Of a stretch of DNA of 64,000 bases, positions 1 through 64,000 are shown piece by piece; position 1 is the stretch's first letter, and the number at the start of each line of letters is the position of its first letter. Location: positions 1,061,501 through 1,125,500 of the forward strand of contig OX637407.1 in the NCBI GenBank assembly GCA_951799425.1, written 5' to 3'. The notes under the pieces were generated by a model. The model searched no databases. It was not told the DNA's origin and saw only the letters and a program-made list of their open reading frames with translations. The DNA is from Ilex aquifolium. Lineage: Eukaryota > Streptophyta > Magnoliopsida > Aquifoliales > Aquifoliaceae. The position numbers and the translations under genes are program-made.

Positions 1-957
1 TGTGATGTGACTGAAAGCCACTAAGAATTGATTAGATGGGTATTAGTTCTAGCTCAAGATTTTAGATCGAGAGCAAATATCTTGGAGATACACTTTGATC
101 CTTAGCTTAAGTATTATAGCTGGTTAATTACCCAAAATTCCCTTTGAAGGGATTTGATGGATCGTTAGGGTACACATTTTGGAAGCTATAATTGGAAAAC
201 AAGTGCGGTTAGGTTTTTAATTGTACACTTTGGTGGAATCTAAGATACTCTCTTAGAACTTTCAAATCTATGTGAAGTTCTTATCTTGTAGCATATTTTG
301 ACTTGTGAATCGGTGGATTATAATTTATATCAGAGTGCGCAGCGAGCTTTTGGATTAATGACTGTAATGGTGACGGTAAGAAATATTATGAGAAAGTACA
401 AATTGATGTGAAAACTAAGAGTTGATCCTAGAACATTGACTTGTGTGGAGTGTGTAGTTATGAATTGAAATGATGGTAGATTTCAAGATTTTGAATCCCT
501 CTTGGGTTGTGAGAGACGAAAATTTGAAGAACGTTGTATCTATTTTCAGGAATTGAGATAAATCTTACCGTGATGCCATTAACAAATTTTGTGTTACACC
601 ATGATGTTAGTAGAGGGAAGATGAGTAATCCTAATGGTGGAATTGCATTTGAGTTATTTTGATATGCTTATGAAGAAGATACATGTAAGACGCAAATATG
701 AGGTTGATTGAATGGATTGGTGAAATTCAAAAGAGAAGTGATATTTGATGAGTACACAATTAAGTATTATGATCTAGTAGTTAGGCATGAAAAGAAATTA
801 GTTGGAACAATTGTATACAAGTATTAAGGATAGAGGTGATAAATGAATTCTAGTGAAGGAATGTATTTTGATTCTAGTCTCTCAAATTATTGAGAAGTTG
901 AGAGACTAACTCGACGACTAAGTTTCGAGGACGAAACTTTCTTTAAGGGGGGTGGAT
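1..957 (+). repeat. 3' end of an upstream family A internal region
   Basis: Nearly identical to 6035-6991. It ends with a TTCGAGGACGAAAC block and a purine tract directly before LTR A1. That ending is typical of plant gypsy elements downstream of pol. I see no open frame or recognisable pol protein here. Confidence 0.85.
940..957 (+). promoter_or_regulatory. Polypurine tract before LTR A1
   Basis: Purine run with six G, followed by ggat and then the TG that opens the LTR. It primes plus-strand DNA synthesis in reverse transcription. The same tract precedes LTR A2 at 6974-6991. Confidence 0.85.
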
Positions 958-3310
958 TGTAACACCCCGCATTTTTCTTTTATATATGTATATAGATATA
1001 TAGTAGATAATTGTTTTAAAACTGTAGATATATGTAGTGACATAAGAATAAACCGTAGGAATAAATGCTATGGAGACAATTTGATTGGGAAGCTACGTAT
1101 CGAAGATGTTTAAACTTGGAAAGGGTGATTAGACAAGTTTCTAAAGGTTTTTAGGTCAAAATAATGCTTCCATTGAATCCGGAAGGTCGAACAACCTTGG
1201 GAGAGGTAATATGAGGTGTATTGGAAGCTAGGAAGTATTTTGGAGTTAAAACCCACTTTAGAGTGAAATTGGGTAAAAAGTATCTTGGACACTTTCTAGT
1301 ATTTTAGCCATAAATGTTTATCCTTACATTCAATTGATCTGAAATTTTGACAGTAGATAGTAGACATCTAGGGCTACAAAAGTGTATCTCTTGGAAATTT
1401 TCCAATTCGACCTCTAAAGGGGTCAAAACTGCTCTGGAAGTCGAAGCAGCGAAACAGTACCGGTACCGAACAGTACCGGTACCCAGTACCGGTACCCCCG
1501 AACCAGTAACTAATTGGTACCGGTACCCGGTACCGGTACCCTTTGACTGGAGCCTTCCCGAACAGTAAAAAGTCGGGATTTTGGGTTTTAAAACACCCAT
1601 TCCAAGCCCTATTTGCCCCGTTCTTCATCTCATCCTCACCACAAACATCTTAGAGCCCTAGGAGGAGATAAAGAAAGGGAAAAATACCAAGATCAAGATA
1701 GATTCACACCTCATAGAAATCAAACCCGAAATTCCTCAAGAACACCATTCTTCTCCTCTCTTCCTATACACATTCACTACACCCTTACCCACATCTCTTA
1801 GAACCTTAAGAGAAGACAAGAAGGAGAAGGAGAAGGGAGGAAGGAGATCTTTGGAGCTTGGGTTAGCTTATAACTCTTGGATTCAAGGTAGGGGTATTTC
1901 TCTCATTTCTCATACATTGAGGCTAGGGTTGTATATTTATGTATGTCTCTCACTTGTCTTCTCATATATATGATATGTAGTACATGACTCTTGATATTTT
2001 TGCAATAAAGGACATGTTTCAAACATTTTGGTGGTTGGGTAACCATGAAACCATTCTTTTTCACAATCCAACCCGAGTTTTGAAGAAAATGGATTTTTCC
2101 TCTTAAATTCCTTTTGTCTTGGTTACCAAACTTTAGTGTTTTATCTTGTACAACAAAATGATGTTGCTAATGATCTCTTGTTCATTTTCTTAAAATTATG
2201 CTATGGTACATGGCTTGGGAAATTAGGGAATTTGATAATTTCTTGGGATTGTTTGTAAATGGAGATATTCTTGGTTTCCTCTTTTGTATGGTTGCTTGTG
2301 ATGGACTTGAATTACTTACGAGATATGCCGTAGAGTGTAAATGTCAGTCGAACCTAGTGGGGGGAGATGGTTTCTTGCATTCGTAGTGGGTTGGTGTTTG
2401 GCAACACAACCGCTATCGTACGCCTGGAGTTCGAACTAGGGATGGTATACCTTTCCTGGGGAGGGATTCGACAATGCCATGGGTATGATATACGCCCCTT
2501 TCCAAAGGTGCTTGTGATTATTATGGGTGGACTAGGTATAATCGTTGGGAAGATTCAGGAGAAACGATCAACATACATGGCCTTGAGGATGAACCAGAAT
2601 ACCTGGGATTGTTATAGTATTTCTTGGGGGTTATTGTTCATTGCACCAGATACGGTTTCTACAAGAATTTTGGGGTAGTATGGGATGCCACGAGAACTTG
2701 TGGAAATGGTGTATGGTGGGATGGATTATGTTTTGGAAATTGATTATTAATTGTATATTGGTTCCACTCACTCATGAATTATTCTTGATGCGTAAACTTG
2801 AGATCTGATAAATTGTCCCTGTTTTCCTTCAAAAGCTCTATATTATATTTGTGAAACGAGACCGACCTGTTTTATATATTTTCTAAACCTTGTTTGGGTT
2901 TGGGAGAAATTTTCTACAGAGCTTCGTGCTCACCCCCTACAGTTGAACATTTTTCAGATTAAACTCTTGAGGAGGATTTGGGAGTCGAGGAGCCCGCACA
3001 TTGGGAGACTCCGATCGACAGGAGCGTGGATCTCGAGGTGGACGCTTAGAGCGACCCTCTCTTTTGTACTAGACTAGAATATTCTTTTGAACACTGTAAA
3101 GTCTAGTTTAATTTTGCTACTTTCCGCTGCGCTATAATAGTTAATTTATTGGGATGTAAATGCCATTGTTGGGCATATTCTTTTGGATGTTATTGTATGT
3201 GCTTAAATGATGAAGTAAATTCTTTTGGATATTAGGTTGTGTAGTTGCTCTCATGATTGTAAATGGTTTTAGTAGGTAATGCCGTCCAGGGTGTGTTTTG
3301 GGGCTTTACA
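958..3310 (+). repeat. LTR A1 (2353 bp)
   Basis: Opens with TGTAACACCCC and ends TTTACA. A polypurine tract lies on its left and a tRNA-Met type primer-binding site on its right. It contains five GTACCGGTAC palindromes (1457-1539) and a weak TATA-like TTTTAAAAC at 1586-1594, then a purine-rich leader-like stretch. Short frames inside it occur in other LTR copies too and look like chance. The termini match solo LTR C and the LTRs of F. Confidence 0.9.
1457..1539. promoter_or_regulatory. Palindrome array in LTR A1, five GTACCGGTAC
   Basis: Perfect 10-bp palindromes start at 1457, 1473, 1486, 1517 and 1530. The last ends 47 bp before the TATA-like box. LTR A2 carries only three, so copy number changed after the tandem duplication. 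The function is not known to me; position suggests an upstream promoter element. Confidence 0.8.
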
Positions 3311-3314
3311 AAGT

Positions 3315-3326
3315 TGGTATCAGAGC
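3315..3326 (+). promoter_or_regulatory. Primer-binding site, tRNA-Met type
   Basis: TGGTATCAGAGC begins 4 bp after the LTR end. This is the usual plant initiator-Met tRNA primer complement. The A2 copy at 9320-9331 has a G-to-A change in its second base. Confidence 0.9.
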
Positions 3327-3500
3327 TTAGGCTTTAGGTCTTACATGGGAGCTGTAGGTTATGGATTACCACTAGAGCCTTAGGACTAAGTTGAATAAAA
3401 GAGTTTGAGTTAGATTTCACACTCTTCTTGTGTTATAGACTAAAGTGATACCTAGGATGTCTTGCACATCGAGGAACTAAATTGTGAATTGATATGCAGG

Positions 3501-4061
3501 ATGGAGGGTGGACGTGGACGTGGACGTGGACGAGGACGTGGTGGCCAAGCAAATCCACCACCACCATCACCTCCCGATACCATGGATATCATTTATCAAT
3601 GCATAAGGGAGTTAACTACTCTGGTACAACACCAGAATAGAATCAACAACCAACAACAACAGGACTTAGCAAGGGGAGGCCCGATCCGGACTGGTGCTAG
3701 CAGCAGTGGAGTGGCACAAAGGGCAGCTCCGTACTGCCGACCTGACCAAGCTTCAGGGCCACGAAATCCAGTGGTTCAAGGAGCTAGGGCTACTCGAAAT
3801 CGAACAGCCACTGACCCACGTCGCTGTTTCGCATGTGGCGATTTCGGGCACTTCAAACATAGATGCCCATCATTTCCTAAGAAGACCAAACAAGTCGTAG
3901 GACAAGTAAATGCAAACACGCCACCACCACAGAAGCCACCACCGCAGAACCCGTTAGAAGATATAGCCCCCGACAATATTGATCAAGAGAGAATTCCTAT
4001 TCTGACCCAACCGGAGGAAGATGTTTCCCATACAAGTGCGGAAGGTATCGTTTTTCTCTAA
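3501..4061 (+). CDS. Mini-gag: nucleocapsid protein without capsid domain, family A
   Basis: 186 residues, taken from the ATG at 3501; the frame is open a little upstream from a TTG at 3462. The N-terminus is a Gly-Arg repeat (RGRGRG) followed by proline- and glutamine-rich sequence. Near residues 107-120 lies a perfect zinc knuckle, CFACGDFGHFKHRC (C-X2-C-X4-H-X4-C), followed by basic and proline-rich sequence. The end resembles the linker that precedes protease in Tekay-type polyproteins but stops before any DSGA motif. A usual gypsy gag has about 200 capsid residues before the knuckle; none are present. The product could bind RNA but probably cannot form a particle alone, so it may use capsids of a relative. 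The same shortened gag occurs in element F, so it is a family trait and not a one-off deletion. Confidence 0.7.
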   Translation: MEGGRGRGRGRGRGGQANPPPPSPPDTMDIIYQCIRELTTLVQHQNRINNQQQQDLARGGPIRTGASSSGVAQRAAPYCRPDQASGPRNPVVQGARATRNRTATDPRRCFACGDFGHFKHRCPSFPKKTKQVVGQVNANTPPPQKPPPQNPLEDIAPDNIDQERIPILTQPEEDVSHTSAEGIVFL

Positions 4062-6973
4062 AAGTCTTGGGCATGTATTTTCTTTGAATTTTAATGTTAC
4101 TCATTCCTTCCCACACCCCACCTATGCAAATAACTTGGGATTAGACTTTGGGAATTTAGAACATGTCTGGAGTATAGACATGCCTCGGGAGAACGGTTGG
4201 ATACTAAGAGGATGTGTATAGGTGGTGTGCTTCAAATTGGGGAGCGAGAATTGATGGTAGACATGGTTGTATTAGACATGAATGAGTACGCTAGTTGTAT
4301 CATGTGGTTTAGACTAGTCTCGGAAACGGATGATAATTTGGCTTTTGGTTTGTAAATGAGATTAGGCATGGATCTCGATTGCGAGTCATATTATTTATAT
4401 TGGAGATGGGTATGAAATGGGATGTGTGACAAAGACACCCAAACTTGAGTTAGACAAGTATAAAAGGAACCAAACAGTCCGGCAGACTACCTCGCACCAA
4501 TTTGTTCATAAGTCTTCATTGGAAAGTCCAAATTGTGCACTGTTATTTTTGTTAGAACCCTAACTTGTATATCTTTCCAACCATATAGGTCACGCATGCT
4601 CAAAATACTCGAGTCAAATCAGTTTATTCTTCGAAGTTGGTCAAAAAAAAAAAAAAATCTGCACCGTGGTGTTCTTTGGACAGTAAAGTGTTGTACTTTC
4701 TTCTTAGATTATGAAGGACCTATCCTTAAGTGAACTTCCCCATTATTTAGGCTTTGATTGAGAGACACCCCCATAAGGATTGAAATGCTTTTGATGGATA
4801 ACAATATAAAAGATGATTATGATTTGGGGCTTGTCAACTTTAAGTATTCTCTTCCACTAATAGTATTGCTCATATTTTAGAAGTCCAGGGATATGATAAC
4901 CTAATTGGGAGGTGTGGAGATAAGGTTTATTTAGATGTTTTTAAGATGGACTAAGTTTGAATAATAAGGTTCCGGAAGGTTATGTGTGTGTTGCTTAAAA
5001 GTCATAGAAAATTAAGGAATGAATGTAGTTTTGGTTTAAGATATGAACCATGGGAGTGTTATGTTTTCCTCTAGGGTGATTACGATAATAGGAGATAGTA
5101 TAATTCTCACATACGAGAAATTGAAGGAATACGGTGAAGTAACCTCGAATGGGAGCTTATTTTTGGAATAATGATTGGAATTGTGGTTATAGATCTTAAA
5201 TCTATAAGAGGTTGTTTCATAACCACTTACTTGAGGTTCCCAATATTAGTTTGAAAATATTACGGAAAGTTGATTAAATTTACTTTGGAAGTATTGATGG
5301 TTTAGAAGGGTCATACATAGGATATTCCTTGACGACGTTATACTTAGGTAATCATATTTTGTCGTGGACTTAGTTCACTATAGTTAGACTCTCTAAAATG
5401 TTAACAATCAAGAATCTATTGGGTGAGTGTGTAGTTAATAGTTGACTTGTATTTACAAATATGGATTTGAAATTGAGGTCAAGTTATGGAAATGAAATTA
5501 TAGACATAGAAAAAGGGAAATCTAAGAAGTATGACTAAGTTGTAGTAATTACCTTTGACCATTGATATTGTAGGATTGAAGATTATAGATGTTAAAAGCT
5601 TGATGTTGTATATAGTAGACAATTATGAAAAGAGGATGATATTCCAAATTTGAGGTGAACCTCTATTGTTCTAGGAAACCTTTTAATGTCATTGAATTTG
5701 TGTTGGGGAATAGGACATTCTTCTTCTTTCCTCTTTTAGTACCTAGTTAAGATCGGAATGATTAGTTATGTTTGAGGAACGTTAGTATGAGTATAGAAGA
5801 TTCGAACTTATGGTTGATGGTGATAATGGTAAAGAAGTAAATTGAAGAATCAAGGATGATACCTATGAAGATTGCTTTGACATGGGATGAATCATCGAGA
5901 GTCTTATGTTAGTTTATATTATTTTAGTTTTTGGATCCTTGACAATCTATCCTCCCATTTTGATATGTTGCAAGAGGTATATTATAATGAATCGTATCAG
6001 AAGGATTAGAAGGTATAGATATCATTAAAAGAGTTGTGATGTGACTGAAAGCCACTAAGAATTGATTAGATGGGTATTAGTTCTAGCTCAAGATTTTAGA
6101 TCGAGAGCAAATATCTTGGAGATATACTTTGATCCTTAGCTTAAGTATTATAGCTGGTTAATTACCCAAAATTCCCTTTGAAGGGATTTGATGGATCGTT
6201 AGGGTACACATTTTGGAAGCTATAATTGGAAAACAAGTGCGGTTAGGTTTTTAATTGTACACTTTGGTGGAATCTAAGATACTCTCTTAGAACTTTCAAA
6301 TCTATGTGAAGTTCTTATCTTGTAGCATATTTTGACTTGTGAATCGGTGGATTATAATTTATATCAGAGTGCGCAGCGAGCTTTTGGATTAATGACTGTA
6401 ATGGTGACGGTAAGAAATATTATGAGAAAGTACAAATTGATGTGAAAACTAAGAGTTGATCCTAGAACATTGACTTGTGTGGAGTGTGTAGTTATGAATT
6501 GAAATGATGGTAGATTTCAAGATTTTGAATCCCTCTTGGGTTGTGAGAGACGAAAATTTGAAGAACGTTGTATCTATTTTCAGGAATTGAGATAAATCTT
6601 ACCGTGATGCCATTAACAAATTTTGTGTTACACCATGATGTTAGTAGAGGGAAGATGAGTAATCCTAATGGTGGAATTGCATTTGAGTTATTTTGATATG
6701 CTTATGAAGAAGATACATGTAAGACGCAAATATGAGGTTGATTGAATGGATTGGTGAAATTCAAAAGAGAAGTGATATTTGATGAGTACACAATTAAGTA
6801 TTATGATCTAGTAGTTAGGCATGAAAAGAAATTAGTTGGAACAATTGTATACAAGTATTAAGGATAGAGGTGATAAATGAATTCTAGTGAAGGAATGTAT
6901 TTTGATTCTAGTCTCTCAAATTATTGAGAAGTTGAGAGACTAACTCGACGACTAAGTTTCGAGGACGAAACTT
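4062..6973 (+). repeat. Non-coding remainder of family A internal region
   Basis: About 2.9 kb with no frame above roughly 65 codons that looks real, and no RT, RNase H or integrase motif seen in any frame. A similar sequence lies inverted in F (31226-33998), so it is a shared feature of the family. Poly-A run at 4645-4659. Content of a non-autonomous element; purpose unknown. Confidence 0.7.
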
Positions 6974-6991
6974 TCTTTAAGGGGGGTGGAT

Positions 6992-9315
6992 TGTAACACC
7001 CCGCATTTTTCTTTTATATATGTATATAGATATATAGTAGATAATTGTTTTAAAACTGTAGATATATGTAGTGACATAAGAATAAACCGTAGGAATAAAT
7101 GCTATGGAGACAATTTGATTGGGAAGCTACGTATCGAAGATGTTTAAACTTGGAAAGGGTGATTAGACAAGTTTCTAAAGGTTTTTAGGTCAAAATAATG
7201 CTTCCATTGAATCCGGAAGGTCGAACAACCTTGGGAGAGGTAATATGAGGTGTATTGGAAGCTAGGAAGTATTTTGGAGTTAAAACCCACTTTAGAGTGA
7301 AATTGGGTAAAAAGTATCTTGGACACCTTCTAGTATTTTAGCCATAACTTTTTATCCTTACATTAAATTGATCTGAAATTTTGACAGTAGATAGTAGACA
7401 TATAGGGCTACAAAAGTGTATCTCTTGGAAATTTTCCAATTCGACCTATAAAGGGGTCAAAACTGCTCTGGAAGTCGAAGCAGCCAAACAGTACCGGTAC
7501 CCAGTACCGGTACCCCCGAACCAGTAACTAATTGGTACCGGTACCCTTTGACTGGAGCCTTCCCGAACAGTAAAAAGTCGGGATTTTGGGTTTTAAAACA
7601 CCCATTCCAAGCCCTATTTGCCCCATTCTTCATCTCATCCTCACCACAAACATCTTAGAGCCCTAGGAGGAGATAAAGAAAGGGAAAAATACCAAGATCA
7701 AGATAGATTCACACCTCATAGAAATCAAACCCGAAATTCCTCAAGAACACCATTCTTCTCCTCTCTTCCTATACACATTCACTACACCCTTACCCACATC
7801 TCTTAGAACCTTAAGAGAAGATAAGAAGGAGAAGGAGAAGGGAGGAAGGAGATCTTTGGAGCTTGGGTTAGCTTATAACTCTTGGATTCAAGGTAGGGGT
7901 ATTTCTCTCATTTCTCATACATTGAGGCTAGGGTTGTATATTTATGTATGTCTCTCACTTGTCTTCTCATATATATGATATGTAGTACATGACTCTTGAT
8001 ATTTTTGCAATAAAGGACATGTTTCAAACATTTTGGTGGTTGGGTAACCATGAAACCATTCTTTTTCACAATCCAACCCGAGTTTTGAAGAAAATGGATT
8101 TTTCCTCTTAAATTCCTTTTGTCTTGGTTACCAAACTTTAGTGTTTTATCTTGTACAACAAAATGATGTTGCTAATGATCTCTTGTTCATTTTCTTAAAA
8201 TTATGCTATGGTACATGGCTTGGGAAATTAGGGAATTTGATAATTTCTTGGGATTGTTTGTAAATGGAGATATTCTTGGTTTCCTCTTTTGTATGGTTGC
8301 TTGTGATGGACTTGAATTACTTACGAGATATGCCGTAGAGTGTAAATGTCAGTCGAACCTAGTGGGGGGAGATGGTTTCTTGCATTCGTAGTGGGTTGGT
8401 GTTTGGCAACACAACCGCTATCGTACGCCTGGAGTTCGAACTAGGGATGGTATACCTTTCCTGGGGAGGGATTCGACAATGCCATGGGTATGGTATACGC
8501 CCCTTTCCAAAGGTGCTTGTGATTATTATGGGTGGACTAGGTATAATCGTTGGGAAGATTCAGGAGAAACGATCAACATACATGGCCTTGAGGATGAACC
8601 AGAATACCTGGGATTGTTATAGTATTTCTTGGGGGTTATTGTTCATTGCACCAGATACGATTTCTACAAGAATTTTGGGGTAGTATGGGATGCCACGAGA
8701 ACTTGTGGAAATGGTGTATGGTGGGATGGATTATGTTTTGGAAATTGATTATTAATTGTATATTGGTTCCACTCACTCATGAATTATTCTTGATGCGTAA
8801 ACTTGAGATCTGATAAATTGTCCCTGTTTTCCTTCAAAAGCTCTATATTATATTTGTGAAACGAGACCGACTTGTTTTATATATTTTCTAAACCTTGTTT
8901 GGGTTTGGGAGAAATTTTCTACAGAGCTTCGTGCTCACCCCCTACAGTTGAACATTTTTCAGATTAAACTCTTGAGGAGGATTTGGGAGTCGAGGAGCCC
9001 GCACATTGGGAGACTCCGATCGACAGGAGCGTGGATCTCGAGGTGGACGCTTAGAGCGACCCTCTCTTTTGTACTAGACTAGAATATTCTTTTGAACACT
9101 GTAAAGTCTAGTTTAATTTTGCTACTTTCCGCTGCGCTATAATAGTTAATTTATTGGGATGTAAATGCCATTGTTGGGCATATTCTTTTGGATGTTATTG
9201 TATGTGCTTAAATGATGAAGTAAATTCTTTTGGATATTAGGTTGTGTAGTTGCTCTCATGATTGTAAATGGTTTTAGTAGGTAATGCCGTCCAGGGTGTG
9301 TTTTGGGGCGTTACA
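6992..9315 (+). repeat. LTR A2 (2324 bp)
   Basis: Second copy of the A LTR, opening TGTAACACCCC and ending GTTACA. It is preceded by the polypurine tract and followed by the altered primer-binding site at 9320-9331. It differs from A1 by roughly ten substitutions seen by eye plus a 29-bp shortening in the palindrome array. Confidence 0.9.
7491..7544. promoter_or_regulatory. Palindrome array in LTR A2, three GTACCGGTAC
   Basis: Perfect palindromes start at 7491, 7504 and 7535. Two of the five repeats in A1 are missing, with all surrounding sequence preserved. Confidence 0.8.
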
Positions 9316-9496
9316 AAGTTAGTATCAGAGCTTAGGCTTTAGGTCTTACATGGGAGCTGTAGGTTATGGATTACCACTAGAGCCTTAGGACTAAGTTGAA
9401 TAAAAGAGTTTGAGTTAGATTTCACACTCTTCTTGTGTTATAGACTAAAGTGATACCTAGGATGTCTTGCACATCGAGGAACTAAATTGTGAATTG

Positions 9497-9733
9497 ATGT
9501 GCAGGATGGAGGGTGGACGTGGACGTGGACGAGGACGTGGTGGCCAAGCAAATCCACCACCACCATCACCTCCCGATACCATGGATATCATTTATCAATG
9601 CATAAGGGAGTTAACTACTCTGGTACAACACCAGAATAGAATCAACAACCAACAACAACAGGACTTAGCAAGGGGAGGCCCGATCCGGACTGGTGCTAGC
9701 AGCAGTGGAGTGGCACAAAGGGCAGCTCCGTAC
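9497..9733 (+). pseudogene. Truncated mini-gag, second family A copy
   Basis: Copy of the mini-gag at 3501, with two fewer Gly-Arg codons and an extra upstream in-frame ATG (9497; the usual start is 9506). It matches up to base 9733 and then runs into unrelated LTR D sequence, losing the zinc knuckle. The reading frame continues by chance into D until about 9820. The break has no flanking duplication visible, so a deletion or recombination joined A to D. Confidence 0.8.
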
Positions 9734-10200
9734 AAGTTTTCTCATGCAATCATGCGACTCCATGTGACCATCGATCCACATTTCCAAGTCCACATATCAA
9801 CCACCAAAAAAGGTGTTTGATTAAACATGCACCTCACATCCCCACACCCATGACTTATGTTCATGAATGTGATGCTCCCTTACACATGCAATGCAATGAC
9901 TCATTGCACACTTTCCACATGTTCAAGATGCAGTGAACGCCATATGAATAATTTAAACCACATATCAACATATGTCATGGCAATATATATCTTAAGCAGA
10001 CAATTACCATAAAACATCATGAAACTAATATCTTAGCAACATATTAACATATTTCACCACAACATTCAACATGCTAAACATAGTCATGTAACACATGATT
10101 TCAATCACTCAAGGTATTTTATCGATCACCTTCAAGGCAACCATCATGTTGAACACAAATCATGCCCAAATTCCACTAAGTTACAAGAAAGTTCACAAGT
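9734..10200 (-). repeat. LTR D, left fragment
   Basis: Non-coding, rich in short CA and ATG-like words. Its layout resembles the middle of the Tekay-type LTR of B. It continues at 22338 once B is removed. The expected LTR end (TGTGACGCC on this strand) is missing, so D is truncated at 9733/9734. The last five bases, caagt, are the left target duplication of B. Confidence 0.6.
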
Positions 10201-10487
10201 TGTGACGCCCCAATTTTTGGGGGTCCTATATTAACCGTTGACCAACCGTCAACCCGCGGAAGTATCCGTGAATGTCCCTTAAACCCGACACCACGTCAAA
10301 TAACATTCCTTTAACCGGAATCATAACCCACAACTGTAAATTGAAATCAATTATTCATTTGGTTTAATCAAGACCCAACGCACCTTGATTTACACTCCAT
10401 TATAGTCCATTTACATCATTGGAGGAAGGGAAAACATAGATTGAAAATAGGGCAAAGCAATTTAAAAATCAGTAAATTTTGGAGAGT

Positions 10488-10612
10488 GTACCGGTACACA
10501 GTACCGGTACCATACCGTACCGGTACACAGTACCGGTACTGTTAACCTACTGGAAAGGGGGTACCGGTACACAGTACCGGTACCATACTGTACCGGTACC
10601 CAGTACCGGTAC
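10488..10612. promoter_or_regulatory. Palindrome array in B 3' LTR, eight GTACCGGTAC
   Basis: Perfect palindromes start at 10488, 10501, 10517, 10530, 10561, 10574, 10590 and 10603. The sister LTR has seven plus one mutated copy (20220-20345). The same 10-mer occurs in family A, whose LTR is otherwise different. In B the array is about 290-410 bp from the LTR 3' end and not next to the TATA box. Confidence 0.8.
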
Positions 10613-10745
10613 TCTCTGACCAGTTTTGCCATTTTCAACCATTTTTCATTTCCAATCCATTCAAAACCTTTCCCAATTCATCAAATACATGTTTGACAAG
10701 GATTTCCATATAAAACATGGTTTGTACAAGTTCTATTACAATTGA

Positions 10746-13027
10746 TGTAACACCCCGCATTTTCGTTTATATATGTATATAGATATATATTAAATAATAG
10801 TTGTAAAAATGTGGATATGTGTAGTGATGGTAGGAATAAAAAAAAAACTAGAGATGCAAATTAATTTGGAAGTTGAAGTTTTGAAGGTGTGTAAGCTTGA
10901 GAAGAGGGATTAAGTAAGTTTCTAAATGGATTTAGGTCAAAATAAGGTTTCCATTGAGTCCGGAAGGTCGAAAAACCTTGGGAGAGGTGATATGGGGTGT
11001 ATTAGAAGTTAGGAAGTATTTTGGAGTTAAAACACATTTTAGAGAAAATTTGGGTATAAAGGATTTTGGACACTGTCTACTATTTCGATCATAACTTTTT
11101 ATTCCTAACTCCAATTGATCTCAAATTTGGAAAGCAGATATTAGACATCTAGGGCTACAAAAGTGTCTCTCATGAAAATTCTCCAATTCGACCTCTAAAT
11201 GGGTCAAAACTGCACTTGAAGTTGAAGCAGAAAATCTGGGCAGTGACTACCGGTAGTCAATGGTCCAGTGTGCCCGAGCTACCGGTAGTCAACAGGTAGT
11301 CAAGTGCCCAGTGTACTCGGACTACCGGTAGTCAACAGGTAGTCGAGTGCCCAGAATAGTCGAACTACCGGTAGTCACTGTAAAAATCAGACAATTTTAG
11401 TTCGCGAACAGCCGGTTTTTCCCCCACTATAAATACTTCTTGCCATCCCCTTAGCCTTCATTACACACCTTAAAACCCTAGAAAACATTAGAGAGAAAGA
11501 GGGGAAGAGAAAAACACAAGATCAAAGGTGAAAAACAAGGAAAGACAAAGGGTTCACAAGTGATTCAAGACTCAAACCCTAGGTTTCTTCAAGAGCTTAA
11601 GGTAGGGGTTTTCTTCCATTCTTGTTCATTGATGTTAGGGTTATTATATATATATATGTTTTGACTCCTAATCATATGTATTTGCTATGGATTCATTGTT
11701 TCTTGGATTGCTTGCAATTGTTAACATGTTTTACACAAAATTAGGGTTGTATACCCATGAAATCTCTCTTTTGTTTGAAAAACCCTAGTTTTCAAGAGTG
11801 ATGGGTTTTCCTCTTGAACTCTTCCTTTATTCTTGATTTCAAAATCATAGTGTTTTGTGTTGAGTAATAAAATGATATTGTTGTGATCTCTTGCATTTTC
11901 TTGGTTGGTTATTGAAAATGTCACATGCTTAAATTGGGGATTTTAAGATATCCTTGTAAATTGTGAAATGGGGTTTGGTATTGTATCTCTTATGAGTGTG
12001 GGAAGACCATGGGTGACCTTTGACGAGATATCGTAGAGTGGGTAGACGTGTTGCTTGCTCCGTGTGGGTTGGCATTTCTCCTACCACTCGTAGTGGGGTT
12101 AGTGCTTTGGTAAGACTAAACCGCTATTGCTCACGGGTGTCGTGTAAGAGGGTTAGTATACTAATACCTGGGTTGGATACGTCACTTCCATGGGTATGGC
12201 ATACGCCCTTCCTAAAGGATGGATATCTTTGATAAGATTTGTGTGGGTGTGTGTGGGCTAGATATTACTCAATGTGTTGATTCATGGGGTTTGCTTTACA
12301 TCATGTTTGAGATACACATACATATGGTTGTTGAATATTCAAGTTATGGATTATTGTATTATTGTGGAAAATGGTTTCCTACAAGAACTTGTGGGAGTAT
12401 GGGATTCCACAAGGTCTTGTGGGAAAATGGTTTATATTTTGGAAAATGGATATGTATTGGATCTTGGTTTCTTTTACTGTTCATTTAAATTACTGTTGCT
12501 ACTTAAACTTGAGATCCATTTTAAAATGTCCCTGTTTTACTTCAAAGATTATGTATGCTATTTGTAAAATGAGACCGACCATTTTATATGTTTTTATAAA
12601 CCTTGTTCGAGTTTGGGAGGAATGTTGCTACGGAGCTTAGTGCTCACCCCCTACCGCTAACATTTTTCAGATACGGTGCTAGAGGAGAACCTCGGAGTTG
12701 ACGAGCAGGGGTATTGGGAGGCCCCATTCGAGGGAAATCTAGATCCCGAGGTGGACATATAGAGACATAGCTTCCTTTGTAATAGACTTGAGAATTTATT
12801 TTGAAATCATGTGAAGTTTAGTTTTCTTTTGTTATTCCGCTGCTAAGTTACGTTTGATCCTTTGAGATGTAAATGCCATAGCTTGGCTTATTCTTTTGGG
12901 ATGATATTGTAAATTTTATGGATGATGAATGGAAATTTTTTCTTATTGATGGAATTATATTAGTGCTCTCATGTTGTGAATGGTCTTAGAATGTAATGCC
13001 GTCCAGGGTGTGTTTTGGGGCGTTATA
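10746..13027 (+). mobile_element. Solo LTR C, relative of family A
   Basis: 2282 bp, opening TGTAACACCCC and ending GTTATA (the usual final CA has become TA). Perfect 5-bp duplication attga at 10741-10745 and 13028-13032; removing it restores the sequence of the other B LTR exactly at this point. No internal region remains, so two LTRs recombined and left one. Sequence either side of its palindromes is recognisably the same as in LTR A1, but the palindromes are ACTACCGGTAGT-type. A clear TATA box CTATAAATA lies at 11427-11435. Confidence 0.95.
11245..11435 (+). promoter_or_regulatory. Promoter block of LTR C: ACCGGTAGT palindromes plus TATA
   Basis: Palindromes GACTACCGGTAGTC at 11245-11258 and 11320-11333, ACTACCGGTAGT at 11364-11375, and a partial copy near 11279, with loose half-sites between. 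TATA box CTATAAATA at 11427-11435, about 50 bp after the last palindrome. Transcription would start near 11460 and run right. Confidence 0.75.
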
Positions 13028-14897
13028 ATTGATTCCATATATTTACATATCAAAATGGAATTCTTACAAAAGCTTTACAAAATAACCATAAAAGCCACAA
13101 GTCGGCTTTCTTCAACCTTGAGGCTCGAAATGGGAGCCGTCCGCCGGTGTAAACCCCGCACCTGAAATGTTTTTCCCACAAAGGGCGAGCCACGCTCAAT
13201 AGGGTATCTCCTAATGAGGCTACTCCCCAACCTAAATGCATATGAAATGTTCACATGCCAAAATCAACAATTCATAACATTCCAAGCAAGGAAATATATT
13301 CAATGATGGAATTTGCAATGCCATGCTATGGAATGAGGTGAGACCCACTCATGCATATCAACCGAGCCCTTCCCGGCTCCTCTACACATGCAAGTGCCAA
13401 TGTGTACCAATCCGTCATTTATGTTGCACATCAAATGACATTTTATTCTAGGGTTTTTATAGGGGTGGATGTTCATGGACTCACACCAAAGGTCACCCAA
13501 CCTACACGGAATTCATGGACTTCCACCAACGGTTCCGCGTACACCGACACACTTTATGGGCTCATATACCAACGGAGTGCGTATCCAATCACCGGGTCTC
13601 TCACCCGAGGGATAGTCTAGCCCTTCTTGCTACCCCAACCCTAACAACCATGCAAACCGTGAGACTCGACTAGGTCATCGACCCGTATCACCCGAGCCCA
13701 CTCGTCGTCCACCAAACTTGGTGAAGACAACCACCATGCACACACACCCACTAAATGCGATGTTCCCGTGCATATGCAATGTGATGTCCCATTGCAACAA
13801 TAATACAATGTTCAATATGGTATGAGTAACATATGAACATTTACAACATATTTCACACACTTCATGGCAAAATCATATCATAAGCATATAATTTCCATAA
13901 AACAATTTCCAAACATGTTGTCACATAATCATGTTATCAACATCTTAAATTCCTCAAGGCATATACATAAACACATAACATGCCCACAATTCCATATAAC
14001 CCAAGATTCACATTGGATTAATTTCATGTACCCAATTCTAGAAATCTCATTTAGAAACTTGTAATTACCAATCCAATTAGAATTGATCTTTACCCAATTC
14101 CATAACCATTTCACCCAAATCAAACAAATAGGCAAGAGATACACATCCTATCATCCTACCCATTTCATTAAAACATTCTAGGTTTGGAATAAACCTTAGT
14201 AGGAAGAAACCCTACCTCTTGAAGCGTAAGGAACGACCGTAGGAAGCTCCAAGACCCGATTCAAGCTCTAAGCCCTAACTTCCCAAAATCCCGTTCCTCG
14301 AATTTCGCCCAAACCCGACCTTCTTGGTATGATTTTGTAGTCCTTGGCGAGGAGAACAACTTTCTCTCTTGGCTCGAGTTGATTTGAGCTCTCAATCGTT
14401 GTAGATCGTAGAGAGAATGTGGAGAAAACTTTGCTCTTTCCCTCTCTTCCTCTCACGTGTATCGGCTGAACAAATGGGGAGAAAATCAGATTTTCTCCCC
14501 TTTAAATACCCTTTAAATACTTGGCCCTCAATGCGCCACACGACCCTTATTTCCCGGGTCCGTTTTAGCCCCGAAACGATGAAATTTCGCTCCGATTCAA
14601 GTTCAAAATATTTTTATTTTAACTTGCCGTCATTTATTTCCCAAAATTTAAAATTTTATTCAGAATCTCGTTTTTGGGTCTCCCGAGGTTTGACCGCCTC
14701 GTAAAACGCAAAAAATCCGACTAACTCGGAATTCAATGAAATTTGACAAGGTAACTAGGTTTCGCGAGACGAATCCAACGGTGATGTCCGTTTCGTTATC
14801 CGAGCTCTAGAAAATTTCAGGTTTACAACCTGTACCATAGTGGTAATTTACCATTTTGCCCTTTTTCTCAAAAGTTTAAATTTCCTCGGGTTTTACA

Positions 14898-14917
14898 TTC
14901 TTCCCCCCTTAAAAGAA
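14898..14917 (-). promoter_or_regulatory. Polypurine tract of B
   Basis: On the minus strand a TTTTAAGGGGGGAAG-type purine run directly abuts the 3' LTR. It follows the integrase stop by about 75 bp. Confidence 0.85.
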
Positions 14918-14991
14918 TTTCGTCCCCGAAATTCACACACTCATGCACAAACAACCACATGCATATGTCACAGTCATATAACACTAAATGA

Positions 14992-15729
14992 CTATAAGAA
15001 TGTACCTCCATCCTCAAATAAGAAAGGATAATTGGCACGTATGGTGTCCTCACGCTCCCATGTTGCCTCCTCCACTCCTCGGTGCTGCCACAACACCTTC
15101 ACAAGCCTCACGGTCTTGCCTCGAAAAACCTGATCCCGGCTATCCATGACACGCACTGGCCCCTCCTCAAAGGTTCCATCCGTATCAACAACAAGCTCGC
15201 CCCAATCCACAACATGCGTCGGATCTGGAGTATATTTCTGGAGCATGGAGACATGGAATACCGCGTGAACACCTGATAAAGTTGGCGGTAACGCCAATCT
15301 GTAGGCCACAGTGCCAACTCTCTCAAGTATCTCGAAGGGCCCAATATACCTCGGCGACAGCTTTCCCCGCTTGCCGAATCTGACCACTCCTCTCTTAAGC
15401 ATCACCTTCAAGAAGACATGATCTCCCACCTCAAACTCCAGAGGTCGCCGCCGTCTATCGGCGTAACTCTTCTGCCGGCTCTGAGCCGTGAGAAGACGCT
15501 TCCTTATCAAATCCACCTTCTCTGAGGTGTCTCTAATCAAGTCTGGACCAGTAGAGGGTCTTTCTCCAATCTCCGTCCAACAAATTGGAGAACGGCAAGG
15601 CCTCCTGTAAAGCGCCTCATAGGGTGCCATCCGTATGCTCGCCTGATAGCTGTTATTATAGGCGAATTCCACTAAGGGTAAATGCTCTTCCCAGCAACCC
15701 TTGAGGTCTAGGACACATGCTCGTAGCAT
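14992..15729 (-). pseudogene. B integrase C-terminus with chromodomain
   Basis: 245 codons in the same frame as the rest of pol, after three stops upstream. It begins in the end of the integrase core (FAYNNSYQASI region). It then has the GPF/Y-type motif (YIGPFEILERVG) and a C-terminal chromodomain (VLWQHRGVEEATWERE). The chromodomain and the DSRDQV-x-RGKTVRLVKV linker are hallmarks of Tekay/Del chromoviruses, where they direct integration to modified heterochromatin. This segment is uninterrupted and ends at a natural stop, 75 bp before the polypurine tract. Confidence 0.9.
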
Positions 15730-16080
15730 GTCCTATAACGTCTGAATGGTCCTCTCCGACTGACCATCTATCTAGGGATGAAAGGCTGTGCTCATCCTCA
15801 ACTGAGTCCCCATGGCTCACTGGAAACTCTCCCAAAAGTGAGCCGTAAACCTGGGATCCAGATCTGATACTATAGATACGGGCACCCCATGCAACCGGAC
15901 TATCTCCCTTATGTACAACCTGCAGAATTCCTCCAGCGTGAAGGTCATCCGCACCGCCAAAAAGTGTGCCGACTTCGTAAGCCGGTCCACTATCACCCAC
16001 ATCGCATCATGTCCCCGCGATGTCCGTGGCAAGTGGGTCACAAAATCCATCGTGACGTGTTCCCACTTCCATTCAGCCAC
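15730..16080 (-). pseudogene. B integrase catalytic core with stops
   Basis: Continuous in frame with its neighbours. The first Asp is in the WEHVTMDF motif and the second in VSDLDPRF, where the usual SDRDPRF has Leu for Arg. The catalytic Glu lies in DGQSERTIQ at about 15755. Stops interrupt at 15817-15819 (TGA), near 15780 (TAG) and near 15733 (TAG), plus the TAA at 16081-16083. The TGA fits a CpG deamination of an Arg codon and the first TAG a C-to-T change of a Gln codon. No full integrase can be made without readthrough. Confidence 0.85.
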
Positions 16081-17967
16081 TTACAACGGCTGAAGCATAC
16101 CAGCTGGCCTTTGGTGTTCAGCCTTAATCTGCTGACATGTGAGGCATCTACTGACAAAGTCGCCAATCTGCCTCTTCATCCCGCTCCAATAATACTGGCG
16201 ACGAAGATCATGATACATCTTCTTGCCGCCTGGATGCACCGCAAAACGAGAGCAATGAAACTCCCTGAGAATTTCCTCTCTCAGATCCGCCGACTGGGGA
16301 ACCACAACTCTTCCCCTAAACCGAAGACTGTCATCCGAGTGAATGGCCCAGCCCTCGTCACCAGTACCCGCCTGCACTCGGTCCCTGATGGATGATAACT
16401 CTGGGTCCTGCCCCTGGGACTCAATCACTCTGCTCAGTAGGGAAGGCGTAGCCACCAAGCTCCCTAAAACACCCTGAGTCCGACCCCGATAATGCAGCCC
16501 AAATTGGCCCACGGTCTCAAGCATCCGCCACTCCCGGGAAGCCACACTAGCTAAGACACCCCGTGACTTCCGGCTAAGTGCGTCAGCCACCACATTTGCC
16601 TTACCAGGGTGGTAATGCAAAGTGAAGTCATAGTCTTCTAGGTACTCCATCCACCTACGCTGCCTCATGTTGAGGTCCTGCTGAGTGAAGATGTACTTCA
16701 GACTTTTGTGGTCCGAAAACACCTCAAATTGTTCACCATATAAATAGTGGCGCCAAGTCTTCAAGGCAAAGACAACGGCCGCCAACTCCATATCATGCGT
16801 AGGGTAATTCTGCTCGTGATTCTTCAATTGTCGAGAACCATAAGCCACCACTCTCCCGGATTGCATTAAGACACAACCAAGTCCGTCCTTGGAGGCATCG
16901 CAATACACCGTGTAGTTTTGTCCCCTCTCTGGAACAATCAAGATAGGAGCTGAAGTGAGCCTCCTCTTTAGCTCCTGGAATGTCTTCTCACACGAATCAT
17001 TCCACTCAAACTTGACCTCCTTCCGGGTCAATCTAGTCATAGGTGCTGCTAGTCGGGAGAAGTCTTCGATGAATCTCCGGTAGTACCCTGCCAATCCCAA
17101 GAAACTACGTATCTCGAAGACTGACTTTGGCCTCTCCCAACTCATAACTGCCTCAACTTTCTCCGGGTCAACTGACACCCCCGAAGCTGACACCACGTGT
17201 CCCAAAAATTTCACCTCCATGAGCCAAAATTCACACTTACTGAACTTGGCGTACAACTGGTGGTCCCTCAAGGTCTGGAGAACAATCCTCAAGTGACCCT
17301 CATGCTCCTCTTCAGTCTTGGAGTAGATCAAGATGTCATCAACAAACACCACGACGAATTGATCTAAATAGGGTTGGAACACCCTGTGCATGAGACCCAT
17401 GAATGCTGCCGGGGCATTCGTCAATCCAAATGGCATCACAGTGAACTCAAAATGCCCGTAACGTGTTCTGAACGCCGTCTTAGGGATATCTGCCTCCCTA
17501 ATCCTCAACTGATGGTAGCCCGTGCGGAGATCTATCTTGGAATAGATCCGCGCTCCCCTCAGCTGATCAAACAGGTCATCAATCCTCGGCAAAGGGTACC
17601 TATTATTTATGGTGACCCGGTTCAACTGCCGATAGTCTATACACAATCGAAGGGTCTTATCCTTCTTCTTAGCAAACAGCACCGGAGCGCCCCAAGGTGA
17701 AGTGCTCGGTCTAATAAAGCCCTTGTCCAATAATTCTTGTAATTGAACCTTGAGTTCTTGCAACTCAGCTGGCGCCATCCTATGTGGAGTCATAGAAATG
17801 GGCGAAGTACTAGGATGTAACTCGATGCTAAAGTCCACATCCCTATGGGGAGGTAATCCCGGTAACTCGTTCGGAAAGACGTCCTCATACTCACACACCA
17901 CCCGAGGTAGACCCAATTCCTGTCTTGCCTCGTCCTCCAGGGTAAGGCTCGCAAGCCAACCCATCAA
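16081..17967 (-). pseudogene. B reverse transcriptase, RNase H and integrase zinc domain
   Basis: 628 uninterrupted codons. RT spans about residues 95-260 with [11 protein letters not shown] (Asp146) and FVDD (208-211). RNase H spans about 350-465 with Asp357 (YCDAS), Glu394, Asp419 (FSDH) and Asp462 (VVADALSR). The integrase HHCC zinc domain has His571, His578, Cys608 and Cys611. All key residues are present. The segment is bounded by stops at 17968-17970 and 16081-16083 that lie in the same frame, so it is the middle of one gag-pol polyprotein. Family: Ty3/gypsy, Tekay/Del, which normally has a single long frame. RT copies genomic RNA into DNA within the particle. Confidence 0.93.
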
Positions 17968-18828
17968 CTACCCATGCCATCGAGAGTCATACACGGCTTG
18001 GGGCAAAGCATCATGCTTTTCCCCCTGAAACTTGAAACAAACACCGTCCGGTGTATAGGTAGTGACCCTCTTCCTACCACAATCAATGACGACCCGATGT
18101 GTTGCCAACCAGTCCATCCTAAGGATGACATCGAACTCCGACATGTCCATAACCCTAAGGTCCACGGTGAGTAGAATCCCCGAGATCTCAAACTCACAAC
18201 TCCGACATATCTGATTCACACACACCCTAGCTCCTAGGGGTGAATTCACATACAACGGCTCTTCCAAGGTATCAACCCCTAAGCCCAAATCCCTCACACA
18301 TGATGCAGAAATGAATGAATGTGATGCACCAGAGTCAAATAACACTTTAGCCCATAAGCGAGAAAGTAGAAATGTACCCTGAATGACCGACTGGTCCACT
18401 GGCTCAGCCTGAGGTGTAATGGCGTAGACACGCCCTTGGGTCCCCGAAGTCCCGGCCTGTATGCCCTGCCCTCGGCCTCGACCCATGCTTTGGCCCATCT
18501 GGCCCGACTGCGGAGTCCCCGCTCGAAAAGTGGTAGGGGCCTGAGTAGTGCCCTGGAACTGATACTGGCTTCCCTGGCCCATGGTGGGGTAGGGAGGAAC
18601 AAAGTGTGTCTGTGGCTGTCCCACTGATGACTGGGACTGAGATGTCCCATAGCTCTGGGATCCTTGCCTTTGCGGACAATCCCGCTTCATATGCCCCGGT
18701 TGGTGGCAATGGAAACATGTCTTCTGGCCTGCCTGGTAGGTAGTCCTGAAGTTTCTCCCGCCCTGGGAAAATTGACCTTGGCCTTGGCCTTGATAGCCGC
18801 GGCCCTGTCCTTGAGGAGCAGAGGTCCT
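17968..18828 (-). pseudogene. B nucleocapsid zinc knuckle and protease
   Basis: Same frame as gag and RT. Just after the gag stop comes a Gly-Gln-rich stretch, then a zinc knuckle CFHCHQPGHMKRDC (first Cys codon at 18717). A Gln/Gly/Thr-rich linker and the aspartic protease follow, with VLFDSGASHSFIS (Asp at about residue 119 counting from the Met at 18690). The protease domain continues through VILRMDWLATH and ends at TAG 17968-17970, which separates it from RT. The stop at 18829-18831 separates it from the capsid. Confidence 0.9.
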
Positions 18829-19578
18829 CTACTTCTTCCCCGAACTAGAAGAAGAGGATTGGCCCTCCTTCTTCTTATCCTTGGCACCCGCCTCACGGAT
18901 GCTTCGTGCATCGTCAACCTCCCTCTCAATGGCCATAGCTGTCTCGACCATAGAGTCCAAGTCTTGCAGGCGGAGGCCCACAATCTTCCCCCGGATGGAT
19001 AGTTTCAATCCATCCTCAAACCTTCTTACCTTGGCCATATCTGTGGCCACGTAATCATCAGCAAATCGGGCTAATTCTGTGAACTTAGCCACATACTCCA
19101 TCACAGTCATTGACTCTTGCTTCAATTCTAGGAATTCCCGGGCCTTTGCATGTCGAACGGCCGTTGGGAAATATTTACCCATGAAGAGCTCCTTAAACTC
19201 TCCCCATGTCATGGCCTCTAAGTTCTTCGAGGCCGTCACCCAATCCCACCACAATTGGGCTTCTCCCTCTAACTGGAATGCAGCTAGTCTTATCTTAGTA
19301 GCATCTGAGGTGACCTCCATTGCTCCTAAGATTTTGTTGATTTGCCGGAACCAATGGTCGGCCACCATCGGGTCCGCCCCTCCCATAAAAACTGGAGGTT
19401 TGTGTGCTTTAAACTGTTGGAGGTTACTCGTGCCCCCATGCCCGGCATTTGCACTAGCTTGTGCAACAGTAGCCGCCATCATGCCCATGGTTTCCGTAAA
19501 CGCTTGTTGATCGAAGACCGGTGGTGGTTGATTATTGTTCCGCCCACCGCCTCGACGTCCTCTTCTCCCACTTGCCAT
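18829..19578 (-). pseudogene. B gag capsid
   Basis: 249 codons from the ATG at 19578 to TAG at 18829-18831. The basic Gly-rich N-terminus (MASGRRGRRGGG) is typical of Tekay gag. The retrotransposon gag domain follows, with LAAFQLEGEAQLWW and FKELFMGKYFP near residues 95-135 and MTVMEYVAKFTELARF after it. A Ser-rich, basic tail precedes the stop. Because the downstream frame continues into the zinc knuckle, this stop is likely a mutation that cuts gag short of its nucleocapsid. Confidence 0.92.
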
Positions 19579-19932
19579 CTACACACGTCAAATGGCAATG
19601 GCACACTAACTTAGTACCCTGATGTAGGGACCAAAGTTAAAATGTTTATAATTTTCTCATTGTCTCACTAGTAAAGCGTATGCCTCCAATAGTAGACATT
19701 TATTCTTTGAACTTTCCCGTTCATTTGCTTTCCCACTCCCAAGGTTAAGTTCTCTAACCCTAGTGTGTCCATTTCCATACACATTTTACCATACATATAA
19801 TACACATATCACATATCACATAACATGTAGCAATTTAAGCACATAACATGTAATGTGCAATGAATGCAATGGTCTAGACTCATGCCTCATCAAGTCCTAG
19901 GTAAATCGCATACCTATGCTCTGATACCAAGC
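19579..19932 (-). promoter_or_regulatory. B leader and primer-binding site
   Basis: Non-coding leader between LTR and gag. On the minus strand TGGTATCAGAGC (19918-19929) is a tRNA-Met type primer-binding site, 3 bp from the LTR. A related leader is present in element E (54597-54900). Confidence 0.88.
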
Positions 19933-22332
19933 TGTGACGCCCCAATTTCTGGGGGTCCTATATTAACCGTTGACCAACCGTCAACCCGCGGAAGTATCCG
20001 TGAATGTCCCTTAAACCCGACACCACGTCAAATAACATTCCTTTAACCGGAATCATAACCCACAACTGTTAATTGAAATCAATTATTCATTTGGTTTAAC
20101 CAAGACCCAACGCACCTTGATTTACACTCCATTATAGTCCATTTACATCATTGGAGGAAGGGAAAACATAGATTGAAAATAGGGCAAAGCAATTTAAAAA
20201 TCAGTAAATTTTGGAGAGTGTACCGGTACACAGTATCGGTACCCCGATGTACCGGTACACAGTACCGGTACTGTTAACCTACTGGAAAGGGGGGTACCGG
20301 TACACAGTACCGGTACCATACTGTACCGGTACCCAGTACCGGTACTCTCTGCCCAATTTTGCCATTTTCAACCATTTTTCATTTCCAATCCATTCAAAAC
20401 CTTTCCCAATTCATCAAATACATGTTTGACAAGGATTTCCATATAAAACATGGTTTGTACAAGTTCTATTACAATTGATTCCATATATTTACATATCAAA
20501 ATGGAATTCTTACAAAAGCTTTACAAAATAACCATAAAAGCCACAAGTCGGCTTTCTTCAACCTTGAGGCTCGAAATGGGAGCCGTCCGCCAGTGTAAAC
20601 CCCGCACCTGAAATGTTTTTCCCACAAAGGGTGAGCCACGCTCAATAGGGTATCTCCTAATGAGGCTACTCCCCAACCTAAATGCATATGAAATGTTCAC
20701 ATGCCAAAATCAACAATTCATAACATTCCAAGCAAGGAAATATATTCAATGATGGAATTTGCAATGCCATGCTATGGAATGAGGTGAGACCCACTCATGC
20801 ATATCAACCGAGCCCTTCCCGGCTCCTCTACACATGCAAGTGCCAATGTGTACCAATCCGTCATTTATGTTGCACATCAAATGACATTTCATTCTAGGGT
20901 TTTTATAGGGGTGGATGTTCATGGACTCACACCAAAGGTCACCCAATCTACACGGAATTCATGGACTTCCACCAACGGTTCCGCGTACACCGACACACTT
21001 TATGGGCTCATATACCAACGGAGTGCGTATCCAATCACCGGGTCTCTCACCCGAGGGATAGTCTAGCCCTTCTTGCTACCCCAACCCTAACAACCATGCA
21101 AACCGTGAGACTCGACTAGGTCATCGACCCGTATCACCCGAGCCCACTCGTCGTCCACCAAACTTGGTGAAGACAACCACCATGCACACACACCCACTAA
21201 ATGCGATGTTCCCGTGCATATGCAATGTGATGTCCCATTGCAACAATAATACAATGTTCAATATGGTATGAGTAACATATGAACATTTACAACACATTTC
21301 ACACACTTCATGGCAAAATCATATCATAAGCATATAATTTCCATAAAACAATTTCCAAGCATGTTGTCACATAATCATGTTATCAACATCTTAAATTCCT
21401 CAAGGCATATACATAAACACATAACATGCCCACAATTCCATATAACCCAAGATTCACATTGGATTAATTTCATGTACCCAATTCTAGAAATCTCATTTAG
21501 AAACTTCTAATTACCAATCCAATTAGAATTGATCTTTACCCAATTCCATAACCATTTCACCCAAATCAAACAAATAGGCAAGAGATACACATCCTATCAT
21601 CCTACCCATTTCATTAAAACATTCTAAGTTTGGAATAAACCTTAGTAGGAAGAAACCCTACCTCTTGAAGCGTAAGGAACGACCGTAGGAAGCTCCAAGA
21701 CCCGATTCAAGCTCTAAGCCCTAACTTCCCAAAATCTCGTTCCTCGAATTTCGCCCAAACCCGACCTTCTTGGTATGGTTTTGTAGTCCTTGGCGAGGAG
21801 AACAACTTTCTCTCTTGGCTCGAGTTGATTTGAGCTCTCAATCGTTGTAGATCGTAGAGAGAAGGTGGAGAAAACTTTGCTCTTTCCCTCTCTTCCTCTC
21901 ACGTGTATCGGCTGAACAAATGGGGAGAAAATCTGATTTTCTCCCCTTTAAATACTTGGCCTTCAATGCGCCACACGACCCTTATTTCCCGGGTCCGTTT
22001 TAGCCCCGAAACGATTAAATTTCGCTCCGATTCAAGTTCAAAATATTTTTATTTTAACTTGCTGTCATTTATTTCCCAAAATTTAAAATTTTATTCAGAA
22101 TCTCGTTTTTGGATCTCTCGAGGTTTGATCGCCTCGTAAAACGCGAAAAATCCGACTAACTTGGAATTCAATGAAATTTGACAAGGTAACTAGGTTTCGC
22201 GAGACGAATCCAACGGTGATGTCCGTTTCGTTATCCGAGCTCTAGAAAATTTCAGGTTTACAACCTGTACCATAATGGCAATTTACCATTTTGCCCTTTT
22301 TCTCAAAAGTTTAAATTTCCTCGGGTTTTACA
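19933..22332 (-). repeat. 5' LTR of B (2400 bp)
   Basis: TGTGACGCC to TTTTACA on this strand; in the element's sense TGTAAAACCC to GTCACA. It aligns with the 3' LTR once C is removed. Palindromes GTACCGGTAC start at 20220, 20249, 20262, 20294, 20307, 20323 and 20336, with one mutated copy at 20233. The target duplication caagt follows at 22333-22337. Confidence 0.93.
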
Positions 22333-24553
22333 CAAGTAACTATCATGCATCATTCTCAAGCTAAGAGATAGCCTAAGCCAATTCTCTACCCTTTTTCCTT
22401 AATTCCATAACTATACACAATAGGAGGAATCCAAATGGAAGGAAAACTCTACAAGTCATCCTATAATTCATGTCACCAATCCATTTTATTCACAAGACAC
22501 AATATTAACATTTAGAGTGCCTACACACTACCATGTCCTAAGTGGTTTCACAAAGAACTTTCACACCAAATCTCATGATAGAATTTGTTTCAAGTCATTT
22601 CTACCGGAATAATCCCAAATAGGAGAACCCCTACATCCAATTAAACAAGGAAGTGATCTAGGCCATTTCCATAACCATTTAGTAAGTGTTAAGTCCCTAA
22701 CACCCTACTCATCCCATATAAACATTTCATATAACAACCTTGGTTAGGAATCAACCCAAGTAGGAGGAATCCTACAAGTATCATATAACACAAGAATTGA
22801 TTCTAAGTAATTTCTACTCCACTATTTCAAGATGGAATATATTCTCTCCACTTCCAACACCCATTTAATCAAGTCACCAACAATAGGTAAGAGTCCTATA
22901 CAAGGTCTCATACATCAACCCCTTTCACATGAACATCATAGAATGGAATAAGCCCAAAACAGTCCATAAATTCAACCCAAAACAGCCCGCAATTTCAGCT
23001 CCAAATCAGTCCAAAAACAGTCCGCAATTTCAGTCCAAAACAACTTAAAAACAGTCCGCAATTTCAGCCCCAAAATCAGGCCGAAAACAGTCCACGATTT
23101 CAGTCCAAAATCAACTTAAAAACAGTCCGCAATTTCAGTCCAAAACAACTTAAAAACAGTCCACAATTTCAGTCCAAAAACAGTCCGCGATTTCAGTCCA
23201 AAATCAACTTAAAAACAGTCCGCAATTTCAGTCCAAAAACAGTCCGCAATTTCAGTCCAAAACAACTTAAAAACAGTCCACAATTTCAGTCCAAAATCAG
23301 TCCAAAAACAGTCCGCGATTTCAGTCCAAAATCAACTTAAAAACAGTCCGCAATTTCAGTCCAAAATCAGTCCAAAAACAGTCCGCGATTTCAGTCCAAA
23401 ATCAACTTAAAAACAGTCCGCAATTTCAGTCCAAAATCAGTCCGCAATTTCAGTTCCAAAATAACTTAAAAACAGTCCGCAATTTCAGTCCAAAATCAGT
23501 CCGCAATTTCAGTTCCAAATCAACTTAAAAACAGTCCGCAATTTCAGTCCAAAATCAGTCCAAAAACAGTCCGCAATAACCACAAAACAGCCCCCCAAAC
23601 TAGGCTACATAGCAGTCCCGAAATAGACTATAAACCAGTCCACTATTTCATTCACTTACAAGAAGATATACAAGTAACTTCCATGTATCAATTGCAAGCT
23701 AGAATTTAGCTTAAGTTATTCCTACACTCAATTCTTCATTTTCCTTAACAATACACAAGTGATATACATCCACATACACTTAACCACCCCTTATGAACAT
23801 ACTAGGTAGGAAATGAACAAAAGTAGGAAGAACCCTACCTCTTGTAGCGTGAAATGAAGACTAGTGCTTCAAGGGCTTCAAGAACACCTCAAGAACACCA
23901 ACCAAAGCTCCAAGATCTTTGATTCCTCCAAAGACTTCTCTTGGATCTTCGGTGAAATATCTTGTTTTTGGTACGTAGACGTAGCCCTTGTCGAGGAGAT
24001 CGTCTTTCACTCTTGGTCTGAAGCAATCCGAGCGACGGAACTTCGAAGAATCGACGAAAGAAGATTGATTTTCTCTCTTGTCTCCCTCTTTCTCTCCAAC
24101 GTGTGAAGCCAACTGAATATCAGAGATATTTCTGCTGAAATATCTGATATTTAGCCCTATTTATAATTTCCAAGGCTTGGCTCGAGTCGCGCCACACGCC
24201 CCCCACTTGTTCGGGTCCGTTTTCGTCCCGAAACGATTTATTTCGTCCCGGTTTAAGTTCAAATTCATTTTATTTGAAATTTTATCAAATTTTAAGTAAA
24301 ATTTATAATTTTAATAAAAAAAATCCGTTTTTGGGGGTCACTGGACACCCGTCGCCTCGAAAAACGTGAAAAACCCAACTATCTCGGAATTCGGCGAAAT
24401 TTGACAGGGTAACTAGATTCTGCATTGCGAATACAATGGCGAACTCCGTTTCCCCCTCCGAGCTCTAGAACATGAGTATTTTAAATACGCATTATAGTGG
24501 CAAATTACTATTTTGCCCTTTCCGGAAAAAGTTCAAATTTCTCGGGTTTTACA
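22333..24553 (-). repeat. LTR D, right fragment
   Basis: Rest of the Tekay-type LTR into which B inserted. It ends TCGGGTTTTACA at 24553, the same terminus as B, so its sense-strand start is here. A TATA-like TTATAAATA lies on the minus strand near 24160-24170. It contains the minisatellite at 22950-23580. It adjoins Athila integrase sequence at 24554. Small frames here (for example 23861-24112) are not conserved in B and look accidental. Confidence 0.75.
22950..23580. repeat. Minisatellite of CAGTCCGCAATTTCAGTCCA-type units
   Basis: About 630 bp built from variants of a 16-20 bp word with AACAGTCCGC, ATTTCAGTCC and CAACTTAAAA segments combined in different orders. The larger repeating period is mixed, about 37 to 60 bp. 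It lies roughly 600 bp downstream of the D TATA box, within the LTR. LTR B and LTR E lack it. Confidence 0.9.
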
Positions 24554-25007
24554 ATGGTAAACCATGTCACTTGCCTGCAGAATTAGAACATAGAGCATAT
24601 TGGGCAATCAAAATGATGAATCTTGATATGGATAAAGCTGGAATATCACGTAAATTACAAATTAATGAATTAGAAGAATTAAGAAACGAAGCTTATGAAA
24701 ACACAAAGATTGCTAAATCAAGAACAAAGTTTTTCATGATAAAAATATCATGAGAAAATCTTTTGAACCATCTCAAAAAGTTCTGCTATACAATGTAAAA
24801 CTTCGTTTATTCCCTGGAAAATTAAGATCTAGATGGACATGACCTTATATAGTCAAACAAGTTTTTGACTATGGGGCAATTGAAATTGAAAATCCAGTAA
24901 CTGGGAATATCTTCAAAGTAAACGGGCAAAGGCTTAAACCATATTATAATGGATTCACTCAAAATATAACTTCTGTGCAACTTTTTGATCCAGTCTATGT
25001 GTGCTAA
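24554..25007 (+). pseudogene. G integrase C-terminal part
   Basis: Closely matches residues about 800-940 of the H pol protein ([40 protein letters not shown], then [10 protein letters not shown] and NGQRLKP). A one-base deletion near 24735 shifts the frame, and a TGA replaces a Gly codon in the RWTGPY motif near 24840. The reading frame ends at TAA 25005-25007. Its left edge coincides with the LTR D terminus, so D inserted in, or recombined into, pol. It is part of the DNA-binding end of an Athila integrase. Confidence 0.88.
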
Positions 25008-25182
25008 AAAATATATTGTTGTTTGATTATAAGTAATATTACTAATTACTTGTAATTTGTTTGACAGATTGAATCTCCTGAGTGAAAGCCAGATATCCTA
25101 ATCGCTGAAAGACAACAAATTGCTGATTTTTATTATTAATGCTATTTATTACTGTTTTTACATTACAGATAAGGTTTAATTT

Positions 25183-25199
25183 AAGTTGGGGGGGGGGGG
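25183..25199 (+). promoter_or_regulatory. Purine tract after G pol (central-type PPT candidate)
   Basis: TTTAAGTT followed by a run of 12-13 G, 180 bp after the pol stop. H has TTTAGGTTGGGGGG at the same place (59104-59114, minus strand), and a third such tract lies before the G LTR (37928-37939). It is too far from the LTR to prime it, so it may be a second priming site or a relic. Confidence 0.5.
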
Positions 25200-25355
25200 T
25201 ATGGGTGTGAATTTAATTTTTGTTTTTAGCATAGTAATTTTGATTTAAAAATTCTATTCGTCTTTGTAACTGACAGATGTTAAAGAAACAGATAGTGAGT
25301 CAATTTTAAATAAATTTTTTTAGTCATTTTTAAATTCTTTCTTAAAAGTTGAAAA

Positions 25356-25760
25356 ATGGATAAAAAATTATTTTGGTTAAATTTAATTTTATTACGTCAC
25401 TTTCCAAAAGATATACATGCGTTGATCATGCAAAAAACTAGGTATGTTAGAAATTTAGAAATCTTTGAAAGTCAGGGAAGACCCCTGTGTGGAAAAAGTA
25501 CATATGTTAAACACTGACGAGCAAATCGTCTCGGTGGTTATGTAAAATGTGGTCGTACAGAACATTTGAGACAATATAATCAGTGTGCGGAACCAATTTC
25601 AGGTCGAGCATCAGATCGTTTACGGTGGATTAGGTATGGGTAGAGTAAGGATTATCTTGAGGCGCCATCCTATTCTACCCCAATGCTAACAAGATACGTG
25701 AGAAGTGAAGTTAACCGTGTCACTGGTGTTATTGATCTAGATAGTTCTGATACTGACTAG
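25356..25760 (+). pseudogene. Accessory small Cys/His protein of G (homologue of the 58491-58901 ORF)
   Basis: 135 codons from ATG at 25356 with two in-frame stops (TGA after YVKH, TAG before SKDYLEAP). It aligns along its full length with the intact H protein, sharing the LFW start, PLCG(K/R)S, CGR-x2-H-x6-C, NQC-EPISG-A-DRL-WI, SKDY and a C-terminal SDTD. The CX4HX6C spacing is kept although the first Cys of the H motif is lost. Divergence is substantial but the frame is preserved almost throughout, which points to past selection. Function unknown; a variant zinc knuckle would suit RNA or DNA binding. Confidence 0.75.
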
Positions 25761-26042
25761 ATATGATCAACAAGATATATAGTTTTGGAAATAACTATAC
25801 ATAGTTGTAAATAAATGTAAATAACTATAGAATAAATAAGGAAATCAGTAAATAATAAATAACAAATAAAAAAATAATAAACCCAATTCTTTTGAAAGAA
25901 AAAGAGAGGTTAGCAAAATTTTGTAGAATATATAGAGTAGTGTTTAATTTTGTGAACTGCAGAAATTTACAGGTTAAAGAGAAAAATGCAGAAAATCAGA
26001 GAAACAATCTGCAGTTGCAAACCAAAAACCAGTCAGATAGCA

Positions 26043-26091
26043 CCGTCCGGATGGTGGGACTAGCGTCCGGACGGCAGTGCCCCTATATATA
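26043..26091 (+). promoter_or_regulatory. Internal promoter-like block of G: GTCCGGAC palindromes plus TATA
   Basis: CCGTCCGGATGG at 26043 and GCGTCCGGACGG at 26063, then CTATATATA at 26083-26091. The layout matches LTR promoters in this window, but here it sits between pol and the 3' LTR and would drive ORF2, whose ATG is about 215 bp downstream. The same palindrome type appears in G's own LTR (38214-38244). Confidence 0.6.
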
Positions 26092-26304
26092 CCTTCTCCA
26101 TGCAGAAAACCGATCAGTTCAGTTTCCCTTGCAAGCCAAATACGAAATCAGCCAAAATTCTCCAAAGAATAACCCTCAAATATGCTACACTCAACCGTTT
26201 TTATTCAAATTTTCTCCGATTATTCACTTACCCATAACATTTTGAAGATATTTACTGATTGGAATCAATTAAAACGGAGTATTTGAAGAGAAATCAAGAA
26301 AAAT

Positions 26305-27411
26305 ATGGATTCAAGACGACGAACAAGAGGGTCTTCAAGCCGAGCACGAAGGGATCAATCTCCACCACCTCAAGCACCTCCACAACAACCTGAACCAGGA
26401 AATATCTTCAATGAGGTGATGTTTGAGAATTTTGAACAACAGGCCTGGTATGATACTAATTTTATGACTAAAACTATTATTTCTGAAAGACCAGTTGTTT
26501 TTGAAGATTTTGAGAACATAAGACAAATTCTTGCTGAAAGATGATGGTTAAATTATGTTAGATTATCTACTCCTGCCTATGACTGCTTAGTTCGGGAATT
26601 TTATAGTAATGCTGAAATAATTGGAGAAAGGCAACTGCATGTGTTCGTACGAGGTAATATTTTTCAAGTTACACCGACTACTATAGCCGATTTCTTTCAA
26701 CCCGTGCAGAGACCAGAAAACCCGCATTATCTGTACACTCGATTACCTGATTTAAATGTTATAGGAAGAGAAGTGACGGGGGACCCAAAATTTGTTTGGG
26801 GTAGACCAAATAAATATATAAAGCAAGGAGATCTGACAGACAAATACATAATTCTCAATTTGATAACAATATATAGTTTGCTACCCCGAGCCAAAAAGAA
26901 TCAGATTTATACTGAGCGGGCTTATTTCTTATATGCATTTAGGATGAGACACACAATTAACTTGCCAAACTTAATCGTGGACCAAATGATACTTGTTGTG
27001 GATAGAAAGAAACCATCACTCCCATATGCTATGTTAGTTTCTCAGCTATGCAGGAACGAAGGTGTGATCATTGATCCGATATGGAAGACAGTGGACCATT
27101 TTGGAGCATTAGATAAAACTTCATTAAAAAAGAGTCATGGAGGACAACCGGAAGACCAACCTGAAGCACCACCTGCACAACAAGAAGAGCCATTCCAGGT
27201 ACCTGAAGAATTCATCCCACAAGAACAGCCTCCACCACAAGTAGATCAACCATACATACCAGTGGACGAAAGAACTGATAGACAAATCTTACTAGAGATG
27301 GAGACCAGCATTACTCAGATCAACAAACGCATGGATGAATATGAGAAGAATCAAGCTGAGCTTTTGAAGTTATTTAGAGATCGTTTTGGAGGAGGACCTT
27401 CTACTTCCTAA
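26305..27411 (+). pseudogene. ORF2 of G, putative plant transposon protein family
   Basis: 368 codons from ATG 26305 to TAA 27409-27411, with a single TGA at 26542-26544 where the H homologue has Gly. The N-terminus is Arg/Ser and Gln/Pro-rich. The core shares FYSNAEI(I), VRG, a QGDLTDKYIILNL-type motif and a short LPYAMLVSQLC-type motif with H. The C-terminus is Pro/Gln-rich, then a heptad-like stretch (residues about 330-360) likely to form a coiled coil. This matches the protein family annotated in plants as putative plant transposon protein, of unknown biochemical role. It follows the palindrome/TATA block directly. One more base change than a working gene would have; otherwise intact. 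Confidence 0.78.
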
Positions 27412-28599
27412 ACATAGTGGAGATTCTACAAAACAATTTACTATATTTCACTCATCTTTTACATTATGCACTTGAACTTTAATTTACTTTATGTTTTGAA
27501 TCTATGTTGATTTTGAACTTGTTTATGTTTAAGTTTTTTCTTATTTATGATGAAACTTATGTTTTTAAGTTAGGAGGGTTATTTCATATAATTTACAGTT
27601 GAATTAGATTAATATTCCTATGCTTTGTGAGAATAGCCTTAATCTGATCACACAAGATTTTCATATTTTAGTTGTATATTATCTTAATATTTTAGTTTAA
27701 ACTTACTCTGATAAAGCACAAATAGATTTCTTTATTTCAGAAACCTTGTGAAATATTACACTCTTTGCATATATAGTGGAGATGTATAACCAATTGAAGA
27801 ATTTGAGCCAATCTTCCTTGGAGAGATATTCTACATCTACTCAAATAAACATCTTCGATTATATGGTAAACTTTCTTTGAATAATCTCATTAATTTTTTC
27901 TTGATTAGCACTTGTTAGATTATATTATTAACATTATCCTTGAAATTCTTTTATGTAGGATTAATACAAATGAATAATTTCTGGAAAATGATCTTAGGCC
28001 ATTTTTGATTACCTTGAGCCTTAACCATTTCTTTTATAAAATTATATTCTTAGTCAACCATGATTGAACCTGAAAGAGTATAAATTCTTTTCATGAAACC
28101 CGAAAAATACCCGAGCCACATGAAAATAGATTAAACCTACCTTTTGCTATCTAATTTTCTTACATCCTCTTTTAAATCAGTATGATACAGAAAAACAAAA
28201 GGAGAAGAAAAAAAAACAGTGAAAAGAAAAGAAAAGAGTATTGGCTATTCAAAGAAAAGAAAAAACCATGAAAGGAATATTAAAAAGAAAAACAGAAAAA
28301 AAAAGAGCCAAGAAAGTGAAAAATGGAAAAATAAAATGGATGAATATGCAAAGTCTTAGAAAGCTAAGAAGAGGTTTGCCACAATACAAAGAAATGATAG
28401 CTTTTGAATCCCATATACGTCATTTCTTAAACCCTAAACCAATGGCCACATTACAACCTAAATAAAGTCCTTTTTTATTCCAGAAATTATGTATCTATAT
28501 TAATCCTATCTATCTATCCATAACGGGAGAATGTTGATAATATGTCTAATATAGTGTTAATATCCAATCATGAGATTATGTCAAAATTCAATTTTATTC
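27412..28599 (+). repeat. Non-coding tail of G, left part
   Basis: AT-rich. It includes a lysine-codon-rich A/G block (28190-28330) followed by a conserved ending with CCACATTACAACC near 28446. H carries the homologous block at about 55560-55840 on the minus strand. A 74-codon frame at 28241-28465 exists, but the H copy is not open, so I do not call it a gene. The last five bases, tattc, are the left duplication of F. Confidence 0.65.
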
Positions 28600-28713
28600 T
28601 GTAACGCCCCAAAATACCACCCTGGACGGCATTACATTCTAAAACCATTCATAACATGAGAGCAACTAATAAAAATCCATAAATGACCGGGGGTCCCTAA
28701 TTTAACGAAATTT

Positions 28714-28747
28714 GGGCAGAGTCTCCTTTGTACGGGAAGCTCTACCC
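28714..28747 (-). other. Predicted 34-nt hairpin in LTR U5
   Basis: In the element's sense: stem arms GGGTAGAGCTTCC and GGAGACTCTGCCC around the loop CGTACAAA. That gives 12 of 13 pairs including two G-U wobbles, with one C-A mismatch. It lies 114 bp from the LTR 3' end. The same structure occurs at 34858-34891, 38528-38561 and 54410-54443. Confidence 0.65.
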
Positions 28748-30632
28748 AAAACACAACCTGTGCAATTATATTAACTTGACCACACAGGGTCCATTTAACC
28801 ATCCAATAACAATAAAATTTCATTTACCATCTATACTATCCATAATGTTATCCCAAAAGAATAGGCCAAGTATGGCAGTTACATTCCCAAAAGAATTACA
28901 TGAATATATTGCAGCGGAATTTCAAAAGAATCTAGACTTTACATCGTTCAGAATTAAATCTCCTAGTCTAGAACAAAATAAGCTACATCTCTAGATGTCC
29001 CACTCGGGATCTAGGTACCCCTCCAATGAGGCGTCCCCAAGGCCCGGCTCATTAGCGCCAAGCTCCTCCTCTATAGCATAATCTGGAAAATGTTAGCGGT
29101 AGGGGGTGAGCACGAAGCTCTGTAGAAAATTTCTCCCAAACCCAAACAAGGTTTAGAAAACATATAAAACGGGTCGGTCTCATTTCACAAATAACATATA
29201 TAGTATTTGAAGTATAACGAGGACATTTAATTAGATCCCAAGTTTACGCATCAACAATAATTTCATGGATAAATGAAACCAATATACAATTCATAAGTAA
29301 TTTCCAAAACATAATCCATCCCACCATACACCATTTCCACAAGTTCTTGTGGCATCCCATACTACCCCAAAACTCTTGTAGAAACCGTCTATGGTAAAGT
29401 GAACAATAACCCATACTAGATGTCCGACACTACCCACGTTACTAATCAGTTATCATTAGTGCTAGGAAATGTTCGTACCCACACGGCGTACAAAGACGTC
29501 TACCCACACCAGGTGGTAGGAAAAGTTCATACCCGCGTGGCATACAAAGCCGTCTACCCACTACATGACACCCGGTCAATAGTAAACCATGTTAGTATCG
29601 TACAACTACTCAAGAGATAACATACCAACAAACATCTCACATTACCACCAATACCATAAATCCCCAATTTTTCCATCCCACCTCACATGTAACATTTCAA
29701 TAAAACAATTTAGGAAAGACGCATGAGATCATCGAAATATCATTTTATTACTCAACACAAAACACTAAATTTCCTTTTTAAAACAAGACAAAAGAGTATC
29801 CAAGGAGAATCCACACTTCATGAAGGAATAGAGTTTTGAAGTGAGGACATGTGAATGTTGGGTTAGGATATCAAGGGCCAATGGATGTAAAGCTTGAAAT
29901 CAAGAACAATTAAACACAAGGTCTTGAAATTAAGAATAAAGGAATAACAAGGTGGGTCATCAATGACAAAAAAAATAATCAAGCCTTGACGTCCATAGCA
30001 ACAAATATCAAGCTTGGGAATCCAAAAGTGAAGGAACAATCAAGTTTTGTCATTTATAACAACAAACATTAAGATTAGACCTCATGAACAAGGGGGAAAT
30101 CAAGAGGAACCCAATTTCCTTACAATTAGAATTTCGAAGGCACACCAAGAGATTTAGCGATTACCCAAGCACAACATAGTTTAGAACATGTAATATTTAA
30201 GGTTAGGAATCAAGAGAAAAGGAGAAATCAAAGAAAACACAATCTCCTTGAAAATTTGGGGTTTCAAAGGCATACAAGGGATTTATGGCTATCAAGCCCT
30301 AATTTCGTTCATGATATGGTAAGGGATTACAAGAGCAACAAGAAATAGAGATTCCATAACATACATATAAGATTTGGAAGCAAAACATACATAAATATAA
30401 ACCCTAACCTCAATGTAAGAGAAAAGGAAGAAATCCCCTACCTTTCTCCTTAATTTTTGTGTGAAGACTAGAAGAATTGATTCTTTCCCAACTTGAATCA
30501 CCACCTCAATCTCTTGCTTTTCCCCTTCCTTCTTCCCCTCTAAGCCTCTCAATTGTTAGATTTGATGAAATGGCTTGCAAATGGGAGAGAAAACGCCCAA
30601 AACAAGTCTGAGTCGTGAAGCCCTCCGTTTGG

Positions 30633-30729
30633 CGCGTCCGGACGCGTGTTTTGTGCTGTCCGGACGCGTGTTTTTGCGTCCAAGTTTTTGCCATACGCGT
30701 CTGGACGCGTGTCTATTCCCGTCCGGACG
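30633..30729. promoter_or_regulatory. Palindrome cluster in F 3' LTR, GTCCGGAC type
   Basis: CGCGTCCGGACGCG at 30633-30646, GTCCGGAC at 30659-30666, a copy with one mismatch at about 30695-30710 (ACGCGTCTGGACGCGT) and CGTCCGGACG at 30720-30729. The other LTR has the same cluster at 36777-36873 with the mismatch absent. Flanks match those around the GTACCGGTAC array of LTR A1. Confidence 0.8.
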
Positions 30730-31225
30730 CGGGTGACAGTATACCCGCAACTTCTAGATCAATTTTGACCTATTTAGAAGCCGATTTAGAAAATTTTTGT
30801 GAGATACACTTTTGTAGCCCTAGATGTCTACTATCTACTGTCCAAACTTCAGATAAATTGGATATAAGGATAAAAATTTATTACCAAAATACTGGAAGGT
30901 GTCCCACCTCATTTTTACCCAAATTCTCTCTAAGTGTGTTTTCACTTCGGAATACTTCCTAGCTTCCAATACACCACATACTACCTCTGCCAATGTTTTT
31001 CGACCTTCCGGATTCAATGGAGAACTTATTTTGACCTAAAAATATTTAGAAACTTTCATAATCCTTCTTCTCAAGTTTACACACCTTCAAAACTTAAACT
31101 TTCCAATCCATTCCTAAGCCAACCAAATCCATCTCAAACCTCTCCAACACATATTTCCACATTTTACAACAATTATTTACTATATATCTATTTAGATATA
31201 TAAAATAAAAATGCGGGGTGTTACA

Positions 31226-31245
31226 ATCCACCCCCCTTAAAGAAA
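31226..31245 (-). promoter_or_regulatory. Polypurine tract of F
   Basis: On the minus strand TTTAAGGGGGGTGGAT abuts the 3' LTR, nearly the same as the tract of family A. Confidence 0.85.
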
Positions 31246-33042
31246 GTTTCGTCCTCGAAACTTAATTGTAGGGTTGGTCTATCTAATTCTCATTTGACCA
31301 GGATGTCTCCACTTCTATTCATCCTTTAAATATCAAAGTCAAGATTAACATAAAACCTCATATCCTAAGGTTTACATTCCTCCCTTCAACTTATTTCCTA
31401 TTCCTCGGATATCACTTCTCTTTTCAATTTCACCAATCATTTCAATCAACCTCATATTCGCTTCTTACCTGTAGCTTTTTCATAAGCATATCAAATAAAT
31501 CAAATGCAATTCTACCCTTTGGGTTACTCATCTTTCCTATACTAACATCATGGTGTAACACAAAATTTGTTAATGGCATCACGGTAAGATTTATCTCAAT
31601 TCTTGAAAATAGATACAACGTTCTTCGAGATTTCGTCTCTCACAACCCAAGAGGAATTCGCCATCTCGAAATCTACCATAATTTCAATTCCTAACTACAC
31701 ACTCCACACAAGTCAATGTTCTAAGATCAACTCTTAGATTTCACATCAATTTGTACTTCCTCATAATACTCCTTACCGTCACCATTATAGTCATTAATCC
31801 AATAGCTCGCTGCGCACTCTGATGTAAATTATAATCCACCGATGTACAAGTCAAAATATGCTATAAGATAAGAACTCCGCGTAGATTTGAAAGTTCTGAG
31901 AGAGTATCTTAGATTCCACCAAAGTGTATAAGTAGAACCTAACCGCACTCGTTTTCCCATTATAGCTTTCAAAATGTGTGCACTAACGATCCATCAAATC
32001 CCTTCAAAGGGAATTCTGGGTAATTAACTAGCTATAATACTTAAGCTAAAGATCAAAGTATATCTCCAAGATATTTGCTCTCGATCCACAATCTTGAGCT
32101 AAAACTAATAACCATCTAATCAATTCTTAGTGGCTTTCATTCACATCACAACTCTTTTAATGATATCTATACCTTCTAATCCTTCTGATACTATTCATTA
32201 AAATATACCTCTTGCAACATATCAAAATGTGAGGATAGACTGTCAAGGATCCCAAAACTAAAATAGTCTAAAATAACATAAGACTCTCGATGATTCATCC
32301 CATGTCAAGGCAATCTTCATAGGTATCATCCTTAATTCTTCAATTTACTTCTTTACCATTATCACCATCAACCATAAGTTCGAATCTTCTATACTCGTAC
32401 TAACATTCCTCAAATATAACTAATCATTCCGATCTTAACAAGGTACTACAAGAGACAACAAGAAGAACGTCATATTCCCCCAACACAAATCCAATGACAT
32501 TAAAAGATTTCCTAGAACAATAGAAGTTCACCTCAAATTTGGGATATCATCCTCTTTTATGTCTATAAATTCGCTTTCCTAAATTGACCTCAATTCTCAA
32601 TAAGGATTTGCAATACAAGTCAACTATTAACTCTATACTTAACCAAAAGAATCTCGATTGTTAATACCTTAGAAAGTCTAAGAGTAGTCAACTAAGCCCT
32701 CAAGGAAATAAGATAACTAATTATAACGCTCTCAATGAGTATCCTATGCATGATCCTTCTAAACTTTCAAAGTAAATTTAATCAACCCTCCATCATATTT
32801 CAAACAAATATTGGGAACCTCAAGTAAGTGGTTATGAAACAATCTCCTATAGATTTAAGATTTATAACCACAATTCCAATCATTACTCCAAAAATAGGCT
32901 CCCATCCGAGGTTACTTCACCCTATTACTTCAATTGCTCGTATTTGAGAATTATACTATCTCATATTATCGTAGTCACCTTGGAGGAAAACATAATACTC
33001 CCATGATTCATATCGTAAACCAAAACTACATTCATTCCTTAA

Positions 33043-33075
<33 letters not shown>

Positions 33076-33998
33076 TTTAAGTAACACACATAACCTTCCA
33101 TACCCTTATCATTAGGAACTTAATTCATCTTAGAGAACCTCTAAGTTAACCTTATCTCCACATATCCCAATTGGGTTATCATATCCTTTGACTTTTTAAA
33201 ATATGAGCAATACTATTAGTGGAAGAGAATACTTGAAGTTGACAAGCACCAAATCATAATCATCCCTTGTTATCCATCAAAAGCACTTCCATCAATATGG
33301 GGGTGTCTCTCAATCAAAGCCTAAATAATGTAAAATTTCACTTAAGGATAGGTCCTTCAGATTCTAAGAAGAAATCACAACACTTTACTGTCCAAAGAAC
33401 ACCATAGTGCAGATTTTTGACCAACTTCAAAGAATAAACTGATTTGACTTGAGTATTTTAAGCATGTGTGACCTATATGGTTGGAAAGATATACGAGTTA
33501 GGGTTCTAACAAAAATAGCGGTGCACAATTTGGACTTTCCAATGAAGAGTTATGAGCAAATTGGTGCGAGGTAGTCTGCCGGACTATTTGGTTCCTTTAT
33601 ACTTGTCTAACTCAAGTTGGGTTTCTTTGTCACAAATCCTATCTCATACCCATCTCTAATATAAATAATATGACTCGCAATCAAGATCCATGCCTAATCT
33701 CATTTACAAACCAAAAGCCAAATTATCATCCGTTTCCTAGACTAGTCTAAACCACATGATACGAACTAGCGTACCCATTTATGTCTAATACAACCATGTC
33801 TACCATCAATTCTCGCTCCCCAATTCGAAGCATACCGCCTATACACATCCTCTAGTATCTAACCGTTCTCCCGTGGGCATGTCTATACTCCAAACATGTC
33901 CTAAATTCCCAAAGTCTAATCCCAAGTTATTTGCATAGGTGGGGTGTGGGAAGGAATGAGAAACATTAAACTTCAAAGAAAATACATGCCCAAGACTT
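31246..33998 (-). repeat. Non-coding internal region of F
   Basis: About 2.75 kb without a credible frame. Recognisably the inverted counterpart of 4062-6973 and 1-957 in family A. It has a TA/T microsatellite at 33046-33079, absent from A. No pol motifs seen. Confidence 0.75.
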
Positions 33999-34553
33999 TT
34001 AGAGAAAAACGATACCTTCCGCAATTGTATGGGAAACATCTTCCCCCGGTTGGGTCAGAATAGGAATTCTCCCTTGATCAATATTGTCGGGGGCTACATC
34101 TTCTAACGGGTTCTGCGGTGGTGGCTTCTGTGGTGGTGGCGTGTTTGCATTTACTTGTCCTATGGCTTGTTTGGTCTTTTTAGGAAATGATGGACATCTA
34201 TTTTTGAAGTGCCCGAAACCGCCACATGCGAAACAGTGACGTGGGTCGGTGGCTGTTCGATTTCGAGTAGCCCTAGCTCCTTGAACCACTGGATTTCGTG
34301 GTCCTGAAGCTTGGTCAGGTCGGCAGTACGGAGCTGCCCTTGGTGCCACTCCACTGCTGCTAGCACCAGTCCTGATCGGGCCTCCCCTTGCTAAGTTCTG
34401 TTGTTGTTGGTTATTGATTCTATTCTGGTGTTGTACCAGAGTAGTTAGCTCCCTTATGCATTGATAAATGACATCCATGGTATCGGGAGGTAATGGTGGG
34501 GGTGGATTTACTTGGCCACCACGTCCCCGTCCACGTCCACGTCTACCCTCCAT
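33999..34553 (-). CDS. Mini-gag of F: nucleocapsid without capsid
   Basis: 184 residues from the ATG at 34553; an alternative in-frame ATG lies at 34562. It is the homologue of the A mini-gag: Gly-Arg N-terminus, Pro/Gln-rich middle, zinc knuckle CFACGGFGHFKNRC, basic KKTK segment and a Pro-rich tail, ending before any protease motif. It is about 90% like the A protein by eye and uninterrupted. Two independent insertions therefore keep the same shortened frame. It may package element RNA while another element's gag provides the shell; that is inference. The ATG is 175 bp from the primer-binding site. Confidence 0.72.
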   Translation of the reverse strand: MEGRRGRGRGRGGQVNPPPPLPPDTMDVIYQCIRELTTLVQHQNRINNQQQQNLARGGPIRTGASSSGVAPRAAPYCRPDQASGPRNPVVQGARATRNRTATDPRHCFACGGFGHFKNRCPSFPKKTKQAIGQVNANTPPPQKPPPQNPLEDVAPDNIDQGRIPILTQPGEDVSHTIAEGIVFL

Positions 34554-34727
34554 CCTGCACATCAATTCACAATTTAGTTCCTCGATGTGCAAGACATCCT
34601 AAGTATCACTTTAGTCTGTAACACAAGACGGGTGTGAAATCTAAATCAAACCCTTTTATTCAACTTAGTCCTAAGGCTCTAGTAGTAATCCATAACCTAC
34701 AGCTCCCATGTAAGACCTAAAGCCTAA

Positions 34728-34739
34728 GCTCTGATACCA
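34728..34739 (-). promoter_or_regulatory. Primer-binding site of F, tRNA-Met type
   Basis: TGGTATCAGAGC on the minus strand, 4 bp inside the 5' LTR, intact. Confidence 0.9.
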
Positions 34740-34743
34740 ACTC

Positions 34744-37369
34744 TGTAACGCCCCAAAATACCACTCTGGACGGCATTACATTCTAAAACCATTCATAACA
34801 TGAGAGCAACTAATAAAAATCCATAAATGACCTGGGGTCCCTAATTTAACGAAATTTGGGCAGAGTCTCCTTTGTACGGGAAGCTCTACCCAAAACACAA
34901 CCTGTGCAATTATATTAACTTGACCACACAGGGTCCATTTAACCATCCAATAACAATAAAATTTCATTTACCATCTATACTATCCATAATGTTATCCCAA
35001 AAGAATAGGCCAAGTATGGCAGTTACATTCCCAAAAGAATTACATGAATATATTGCAGCGCAATTTCAAAAGAATCTAGACTTTACATCGTTCAGAATTA
35101 AATCTCCTAATCTAGAACAAAATAAGCTACATCTCTAGATGTCCCACTCGGGATCTAGGTACCCCTCCAATGAGGCGTCCCCAAGGCCCGGCTCATTAGC
35201 GCCAAGCTCCTCCTCTATAGCATAATCTGAAAAAGGTTAGCGGTAGGGGGTGAGCACGAAGCTCTGTAGAAAATTTCTCCCAAACCCAAACAAGGTTTAG
35301 AAAACATATAAAACGGGTCGGTCTCATTTCACAAATAACATATATAGTATTTGAAGTATAACGAGGACATTTAATTAGATCCCAAGTTTACGCATCAACA
35401 ATAATTTCATGGATAAATGAAACCAATATACAATTCATAAGTAATTTCCAAAACATAATCCATCCCACCATACACCATTTCCACAAGTTCTTGTGGCATC
35501 CCATACTACCCCAAAACTCTTGTAGAAACCGTCTATGGTAAAGTGAACAATAACCCATACTAGATGTCCGACACTACCCACGTTACTAATCAGTTATCAT
35601 TAGTGCTAGGAAATGTTCGTACCCACACGGCGTACAAAGACGTCTACCCACACCAGGTGGTAGGAAAAGTTCATACCCGCGTGGCATACAAAGCCGTCTA
35701 CCCACTACATGACACCCGGTCAATAGTAAACCATGTTAGTATCGTACAACTACTCAAGAGATAACATACCAACAAACATCTCACATTACCACCAATACCA
35801 TAAATCCCCAATTTTTCCATCCCACCTCACATGTAACATTTCAATAAAACAATTTAGGAAAGACGCATGAGATCATCGAAATATCATTTTATTACTCAAC
35901 ACAAAACACTAAATTTCATTTTTAAAACAAGACAAAAGAGTATCCAAGGAGAATCCACACTTCATGAAGGAATAGAGTTTTGAAGTGAGGACATGTGAAT
36001 GTTGGGTTAGGATATCAAGGGCCAATGGATGTAAAGCTTGAAATCAAGAACAATTAAACACAAGGTCTTGAAATTAAGAATAAAGGAATAACAAGGTGGG
36101 TCATCAATGACAAAAAAAATAATCAAGCCTTGACGTCCATAGCAACAAATATCAAGCTTGGGAATCCAAAAGTGAAGGAACAATCAAGTTTTGTCATTTA
36201 TAACAACAAACATTAAGATTAGACCTCATGAACAAGGGGGAAATCAAGAGGAACCCAATTTCCTTACAATTAGAATTTCGAAGGCACACCAAGAGATTTA
36301 GCGATTACCCAAGCACAACATAGTTTAGAACATGTAATATTTAAGGTTAGGAATCAAGAGAAAAGGAGAAATCAAAGAAAACACAATCTCCTTGAAAATT
36401 TGGGGTTTCAAAGGCATACAAGGGATTTATGGCTATCAAGCCCTAATTTCGTTCATGATATGGTAAGGGATTACAAGAGCAACAAGAAATAGAGATTCCA
36501 TAACATACATATAAGATTTGGAAGCAAAACATACATAAATATAAACCCTAACCTCAATGTAAGAGAAAAGGAAGAAATCCCCTACATTTCTCCTTAATTT
36601 TTGTGTGAAGACTAGAAGAATTGATCCTTTCCCAACTTGAATCACCACCTCAATCTCTTGCTTTTCCCCTTCCTTCTTCCCCTCTAAGCCTCTCAATTGT
36701 TAGATTTGATGAAATGGCTTGCAAATGGGAGAGAAAACGCCCAAAACAAGTCTGAGTCGTGAAGCCCTCCGTTTGGCGCGTCCGGACGCGTGTTTTGTGC
36801 TGTCCGGACGCGTGTTTTTGCGTCCAAGTTTTTGCCATATGCGTCCGGACGCGTGTCTATTCCCGTCCGGACGCGGGTGACAGTATACCCGCAACTTCTA
36901 GATCAATTTTGACCTATTTAGAAGCCGATTTAAAAAATTTTTGTGAGATACACTTTTGTAGCCCTAGATGTCTACTATCTACTGTCCAAACTTCAGATAA
37001 ATTGGATATAAGGATAAAAATTTATTACCAAAATACTAGAAGGTGTCCCACCTCCTTTTTACCCAAATTCTCTCTAAGTGTGTTTTCACTCCGGAATACT
37101 TCCTAGCTTTCAATACACCACATACTACCTCTCCCAATGTTTTTCGACCTTCCGGATTCAATGGAGAACTTATTTTGACCTAAAAATATTTAGAAACTTT
37201 CATAATCCTTCTTCTCAAGTTTACACACCTTCAAAACTTAAACTTTCCAATCCATTCCTAAGCCAACCAAATCCATCTCAAACCTCTCCAACACATATTT
37301 CCACATTTTACAACAATTATTTACTATATATCTATTTAGATATATAAAATAAAAATGCGGGGTGTTACA
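34744..37369 (-). repeat. 5' LTR of F
   Basis: 2626 bp, same length as its partner. Hairpin at 34858-34891, palindrome cluster at 36777-36873. Ends GTTACA at 37369, followed by the duplication tattc. Confidence 0.93.
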
Positions 37370-37939
37370 TATTCAGATACCCGTTCTTTAGATATACTAC
37401 ATGTGATATTTTTTGCTCTGTTAACAATATTTTAAATCACATGTAACTATTAAGAGAATAGTCACTATAACGTATGTGTATTCTTTGCTGAGTGTATTTC
37501 AGGAAAGGATTGACATCAAGACTACCATGAAAGATGGTAATATTTCTTGAGTGATTTTTGAAACAAAAGAAATCAGTACACACACAAACAAGTTTTTATA
37601 AAAATATATAGATAATTTTACAACTAACGTGTGTTACTCTTGTAGTGATCAGAAAAAGGAAATATTGTAACAATGCAAAGGAATACTGATTTAATTTTAG
37701 TTGTGAAAAATATGACTTATAAACTCCTAAACACTGAAGTTTGTAGGTAGCTTAACTGAAAACCTTCACGAGACAAAACTCGTCCACTAGGGATCACCTA
37801 GGGGTTTAACGGCTTATTGCATATGCTAAATGCAACCGTAAAAAATCTACGAAAAAGATTTTACCTCTGTTTATATTATATTTTATTTTGTTAATAGTAT
37901 TTATGTTTATTAGGGACTAGTAAAGTTTAAGTTGGGGGG
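37370..37939 (+). repeat. Non-coding tail of G, right part, with polypurine tract
   Basis: Resumes G after F. The stretch around 37450-37560 (a TCACTATAA and a TTTGCTGAG word) is homologous to the H tail near 55130-55330 on the minus strand. It ends with TTTAAGTTGGGGGG (37926-37939), which primes the adjoining LTR. No gene. Confidence 0.7.
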
Positions 37940-38401
37940 TGTGATTAACCCTAACTAATATGTAAATTAAAATGATTAAGTAATCATCTTTGTAAGATAA
38001 AACAATTAAAAATTATCAATTAGGGTCAATTAGGGTTTGTGCGTAAATTCAAGTTTTAAATACTTTATGTTCAAAATTTTAGGGTTTAATACAGAATTAC
38101 CGGAGAATACAAGAAAGGATATTGCAAAGCTTGAAATAACAAAGGAGCAAAGTGTAATATAAACCAAGGGAGAAGCCAACATGCGACACATGGAACCTAC
38201 TGCAAGGCACCACAGTCCGGACGGTGGTGGCGGCGTCCGAACGGCCACCCCATGCAGTTTGAGCTCATCTTCTTCCAAGTGCCTATAAATAGACCTCTCC
38301 TCCTTCATTCTTCACAAGGCCGGCCACCCAAGAGCTCCAGAGAGAAATCCAAAGAGAGAAAAAGAGGAAGTCATAGAACAATTCAAGACTCGGTTCGTCC
38401 T
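37940..38401 (+). repeat. LTR of G, left part with promoter
   Basis: Opens TGTGATTAACCC immediately after the polypurine tract. GTCCGGAC palindrome at 38215-38222 and a degenerate copy GTCCGAACGG at about 38235. TATA box CTATAAATA at 38283-38291, followed by CT-rich then AG-rich leader-like sequence. It is cut at 38401 by an LTR fragment. Confidence 0.78.
38214..38291 (+). promoter_or_regulatory. Promoter block of G LTR: GTCCGGAC palindrome plus TATA
   Basis: Palindrome AGTCCGGACGG at 38214, imperfect second copy near 38233-38244, TATA 39 bp further on. The pair of sites resembles the internal promoter at 26043-26091. Confidence 0.7.
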
Positions 38402-39256
38402 TGTGACGCCCCAAAAACCGGGGGTCTTTTGTCAACCCGTCAACCCGCAGAATACCTGTGGATATCATGTAACTTGACATCACGCCATTATAACCCATTT
38501 ATCGAGGTCCATAATTTAACGAAATTCGGGCAGAGTCTCATTTGTACGGGAAACTCTACCCAAAATACAACCTGTGCAATATACAATCACGTGACCCATC
38601 CAAGGTCCAATACACAACATTGACCGCACCGGGTCCATTTATGAGTAAACATTGACCACACCAGGTCCATTTATCCATACTCATATAAAAACATGCAAGG
38701 TTATATTAAAAGTAGTCCATATAAGTTCGATTACAATTCTTTTACATATATTACATGCCCAAAACATAGTTTTAACAAAAGTTTTACGAAAACCAAGGTT
38801 AAGGCCACAATTCGGCCTCTCTTCACCCTTGAGGCTCCAAATGAGAGCCGTCCACCGGTGTGTATCCCGCACCTGAAATGTTTTCCCGTATAGGGTGAGC
38901 AACGCTCAATAGAGTATCTCCTATAGAGGCTACTCCCCACCCTAGGTGCATATGAAGGTGCACATGTAACAATCAATCAACAACCATTCTAAACAAGAAC
39001 ATGAAATTCAATGTTGGAATTCTTTTACCATGTCATGCCATGAAATGAGATGAAACTCACTCACGCACTTTAACCCGAGCCCTCACCGACTCCCGCAACA
39101 CAATGCAATGCCAATGTGTAGAAAATCTGTCATTGATGAATTTCATCCAATGATCCTTTTAAAATCTCCGGGTCTTTCATGGGGTGAGTATTTATGGACT
39201 TACACCAACGGCACCCAACCGACACAGAATTCATGGACTTCCACCAACGGTTCCGC
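38402..39256 (-). repeat. Tekay-type LTR fragment
   Basis: Opens TGTGACGCCCC and matches LTRs B and E in order: a CAACCCGCAGAATA region, the hairpin (38528-38561), a CACCTGAAATGTTTT region, then the TTCCACCAACGGTTCCGC region. It stops at 39256, about 850 bp in, where LTR B would continue. No target duplication is visible. Confidence 0.8.
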
Positions 39257-39464
39257 AGTAGGTATACTTTAGTCCTCCATTGTTTCCAGCTTTGCAATTT
39301 AACCTCATAGTCTCTGGTATTTCTGCATTTAACCCTGTAATTTAAACATAAAGTATTAAAAACTTTAATTTAGGCACAAACCTTAATTCATAATGTTTAA
39401 TTATTTTATTTTACAAAGTTGATTACTTAATAATTTTTTATTATACAAAAATTAGGGTTAATCA
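39257..39464 (-). repeat. Inverted head of the G-type LTR
   Basis: Reverse-complemented, this matches 37942 to about 38160: TGATTAACCCTAA, GATTAAGTAATC-like, GGTTTGTGC and ATTGCAAAGCT words occur in the same order. The orientation is opposite to the LTR at 37940. It therefore comes from a second, inverted copy of the same LTR family, truncated where the Tekay fragment ends. Confidence 0.7.
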
Positions 39465-39968
39465 GAAACCGTCAAGCACTTGTCACGGTGTATACTTGAA
39501 TCCTCACCACCATTTTAGTCACACGCTTCCTATGAATCAATCAAACATCTAGACACCATTGGAGGAAGGTCTTGAGTTTATTTGGCATTCCCATTGGAAT
39601 GACCTTTTCGGATTAGCCAACAGTTGTTTCCATTACATTTCTATAACCAATCTTCACTCACCAAACTCAAACATCAAAGATTTTACACTTTACCCTTTTC
39701 ACCAAAATCACCTTCAACACGATTCACCTTCCTTCCCTGAGGAGACGACCTTGGAATATGAATTCCAAGTAAAACACGACACTCGAAAGTCTCTCTGCGC
39801 TTGGGGAGCACTTTTGTTCACACACACACACATTTCATTCACACATCCATTTCCCTTTTCTTGCGTCAAACCCGAGTGAGAGTGACACTCACCCACACAC
39901 ATAAGCTATATACTCATTGAGGGTTCATGTTCAGAGATTAGGGCATACGACGGGAAAACAATCAAGCA
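39465..39968 (+). repeat. 3' end of an Athila-like LTR
   Basis: About 500 bp ending in CA four bases before a primer-binding site, so it is the U5 side of a plus-strand LTR. Whether it belongs to the LTR opening at 37940 cannot be told because the join is rearranged. No coding sequence. Confidence 0.6.
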
Positions 39969-39972
39969 TTTT

Positions 39973-39990
39973 TGGCGCCGTTGCCGGGGA
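39973..39990 (+). promoter_or_regulatory. Primer-binding site, tRNA-Asp type
   Basis: TGGCGCCGTTGCCGGGGA, the primer-binding site usual in Athila/Tat gypsy elements, followed by a 180-bp leader. Confidence 0.88.
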
Positions 39991-40167
39991 AGGCAAAGCG
40001 TTGAATTGAGAAGGTGATTTTCGGACGACGGAGGTAAGTCCCGTGAATTCTCACCACAGGCTGAGGTACGCCGCTCCTTGTATATATTGTTGTTTAATTG
40101 TTTTTCAATTGTAGATATTGTTTTGTATGTGGGGACGGGACGACCAAATCGATTGGTTAGACAACCC

Positions 40168-41720
40168 TTAGGCCCCAACATGAATATTGACCAAGAACCA
40201 CCCGAGTATGTCAGTGACAACTTTGAGGAGTTGGGTGCCAATGCTAATGTCCTAAGGGGGGAGGAGTGCAAGACCCTAGAATTCCAGACCCTAGAATGCA
40301 CTTTCCTCCTAGGAATGAAGGGAACAATATCCCCATTGATCCTCCGGCGAGGTCAATGCGGGATTATCCTCAACCGACTCGTAGCACCACTCCCTCATGC
40401 ATTCTCTTACCGGTCCAAGCTCATGCCTTCCTAGTTAATCCGGGAATGTTGCAACTACTTCCTACATTCCATGGAATTGAAAGGGAAAATCCTTATTTAC
40501 ATATTAAGGAATTCGAGGATGTAGTTGCAACCTTCATCACTAATCATGCTATGGAGGACATAGCTCGCTTAAAATTGTTTCCCTTCTCCCTTAAGGACAA
40601 AGCCAAAACATTGTTGAATTCCTTGCGACCTCGATCCATAACCTCTTGGGCACAAATACTTTTCGAGTTTTTGAATAAAATTGTTTCGGTGCCTAAAACC
40701 ACCACACTAAAAAAGCAAATCCAAAACTTCTCGAAAAAGCCCAATGAGCAATTTTATCACTGTTGGGATCGCTACAAAGAATTACTACAATTCATTCCAC
40801 ATCATGGTTTTGAATCGTGGCAATTGGTAAGTTTCTTCTATGAAGGAATCACACCGGACCATAGACAATTCATTGACATGATGTGCAATGGAGAGTTCTT
40901 AAACAAGGACCCCGATGAGGCCCTAGAATACTTTAGTACATTGGCGTAAAATGCCTAATCTTGGGATATCACGGATCTCACCGATGTACCGAGGTCTTCT
41001 CTTCAGGGTAGTAATCAATCACATGGGGGAGGGATGTATGACTTGAGGGACCGAGAGGAATTGCTTTCTAAAATCACCAAGTTGTCACGAAAGGTGGAAA
41101 GCCTAGAGGTGAATAGGAGGCACGAGGTGTCTAATATTTCAAAGACCGAGGAGGGTTGCTCAATTTGTGAGAGTGTGGAGCATTCCATATCAGAATGCCC
41201 TAACATTCCAACACTTAAGTAAGTGTACCATGAGCAAGTCAATGCCTTCAACTAAACAAGGCAATCATTCTCTCCGCACTCAAACACTTATAATCCAGGT
41301 TGGAGCAATCACCCGAAATTTAGTTTGAGAAATGAGAATCCCATTCCTCATGGGTCTAATGCCTATTCACCGACCATGCCTCCTAAGCAAAGTAACTACC
41401 AAGGTCAAGGGCAAGCGTCTAGCTCTCAATACCCCCAGTCCAATCCGCAAGGGTATTCACAAAACTCGCCTCCACAGAATATTTCCCAAAGTCCACCTCC
41501 ACAAAGTTTTTCACAACAAGGACCGTCCAATCCTCCCATTTACCAACCTCCTCATAAGATGAATTTGGAGGAAGTGTTTTATAACTTCGTCCAAATCCAA
41601 ACCACCATCAACAATCAAAATGCCGCAGCTTTTAATGACATTCGGACTCAACTCACTAAGTTGACCAATTCAATGGGAGCATTACAACAAGAGAAGGGTA
41701 AATTCCTCGCTCAACCCTAA
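40168..41720 (+). pseudogene. Athila-type gag of element I
   Basis: Begins near the MNIDQEPPE motif at 40168 in one frame, then shifts near 40270 to the main frame (open to 40949). The retrotransposon gag domain is clear: ERENPYLHIKEFEDVV, LKLFPFSLKDKAK, TTTLKKQIQNF, FYHCWDRYKELL and GFESWQLVSFFYEG. A zinc knuckle CSICESVEHSISEC follows at about 41160, then the conserved TYNPGWSNHPKFS. The Pro/Gln-rich region continues to TAA 41718. Stops at about 40947, 41221 and 41254 and at least one frameshift disable it. It builds the particle shell in working relatives. Confidence 0.85.
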
Positions 41721-41905
41721 GAAAACCCAAAGGGTCAAAATATGATTGAGTCGTCCGAACCCACTAATGAGAGTTATGAGCAACTCAAAGCGGTTACCAC
41801 CCTTTGAAGTGGCAAACAAATTGATAAGACCATTGTGCCAAAAGTCTCACCCAATGTCCCATTGCCATTAGAAAAAGAGACTAAGGATGACACCGAGGGG
41901 GTGAG

Positions 41906-42700
41906 GTGAGTGAGAAAGAAAAATTGGTGGAAGAAAGTGTGCATGCATCCCCCATTCCTGCTTCTTTTCCTAATTGTTTGAAGCCACCTATGAAGGTGGC
42001 TAACTATTCTGATATAATTGAGTTGTTCAAGCAGGTTAAAATCAACATTCCACTCCTCGATGCCATAAAAAAAATCCCTTCATGTGCCAAGATTTTGAAG
42101 GATTTATGTACCGTGATGAGGAGGCTAAATGTGCATAAGAAGGCATTCCTCACCGAGCAAGTGAGCTCAATCTTTAGGACTAACACCCTGTCAAAATTCA
42201 AGGAACTCGGACGCCCTACCATTGCCATCACCATAGGGAATTGCCGGGTGGAGCAAGCTCTTCTTGATTTGGGGGCAAGTGTCAACCTCCTACCGTACTC
42301 GGTGTACCAACAACTCAAACTTGAAGAGTTGAAGCTAACTCCAATCACTGTACAATTGGCAGACCGTAGCGTCAGAACACTGAGGGGAGTAGTTGAGGAT
42401 GTTTTAGTCCAAGTGGATAAATTTTACTTCCTTGTTGATTTTATTGTGCTTGACACTAACCCGGTTGGAAACCTTAGCTCCCAAATCCCTGTCATACTTG
42501 GTAGACCTTTTCTTGCCACATCTAATGCTGTGATTAATTGTAGGAACGGTCTCATGAAGCTAGCATTTGGGAACATGACTATGGATCTCAATGTTTTAAA
42601 CTTGTCTAAACAACCGGGGGATGATGAGGAAGTGCACGAAGTCAATAGGATTGACACCTTGGTGGATGACCACTTGGCACTAATGAGTACTTTAAAGTAG
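41906..42700 (+). pseudogene. Athila-type protease of element I
   Basis: 264 codons open from an in-frame Met near 41906, though in the family this is part of gag-pol and not a separate start. The order is ELFKQVKINIPLLDAIKKIP, KDLCTVMRR, KKAFLTEQVSS, then the protease site ALLDLGASVNLLPYSVYQQL (Asp-Leu-Gly-Ala-Ser) and VILGRPFLATSNA. The stretch 41721-41905 joins gag to it but has stops, including a TGA in the conserved TTLRSGK motif, and a frame change. H (62678-64000) is the better copy. Confidence 0.85.
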
Positions 42701-42721
42701 GGGGAGGAGGAGAATGTTGAT

Positions 42722-43101
42722 ATGAAGGAGGTTGATGAGCAAGAGGATTTGGAGAGCTTGAAAGGGGTAGAAAAATGGAACCCTACATTTGAGAAGCTTC
42801 CACATCAAGACAAGAAAATATTTCCATCAAATGAGCAAAAACCCATCTTGGAGTTGAAGCCATTACCATCCCATCTTAAGTATGCATACCTTGGGGATGA
42901 CAAAACCTTTCCGGTGGTGATTAGCTCAACTTTGGAGGCGAAGCAAGAAGAGGATCTCTTGAAAGTGTTGAGGAGGCATAAGGGAGCAATTGGGTGGACA
43001 ATTGCTGAAATCAAGGGGATAAGCCCCCTCATTTGCACACACCGCATCTACCTTGAAGAAGACTCAATGCCATCCCGACAATCACAACGGAGGTTGAACC
43101 C
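42722..43101 (+). pseudogene. N-terminal end of element I RT region
   Basis: About 127 codons homologous to the start of H pol: LELKPLPSHLKYAYLG, VVISSTLEAKQE, IGWTIAEIKGISPLIC and SRQSQRRLNP. The homology stops at about 43101, just before the RT palm. Repeat K1 follows. A 21-bp gap with a stop separates it from the protease frame. Confidence 0.82.
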
Positions 43102-44020
43102 GATTATTCTTATTTACTAAGATTACTCTTATTCCGGACCTATAAATACGAAGGGACTTCCCCACATCTAGGTTAAATCTCTAGAGCTTTTAGAGAGATT
43201 TCGAAGAAAGAAATTTATTGCTCTATCTTGAGAGCTTCAAGCACAACCTAGATCCCTTAGATCCAAAGGCTACCACTAGTGATTCTACCCAACCTCACAA
43301 ATTTGTGTTGAAGAATTTGTTGGTTGAAAACCCCATTGGTGTTTGAATACCGGGGATTGTTGGCATGTCCATAATCACTCGAGGCCTAGAAGAATCGTAC
43401 AGCAGGGAGGTCCAAGTGAAGCTACACCAGACGTCAGAGAGGGACTTTCAGTGGAGAGACATAGCAAGGAAATGAGCATCTAACTATGGTATTGGTTGAG
43501 GTATAAGTCTCGAGTACTTGGATGTTGATTTGGAGAGTAGTGTATTAGGCTTTGGTGAATCCAGCGAGGTTCCCCGCGGTTTTTCCCGGGGAGGGTTTTC
43601 CGCATCAACAAATTGCTAGTGTTCTTTACTTTCTATTGTATACACTTGTGATTTATTAGCACGCATACACACTATGTTTTTCTGGAATTGATTGATTGAA
43701 TATTCATCCATACATAGTTGTGCATTGGGTTTGGGGATTTGGGATCACCATGAGATTTATTGAGAGTGAATTAATTACTTACTAATTAAAATCAATCGCT
43801 ATGGGTAAAGGTGGTTGTGGTGATTAAAGGGGTTCTCATCGTTTAATTCCACATTCAATTGAGAAGAGGTAATTGTGGTAGACATAGGTTTTAATTGTTA
43901 ATTGATTCGGGCTAAAATAAAAAAAAAACCTATTCACCCCCCTCTAGGTATAGTGTTTTGGTTTCCACGTGTATAATCTTGGTGGAAGACCCACATCGGG
44001 TTCCCCCTCCCGGAACAACA
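43102..44020 (+). repeat. LTR-like repeat K1
   Basis: Homologous to K2 (50018-50905) along about 890 bp, diverged by perhaps 20%. TATA box CTATAAATA at 43140-43148 is followed by a leader-like region. It ends with a GGTTCCCCCTCCCGG motif and AACAACA. I take it as the R-U5 part of an old LTR, family unknown. No palindrome array is present. Confidence 0.55.
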
Positions 44021-44420
44021 AAAATGTTGATTATAGAAAGTGTTGCTAACAAAAGAGGTTTAGAATTCGCTAACGAACATAACACCTTCTCTTCTTCCAA
44101 GAACGTGTCTGTGAAGTGTGATCCCAATCCTTCACCCCCACAAGTAAGCACAAGTCCCAAAAATTCGAAGAATAGTAAGGGTAAGCATGAAAAAAAGCCG
44201 ATTGAAAAGAATACCCAACCAAATTATTTGTGTATTTCACTTATGGAGAGCATGATCACTATAGTGCACATTGCATTCAAAATAGGGAAGTCTTAGACAA
44301 AAAGCTCATGCATCTAGCCAACAAATCTAAAGCGTTGAAAAATCAAGTTGTCAATTTTTCCAAGCTTTTAGAGAGGTCAAGTGTATTCAAGAATATTCAT
44401 GCATGATCTTCACATGGACC
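44021..44420 (+). pseudogene. Possible gag zinc-knuckle relic
   Basis: A Lys-rich stretch (KNSKNSKGKHEKKP) is followed, after a frame change, by YGEHDHYSAHC and a basic helix-like tail (REVLDKKLMHLANKSKAL). This looks like a decayed CCHC knuckle whose first two Cys are lost. It would be the gag end of the element carrying K1. Weak evidence. Confidence 0.35.
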
Positions 44421-46090
44421 ACATGCTAGAGTGCTCAAGGCTTCTTCTACCCCCAAATCAAAATTGATCTACATACCTTTGGGGAGAAAAGAGCTAGTCC
44501 TCCACCCATTCTCCGACCTAACCCGAGTTTTAGGAAGGGAAAATAAGTTTGGGTGTCTAGGAAGGACCTTGAGAAACTCACCATCTCAACTAAGTTATAG
44601 GCACCGAGTGCTTCTAGCAAGGTCATGACTCCTAAGAAGTAAAAGAGATGAGAGTATGAACCTAGATGATCGTTAATGCATTTCATCGAACACCCTTGGG
44701 TCATGCATATTGTATATATTTTTTTTTATTTCTTCCTTTTTTTGTATGAAAATATAAAAACATTTGAAATTTTAAAAACCAAAAACAAAAGTAATAAAAA
44801 AATTCAAATCGAATTTTGATGTAAAATTTTGACATTCGTTTTAGGATACATGGTGAAATGATTTATTTGCTTTTCCTTTGTTTTAATTGAATTTTTATGT
44901 ATTTTATTTCTTGTACATGAGTTAATTGAAAAAAAATCAATAATATTGGAAAAGAAAAGGTCAAAAATATTTTATTTTGTTTGTTTTTCTTTGTTTTATG
45001 ACCATGGGAATTCACACTTTAATTTGCATTGAAATTGTCCCATCCTTAATCCAAAGTTAAAATGTGCATTGCTATGAGTCATATTAGGAGATAGAGAACT
45101 TAGTGCCATAAATCCGATTGCATGATTCATTAGCCAAAGTCTCTTTCATCCTAGCGTGCTTGGATAGTGTTTGCCTTTGAAAGATTCAAAACCAAGTATG
45201 TGCATACCATTCAACTTCACACTTTGGAGTTTGATTAGTTTGAGTTATTAATGATCTTAAAGGACTCTAAGTGTTGGTGATTGGCTAACACATGGCTAAA
45301 GATTAGTTAAAATCCAATCCCTTAAAAGATATTGAAGGTCAATTGTGAGAAAAGAACTCAATGTGGCCAAATCTAAAAAGGTGAGGCATAAATAAATGGA
45401 TAAAAACAATTGCACTTGAATTGTGAGAGTACTTATGCTTAATTTTTAATTGCTTATATGTAAATCTCATCGAGCTCATGTTAACCAAGATTAAAAGCAT
45501 ACATCAAAAGCAAAGAATTCACAATCGTGTTGATTGAAACCATAGAGTAGAAAGGACAAAAGAATGAGGGATTTGTCAAAAATAGAATATTTAGGACACT
45601 CACAAACCGGTCATGTTTTTCACTTAGACAATGCATTATGATTTTATGATGAGTTTATTAATGATTTAAATCTAGTCGGAATCTTTTTTGTATTGGACGT
45701 TAGTTTCACACACTATGCACTTGAATTTGTAAAACTTGAACAAAATTTAATCACGTGTGTGTGAAATTGAACCAAGTGAGTAAATGTTTCTCTAGAATGC
45801 ATTCAATTGAGTTTTATATCCTTAAATATGCCTTAAAGTAATGTATTAAGATGATGAAATTTGGATGGAGCAATTAAATGCAAATTAATGTAATTTTTAT
45901 GATTTGAAATTTGAGCATTTATTGTTTAAATTTGAAAATTGTATTTATTTTTTATCCAAATTCATGCATGCATTTCATTTAGGCTTGATTTACATCATGC
46001 ATGCATTTCATTTAGGCTTGATTTACATCATGCATGCATGTTAGGACTTATTGGAGTCGATTTACAAGTGGGCTGTCATAGCAGACAGCG
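44421..46090 (+). other. Unclassified AT-rich stretch
   Basis: No credible coding region or known repeat seen. T- and A-rich runs between 44710 and 45000. It includes a 33-bp direct duplication at 45963-46028. Confidence 0.5.
45963..46028. repeat. 33-bp direct duplication
   Basis: Two perfect tandem copies of a 33-bp word starting CATGCATGCATTTCATTTAG, followed by the start of a third (46029-46039). Confidence 0.9.
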
Positions 46091-46132
46091 GGATTGCTCT
46101 ACTTTAGGGCTCGCTTGAGTGGGCATAGATCT

Positions 46133-46178
46133 CGCTCGAGCGGTCTGCTTCGGGCGTCCTTCCAATGAGCTTTAAAAG
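46133..46178 (+). promoter_or_regulatory. Promoter-like block of J: CGCTCGAGCG plus TATA
   Basis: Perfect palindrome CGCTCGAGCG at 46133-46142, a degenerate copy CTCGCTTGAG at 46110, TATA-like CTTTAAAAG at 46170-46178. It lies 183 bp before the J ORF2 start, the same order as in G and H. Confidence 0.6.
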
Positions 46179-46484
46179 TGAGATTTCAACGGGAAAGACT
46201 CACTCTTTACACTTCCAAGAAAGATTCCACTTTATTTTTACCCTACCCAAAGCATTTTCTAGTGATAAAACCTCATATTGAGTGAGATTAAGTGTTAGTT
46301 TGAGTTTAGATCTTAGTTTATCATACTCATTTCTACATTTTCACCAATTGTTTTTGAAAAATGCTACCAAGATCTAAGAAGAGGATGAGGGTACAAGCTT
46401 CAAGTAATATAGCTCACTTTCAGACACACAGTACTAAGAGTTGTATAGGAGACAACTTTTCATCATGGATGACTTGATCCGAAA

Positions 46485-48265
46485 TGTGTACACCCAAGTG
46501 CAGACGGTCAAGCTGTAGTAATAATCCGGTTAAGTCCGGAGTCGAATCCACAGGGAACTATTGTTGGTGTTTCGAAGTAAGCAGTGATAGAGACCAAGTG
46601 ACTGTAACCCTTGAGATTTTAAGTTGTGATGTTTTAGGGATTTTCCTGGGCCAAATATAAAATTCTTCCCAAGAGGATTTTCTAGACAAAATATAATAAG
46701 TTATTAAATGTAACAGTCACCCTTTAGCTCGAGGATCTGAACATGTAGTTAATCATCCAGTTTATTATACTTGTGATTGGAAACTCAATTAACCACCGTG
46801 TCAACATGAAGTTAATCGGAAGGTAAAGATGGATTGTGAGAATTAAGAGCATGGTTCCGATGTCTTTCTAGAAGTTTACAAGAATTTTCTGTGCCAAGAC
46901 TCAACCCGTCTACAAACAAGCAAGTGTTTCTACAAGGCATCCAACCATGGCATTAATATTCCATTCTTTGAATGAAGCACAATAATGGTGAAGATTGAAA
47001 TGTAGTCATGAAGATCTAGCTGGGGTACTTGCCTAGAACCAATGATTCTTTCTATACAAAAGTCATCTATGTCATAGAAAGTGCTTATGGTTGTACAAAG
47101 TACCTTAGCTTTGCTAGATGCATTCAATCATTCAATAAACAAGTGAAATATAAAGCATTAAGCATAAACGAAATGCACAAATATAAATTCTGGATGATTA
47201 ATACATGTCCATCATCTCTTAATAAAGAGTGAATGAGAAACTACCCACTCTTCATGGCTTTGGTAAAGCTAGAAAAGTGAGTGATGTTCATCCCTCAAAG
47301 TATAGGAGTTACAAGGTAAAACACCCTACACAAAGAGTCGATCTTCGACGAAGAATGAGTGAATCACATTCCACCCTTCATGGCTTTGGTAAAGCTCTAG
47401 AAAAGTGGAAGAGTTTCACTCCTCTAAGGGAAGAAGGAAGCTCAAACAATGGAAGCAAATGAAACTAATAAAAATGAAAGTAGAAGATAGCTAGTCACTT
47501 TTGGAGGGTTTCCACCTCAACCAAAAGATGATCTATCTTCCTATCTACAAGTAAATGTAAATCTAATTCTAAGATTAGCTAGTGTAGTTCTAAGTCTATT
47601 TCCAAGGTCTACAATTTTTTCTCCACTTCTTTGAAGCTCCCACAATGGGAGTATTTATAGGCAAGGAGGAGGGGACAAGGGAGTGTGTACAAATAGTGTA
47701 AGGCCTTCAAAGTCCAACTGAAAGCCATCCACTCTGAAGCCTGTCAGGGGACAACGTTCAAACGTTGTCTGGCGTTCGAACGTTGTCTCCTGTATTTGCT
47801 TGATGGGCGTTCGAACGTGGATTGGCGTTTGAACCTCCTACTCAAGTGGCTTTTGTTCTTCTGTGAGGGAAAATTCCACACGCCATGTACCAGAGCACGC
47901 TCTTCTAGGGAGTCCTTAATTGAGTCAAGCCAACGTTCAAACTTCAATTGGCATTCGAACGTGGTACTCAAGTACCTCTTTGTTTTTCTTCTTAGCTACA
48001 ACACGCCATGTATTCTCATCTCAGCAGTCTGGTCCTCCAATAATTCAAGAGGACATTCGAACGTGGATTGGCGTTCGAACGTCCTTGCCTTGTTTCAAGC
48101 TTCTCTAGTTTTCTTCCAGAACATGTGGTTGTTGGTGAAAGTTTGTTGTGTATTGATTTTAGGCCCTTGTACAATATTTGTCCTGAAATGCCAACATTTA
48201 AACTCCATCAAGGTATAATTAGTCTTAAAAAGGCATAGTAATATGCTAATTTTAACTACTAATCA
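46485..48265 (-). mobile_element. Solo LTR L with CGTTCGAACG promoter
   Basis: About 1.78 kb on the minus strand, opening TGATTAGTAG in its sense and ending GGGTGTACACA. TATA box CTATAAATA at 47660-47652 (minus) with leader beyond. The palindromes CGTTCGAACG lie upstream of it (47773-48081). No internal region. The flanks cgaaa (46480-46484) and acgga (48266-48270) do not match well, so the exact ends are uncertain, but the ORF2 reading on both sides supports an insertion here. Small frames inside are not conserved. Confidence 0.65.
47652..48081 (-). promoter_or_regulatory. Promoter block of L: CGTTCGAACG palindromes plus TATA
   Basis: Perfect CGTTCGAACG at 47773-47782, 47808-47817 and 48072-48081, with one-mismatch copies near 47763, 47831, 47936, 47952 and 48054. 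TATA 47652-47660, about 113 bp downstream of the nearest site in the minus sense. The spacers between sites recur too (a GGATTGG word). Confidence 0.75.
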
Positions 48266-49153
48266 ACGGACTGTGCTTGTGGAGAGAGGGTTCAATCACC
48301 TTGGGATAAGTAACACTTTTGTCCCTTTGTCATTTGATTGGAGGGGGTAGACTGAGCTATTTCCAGCCCCAGTGCCCACAAATTTAGACATAGTCAGAGA
48401 GTTTTACACACACAATTGTGACACTACAGGGGATAATGAGGACTTCACAACATATATCTGATGTGTGTTATTTGAGTTTTTCACTGGCCTTATTATCACC
48501 ACCCTACGTTTTCCTCGGGTAGCACGTGATCCTTATCATTTTTGACCTAAGAGTGCTATACGCACACTAACATCAGTGGTACCATAAGGACTTGACAAGG
48601 GATTATAGGTTTATAAATCTGATTGTTAACTGCAACATTGACCCGAAGACTTATATATCCACTTTTCCCATATCATGAGCCTATTTGCTACATGTTATTG
48701 GTACATGTTTGGAGATAGATCTATCGCATGTGATATTTTGAGTCATTCAAAGAGCATTTGATGAAGGGAGGATTACATATACCCTTCCATTTGGTTCTTT
48801 GATCACCCGTATTTGCCTAGATAGGGGTGCTGGTGCTTTAGATTTTGACCAGCTAATGAGACTAAAGAGAACTCTAGGGAAAGAGTCTCTGAGACAGAGC
48901 GAGACACATGCGAGATATACTTTTGACCCTAAAGCCTAGTACATCTAGTAACACACCACCATCGAGGCTGGCACGAGACCATATCTCCCGTACCATATTC
49001 CCTATGATTCCTCCAATAGCTGCATTGGATCAGTGGACCACTGTTCACACAGCACTAGGTCATCTACAGAGTAGTATTGATCAACATAACAATCTTTCTG
49101 CTCTTCGTATGGATGATCTTGATAAGGGTATGATAAGCCTACAGATGGATTAA

Positions 49154-50017
49154 TGAGAGCTTAGGAGGGATGTTCAGCATCTGAGACACATGATGCAAAA
49201 TTCTGATTTCATTACAATTCATGAGCCCGAGACTCATGGTGGAGATGCATTCATTTGAGCTATGACTTTTAGAGACTTAAGATAAGTCATTAGTGAGATT
49301 GAGTGTTTTTACATTTTCATGGCCTGTACTAAAGTACCCTTTATTTTTCTTGTTGACTTTTATGTGTTTAGCTCTATTTTCTTATTGTTGTGACTCACTC
49401 TTAGTCATGTTTATTGATGATTAACTATATTTGACTTTGAGTTATATGCCTTATTTGTCCCTTACTTAGTTTACTTGCATGATTTGGCTAGTTGTTATGC
49501 ATTAATACCTTCTTGTTGTACTATGATTCTATGTCATGATTGTTAAAGGTCGTCATTGAATTGACATTTGTAGCAAATAACATAAGAATATGTTGGGTAA
49601 CTTGATTATGTACCATACTTGTTGCACATTTGGTACATATGAGAGGAATCTAGGAGATTTACTCTTGACTAGGCTAGATATGTTACATATTTGCACTTGC
49701 ATGATTTATATATATTTATGCCCTATGCTTAACTTGGCGCTTTTCAAACCTGTGATTATATTATGTATTTTTCTAGCATATGATGTTTTTCACGAGTTTT
49801 TTGTTTGAGTGGTGAAGTGCAGGACTACGATCTTCAAGCTTCCTCAAAAAAAGTATATCCTTGTACTAGATAGAGATTTAGGATGTATGTATGAGAGTTG
49901 AGATTAGTTTACAATTATTTTGTTCAATGGTATTGAGTTATAATCTTAATTTCCAACTTGTGTGTTTTGTCACGAAATTTTCACCGACCGAGTGGTTGTC
50001 CGTGAATATGATTTTTC
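49154..50017 (+). other. Non-coding stretch after J ORF2
   Basis: T-rich sequence, no credible frame, no LTR terminus recognised. Probably the tail of J by analogy with G and H, but the conserved lysine-codon block of those tails is not seen. Confidence 0.4.
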
Positions 50018-50905
50018 TTATTTATTAGCACTACCCTTATGCTGGACCTATAAATATGGAGAGCCTTTATCACACCTAGGTTAAGCCTCTAGTGAGATTT
50101 ATAAGCTAGAAAATTATACTTCTACCTTGAGAGCTTCCACTATAACCTAGATCACTAAGACCTTAAAGGCTACCACTAGAGATTTTAACCAACTTCATAA
50201 CTTGGAGAAGAAGATCTTGATGGTTTGATAAACCCATTTTTGTGTGCATACCGAGGATTTTTGGTGTGCCCATGATTGCTCGAGGCCTAGACAAACCGTG
50301 CGGCTTGGAGGTCCAATTGCAACTACACTAGATGTTGAAAGAGGCCCTTTAGCAGAGAGACAACATGGAAAGGAGCATTTAAGCATGGTATTGGTTGAGG
50401 TATAACTCTCATGTACTTGTATATTGATTTAGTGAGTAGTGGATTAGGCCTTGGAGAACGCCAATTGGTTCCCCATGGTTTTTTTTCTGAAAAGGGTTTA
50501 TGCATCAATAAATCGCTTGTGTTTTTTTATTGATTATTGTATACACTTGTGATTGTTTGCACACACGTGCACTATGTGTTTTTTGATTTGATTATTTGAT
50601 CATTTATTCAACCATAGTTGTGCAAATTGCGTGTGGGGTATTAGGATTGCCGTGAGATTGATTTTTAACCGAATTAGTTGAATATTAATTAAAATCAATT
50701 ATCATGAGTTGTGGTGATTAAAATGGGTTCTCACTATTATTTGATAAATCTTTGTGACAAGAGGTAATTGTGGTGACTTAGGTTTTTATTAGTAATCAAT
50801 TGAGCATTGAATAAAAAGCCGATTCGCCTCCCCAACTATAGTATCTTGAGCTTCACGTGTATCGTGAGGGAAGATCCACATCAGGTTCCCCCTCTCGGAA
50901 TAACA
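50018..50905 (+). repeat. LTR-like repeat K2
   Basis: Second copy of K1, same orientation. TATA CTATAAATA at 50048-50056. Ends with a GGTTCCCCCTCTCGG motif and TAACA. K1 and K2 could be the two LTRs of one old element or independent copies; no primer-binding site was found next to K1. Confidence 0.55.
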
Positions 50906-51654
50906 AAGATTACAGTTGTCCATCAATTAATTAAATTACTGACAATTATATTTAATTGACTTTTTTTTATCCTTGAGATCTTTCCACTCAACTTGTTTTT
51001 CATGTCAGATAATTAAATCCGCCTATAGGGTTTGACATGGACAAAACTTATGAGCTTCCTCAAGAGGACATCATAAACTCATTTAAATACTGGGTTGCGG
51101 TTTCCTTTAATAATTAATTTTAACCATAATGTCATCTTCCAATTTACTGTGTTTGTTGACTCAAATATGAATCTCGCTGATCATTATATATACGTGCCCA
51201 TCAAATATCTCAGGATTAAGAGCTTAATCAATCATAATAAACATGAGGTATTTATTTTCTTATCTAATCAGTAAAAAGATAATAACCTCAATAACGGTCA
51301 TATTCAATACACAAAGTGTACTAGTGTAACAATCCGAGACATCAGACAGTCTCCTATAGCCAAGACAGACTATGTCAAAAGATTGCACTACAATCATACT
51401 GATGGTCTGTTCAACTCCATCCAAGATTGTGAACTTTTACTCATATCATACAAGGATCCAATAATCTTATCCTCTATATATAAGCTGAACTCTACACACC
51501 AGATTATCTATAATGTAAAATAAAAGACACAATATAATGTAAATATTTTGCCCACACTGATTCTCATAGAAAACAAAGAACTTTTATTAAATAATAAATT
51601 GAGTTTAACTATAAAAAGCAAGCTTTTAGTATATAACTCTATCACTTTTGTAGG
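50906..51654 (+). other. Unclassified repeat-like stretch
   Basis: AT-rich, no frame of note, TATA-like word at about 51475 (CTCTATATATAAG). It borders decayed Athila gag at about 51655. Possibly part of a copia-type LTR, but I cannot support that from sequence. Confidence 0.35.
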
Positions 51655-52215
51655 TGAAGTCTGTGCTTTAAATTCATATAAGGATTGAGTAGATTGGTTA
51701 TTGTAGTTCATTTGGCCTTGCATAAATTAGGTCAAAGTGACCTTTAGACTTCTTTTCTGGGGTGGTTGGCATGGTGGGTATTGTGGTGGTGGCCCTTGTG
51801 GTGATGGCTGATTGACAAAGGGTTGTTGTGTGCTCTTCCAATCAAAGTTCGGGTGATTTTTCCACCCAAGATTGTAAGTCTCAGAGTAAGGGTTGGAATA
51901 TGTCTTGTTAAATCTAGAGATTGCGTTGAATTGCTCCAACAAAACCTCCTTTAATGCTGGAATAGTATAGCACTCCCCTATGGGATCTCCTGACAACACA
52001 CATATCCCAAACACCTGCTCTGTGGGAGGAAGATCAGTCACCTCATTCACCTTCCTCATCTCGAAAGCCTCTAGCTTATGAGACAAGGTGGTCATCTTGG
52101 CCCTTAAGTCATCCTTTTCTTTCAAGGCAAACTTTCAACAATGGGAAGTGGTATCCTTAGGTTCTACATGAGTTGATGAGGTGGAGTCCCACATCTGGAA
52201 CTCTCAGCTAATGTG
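51655..52215 (-). pseudogene. Athila-type gag relic
   Basis: Minus-strand fragment covering the middle to C-terminus of gag: KDDLRAKMTTLSHKLEAFEMRKV, a decayed Cys motif, EQFNAISRF, NPYSETYNLGWKNHPNF and a Pro-rich region. After an in-frame TAA (51727-51729) comes MQGQMNYNNQSTQSL. Both the last motifs match H gag, and the TAA replaces a Gln codon. The fragment is cut at about 51655 and 52215 on both sides; LTR E opens 37 bp further on. Confidence 0.8.
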
Positions 52216-52251
52216 TCAAAAAAAAATTAAAAGTTTCATCAAGACTCTTTC

Positions 52252-54580
52252 TGTAAAACCTGGGTAAATATGAACTTTTTATGAGAAAGGGCAAAACAGT
52301 AAATTGTCACTACGATGCAGGTTGAGAACCCTTATTTTCTAGAGCTCGGTTGACAAAATGGACTTCACCTTTGGATTCGTCTCGCGAAATCTAGTTACCC
52401 AGATAAATTTCGTCGAATTCTGAGATAGTCGAATTTTTACGAGGTGGTCGGGTCTCGGGTGACCCAAAAATGAATTTTTTAATAAAATTTGGAAAATAAT
52501 TTAAAGCAAGTTGAAATAAAAATATTTGAACTTGAACCGGAGCGGAATTTAATCGTTTCGGGGCGAAAACGGACCCGGAAAATGAGGGCGTGTGGCGTGA
52601 CGTAGACTAAGCGTTAAAGTGTATAAATATGACTAAAATCTGATTTGTTAGAAAACTCTCTGCTGGTTTTCTGCTGGGTTCAATTTGGAAGAGAAAGAGA
52701 AGGAAAAAGAAAGATTTCAAGACTTCTTTCTCAGATCTACAGAGTTCCGCCAGTCGGAATTCTTCGGGCCAGGTATTAAAGTCGATCTCCTCGAGGAGGG
52801 CTACGCAACCATACCAAAAATGAAGGATTTCACCGAAGGTTAAAAAATGAGATTTTGGGGGAAGCTTGAGTTTTGAGCTTGGGTTGAATCCTTGAAGCTT
52901 CCTACGTTGATTTTACGCTTCAAGAGGTAGGGTTTTCATCCTAACTAGATTTATTTCCAACCTAGGATGAATATATGGAATGGGTGGTCTATTATGTGTA
53001 TTTTAACACTTGCCAATGGTAGTTGAATTAATGAAAATGGGTGGATTCAATTCTAGTATGTATTGGTAATTAGAAATTGTTAGTTTGTAATTTCTTGAAA
53101 GTTTTGAAAATTGGGTAAGTGAAAATCACTTAATCTGATTTTTTTTGAGTTATGTGATGAATTTGGACATTTTATGTGATTACATGATTTTGTGCATTGA
53201 AGGTGTTTGATAAAATGCCTATGTGAAATAAAGTGTGTTAATTGCATGAGATTATGTGATAACATGTTTGGACATTATTGTTGATATATTGACATTGTGA
53301 TGAATCATGGTAATTATATGCTTTTGTTATAAATTGCCATGAAATATGTAGATATATGGTTAAATGGTTCATATAGCACTCGTACATATTGGACATGACA
53401 TTGGTGTTGCAATTACACATTACATTGTATTTTCACAGAGGCAACACATTCATGGGCATGAGGCATGAGTGTGGGTGTGTGTGTATGGTTGATCAAACAC
53501 CATTATTGGTGAATGATTCATGGGCTCGGGATAGTTTGGCCGAGGTTTAACTAAGTCACATGGTTTGCATTGAAAATAGGGTAGGGGTTAGCAAGAAGGG
53601 TTAGAAAATTCTCTCGGGTGCAAAACCCGGTGATTGGGATACGCACTCCCTTGGTTCAACCCATAAAGTGTGTGGGTGTACGCGGAACCCTTGGTGGAAG
53701 CCCATGAATTCCGTGTGGGTTGGGTGACCCTTGGTGTAAGTCCATGAATACCCACCCCAAGAAAGACCCGAGATTTATAATGGTCATTTGATGTGCAACA
53801 TAAATGGCGGATTTATACACATTGGCATTGCATTGTGTTGTGGGAGCCGGGGGGGCTCGAGTTATAGTGCATGAGTGAGTCTCACCTCATTTCATGGCAT
53901 GACATGGTGATTGTCAACATTGAATTGCATATTCTTGATTGGAATGCTTTGTGGCTTGTTGAATGTTGCATGTGAACATCTCATATGCACTTAGGTTAGG
54001 GAGTGGCCTCTTTAGGAGATACCCTATTGAGCGTAGCTCACCCTTTATGGGAAAATATTTCAGGTATGGGTTATACACCGATGGACGGCTTGTATTTGGG
54101 GCCTCAAGGATGAAGAAAAGCCGACTTGTGGCTTTTAAATTCACATTTTGTAAAACTATTGTCAAAAACTATGCTTTTGTAAAACATTCGCTAAGTTAGT
54201 TTTCTTTGGGCATGTAATGTATGTAAGAGAATTGTAATCGAATCCATATGGACTATTTTTAATGTAACATTGCATGTTATTATATGAGTATGGATAAATA
54301 GACCTAGTGTGGCCAATGTTTAGTCATTAATGGACCCGATGTGGTCAATGTTTACTCATTAATGGACCCGGTGTGGTCAATGTTGTATGATTGCACATGT
54401 TGTGTTTTTGGGTAGAGCTTCCCGTACAAAGGAGACTCTGCCCGAATTTCGTTAAATTATGGATCCCGGTAAATGGGGCATAACGGCGTGATATCGAGTT
54501 CCACGATATCCACGGGTATTCCGCGGGTTGATGAGTGATCAACAGGTTGACAAAGGACCCTTGGTTTTTGGGGCATCATA
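52252..54580 (+). mobile_element. Tekay-type LTR E (5' LTR of a deleted element)
   Basis: About 2329 bp, opening TGTAAAACCTGGG and ending GGGCATCATA (related to GGGCGTCACA in B). It aligns with B in the plus orientation. A primer-binding site follows directly. It contains the hairpin (54410-54443) and a run of three copies of ATTAATGGACCCG-type repeats (54320-54385). It lacks the GTACCGGTAC array of B. Confidence 0.85.
54410..54443 (+). other. Predicted hairpin in LTR E U5
   Basis: Same 34-nt hairpin as in F, identical in sequence, 137 bp from the LTR 3' end. Confidence 0.65.
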
Positions 54581-54583
54581 GCT

Positions 54584-54596
54584 TGGTATCAGAGCC
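54584..54596 (+). promoter_or_regulatory. Primer-binding site of E
   Basis: TGGTATCAGAGCC, 3 bp after the LTR, tRNA-Met type. Confidence 0.88.
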
Positions 54597-55039
54597 TAGG
54601 TTTACGATTTACCTAGGGATTCATGGGCATGGGTCCAGACCATTGCATTCATTGTGTATTCCATGTTATGTGCTTTAATATGCTACATGTTATGTTTTAT
54701 GTGAAGATTATACATGGTTAAATGTATATGGAAAGGAGACACTAGGGTTAGAGAACATAACCTTGGGGGTCGAAAAGAGAATGAACGGGATGGTTCAGGG
54801 TGTAAATGTCTACTAGTGGTGGCACACGCTCTACTAGTGAGACAATGAGAGAAATCTCAAATGTTCAACTTTGATCCCTACTTTGGGATACTAAGTTAGT
54901 GCTCTATTATTATTTGACTTGTGTGAGGGATTTGGGCTTAAAGGTTGGAACCTTGGAAGAGCCATTGCATGTGAGTTTTCCCCTAGGTGCTAGGGTACCA
55001 CAAACTTCAGTCGAACAGATGTGCATAGGAGAGTGCTGA
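54597..55039 (+). pseudogene. E leader fused to a protease remnant
   Basis: 54597 to about 54905 matches the B leader up to the gag start. The sequence then jumps to the protease region: VRDLGLKVGTLEEPLHV, SFPLGARV and Q-MC in one frame, matching residues 132-165 of the B protease segment, until a stop near 55037. The junction lies at a TGTGTG-like word found at both ends of the segment missing relative to B (about 1.27 kb, all of gag and the zinc knuckle). A short-repeat deletion explains it. Homology ends at about 55040. Confidence 0.75.
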
Positions 55040-55089
55040 CTAAAGTAAATTAGTATCATGGTCGTTGGGACACCAGATTCTCAACGTTG

Positions 55090-56591
55090 ACTTATGTCTC
55101 ACATGTCCTTATTTCACAGGTATTCATTCTATGCAAAAATTATCATTTGTTACATTGGTATTTGAAATTCTCAATGCAGTAGGAATGATCATTCAAGCAA
55201 CAGGAATTGTTATGTAACAAATACTCCATTTTATCACCTTCCATGGATAGTTTCGATTTCACAAGCCTCACGTAGTATACCCTCAGCAAAAGTTCACTCT
55301 GATTATAGTGACTTGTTTCTCACAGATCATGTGATCAGAAAATGGCCAATCGAAAAATCACATGCACATTTTAGGAAAGGAGTGAAATTTTTAAGAAGCA
55401 ACTACTTATGTTTGGCATAACCTCATGAAAGAATATTAACGCAATTAAAAGGAATGCTATTTACCATATCCCAATTGTGATTATCAACAAATGCATGTAA
55501 CAGACTTGAGATCAAATATGGCTTTTCATAGGTTGTAGCGTGGCTAGAGGTCAGTGGCTAACGAAACGACGTCAGGGATTTTCAAAAGCTATCTTTTGTT
55601 TACGTATTGTAGCACACCTTTTTCTAACTTCTTGATATTCTGCCGAGAGATGACATTTCTTTCTTTCATTTTTCTCATTTTTTCACTTTCTTGGCAAGTT
55701 CTTGCCTTTTTGCTTCTTGTTTTGTTTCAATTGTTCCAATCAACTCTTCTTGGATGATAATCTCGAATGCTTCTTTTTCTTTTTCTTTTTCTGTATCATC
55801 TTACAAAGAGAATGTAAGAAAATTAGATAGCCAAGGTATGTCAAGTATGTTTTCCTGTGGATTGGTAATCATATAGGTTTATCACAGAAAAATTTATAAA
55901 TTGATGGCTCAAACATGGCTAACGAGGGATAAATTTTGTCAAAGAAAGGTCTAAGGCTCAATATTATATCAAAGATGGCCTAAGATCATTTCTCAAGCAT
56001 GTGCACATGTATGTGTCGTTTGCGATGGTTCCTTGTGGGATATGTCAATAGATCACTTTTAAGTGCGTCAATCAAAGCAAGGTTAATGAGATCATTCAAA
56101 AATTGAGAGTGAACAGAATTTACTTGAGTAAACATTGATTGTCTCTCAAAAGCATCGTTAGGTTCGAAACTCACCCTGGTGTTCTTTGTTATCTCCACTG
56201 TGTATGTCGGGTTTTCCAGGGGGTATTGGTTATATACCAATTCCATTTTCGAGTCAGATCCTCTTGTACCTTTAAAATAACAATTATCGATGTACATATG
56301 ACAATTTAAGTATAGAGAGAATACCAATTTTTTTCAAGAAATGTGGTTATAAGTCTCGGTTGATAAATGGAGGTGTCAAACCGATCATGTGCATATTTAC
56401 TCTAGCAAGCATTCTTACATCCACATTTGTTCCATCACCTTTTAATTTTTATGCTAAATCTATAAATGCATTAAAACAAATAAAAGTGATAAATGGAACC
56501 ATTTATTTCAAAATATCATCTTTTAACATCAACGGTTCAATTCATTCAAAACAAACATAAAAACAAGAACAAAAACAGAAATCCCTCTCTC
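55090..56591 (-). repeat. Non-coding tail of H
   Basis: Homologous to 27412-28599 plus 37375-37560 of G, with the same A/G-rich block (about 55560-55840) and a CTACAACCTATG ending. A frame at 55986-56327 is not open in G and is not called. No polypurine tract or LTR was found at its end. Confidence 0.6.
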
Positions 56592-57695
56592 TCACTCTTC
56601 TCCTTGTCCACTAGCTCCACCATGTCCACCCCTCAAAAGCCTAAGGATCTCATCCTGCTTAGCTTCAATGCTAAGCATGATGTCCCGTAAGGAGCGTCGG
56701 GTGCTGGTGCTGGTGCTGGTGCTAGGTCCCGCCTCTGCTGGCTGATCTCCCTCTCTCTCCATCTCTCTCTCCATCTCATCTAGCTCCTCTTGTACCTCAT
56801 CCACTCCGTGGGCCGGGGGCTCTTCTTGCCTTGCCGCTGGGCCACCACTATGACTTTGGCTTCTCCGGAAGGAAGCCTTGTTTAGTGGCCCCATTGGCTT
56901 TTGGATTTCCATCTCGGGCCTCACCCTTACCCCATGCTCTTTGCATAGTTCTGTCACTAGGGTGCTGAAGGGAAGCGAATTCCTCTTCACATCACACCCT
57001 TTTTTCATTTCTGTCAGAATTAGGGAGGGGAGATCAATGCTTTGCCCTTTTCCAATCGCATACAACAACCGAGCCATGTCAGGTAAAACTTCATTTTTTC
57101 TTCCTATTGGAGCAAAATTTGACACCGCAATTAAGTTTAACATTTTGTATTTGTCACTTAGCTCCCCTTGTCTATGAAATTTCTTCCCAGTCCACGAAAA
57201 ATTGGGTACTCCAGTCAGTTCCTTCCCCACCTCATTTATCACCACATTCTTCCTTGGGGGATAAGCGGGATTTGGCACCCGAGGCACCTCTTGCCTTACT
57301 CCCCAAATGTAATCTTTATCAACGTCCACATGGACTCCCCTTACATACGTTCGAATTTCCCCCTCGATGATCTCGGCGTTGGAGTAAAACTCCCACACCA
57401 AGTCGACTACGGCCTCACCGCCGTTCCTCAAATACAACAACCACCCCCTCCTTTCCATCTCCGCAAAGATCCCCAACTCCGTAAAATTAGTCAAAATCAC
57501 ATCTCTTTCACAAACAATGGCTTTGTTTTGGTAGAAATTTTCAAACCTGTCTGCTTTTAGAGCTGTGAGAAACCGAGTCTTGTCGTATCTCCTTGTGAGT
57601 GGTGGCATTCCTTCTCTCACCTCCACCACTTCTTCGACAAAATTTGGCTCTTGGGTGTTTGGGTTCTTCTTGGCAGGAAGCTTGACTCTTGGCAT
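56592..57695 (-). CDS. ORF2 of H, putative plant transposon protein family
   Basis: 367 residues, uninterrupted, starting at a good ATG (57695). The N-terminus is basic (MPRVKLPAKK). The core has ERRGWLLYLR, VWEFYSNAEI, VRGVHVDVDKDYIWG, GKELTG, HRQGELSDKYKMLNLIAVSN and SLPFSTLVTELCKEHGV. The C-terminal third is acidic, Ser/Thr-rich and then has a predicted coiled coil ending in LRLLRGG. No signal peptide or membrane segment is seen. The family is annotated in plants as putative plant transposon protein; its activity is not established. G has a near-intact copy and J a decayed one in the same position after pol or after a promoter-like block. It lies 210 bp downstream of the TATA box at 57905-57913, which suggests separate transcription. 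Confidence 0.82.
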   Translation of the reverse strand: MPRVKLPAKKNPNTQEPNFVEEVVEVREGMPPLTRRYDKTRFLTALKADRFENFYQNKAIVCERDVILTNFTELGIFAEMERRGWLLYLRNGGEAVVDLVWEFYSNAEIIEGEIRTYVRGVHVDVDKDYIWGVRQEVPRVPNPAYPPRKNVVINEVGKELTGVPNFSWTGKKFHRQGELSDKYKMLNLIAVSNFAPIGRKNEVLPDMARLLYAIGKGQSIDLPSLILTEMKKGCDVKRNSLPFSTLVTELCKEHGVRVRPEMEIQKPMGPLNKASFRRSQSHSGGPAARQEEPPAHGVDEVQEELDEMEREMEREGDQPAEAGPSTSTSTSTRRSLRDIMLSIEAKQDEILRLLRGGHGGASGQGEE

Positions 57696-57904
57696 TTTTT
57701 CGGTTTTTGAGTTGGAGGGTTTTGAAATCTTTGATTTCTTTGTGAAAATGGATCTTCTTGAAGTGGCAAATGTCTTGGGAGGGTTGATTTTTGGTGAAGA
57801 TGGAGAATGGTTGGGGTTTTGGGATCTGGGTAGTGAAGAGTCTCCAAGGTTTTTCGGGTTTTCAGAAGTTTTGGAGGGTTTTGAAATGAAGAAGACGAGC
57901 CGGG

Positions 57905-58224
57905 CTTTTATAGCCTGAGTCGTAACGTTCGAACGTTTGTGAAGTTCGAACGTGGATAGAAGGATTTTAAACAGACCGTTCGAACGTGGTATGGCGTTCG
58001 AACGTGGTGAGCTCCCAGTACTTTTGTGTTCTGTCAGAGGCCAAAGTACTGAATGTTCTCTTCGTTCGAACGTTCTATTGGCGTTCGAACGTTAATCTCG
58101 TTCGAACGGTCTATTGGCGTTCGAACGGACTGAGCTCCCAGTACTTTTAAGTTCCAACAGAAGTTTCATCAGAGGCTGAGTACCGTAAGCAGTTAACGTT
58201 CGAACGTTACCTGGCGTTCGAACG
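57905..58224 (-). promoter_or_regulatory. Internal promoter-like block of H: ten TTCGAACG sites plus TATA
   Basis: TTCGAACG starts at 57928, 57945, 57979, 57997, 58065, 58084, 58101, 58120, 58199 and 58217; nine of ten extend to GTTCGAACG or longer. In the minus sense the TATA box CTATAAAAG (57913-57905) follows the last site by about 12 bp. Spacers also repeat (GAGCTCCCAGTACTTT twice), so the array grew by duplication of larger units. It separates the small ORF from ORF2. Confidence 0.75.
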
Positions 58225-58490
58225 TTGAACCAAAATTAAAATTTTTCTCTACTACACTACATACAATCAAAGAAAACAAAACACACAAATTTAAATCAAA
58301 AACTAAGGCGTCTCAGGATGAACCCCTACCCACGCTTCAGGTTGGTATTTTGGGGCATTCCTTACTCGGCCCATATTTTCATTTCAGTCAAAAGAATTTA
58401 TACAAAAAGATTTTTACACTTTTTACAACAAATTCGGACCTTTGGCATTCACTCCCCCAACAAAAGTACACATTTCCTACATAAAATTAT

Positions 58491-58901
58491 CTAATCCGAG
58501 TCTCCCTCTGTGTCTGTGTAAAATGGACAACCAATAACTCTCCCAACTTCCTCTCTCACAAATCGGTTAAGCACAGTACCAGAATAGCATGGCGTATCAG
58601 GGTAATCCTTACTCAGCCCATTCACTATCCAGTCTAATCGATCAAGTGCGTGACCGGAAATTGGTTCAGAACACTGGTTGTACCTTTTTTCGTGAAAGAA
58701 TCTGCCACACTGTTTACAGGCACCAAGCCTTTTTGCATGACGGCGTTTGGCAAAGCTGCTTCTGCCACAGAGGGGTTTCGCTTGTTTTTCTTTGATTTCA
58801 GCCTTCCTTACTAATCTTGCTTTTCTCATGATCATAATATGTACATCAGATGGAAAAGTACGTAGAACTCCTAGACTAAACCAAAAAAGATTTACATCCA
58901 T
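58491..58901 (-). CDS. Accessory small Cys/His protein of H
   Basis: 136 residues from ATG 58901. Very basic N-terminal half. A Cys/His cluster follows: LCG near residue 45, then CKQCGRFFHEKRYNQC near 62-77 (C-X2-C-X4-H-X6-C, a zinc knuckle with a longer last gap). The C-terminal part has EPISGHALDRLDWI, SKDYPDTP and an acidic end (EGDSD). The homologue in G (25356-25760) keeps the layout. No similarity I recognise to env, gag or host proteins. It lies about 200 bp after the purine tract and 260 bp before the palindrome array. A nucleic-acid-binding role is inferred from the Cys/His motif and charge only. Confidence 0.7.
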   Translation of the reverse strand: MDVNLFWFSLGVLRTFPSDVHIMIMRKARLVRKAEIKEKQAKPLCGRSSFAKRRHAKRLGACKQCGRFFHEKRYNQCSEPISGHALDRLDWIVNGLSKDYPDTPCYSGTVLNRFVREEVGRVIGCPFYTDTEGDSD

Positions 58902-59103
58902 GATTGCTAAATTTTAAGACTCACTATCTGGTTCTTTAACGTCTTCCAGTCACAAAGACGATTGAAGCTGATTCATAAGCATAATCATCAATTTATACAA
59001 TCAATGTTCAAACATGATTAACAGCGACAATAAAAATTTAAAAATTTACGAAACGAAAAAGAACTAATGAACTGAACGAAAAAGAACTGATGAACTGATC
59101 ATA

Positions 59104-59114
59104 CCCCCCAACCT
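59104..59114 (-). promoter_or_regulatory. Purine tract after H pol
   Basis: AGGTTGGGGGG on the minus strand in a GACAATATTCAGTTT context, matching the tract after G pol. Possible second plus-strand priming site. Confidence 0.5.
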
Positions 59115-59416
59115 AAACTGAATATTGTCCCCAATGTTTCGAATTTACCGGTTCATGGAGTGTGGAGACGAGGTTGAATGGTAGAGATCTGTTCACCGCT
59201 GAGACCTACAAACAAAAACACAAAAATTACTCATCTGTGCGCAGATCTGGGTTTCGGGTAGGCTGAAAATCCTTATGTGTGAGTGCGAACAAGAGAAGAA
59301 CACCCGTGAGCAAATATAAGATTAAAATGCAAAACATGAAGCAAAAAATTGTGTTTGTGGAGTGTGTGGTCATGGGTGATTTCTCAGGTAACAGAGACTC
59401 GAAGACTAACAGAAGG

Positions 59417-59471
59417 AAGAAGAAGAAAAGAAAAAGAAGAAGAAGAAGAAGAAAAAGTGGGGGGGGGGGGG
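59417..59471. repeat. GAA microsatellite with poly-G
   Basis: AGAAGAAG-type repeat then a 13-G run, just after the H pol stop. Confidence 0.9.
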
Positions 59472-59503
59472 CAATTGCGGCGGCTGGGGACAAAGTGGGT
59501 GCC

Positions 59504-62476
59504 TTATAAAGGCGCCCTAGTGGGTCGGGTTGGAGTAGATATTTCCTGACCCGATCCACTGGAGTGTCGGCAGGCGCGAATTTCGGAGGAGTACTCTGGT
59601 TCCATTAAAAGAATGGTTTCCACATTTCTAACAAAATCCTCCAAAAATGGTTTTAACCTCTGACCATTAACAGTAAAATTATTACCGTTCGCTAGGTTTT
59701 CCACTTCAACTGCTCCGTGTTCAAACACCTTTTTGACAATGTAAGGCCCAGTCCATCTTGATTTCAACTTACCAGGAAAGAGGCGGAGTCTTGAATTAAA
59801 TAGCAAGACTTTTTGAGACGGCTCAAAAGATTTTCGCACAATGTGTTTGTCATGAAAAAATTTCATCTTGGTTTTAGCAATCTTAGCATTTTCATATGCC
59901 TCATTTCTCAATTCCTCCAATTCATTTATCTGAAGTTTCCTTGTTAGCCCAGCCTTGTCCAAGTCAACATTCGTTGCTTTAATAGCCCAGTATGCCCTAT
60001 GTTCCAATTCCACATGCAAGTGACATGGCTTTCCATAGACTAATCGATAAGGAGACATGCCTAAAATTGTTTTAAAAGCAGTACGGTATGCCCAGAGCGC
60101 ATCAGTTAGTCTTAATGACCAATCTTTGCGATCTGGATTCACCGTTTTTTCCAAAATTAATTTGATCTCCCGATTAGCTAACTCAACTTGTCCACTGGTT
60201 TGTGGGTGATAAGGGGTTGCAATTTTGTGAAAAATCAAGTATTTTTTCATTAAATTCCATAAGGGACGATTGCAAAAATGAGCACCCCCATCGCTTATGA
60301 TTGATTTCGGAATTCCAAACCGGGACAAAATATTTTCTTTCAAAAATTTGATCATTGTTTTGTGATCATTGTTTCGGCATGGAATTGCTTCAACCCATTT
60401 GGATACATAGTCTACAGCCACTAAAATGTAAAGATAGCCAAAGGAAGGGGGAAATGGTCCCATAAAATCGATGCCCCAACAGTCAAAAATTTCAATTACC
60501 AGAATGGGGTTTAAGGGCATCATATTTCTTTTAGAAATGTTTCCCAACTTTTGACACCTATCACAAGTTAAACAAAAGGCATGGACATCTTTGAAAAGTG
60601 TGGGCCAGTAAAATCCACACTGCAATATTTTTGCAGCTGTTTTTCTTGATGAAAAGTGGCCACCGCATGCTTCAGAATGACAAAATGTTATTACCTGGCT
60701 ACTTTCATGAGCAGGGATGCAACGTCTTATGATTTGATCTTTACAGTACTTGAACACGTAAGGATCCTCCCAAAAGAAGTTATGAACCTCCCTCAGAAAT
60801 TTCTTTTTGTCCAACATGGTAAAAGATGGAGGGAGTGTACCAATAGCAAGAAAGTTAGCAATGTCTGCATACCATGGTGTCCTATCAATCATGAACAGTT
60901 GTTCATCGGGGAATTTCTCATTGATTGGCAGTCCATCCTCATGGAATTCATAGGTCAGTCTGGACAGATGATCTGCCACCACATTCTCGACACCTTTCTT
61001 GTCCTTGATGACAAGATCAAACTCTTGGAGCAAAAGTATCCATCTCAAGAGTCTTGGTTTGGCATCCTTCTTTGTGAGCAAAAATTTTAGGGCTGCATGG
61101 TCAGTGAATACAGTAACAGAAGAACCAACAAGATAAGAACGAAATTTTTCCAGTGCAAAAACTACAGCAAGCAATTCTTTCTCAGTTGTCAAATAATTCA
61201 TTTGGGCATCATTCAAAGTTTTGCCTGCATAGTAAATCACATGGGGTTTCTTATCTTTTCTTTGTCCCAATACAGCACCTACAACAAAATCACTTGCATC
61301 ACACATTAGTTCAAAGGGAAGATTCCAGTCAGGGGGTTGCATTATTGGTGCAGAAATTAACATGTCTTTTAGCTTGTCAAAGGCTTTTTGGCATGCTTCA
61401 TTCCAATCAAATATTACATCCTGACTTTGGAGGTGACACATTGGTTTTGCTATGGTACTGAAATCTTTTATGAATCTCCTGTAGAACCCTGCATGTCCTA
61501 GGAATGATTGAACATCCTTTACAGTCTTAGGGGGAGGCAAATTTTCAATCAAATCAATTTTTGCCTTGTCAACTTTCATACCTTCAGACGACACAATGTG
61601 ACCAAGAACAATGCCCTGTGTTACCATAAAATGGCATTTTTCCCAATTGAGCACTAGGTTGGTCTCCTTACATCTGATCAGTACTTTCTCTAGATTGGTT
61701 AAACACAAATCGAAGGAATCACCATAGACAGACAAGTCATCCATAAATACTTCCAAAATTTTTTCAACCATATCACTGAACAGGCTTAGCATACATCTTT
61801 GAAATGTTGCAGGAGCGTTACAAAGTCCAAATGGCATCCTTTTGAATGCAAAGGTGCCAAAGGGGCATGTGAAGGTTGTTTTCTCCTGATCATCTAAGGC
61901 TATCTCAATTTGGTTATACCCTGAATACCCATCTAAGAAACAATAAAATGCATGGCCTGCAATTCTCTCCAGAACTTGGTCAAGAAATGGGAGGGGAAAA
62001 TGATCTTTTCTAGTGACCAAATTGAGTTTTCGATAATCAATGCACATTCGCCATCCTGTGACGACTCGAGTTGGTACTAGTTCATTTGCATCATTTTTTA
62101 CCACTGTGACCCCAAATTTTTTTGGCACAACTTGGGTTGGACTGACCCATTTACTATCTGAGATAGGGAAGATTATCCCTGCATCTAAGAGTTTAAGTAC
62201 CTCAATTCTCACAACTTCCTTCATGTGAGGGTTCAGTCGTCGCTGCATTTGACGAGAGGGTTTTGAATCCTCTTCAAGGTGTATGGCATGATTGCAGATT
62301 AACGGGTTTATACCTTTCAAGTCAGCGATGGTCCATCCAATGGTACTTTTATGACTTCGAAGAACTTCAAGCAATTTAGACTCTTGCAAGTCTGTGAGTT
62401 TAGATGAAATTACCACTGGGTATGACTCATTCTCTCCTAAAAATGTATATTTGTGGTCAGATGGGAGAGGTTTCAA
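59504..62476 (-). CDS. H pol: RT, RNase H, integrase
   Basis: 990 uninterrupted codons counted from the Met at 62476; the frame is open back to 62677, after a stop that separates it from protease. RT spans about 85-300 with [24 protein letters not shown] and FMDD (244-247). RNase H spans about 385-505 with Asp393, Glu434, Asp459 and Asp502. Integrase: HHCC zinc domain with His600, His607, Cys635 and Cys638; DDE core with Asp670 (WGIDFMGPF), Asp729 (ISDGGAHF) and Glu765 (QVELANRE). The C-terminus has the [13 protein letters not shown] domain and no chromodomain, as expected for Athila. All catalytic residues seen are present. This is the most complete enzyme set in the window. Confidence 0.95.
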
Positions 62477-62677
62477 TTCAGGCCTTGGTGGGGTAACACT
62501 TGATGAGACTGGCTTTGTGCCACTTGGTGAAATTTCTTCGAATTTGGGTGCCCATGTCTCAACAGTATGAGTAGGGCCACTTGGTGGATTTGGGTCATCA
62601 TCTGTTATTTCTGATGAGATGAGTTCTAACAGAGATGATTCATTAGGATCCTCACAGAATGTATCATCCAGATGTTC

Positions 62678-64000
62678 CTATATCAAAGATTCTATGGAAT
62701 TTACTTCCCTTTCTTCCTTTTCTTCTTCTGGATGTTTGGCAATATTGAAAATGTTCAGTTCGACAGTCATATTTCCAAAAGTTAATTTCATGACTCCATT
62801 CCTACAATTGATTAAAGCATTGGAAGTTGCTAGGAATGGCCGACTAAGAATGACGGGAATTTGGTTCTCCGAATTTATTGCTGGTTGAGTATCCAGAACA
62901 ATGAAATCAACAGGGAAGACAAAACTATCTACTTGGACAAGCACATCTTCAACAATTCCTCTGGGGGTTTTGATAGATCTGTCAGCCAACTGGAGTGTGA
63001 TACAAGTGGGTTTAAGTTCACCCAGACCCAACTGCTGATAGACAGAGTAGGGTAGCAGATTAACGCTGGCTCCAAGGTCTAACAAGGCTTGTTCAATCCT
63101 GAATTTCCCAATGATACATGACACAATCAGATATCCTGGGTCTTTGTATTTTGGAAGGGTTTTATGTTGGAGAAGAGCACTAGCTTGTTCCGTTAGGAAA
63201 GCTCTCTTTTGGACATTCTGGCTTCTCTTGATTGTGCACAAGTCTTTTAGAAACTTGGCATAAGACGAAACTTGTTTGATTGCATCCAGAAGTGGGATGT
63301 TGATATTTACTTGCTTAAAAAGCTCGTAAATTTCATGCTGATTTTTCTCCTTCTGTTTGGTTTTGAGTCGATGAGGAAACGGAGCTGGAATGGGATACGA
63401 AGGTTCCCTTTTTTCAGAAGGTTCTGGCTCTTGTTCAATCACAGGCTCAGGGTCTTTCTCAAGTTCAATCTCAATTGGTTCAGGTTCAGATGATGGATTG
63501 GCTGGGCTTGACTCAGGCCTTGGCTTGGGAATGAGTATGTCTCTGATTGTTTTGTCAATCACTTTGCCACTTCTTAATGTCGTGACAGCTTGGGCTTGTT
63601 CTTGGGTGTTTCCTGTTGTTGAAGGGTTTCCTACATGGAATTGGCCTTGTGGTTGCTTTGGTTGAGCAGGAAACTTTCCCTTTTCGTGTGTGACCATGGA
63701 TTGAGTCAACTTTTGGATGTGGCTTTTAAGATCCTCAAAAGATTGAGTGGTCTGAGTTTTGAAATCAGTGAAAGCCTGTGTGGAATTATTGTTATAATTC
63801 ATTTGGCTTTGCATGAACTGATTCAGTGTGTCCTCAAGGTTCCTCTTTTGTGGTGGTTGGTATGGTTGATATGCAGGAGGTCCTTGAGGTGGTGGGTATG
63901 GTCCTTGTTGTTGGTTCATGGGTATTGGTTGTGTGTTCTTCCAACTGAAGTTAGGGTGGTTTCGCCACCCTGGATTGTATGTTTCAGAATATGGGTTGGA
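62678..64000 (-). CDS. H gag C-terminus and protease (partial at window edge)
   Basis: The frame is open from the window edge (first codon at 64000, SNPYSETYNPGWRNHPNFSW) to TAG 62678-62680. It has a Pro/Gln-rich gag tail, LRSGKVIDK, a Glu/Pro-rich acidic linker and IYELFKQVNINIPLLDAIKQV. The aspartic protease follows, with ALLDLGASVNLLPYSVYQQL and VILSRPFLATSNAL, where the usual Gly-Arg-Pro reads Ser-Arg-Pro. The TAG lies in frame with pol and replaces what is probably a Gln codon. H is one mutation away from a continuous gag-pol frame in the part seen, unless the stop is read through. The capsid and zinc knuckle lie beyond the edge. Confidence 0.9.
   Translation of the reverse strand, partial: SNPYSETYNPGWRNHPNFSWKNTQPIPMNQQQGPYPPPQGPPAYQPYQPPQKRNLEDTLNQFMQSQMNYNNNSTQAFTDFKTQTTQSFEDLKSHIQKLTQSMVTHEKGKFPAQPKQPQGQFHVGNPSTTGNTQEQAQAVTTLRSGKVIDKTIRDILIPKPRPESSPANPSSEPEPIEIELEKDPEPVIEQEPEPSEKREPSYPIPAPFPHRLKTKQKEKNQHEIYELFKQVNINIPLLDAIKQVSSYAKFLKDLCTIKRSQNVQKRAFLTEQASALLQHKTLPKYKDPGYLIVSCIIGKFRIEQALLDLGASVNLLPYSVYQQLGLGELKPTCITLQLADRSIKTPRGIVEDVLVQVDSFVFPVDFIVLDTQPAINSENQIPVILSRPFLATSNALINCRNGVMKLTFGNMTVELNIFNIAKHPEEEKEEREVNSIESLI

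Follow-up and report, generated by a model that had tools for sequence, protein, structure and literature searches.

The question raised by this locus is why short palindromes centred on CG gather at the promoters of its retrotransposons, and what, if anything, reads them. The window, a stretch of 64,000 nucleotides from Ilex aquifolium, is plant DNA from an 800-Mb genome and is dense in Ty3/gypsy LTR retrotransposons. Every palindrome listed by the first-pass annotation was found in it.

Perfect CG-centred palindromes of at least 10 bp number 51 in the window, against a mean of 7.6 and a maximum of 16 in 60 dinucleotide shuffles of 1-kb blocks. The same shuffles predict 10.3 GC-centred palindromes (7 present), 29 AT-centred (34 present) and 24 TA-centred (35 present, shuffle maximum 34). 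The excess over dinucleotide-shuffled controls, proposed earlier as a check, extends to a 200-kb sample of the same genome (20 preset stretches of 10 kb each), with 62 CG-centred palindromes versus a shuffle mean of 22.6 and a maximum of 35 (20 shuffles); AT-, TA- and GC-centred palindromes also exceed their shuffles in this sample (225 v 110, 196 v 95 and 47 v 32.5). The commonest words there are CGTTCGAACG (16 of 62) and GTACCGGTAC (9 of 62), any other word occurring at most three times. On the forward strand of the whole genome, pairs spaced 5-35 bp apart are found 14,406 times for CGTTCGAACG and 3,272 times for CGTCCGGACG, each versus 0 for the reversed pattern, and 22 times versus 3 for CGCTCGAGCG; a single GTACCGGTAC with GTAC six bases further along, which is not a full pair, is found 6,039 times versus 5 reversed. 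The null word GCTTCGAAGC, made of the same letters and itself unseen, gives 0 v 0 when paired and searched genome-wide. Chance and base composition are ruled out as the source of the palindromes by the shuffles and by the reversed and null patterns.

The sites belong to elements A, B, C and F, which we take to be Tekay-like, in part from LTR homology, and to G, H and L, which are presumably Athila-like, L being grouped with the other two by LTR homology; a further site, J, stands alone. The features are as follows.

1457..1540 (+): array of five GTACCGGTAC in the first LTR of A, which starts at about 958
7491..7545 (+): array of three GTACCGGTAC in the second LTR of A, which through short gaps lacks two of the copies present in the first
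10486..10613 (-): array of eight GTACCGGTAC in the 3' LTR of B, which is of chromovirus type
20218..20346 (-): array of seven GTACCGGTAC and one decayed copy in the 5' LTR of B, about 280 bp short of the LTR end
11244..11375 (+): array of four CTACCGGTAG in C, a solo LTR nested in the LTR of B
11427..11435 (+): TATA box CTATAAATA of C, 52 bp past the last word
26044..26073 (+): internal promoter of G, with a perfect CGTCCGGACG (26064-26073) plus a single decayed copy
26084..26091 (+): internal TATA box TATATATA of G, 10 bp past the 10-bp word
26305..27411 (+): accessory ORF of G (PF20167), interrupted by a stop codon in frame shortly before 26545
30633..30729 (-): array of CGTCCGGACG in the 3' LTR of F (28598-37369; target-site duplication TATTC)
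36777..36873 (-): array of three CGTCCGGACG and one 8-bp form in the 5' LTR of F
38215..38243 (+): GTCCGGAC (38215-38222) and a decayed copy in the 3' LTR of G
38283..38291 (+): TATA box CTATAAATA of the G LTR
46133..46142 (+): CGCTCGAGCG, the lone site J, assigned to no element or orientation
47652..47660 (-): TATA box CTATAAATA of L
47773..48081 (-): array of three perfect CGTTCGAACG and decayed copies in L, an H-like Athila LTR (about 46467-48266, -)
56592..57695 (-): accessory ORF of H, 367 aa, PF20167
57905..57913 (-): internal TATA box CTATAAAAG of H
57924..58224 (-): internal promoter array of H, nine CGTTCGAACG and one GTTCGAAC
59504..63919 (-): gag/pol frames of H (Athila-like), upstream of the internal promoter

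PBS sites among the Tekay-like elements lie at 3315, 34739 and 19929, the last belonging to B, which alone of the four has gag-pol domains (gag, RT/RNase H, integrase zinc-binding and Tf2-type SH3, in separate frames). G retains a partial pol besides its PF20167 frame, and a polypurine tract precedes its 3' LTR, whose start is at about 37941. No relatives of the B and H pol were confirmed in viral contigs, and four contigs of the viral collection that carry GTACCGGTAC arrays gave no blastn match to the window.

Of the nine sites, five (C, G internal, G LTR, H and L) carry a canonical TATA box oriented with the element, fewer than the seven first claimed. A has only TTTTAAAA in its place, as J has only CTTTAAAAG; around the array of F there is no TATAWAW up to 120 bp away on either side, and B has one within that distance, on the antisense side only. 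In internal promoters the gap from word to TATA is 12 bp in H, 11 in the 377-aa class and 10-11 in G. Tekay LTRs have gaps of 52 bp (C, L028 and L029) and 64 bp (L028b), and five Athila LTRs range from 60 to 112 bp (60 in the G LTR, counted from its perfect 8-mer, and 112 in L). For all five CGTTCGAACG clusters found, two in the window and three in the sample, a CTATAAA box lies no more than 120 bp away; a TATAWAW flanks a randomly placed point, on one side or the other, 22% of the time. A palindromic motif precedes the LTR TATA box in C, G and L within the window and in the H family, the 377 class, L028, L028b, L029 and L032 elsewhere in the genome. The single architecture that had been proposed, a palindrome array followed by a TATA box, turns up repeatedly, in LTRs as well as in the internal promoters before accessory genes. 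The leader, from TATA plus 30 bp to the ATG, measures 188 nt in H and 73 nt in the 377 class, both ATG-free, and that of G has one ATG.

In the G, H and 377 families, all three of the Athila families with an internal array, the word of the LTR is also the word before the PF20167 accessory gene, a match that appears to be new. It is far from general among PF20167 loci: 17 of 22, scanned across 1.5 to 2.7 kb of upstream DNA, lack any palindrome of at least 10 bp just before a TATA box, and 12 loci with frames of 351-422 aa, scanned to -2700, have no upstream array except four GTACCGGTAC in L043, with no TATA near. Arrays are also absent from two B-related Tekay LTRs at 52249-54582 and 38400-38830, and the statement that nearly every promoter-like region has palindromes is not confirmed.

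The words are not element-specific and do not simply differ by family, as had been supposed, because Tekay and Athila elements have words in common. A and B share one, Tekay F and Athila G share another, and that of H and L, which belong to one lineage, occupies Tekay LTRs at other genomic sites as well. The LTRs of A, C and F are about 80% identical across some 485 bp, divergence setting in where the array begins, and L028 and L029 carry CGTTCGAACG in this slot; on its downstream side L028 shares 92.7% identity with C across 1,430 bp. Homologous Tekay LTRs with four different words in one slot appear to be a new finding. A pattern anchored on the Tekay slot before CGTTCGAACG gave one match, which is not usable as a count because the anchor differs in L028 and L029.

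Homology of the DNA between the words was assessed in 19 comparisons by keeping the words fixed and shuffling the inter-word letters 500 times, with counts given per comparison and uncorrected for the number of comparisons. None of the 500 shuffles reached the real value for the internal array of H against Tekay L028 (128, null maximum 79) and L029 (109, null maximum 77), or for Tekay F against the internal (74, null maximum 58) and LTR (53, null maximum 49) arrays of the 377 class. Words are thus common to lineages, again something new, and in two cross-lineage cases the inter-word DNA is homologous too. A common word does not always mean a common cassette: shuffles reached the real value 36 times in 500 for A against B, 24 for B against L028b, 73 for Tekay L029 against the L LTR, 81 for the 377 against the G internal array and 238 for the 377 against the G LTR. 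BLAST with the words N-masked gave no Athila-Tekay match. Among 19 copies of H, pairwise diversity is 0.010 at non-CpG word positions versus 0.046 in spacers, and slid masks were as low in 7 of 526 cases, a modest test in which the aligner was possibly helped by the word repeats; the words look constrained relative to the spacers. Pairwise values were preferred to comparison with the window copy alone, which counts the window's own changes many times.

We consider it probable that the arrays are interchangeable enhancer or cis-regulatory cassettes read by sequence-specific dimers, likeliest host factors. A cassette would comprise one to ten two-fold symmetric sites, each with a 10-bp core and a CG centre, mostly just 5' of a Pol II TATA box, and would drive not just the LTR transcript but, in certain Athila families, a separate PF20167 transcript as well. 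Each word would be bound by a sequence-specific dimer, multiple sites lifting occupancy and probably helping to hold the promoter open in silenced chromatin. Tekay-like and Athila-like elements would draw on a small common vocabulary, between which lineages cassettes may have moved by recombination or template switching, and on account of this sharing and movement the readers would most likely be host transcription factors. The enrichment, the fixed slot, the TATA spacing where a TATA exists, the matched words in three families, the apparent word constraint and the two cross-lineage homologies can be read from the sequence; we infer that the words are bound and activate transcription, that exchange was the cause, and what reads them. 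Against such cassettes count the lack of a canonical TATA in A, B, F and J, the array of B near the 3' end of its LTR, the arrayless PF20167 loci and B-related LTRs, and the pairs that share a word without sharing a cassette, together with the N-masked BLAST result. Two other identities for the words were set aside. A heat-shock element requires two bases between TTC and GAA, a layout that TTCGAA does not fit; GTTCGAA is only a near match to a Pol III B box, and a TATA box lies downstream.

The design itself has a precedent, contrary to the first-pass annotation, which knew of none in LTR elements. Sireviruses (Ty1/copia) carry palindromes before the LTR TATA box and again before the env-like gene, and the motif was held by its describers to be Sirevirus-specific (Bousios 2010, PMC2829016). 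In the passages of that paper describing these RM boxes, they are likewise multi-copy, CpG-rich and, in the LTR, shortly 5' of the TATA box, with near-identical words despite very low homology between elements, and the core is mostly CGG-CCG. As there, further copies precede the accessory gene of the same element in H, G and the 377 class. The window elements, by contrast, are Ty3/gypsy, Tekay-like and Athila-like, the pol of H running in the Ty3 order (RT, RNase H, integrase) and B having Tf2-type SH3 domains; the gene is PF20167, not env; and, compared with those passages, words switch here within the slot of homologous LTRs, and two lineages carry homologous cassettes. A promoter design thought to be confined to Sireviruses now extends to the other plant LTR superfamily. 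One LTR slot with different words, and similar cassettes across lineages, form a natural experiment by which the sharing of, or competition for, host transcription factors by plant retrotransposons becomes testable, as does whether the accessory protein reads the LTR word.

The last possibility is at the centre of the strongest rival explanation, a VANC-like anti-silencing system, in which PF20167 would bind the word of its family both in the LTR and in the promoter of its own gene, lifting silencing, while Tekay cassette carriers eavesdrop. It is nevertheless unlikely in our judgement. The identity of the word in both promoters of all three families speaks for it, as do basic stretches at the N-terminal end of the frames of G and the 377 class, whose meaning we infer. 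The internal array of H and the LTR arrays are little alike outside the word (shuffles were as high 29 times in 500 for L069, 37 for L070 and 11 for the L LTR of the window), so the word seems matched, not merely copied; the internal and LTR arrays of the 377 class, in contrast, are homologous (55, null maximum 53, 0 of 500). The arrayless majority of PF20167 loci also weighs against it, as does the absence of GTACCGGTAC, the word of A and B, from all TATA-linked PF20167 promoters at the 22 loci, and B, which has gag-pol-like frames and no other sense frame of at least 130 aa, does not suit its simple form. By sequence, PF20167 has no relative among solved structures, its fold prediction from three sequences is unusable (pLDDT 39), and the protein collection gave one match. 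A relationship to the plant mobile domain (cf. PMC7156037) was dropped because Pfam, scanned with a cutoff as loose as E 10, did not return that domain.

In the part of Hosaka et al. (2017, PMC5735166) concerned with the motifs, VANDAL elements also have short non-coding motif clusters that change fast between related families, and VANC6 motifs occur in AT9TSD1, an unrelated element affected in trans, which counts for the VANC-like reading. Non-coding clusters differ by family here too, though words also cross lineages. VANDALs, however, are DNA transposons with a known reader protein and motifs of 8-9 bp that are not there termed palindromic; the reader of the arrays described here is a candidate, and LTRs, PBS and gag-pol set the elements that carry them apart from Mutator-like transposons. 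More doubtful still is the fuller proposal that LTR elements have their own VANC-like system, in which PF20167, made from an internal promoter, would read the word on both promoters, word and protein would change in step between related families, and Tekay elements, from another lineage, would have copied a marked cassette to profit from the protein.

A role at the RNA level, in which the words would act in genomic RNA as hairpins, in dimerisation or as small-RNA precursors, as proposed for maize Sireviruses, is improbable. All eight arrays tested fold better than their own 60 shuffles (z -4.8 to -10.2), yet any repeated palindrome unavoidably folds strongly, and the attraction of small RNAs by maize Sirevirus palindromes (Bousios 2016, as cited in PMC10760457) has to be set against a near-constant TATA spacing and a presence in internal promoters that point to DNA. 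Just as improbable is a neutral by-product, in which slippage and copying would spread CpG-rich, readerless arrays: copies are gained and lost (five v three in A, 5 to 10 perfect words among H copies) and CpG o/e is 0.81-1.86 v 0.58, but words are more conserved than spacers, few words recur across lineages at near-fixed TATA spacing, and sister LTRs without an array exist.

Other mobile elements resemble the proposed cassettes in part. Palindromic or complex repeat arrays have been reported in cis-regulatory regions of further TE families (cited in PMC10760457), in a passage that mentions neither word sharing nor cassette exchange. The plastic 5' CpG islands of Del/Tekay are likewise a variable CpG-rich stretch in the first LTR half, but are missing in the eudicot group of that study (Cruz et al., 2014, PMC4029996), whose text has no word starting with "palindrom-" and whose part on the islands does not address their origin or sharing. 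The QuinCent motif is a nucleosome-positioning segment of centromeric elements with no palindrome array, according to the part of the paper on it, and is similar in being an LTR segment that RLG_Quinta shares with an unrelated family, RLC_Gisela, from which its acquisition was proposed (Heuberger et al., 2024, PMC11302176).

Nested LTR retrotransposons make up the window, 64 kb of plant DNA with a GC content of about 39% and a CpG observed/expected ratio of 0.58. Elements A, B, C and F are taken here to be Tekay-like, and G, H and L presumably Athila-like; the letters follow the first-pass annotation, to which F and G are matched provisionally from its wording. C, a solo LTR, sits within the LTR of B. 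B itself retains separate open frames for gag, RT/RNase H, integrase zinc-binding and Tf2-type SH3 domains. The sole frame found in A and F spans about 200 aa, includes a zinc-knuckle-like segment and has no Pfam match. In G and H, an accessory frame with the Pfam domain PF20167 lies downstream of pol. F is inserted in G, which therefore continues from 37370:

28598-37369, element F, insertion into G, with target duplication TATTC
start at about 37941, 3' LTR of G, preceded by a polypurine tract

The layout of A at 1-9733 (interior-LTR-interior-LTR-interior) resembles the product of unequal recombination. A tandem repeat with steps of 24 and 35 bp occupies 22956-23653, and a palindrome-free, B-related Tekay LTR at 54100-54582 has instead a directly repeated unit of some 33 bp, as read by eye from the alignment.

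The palindromes centred on CG (hereafter words) that had been reported near promoters are real and genome-wide, as judged from window shuffles, a 200-kb sample and genome-wide pattern counts. The window holds 51 perfect CG-centred palindromes of at least 10 bp, while its shuffles average 7.6 and reach 16 at most; TA-centred palindromes are in slight excess (35 versus a shuffle maximum of 34), and AT- and GC-centred ones do not exceed the shuffle maximum. In the independent sample, drawn from 20 preset stretches of the genome, CGTTCGAACG (16/62) and GTACCGGTAC (9/62) are conspicuous among the 256 words that are possible, the others occurring at most three times each. Palindromes centred on AT, TA or GC likewise exceed expectation there, and simple AT repeats, left in the sample, probably contribute to this. 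Across the 800 Mb scanned (103 contigs), close pairs of CGTTCGAACG and CGTCCGGACG give 14,406 and 3,272 forward matches, each against 0 for the reversed pattern, and GTACCGGTAC followed by GTAC at a fixed distance gives 6,039 against 5; a null word gives 0, and the signal of the J word is weak (22 against 3). Arrays of GTACCGGTAC also occur in four viral-collection contigs (L001-L004) without blastn similarity to the window. An identical CGTCCGGACG-N10-CGTCCGGACG pair, with a spacer unlike those of LTR or internal arrays, is found at G000:C1:105378, 202987 and 208698, perhaps representing another family.

The first-pass annotation placed a TATA-like box behind the palindromes at seven of nine sites; a canonical, element-oriented box is present at five, the remainder being an over-count. 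Among 16 clusters with at least two equal words (nine in the window, seven in the sample), TATAWAW lies within 120 bp on either side in nine, compared with 22% of random points, and in element orientation in seven; all five CGTTCGAACG clusters have it. Where a box is found, its distance from the last word is strikingly similar: three internal promoters have gaps of 12, 11 and 11 bp, four Tekay LTRs have 52, 52, 52 and 64 bp, and five Athila LTRs have 60 to 112 bp. No such box was found in the Tekay LTRs of A, F and B.

The internal promoters precede the PF20167 gene. In H, the TATA box is at 57913, and the 188 nt from 30 bp past the box to the PF20167 ATG are ATG-free; the equivalent interval in an Athila-like family with a 377-aa PF20167 frame (377 class) spans 73 nt and likewise lacks an ATG, and G has one upstream ATG. 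Among 22 PF20167 loci (20 hand-picked from 150 scored places among 6,661 candidates, plus two in the window), a palindrome lies directly upstream of TATA in five, namely H, G and the loci L048, L049 and L050, representing three families. The other 17 loci lack it: twelve whose frames span 351-422 aa, three in which GATCGATC sites are scattered, and two more. Internal promoters of the palindrome type thus occur in some families and are far from general. The three loci with scattered sites (L046, L047 and L052, 384-389 aa) have several GATCGATC / TGATCGATCA sites spread across the roughly 1.3 kb preceding the domain, possibly another word, and no canonical TATA box was found near these. The 377 class accounts for 17 of the 150 scored rows; near-equal scores and 16 stop-free rows suggest a recent spread.

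In all three families with internal arrays, compared among array-bearing families only, the word of the 3' LTR is that of the internal promoter: CGTCCGGACG in the 377 class (internal L048, LTR L068), GTCCGGAC in G, and CGTTCGAACG in H, where the window and 18 fetched copies have 5 to 10 perfect internal words each and the LTRs L069 and L070 carry the same word. On contig C1, 6/6 internal-type clusters of CGTCCGGACG and 5/6 of CGTTCGAACG, counted by eye among the first matches listed, are accompanied at a distance of 3 to 9 kb by an LTR-type cluster with the matching word. The homology of cassettes (arrays with their inter-word DNA) was assessed by keeping the words fixed and shuffling the inter-word letters 500 times. 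Beyond the word, internal and LTR arrays of H share scarce homology (29/500, 37/500 and 11/500 shuffles reach the observed score), those of the 377 class some (55 versus a null maximum of 53, 0/500), and those of G do not pass (24/500).

Within one LTR slot, the word switches. The LTRs of A, C and F are about 80% identical along their first 485 bp, and identity collapses where the array starts, with GTACCGGTAC in A, CTACCGGTAG in C and CGTCCGGACG in F. Two LTRs of the same lineage from the sample (L028 and L029) have the slot filled by CGTTCGAACG, followed after 52 bp by CTATAAATA. This spacing matches that of C, and L028 is 92.7% identical to C along 1,430 bp downstream.

The words had been described as element-specific, which is incorrect: Tekay-like and Athila-like elements have words in common and, in two comparisons, inter-word DNA as well. 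The H internal array matches the Tekay LTRs L028 (128, null maximum 79) and L029 (109, null maximum 77), and the 377 internal array matches Tekay F (74, null maximum 58), each with 0/500 shuffles as high; the 377 LTR also passes against F (53 versus 49). Five other pairs with one shared word do not pass: A and B (36/500 as high), B and the Tekay LTR L028b (24/500), L029 and the L LTR (73/500), 377 and G internal arrays (81/500), and 377 and G LTRs (238/500). In a harsher test, BLAST with the words N-masked, no Athila-Tekay match is left. From these alignments, we infer that some promoter cassettes have been exchanged between the lineages, in either direction. Further inter-word dyads, CAGTACTTT ... 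AAAGTACTGG, are common to H (57924-58224) and L028.

Contrary to the initial view that LTR elements lack a precedent, the report by Bousios and colleagues describes the same architecture in 13 Sireviruses, terms it Sirevirus-specific and takes it as backing an internal env promoter (PMC2829016). Sireviruses are Ty1/copia elements, whereas those of the window are Ty3/gypsy, for which none of the open-licence papers listed describes such an architecture in its title or abstract start. Variable CpG islands are reported in Del/Tekay LTRs, with none in the eudicot group of that study (PMC4029996), and an LTR segment common to retrotransposons of two superfamilies is also described (PMC11302176). 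As far as seen, the Ty3/gypsy occurrence, the word switching in one slot and the cassettes common to lineages are apparently new.

The possible analogue first proposed was the VANC anti-silencing system of VANDAL DNA transposons (PMC5735166). Host factors are favoured as the putative readers by the occurrence of the same words both in lineages that have accessory genes and in lineages that lack them. The PF20167 protein itself may read the words; no solved structure related to it by sequence was found. Accessory frames are discussed in PMC11963269 and PMC12844716. A dimeric DNA-binding regulator, which would read two-fold symmetric sites in tandem, fits the tandem symmetric sites, their similar distance to TATA, the same word in the two promoters of a family and the conservation of words over spacers. 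In 19 H copies (the window and 18 of 40 listed), pairwise diversity is 0.010 at non-CpG positions of words and 0.046 in spacers, though the alignment of repeats could favour words; at CpG it is 0.059 within words and 0.078 in 14 other CpG columns. When the word mask was slid, a value as low was obtained at 7 of 526 positions.
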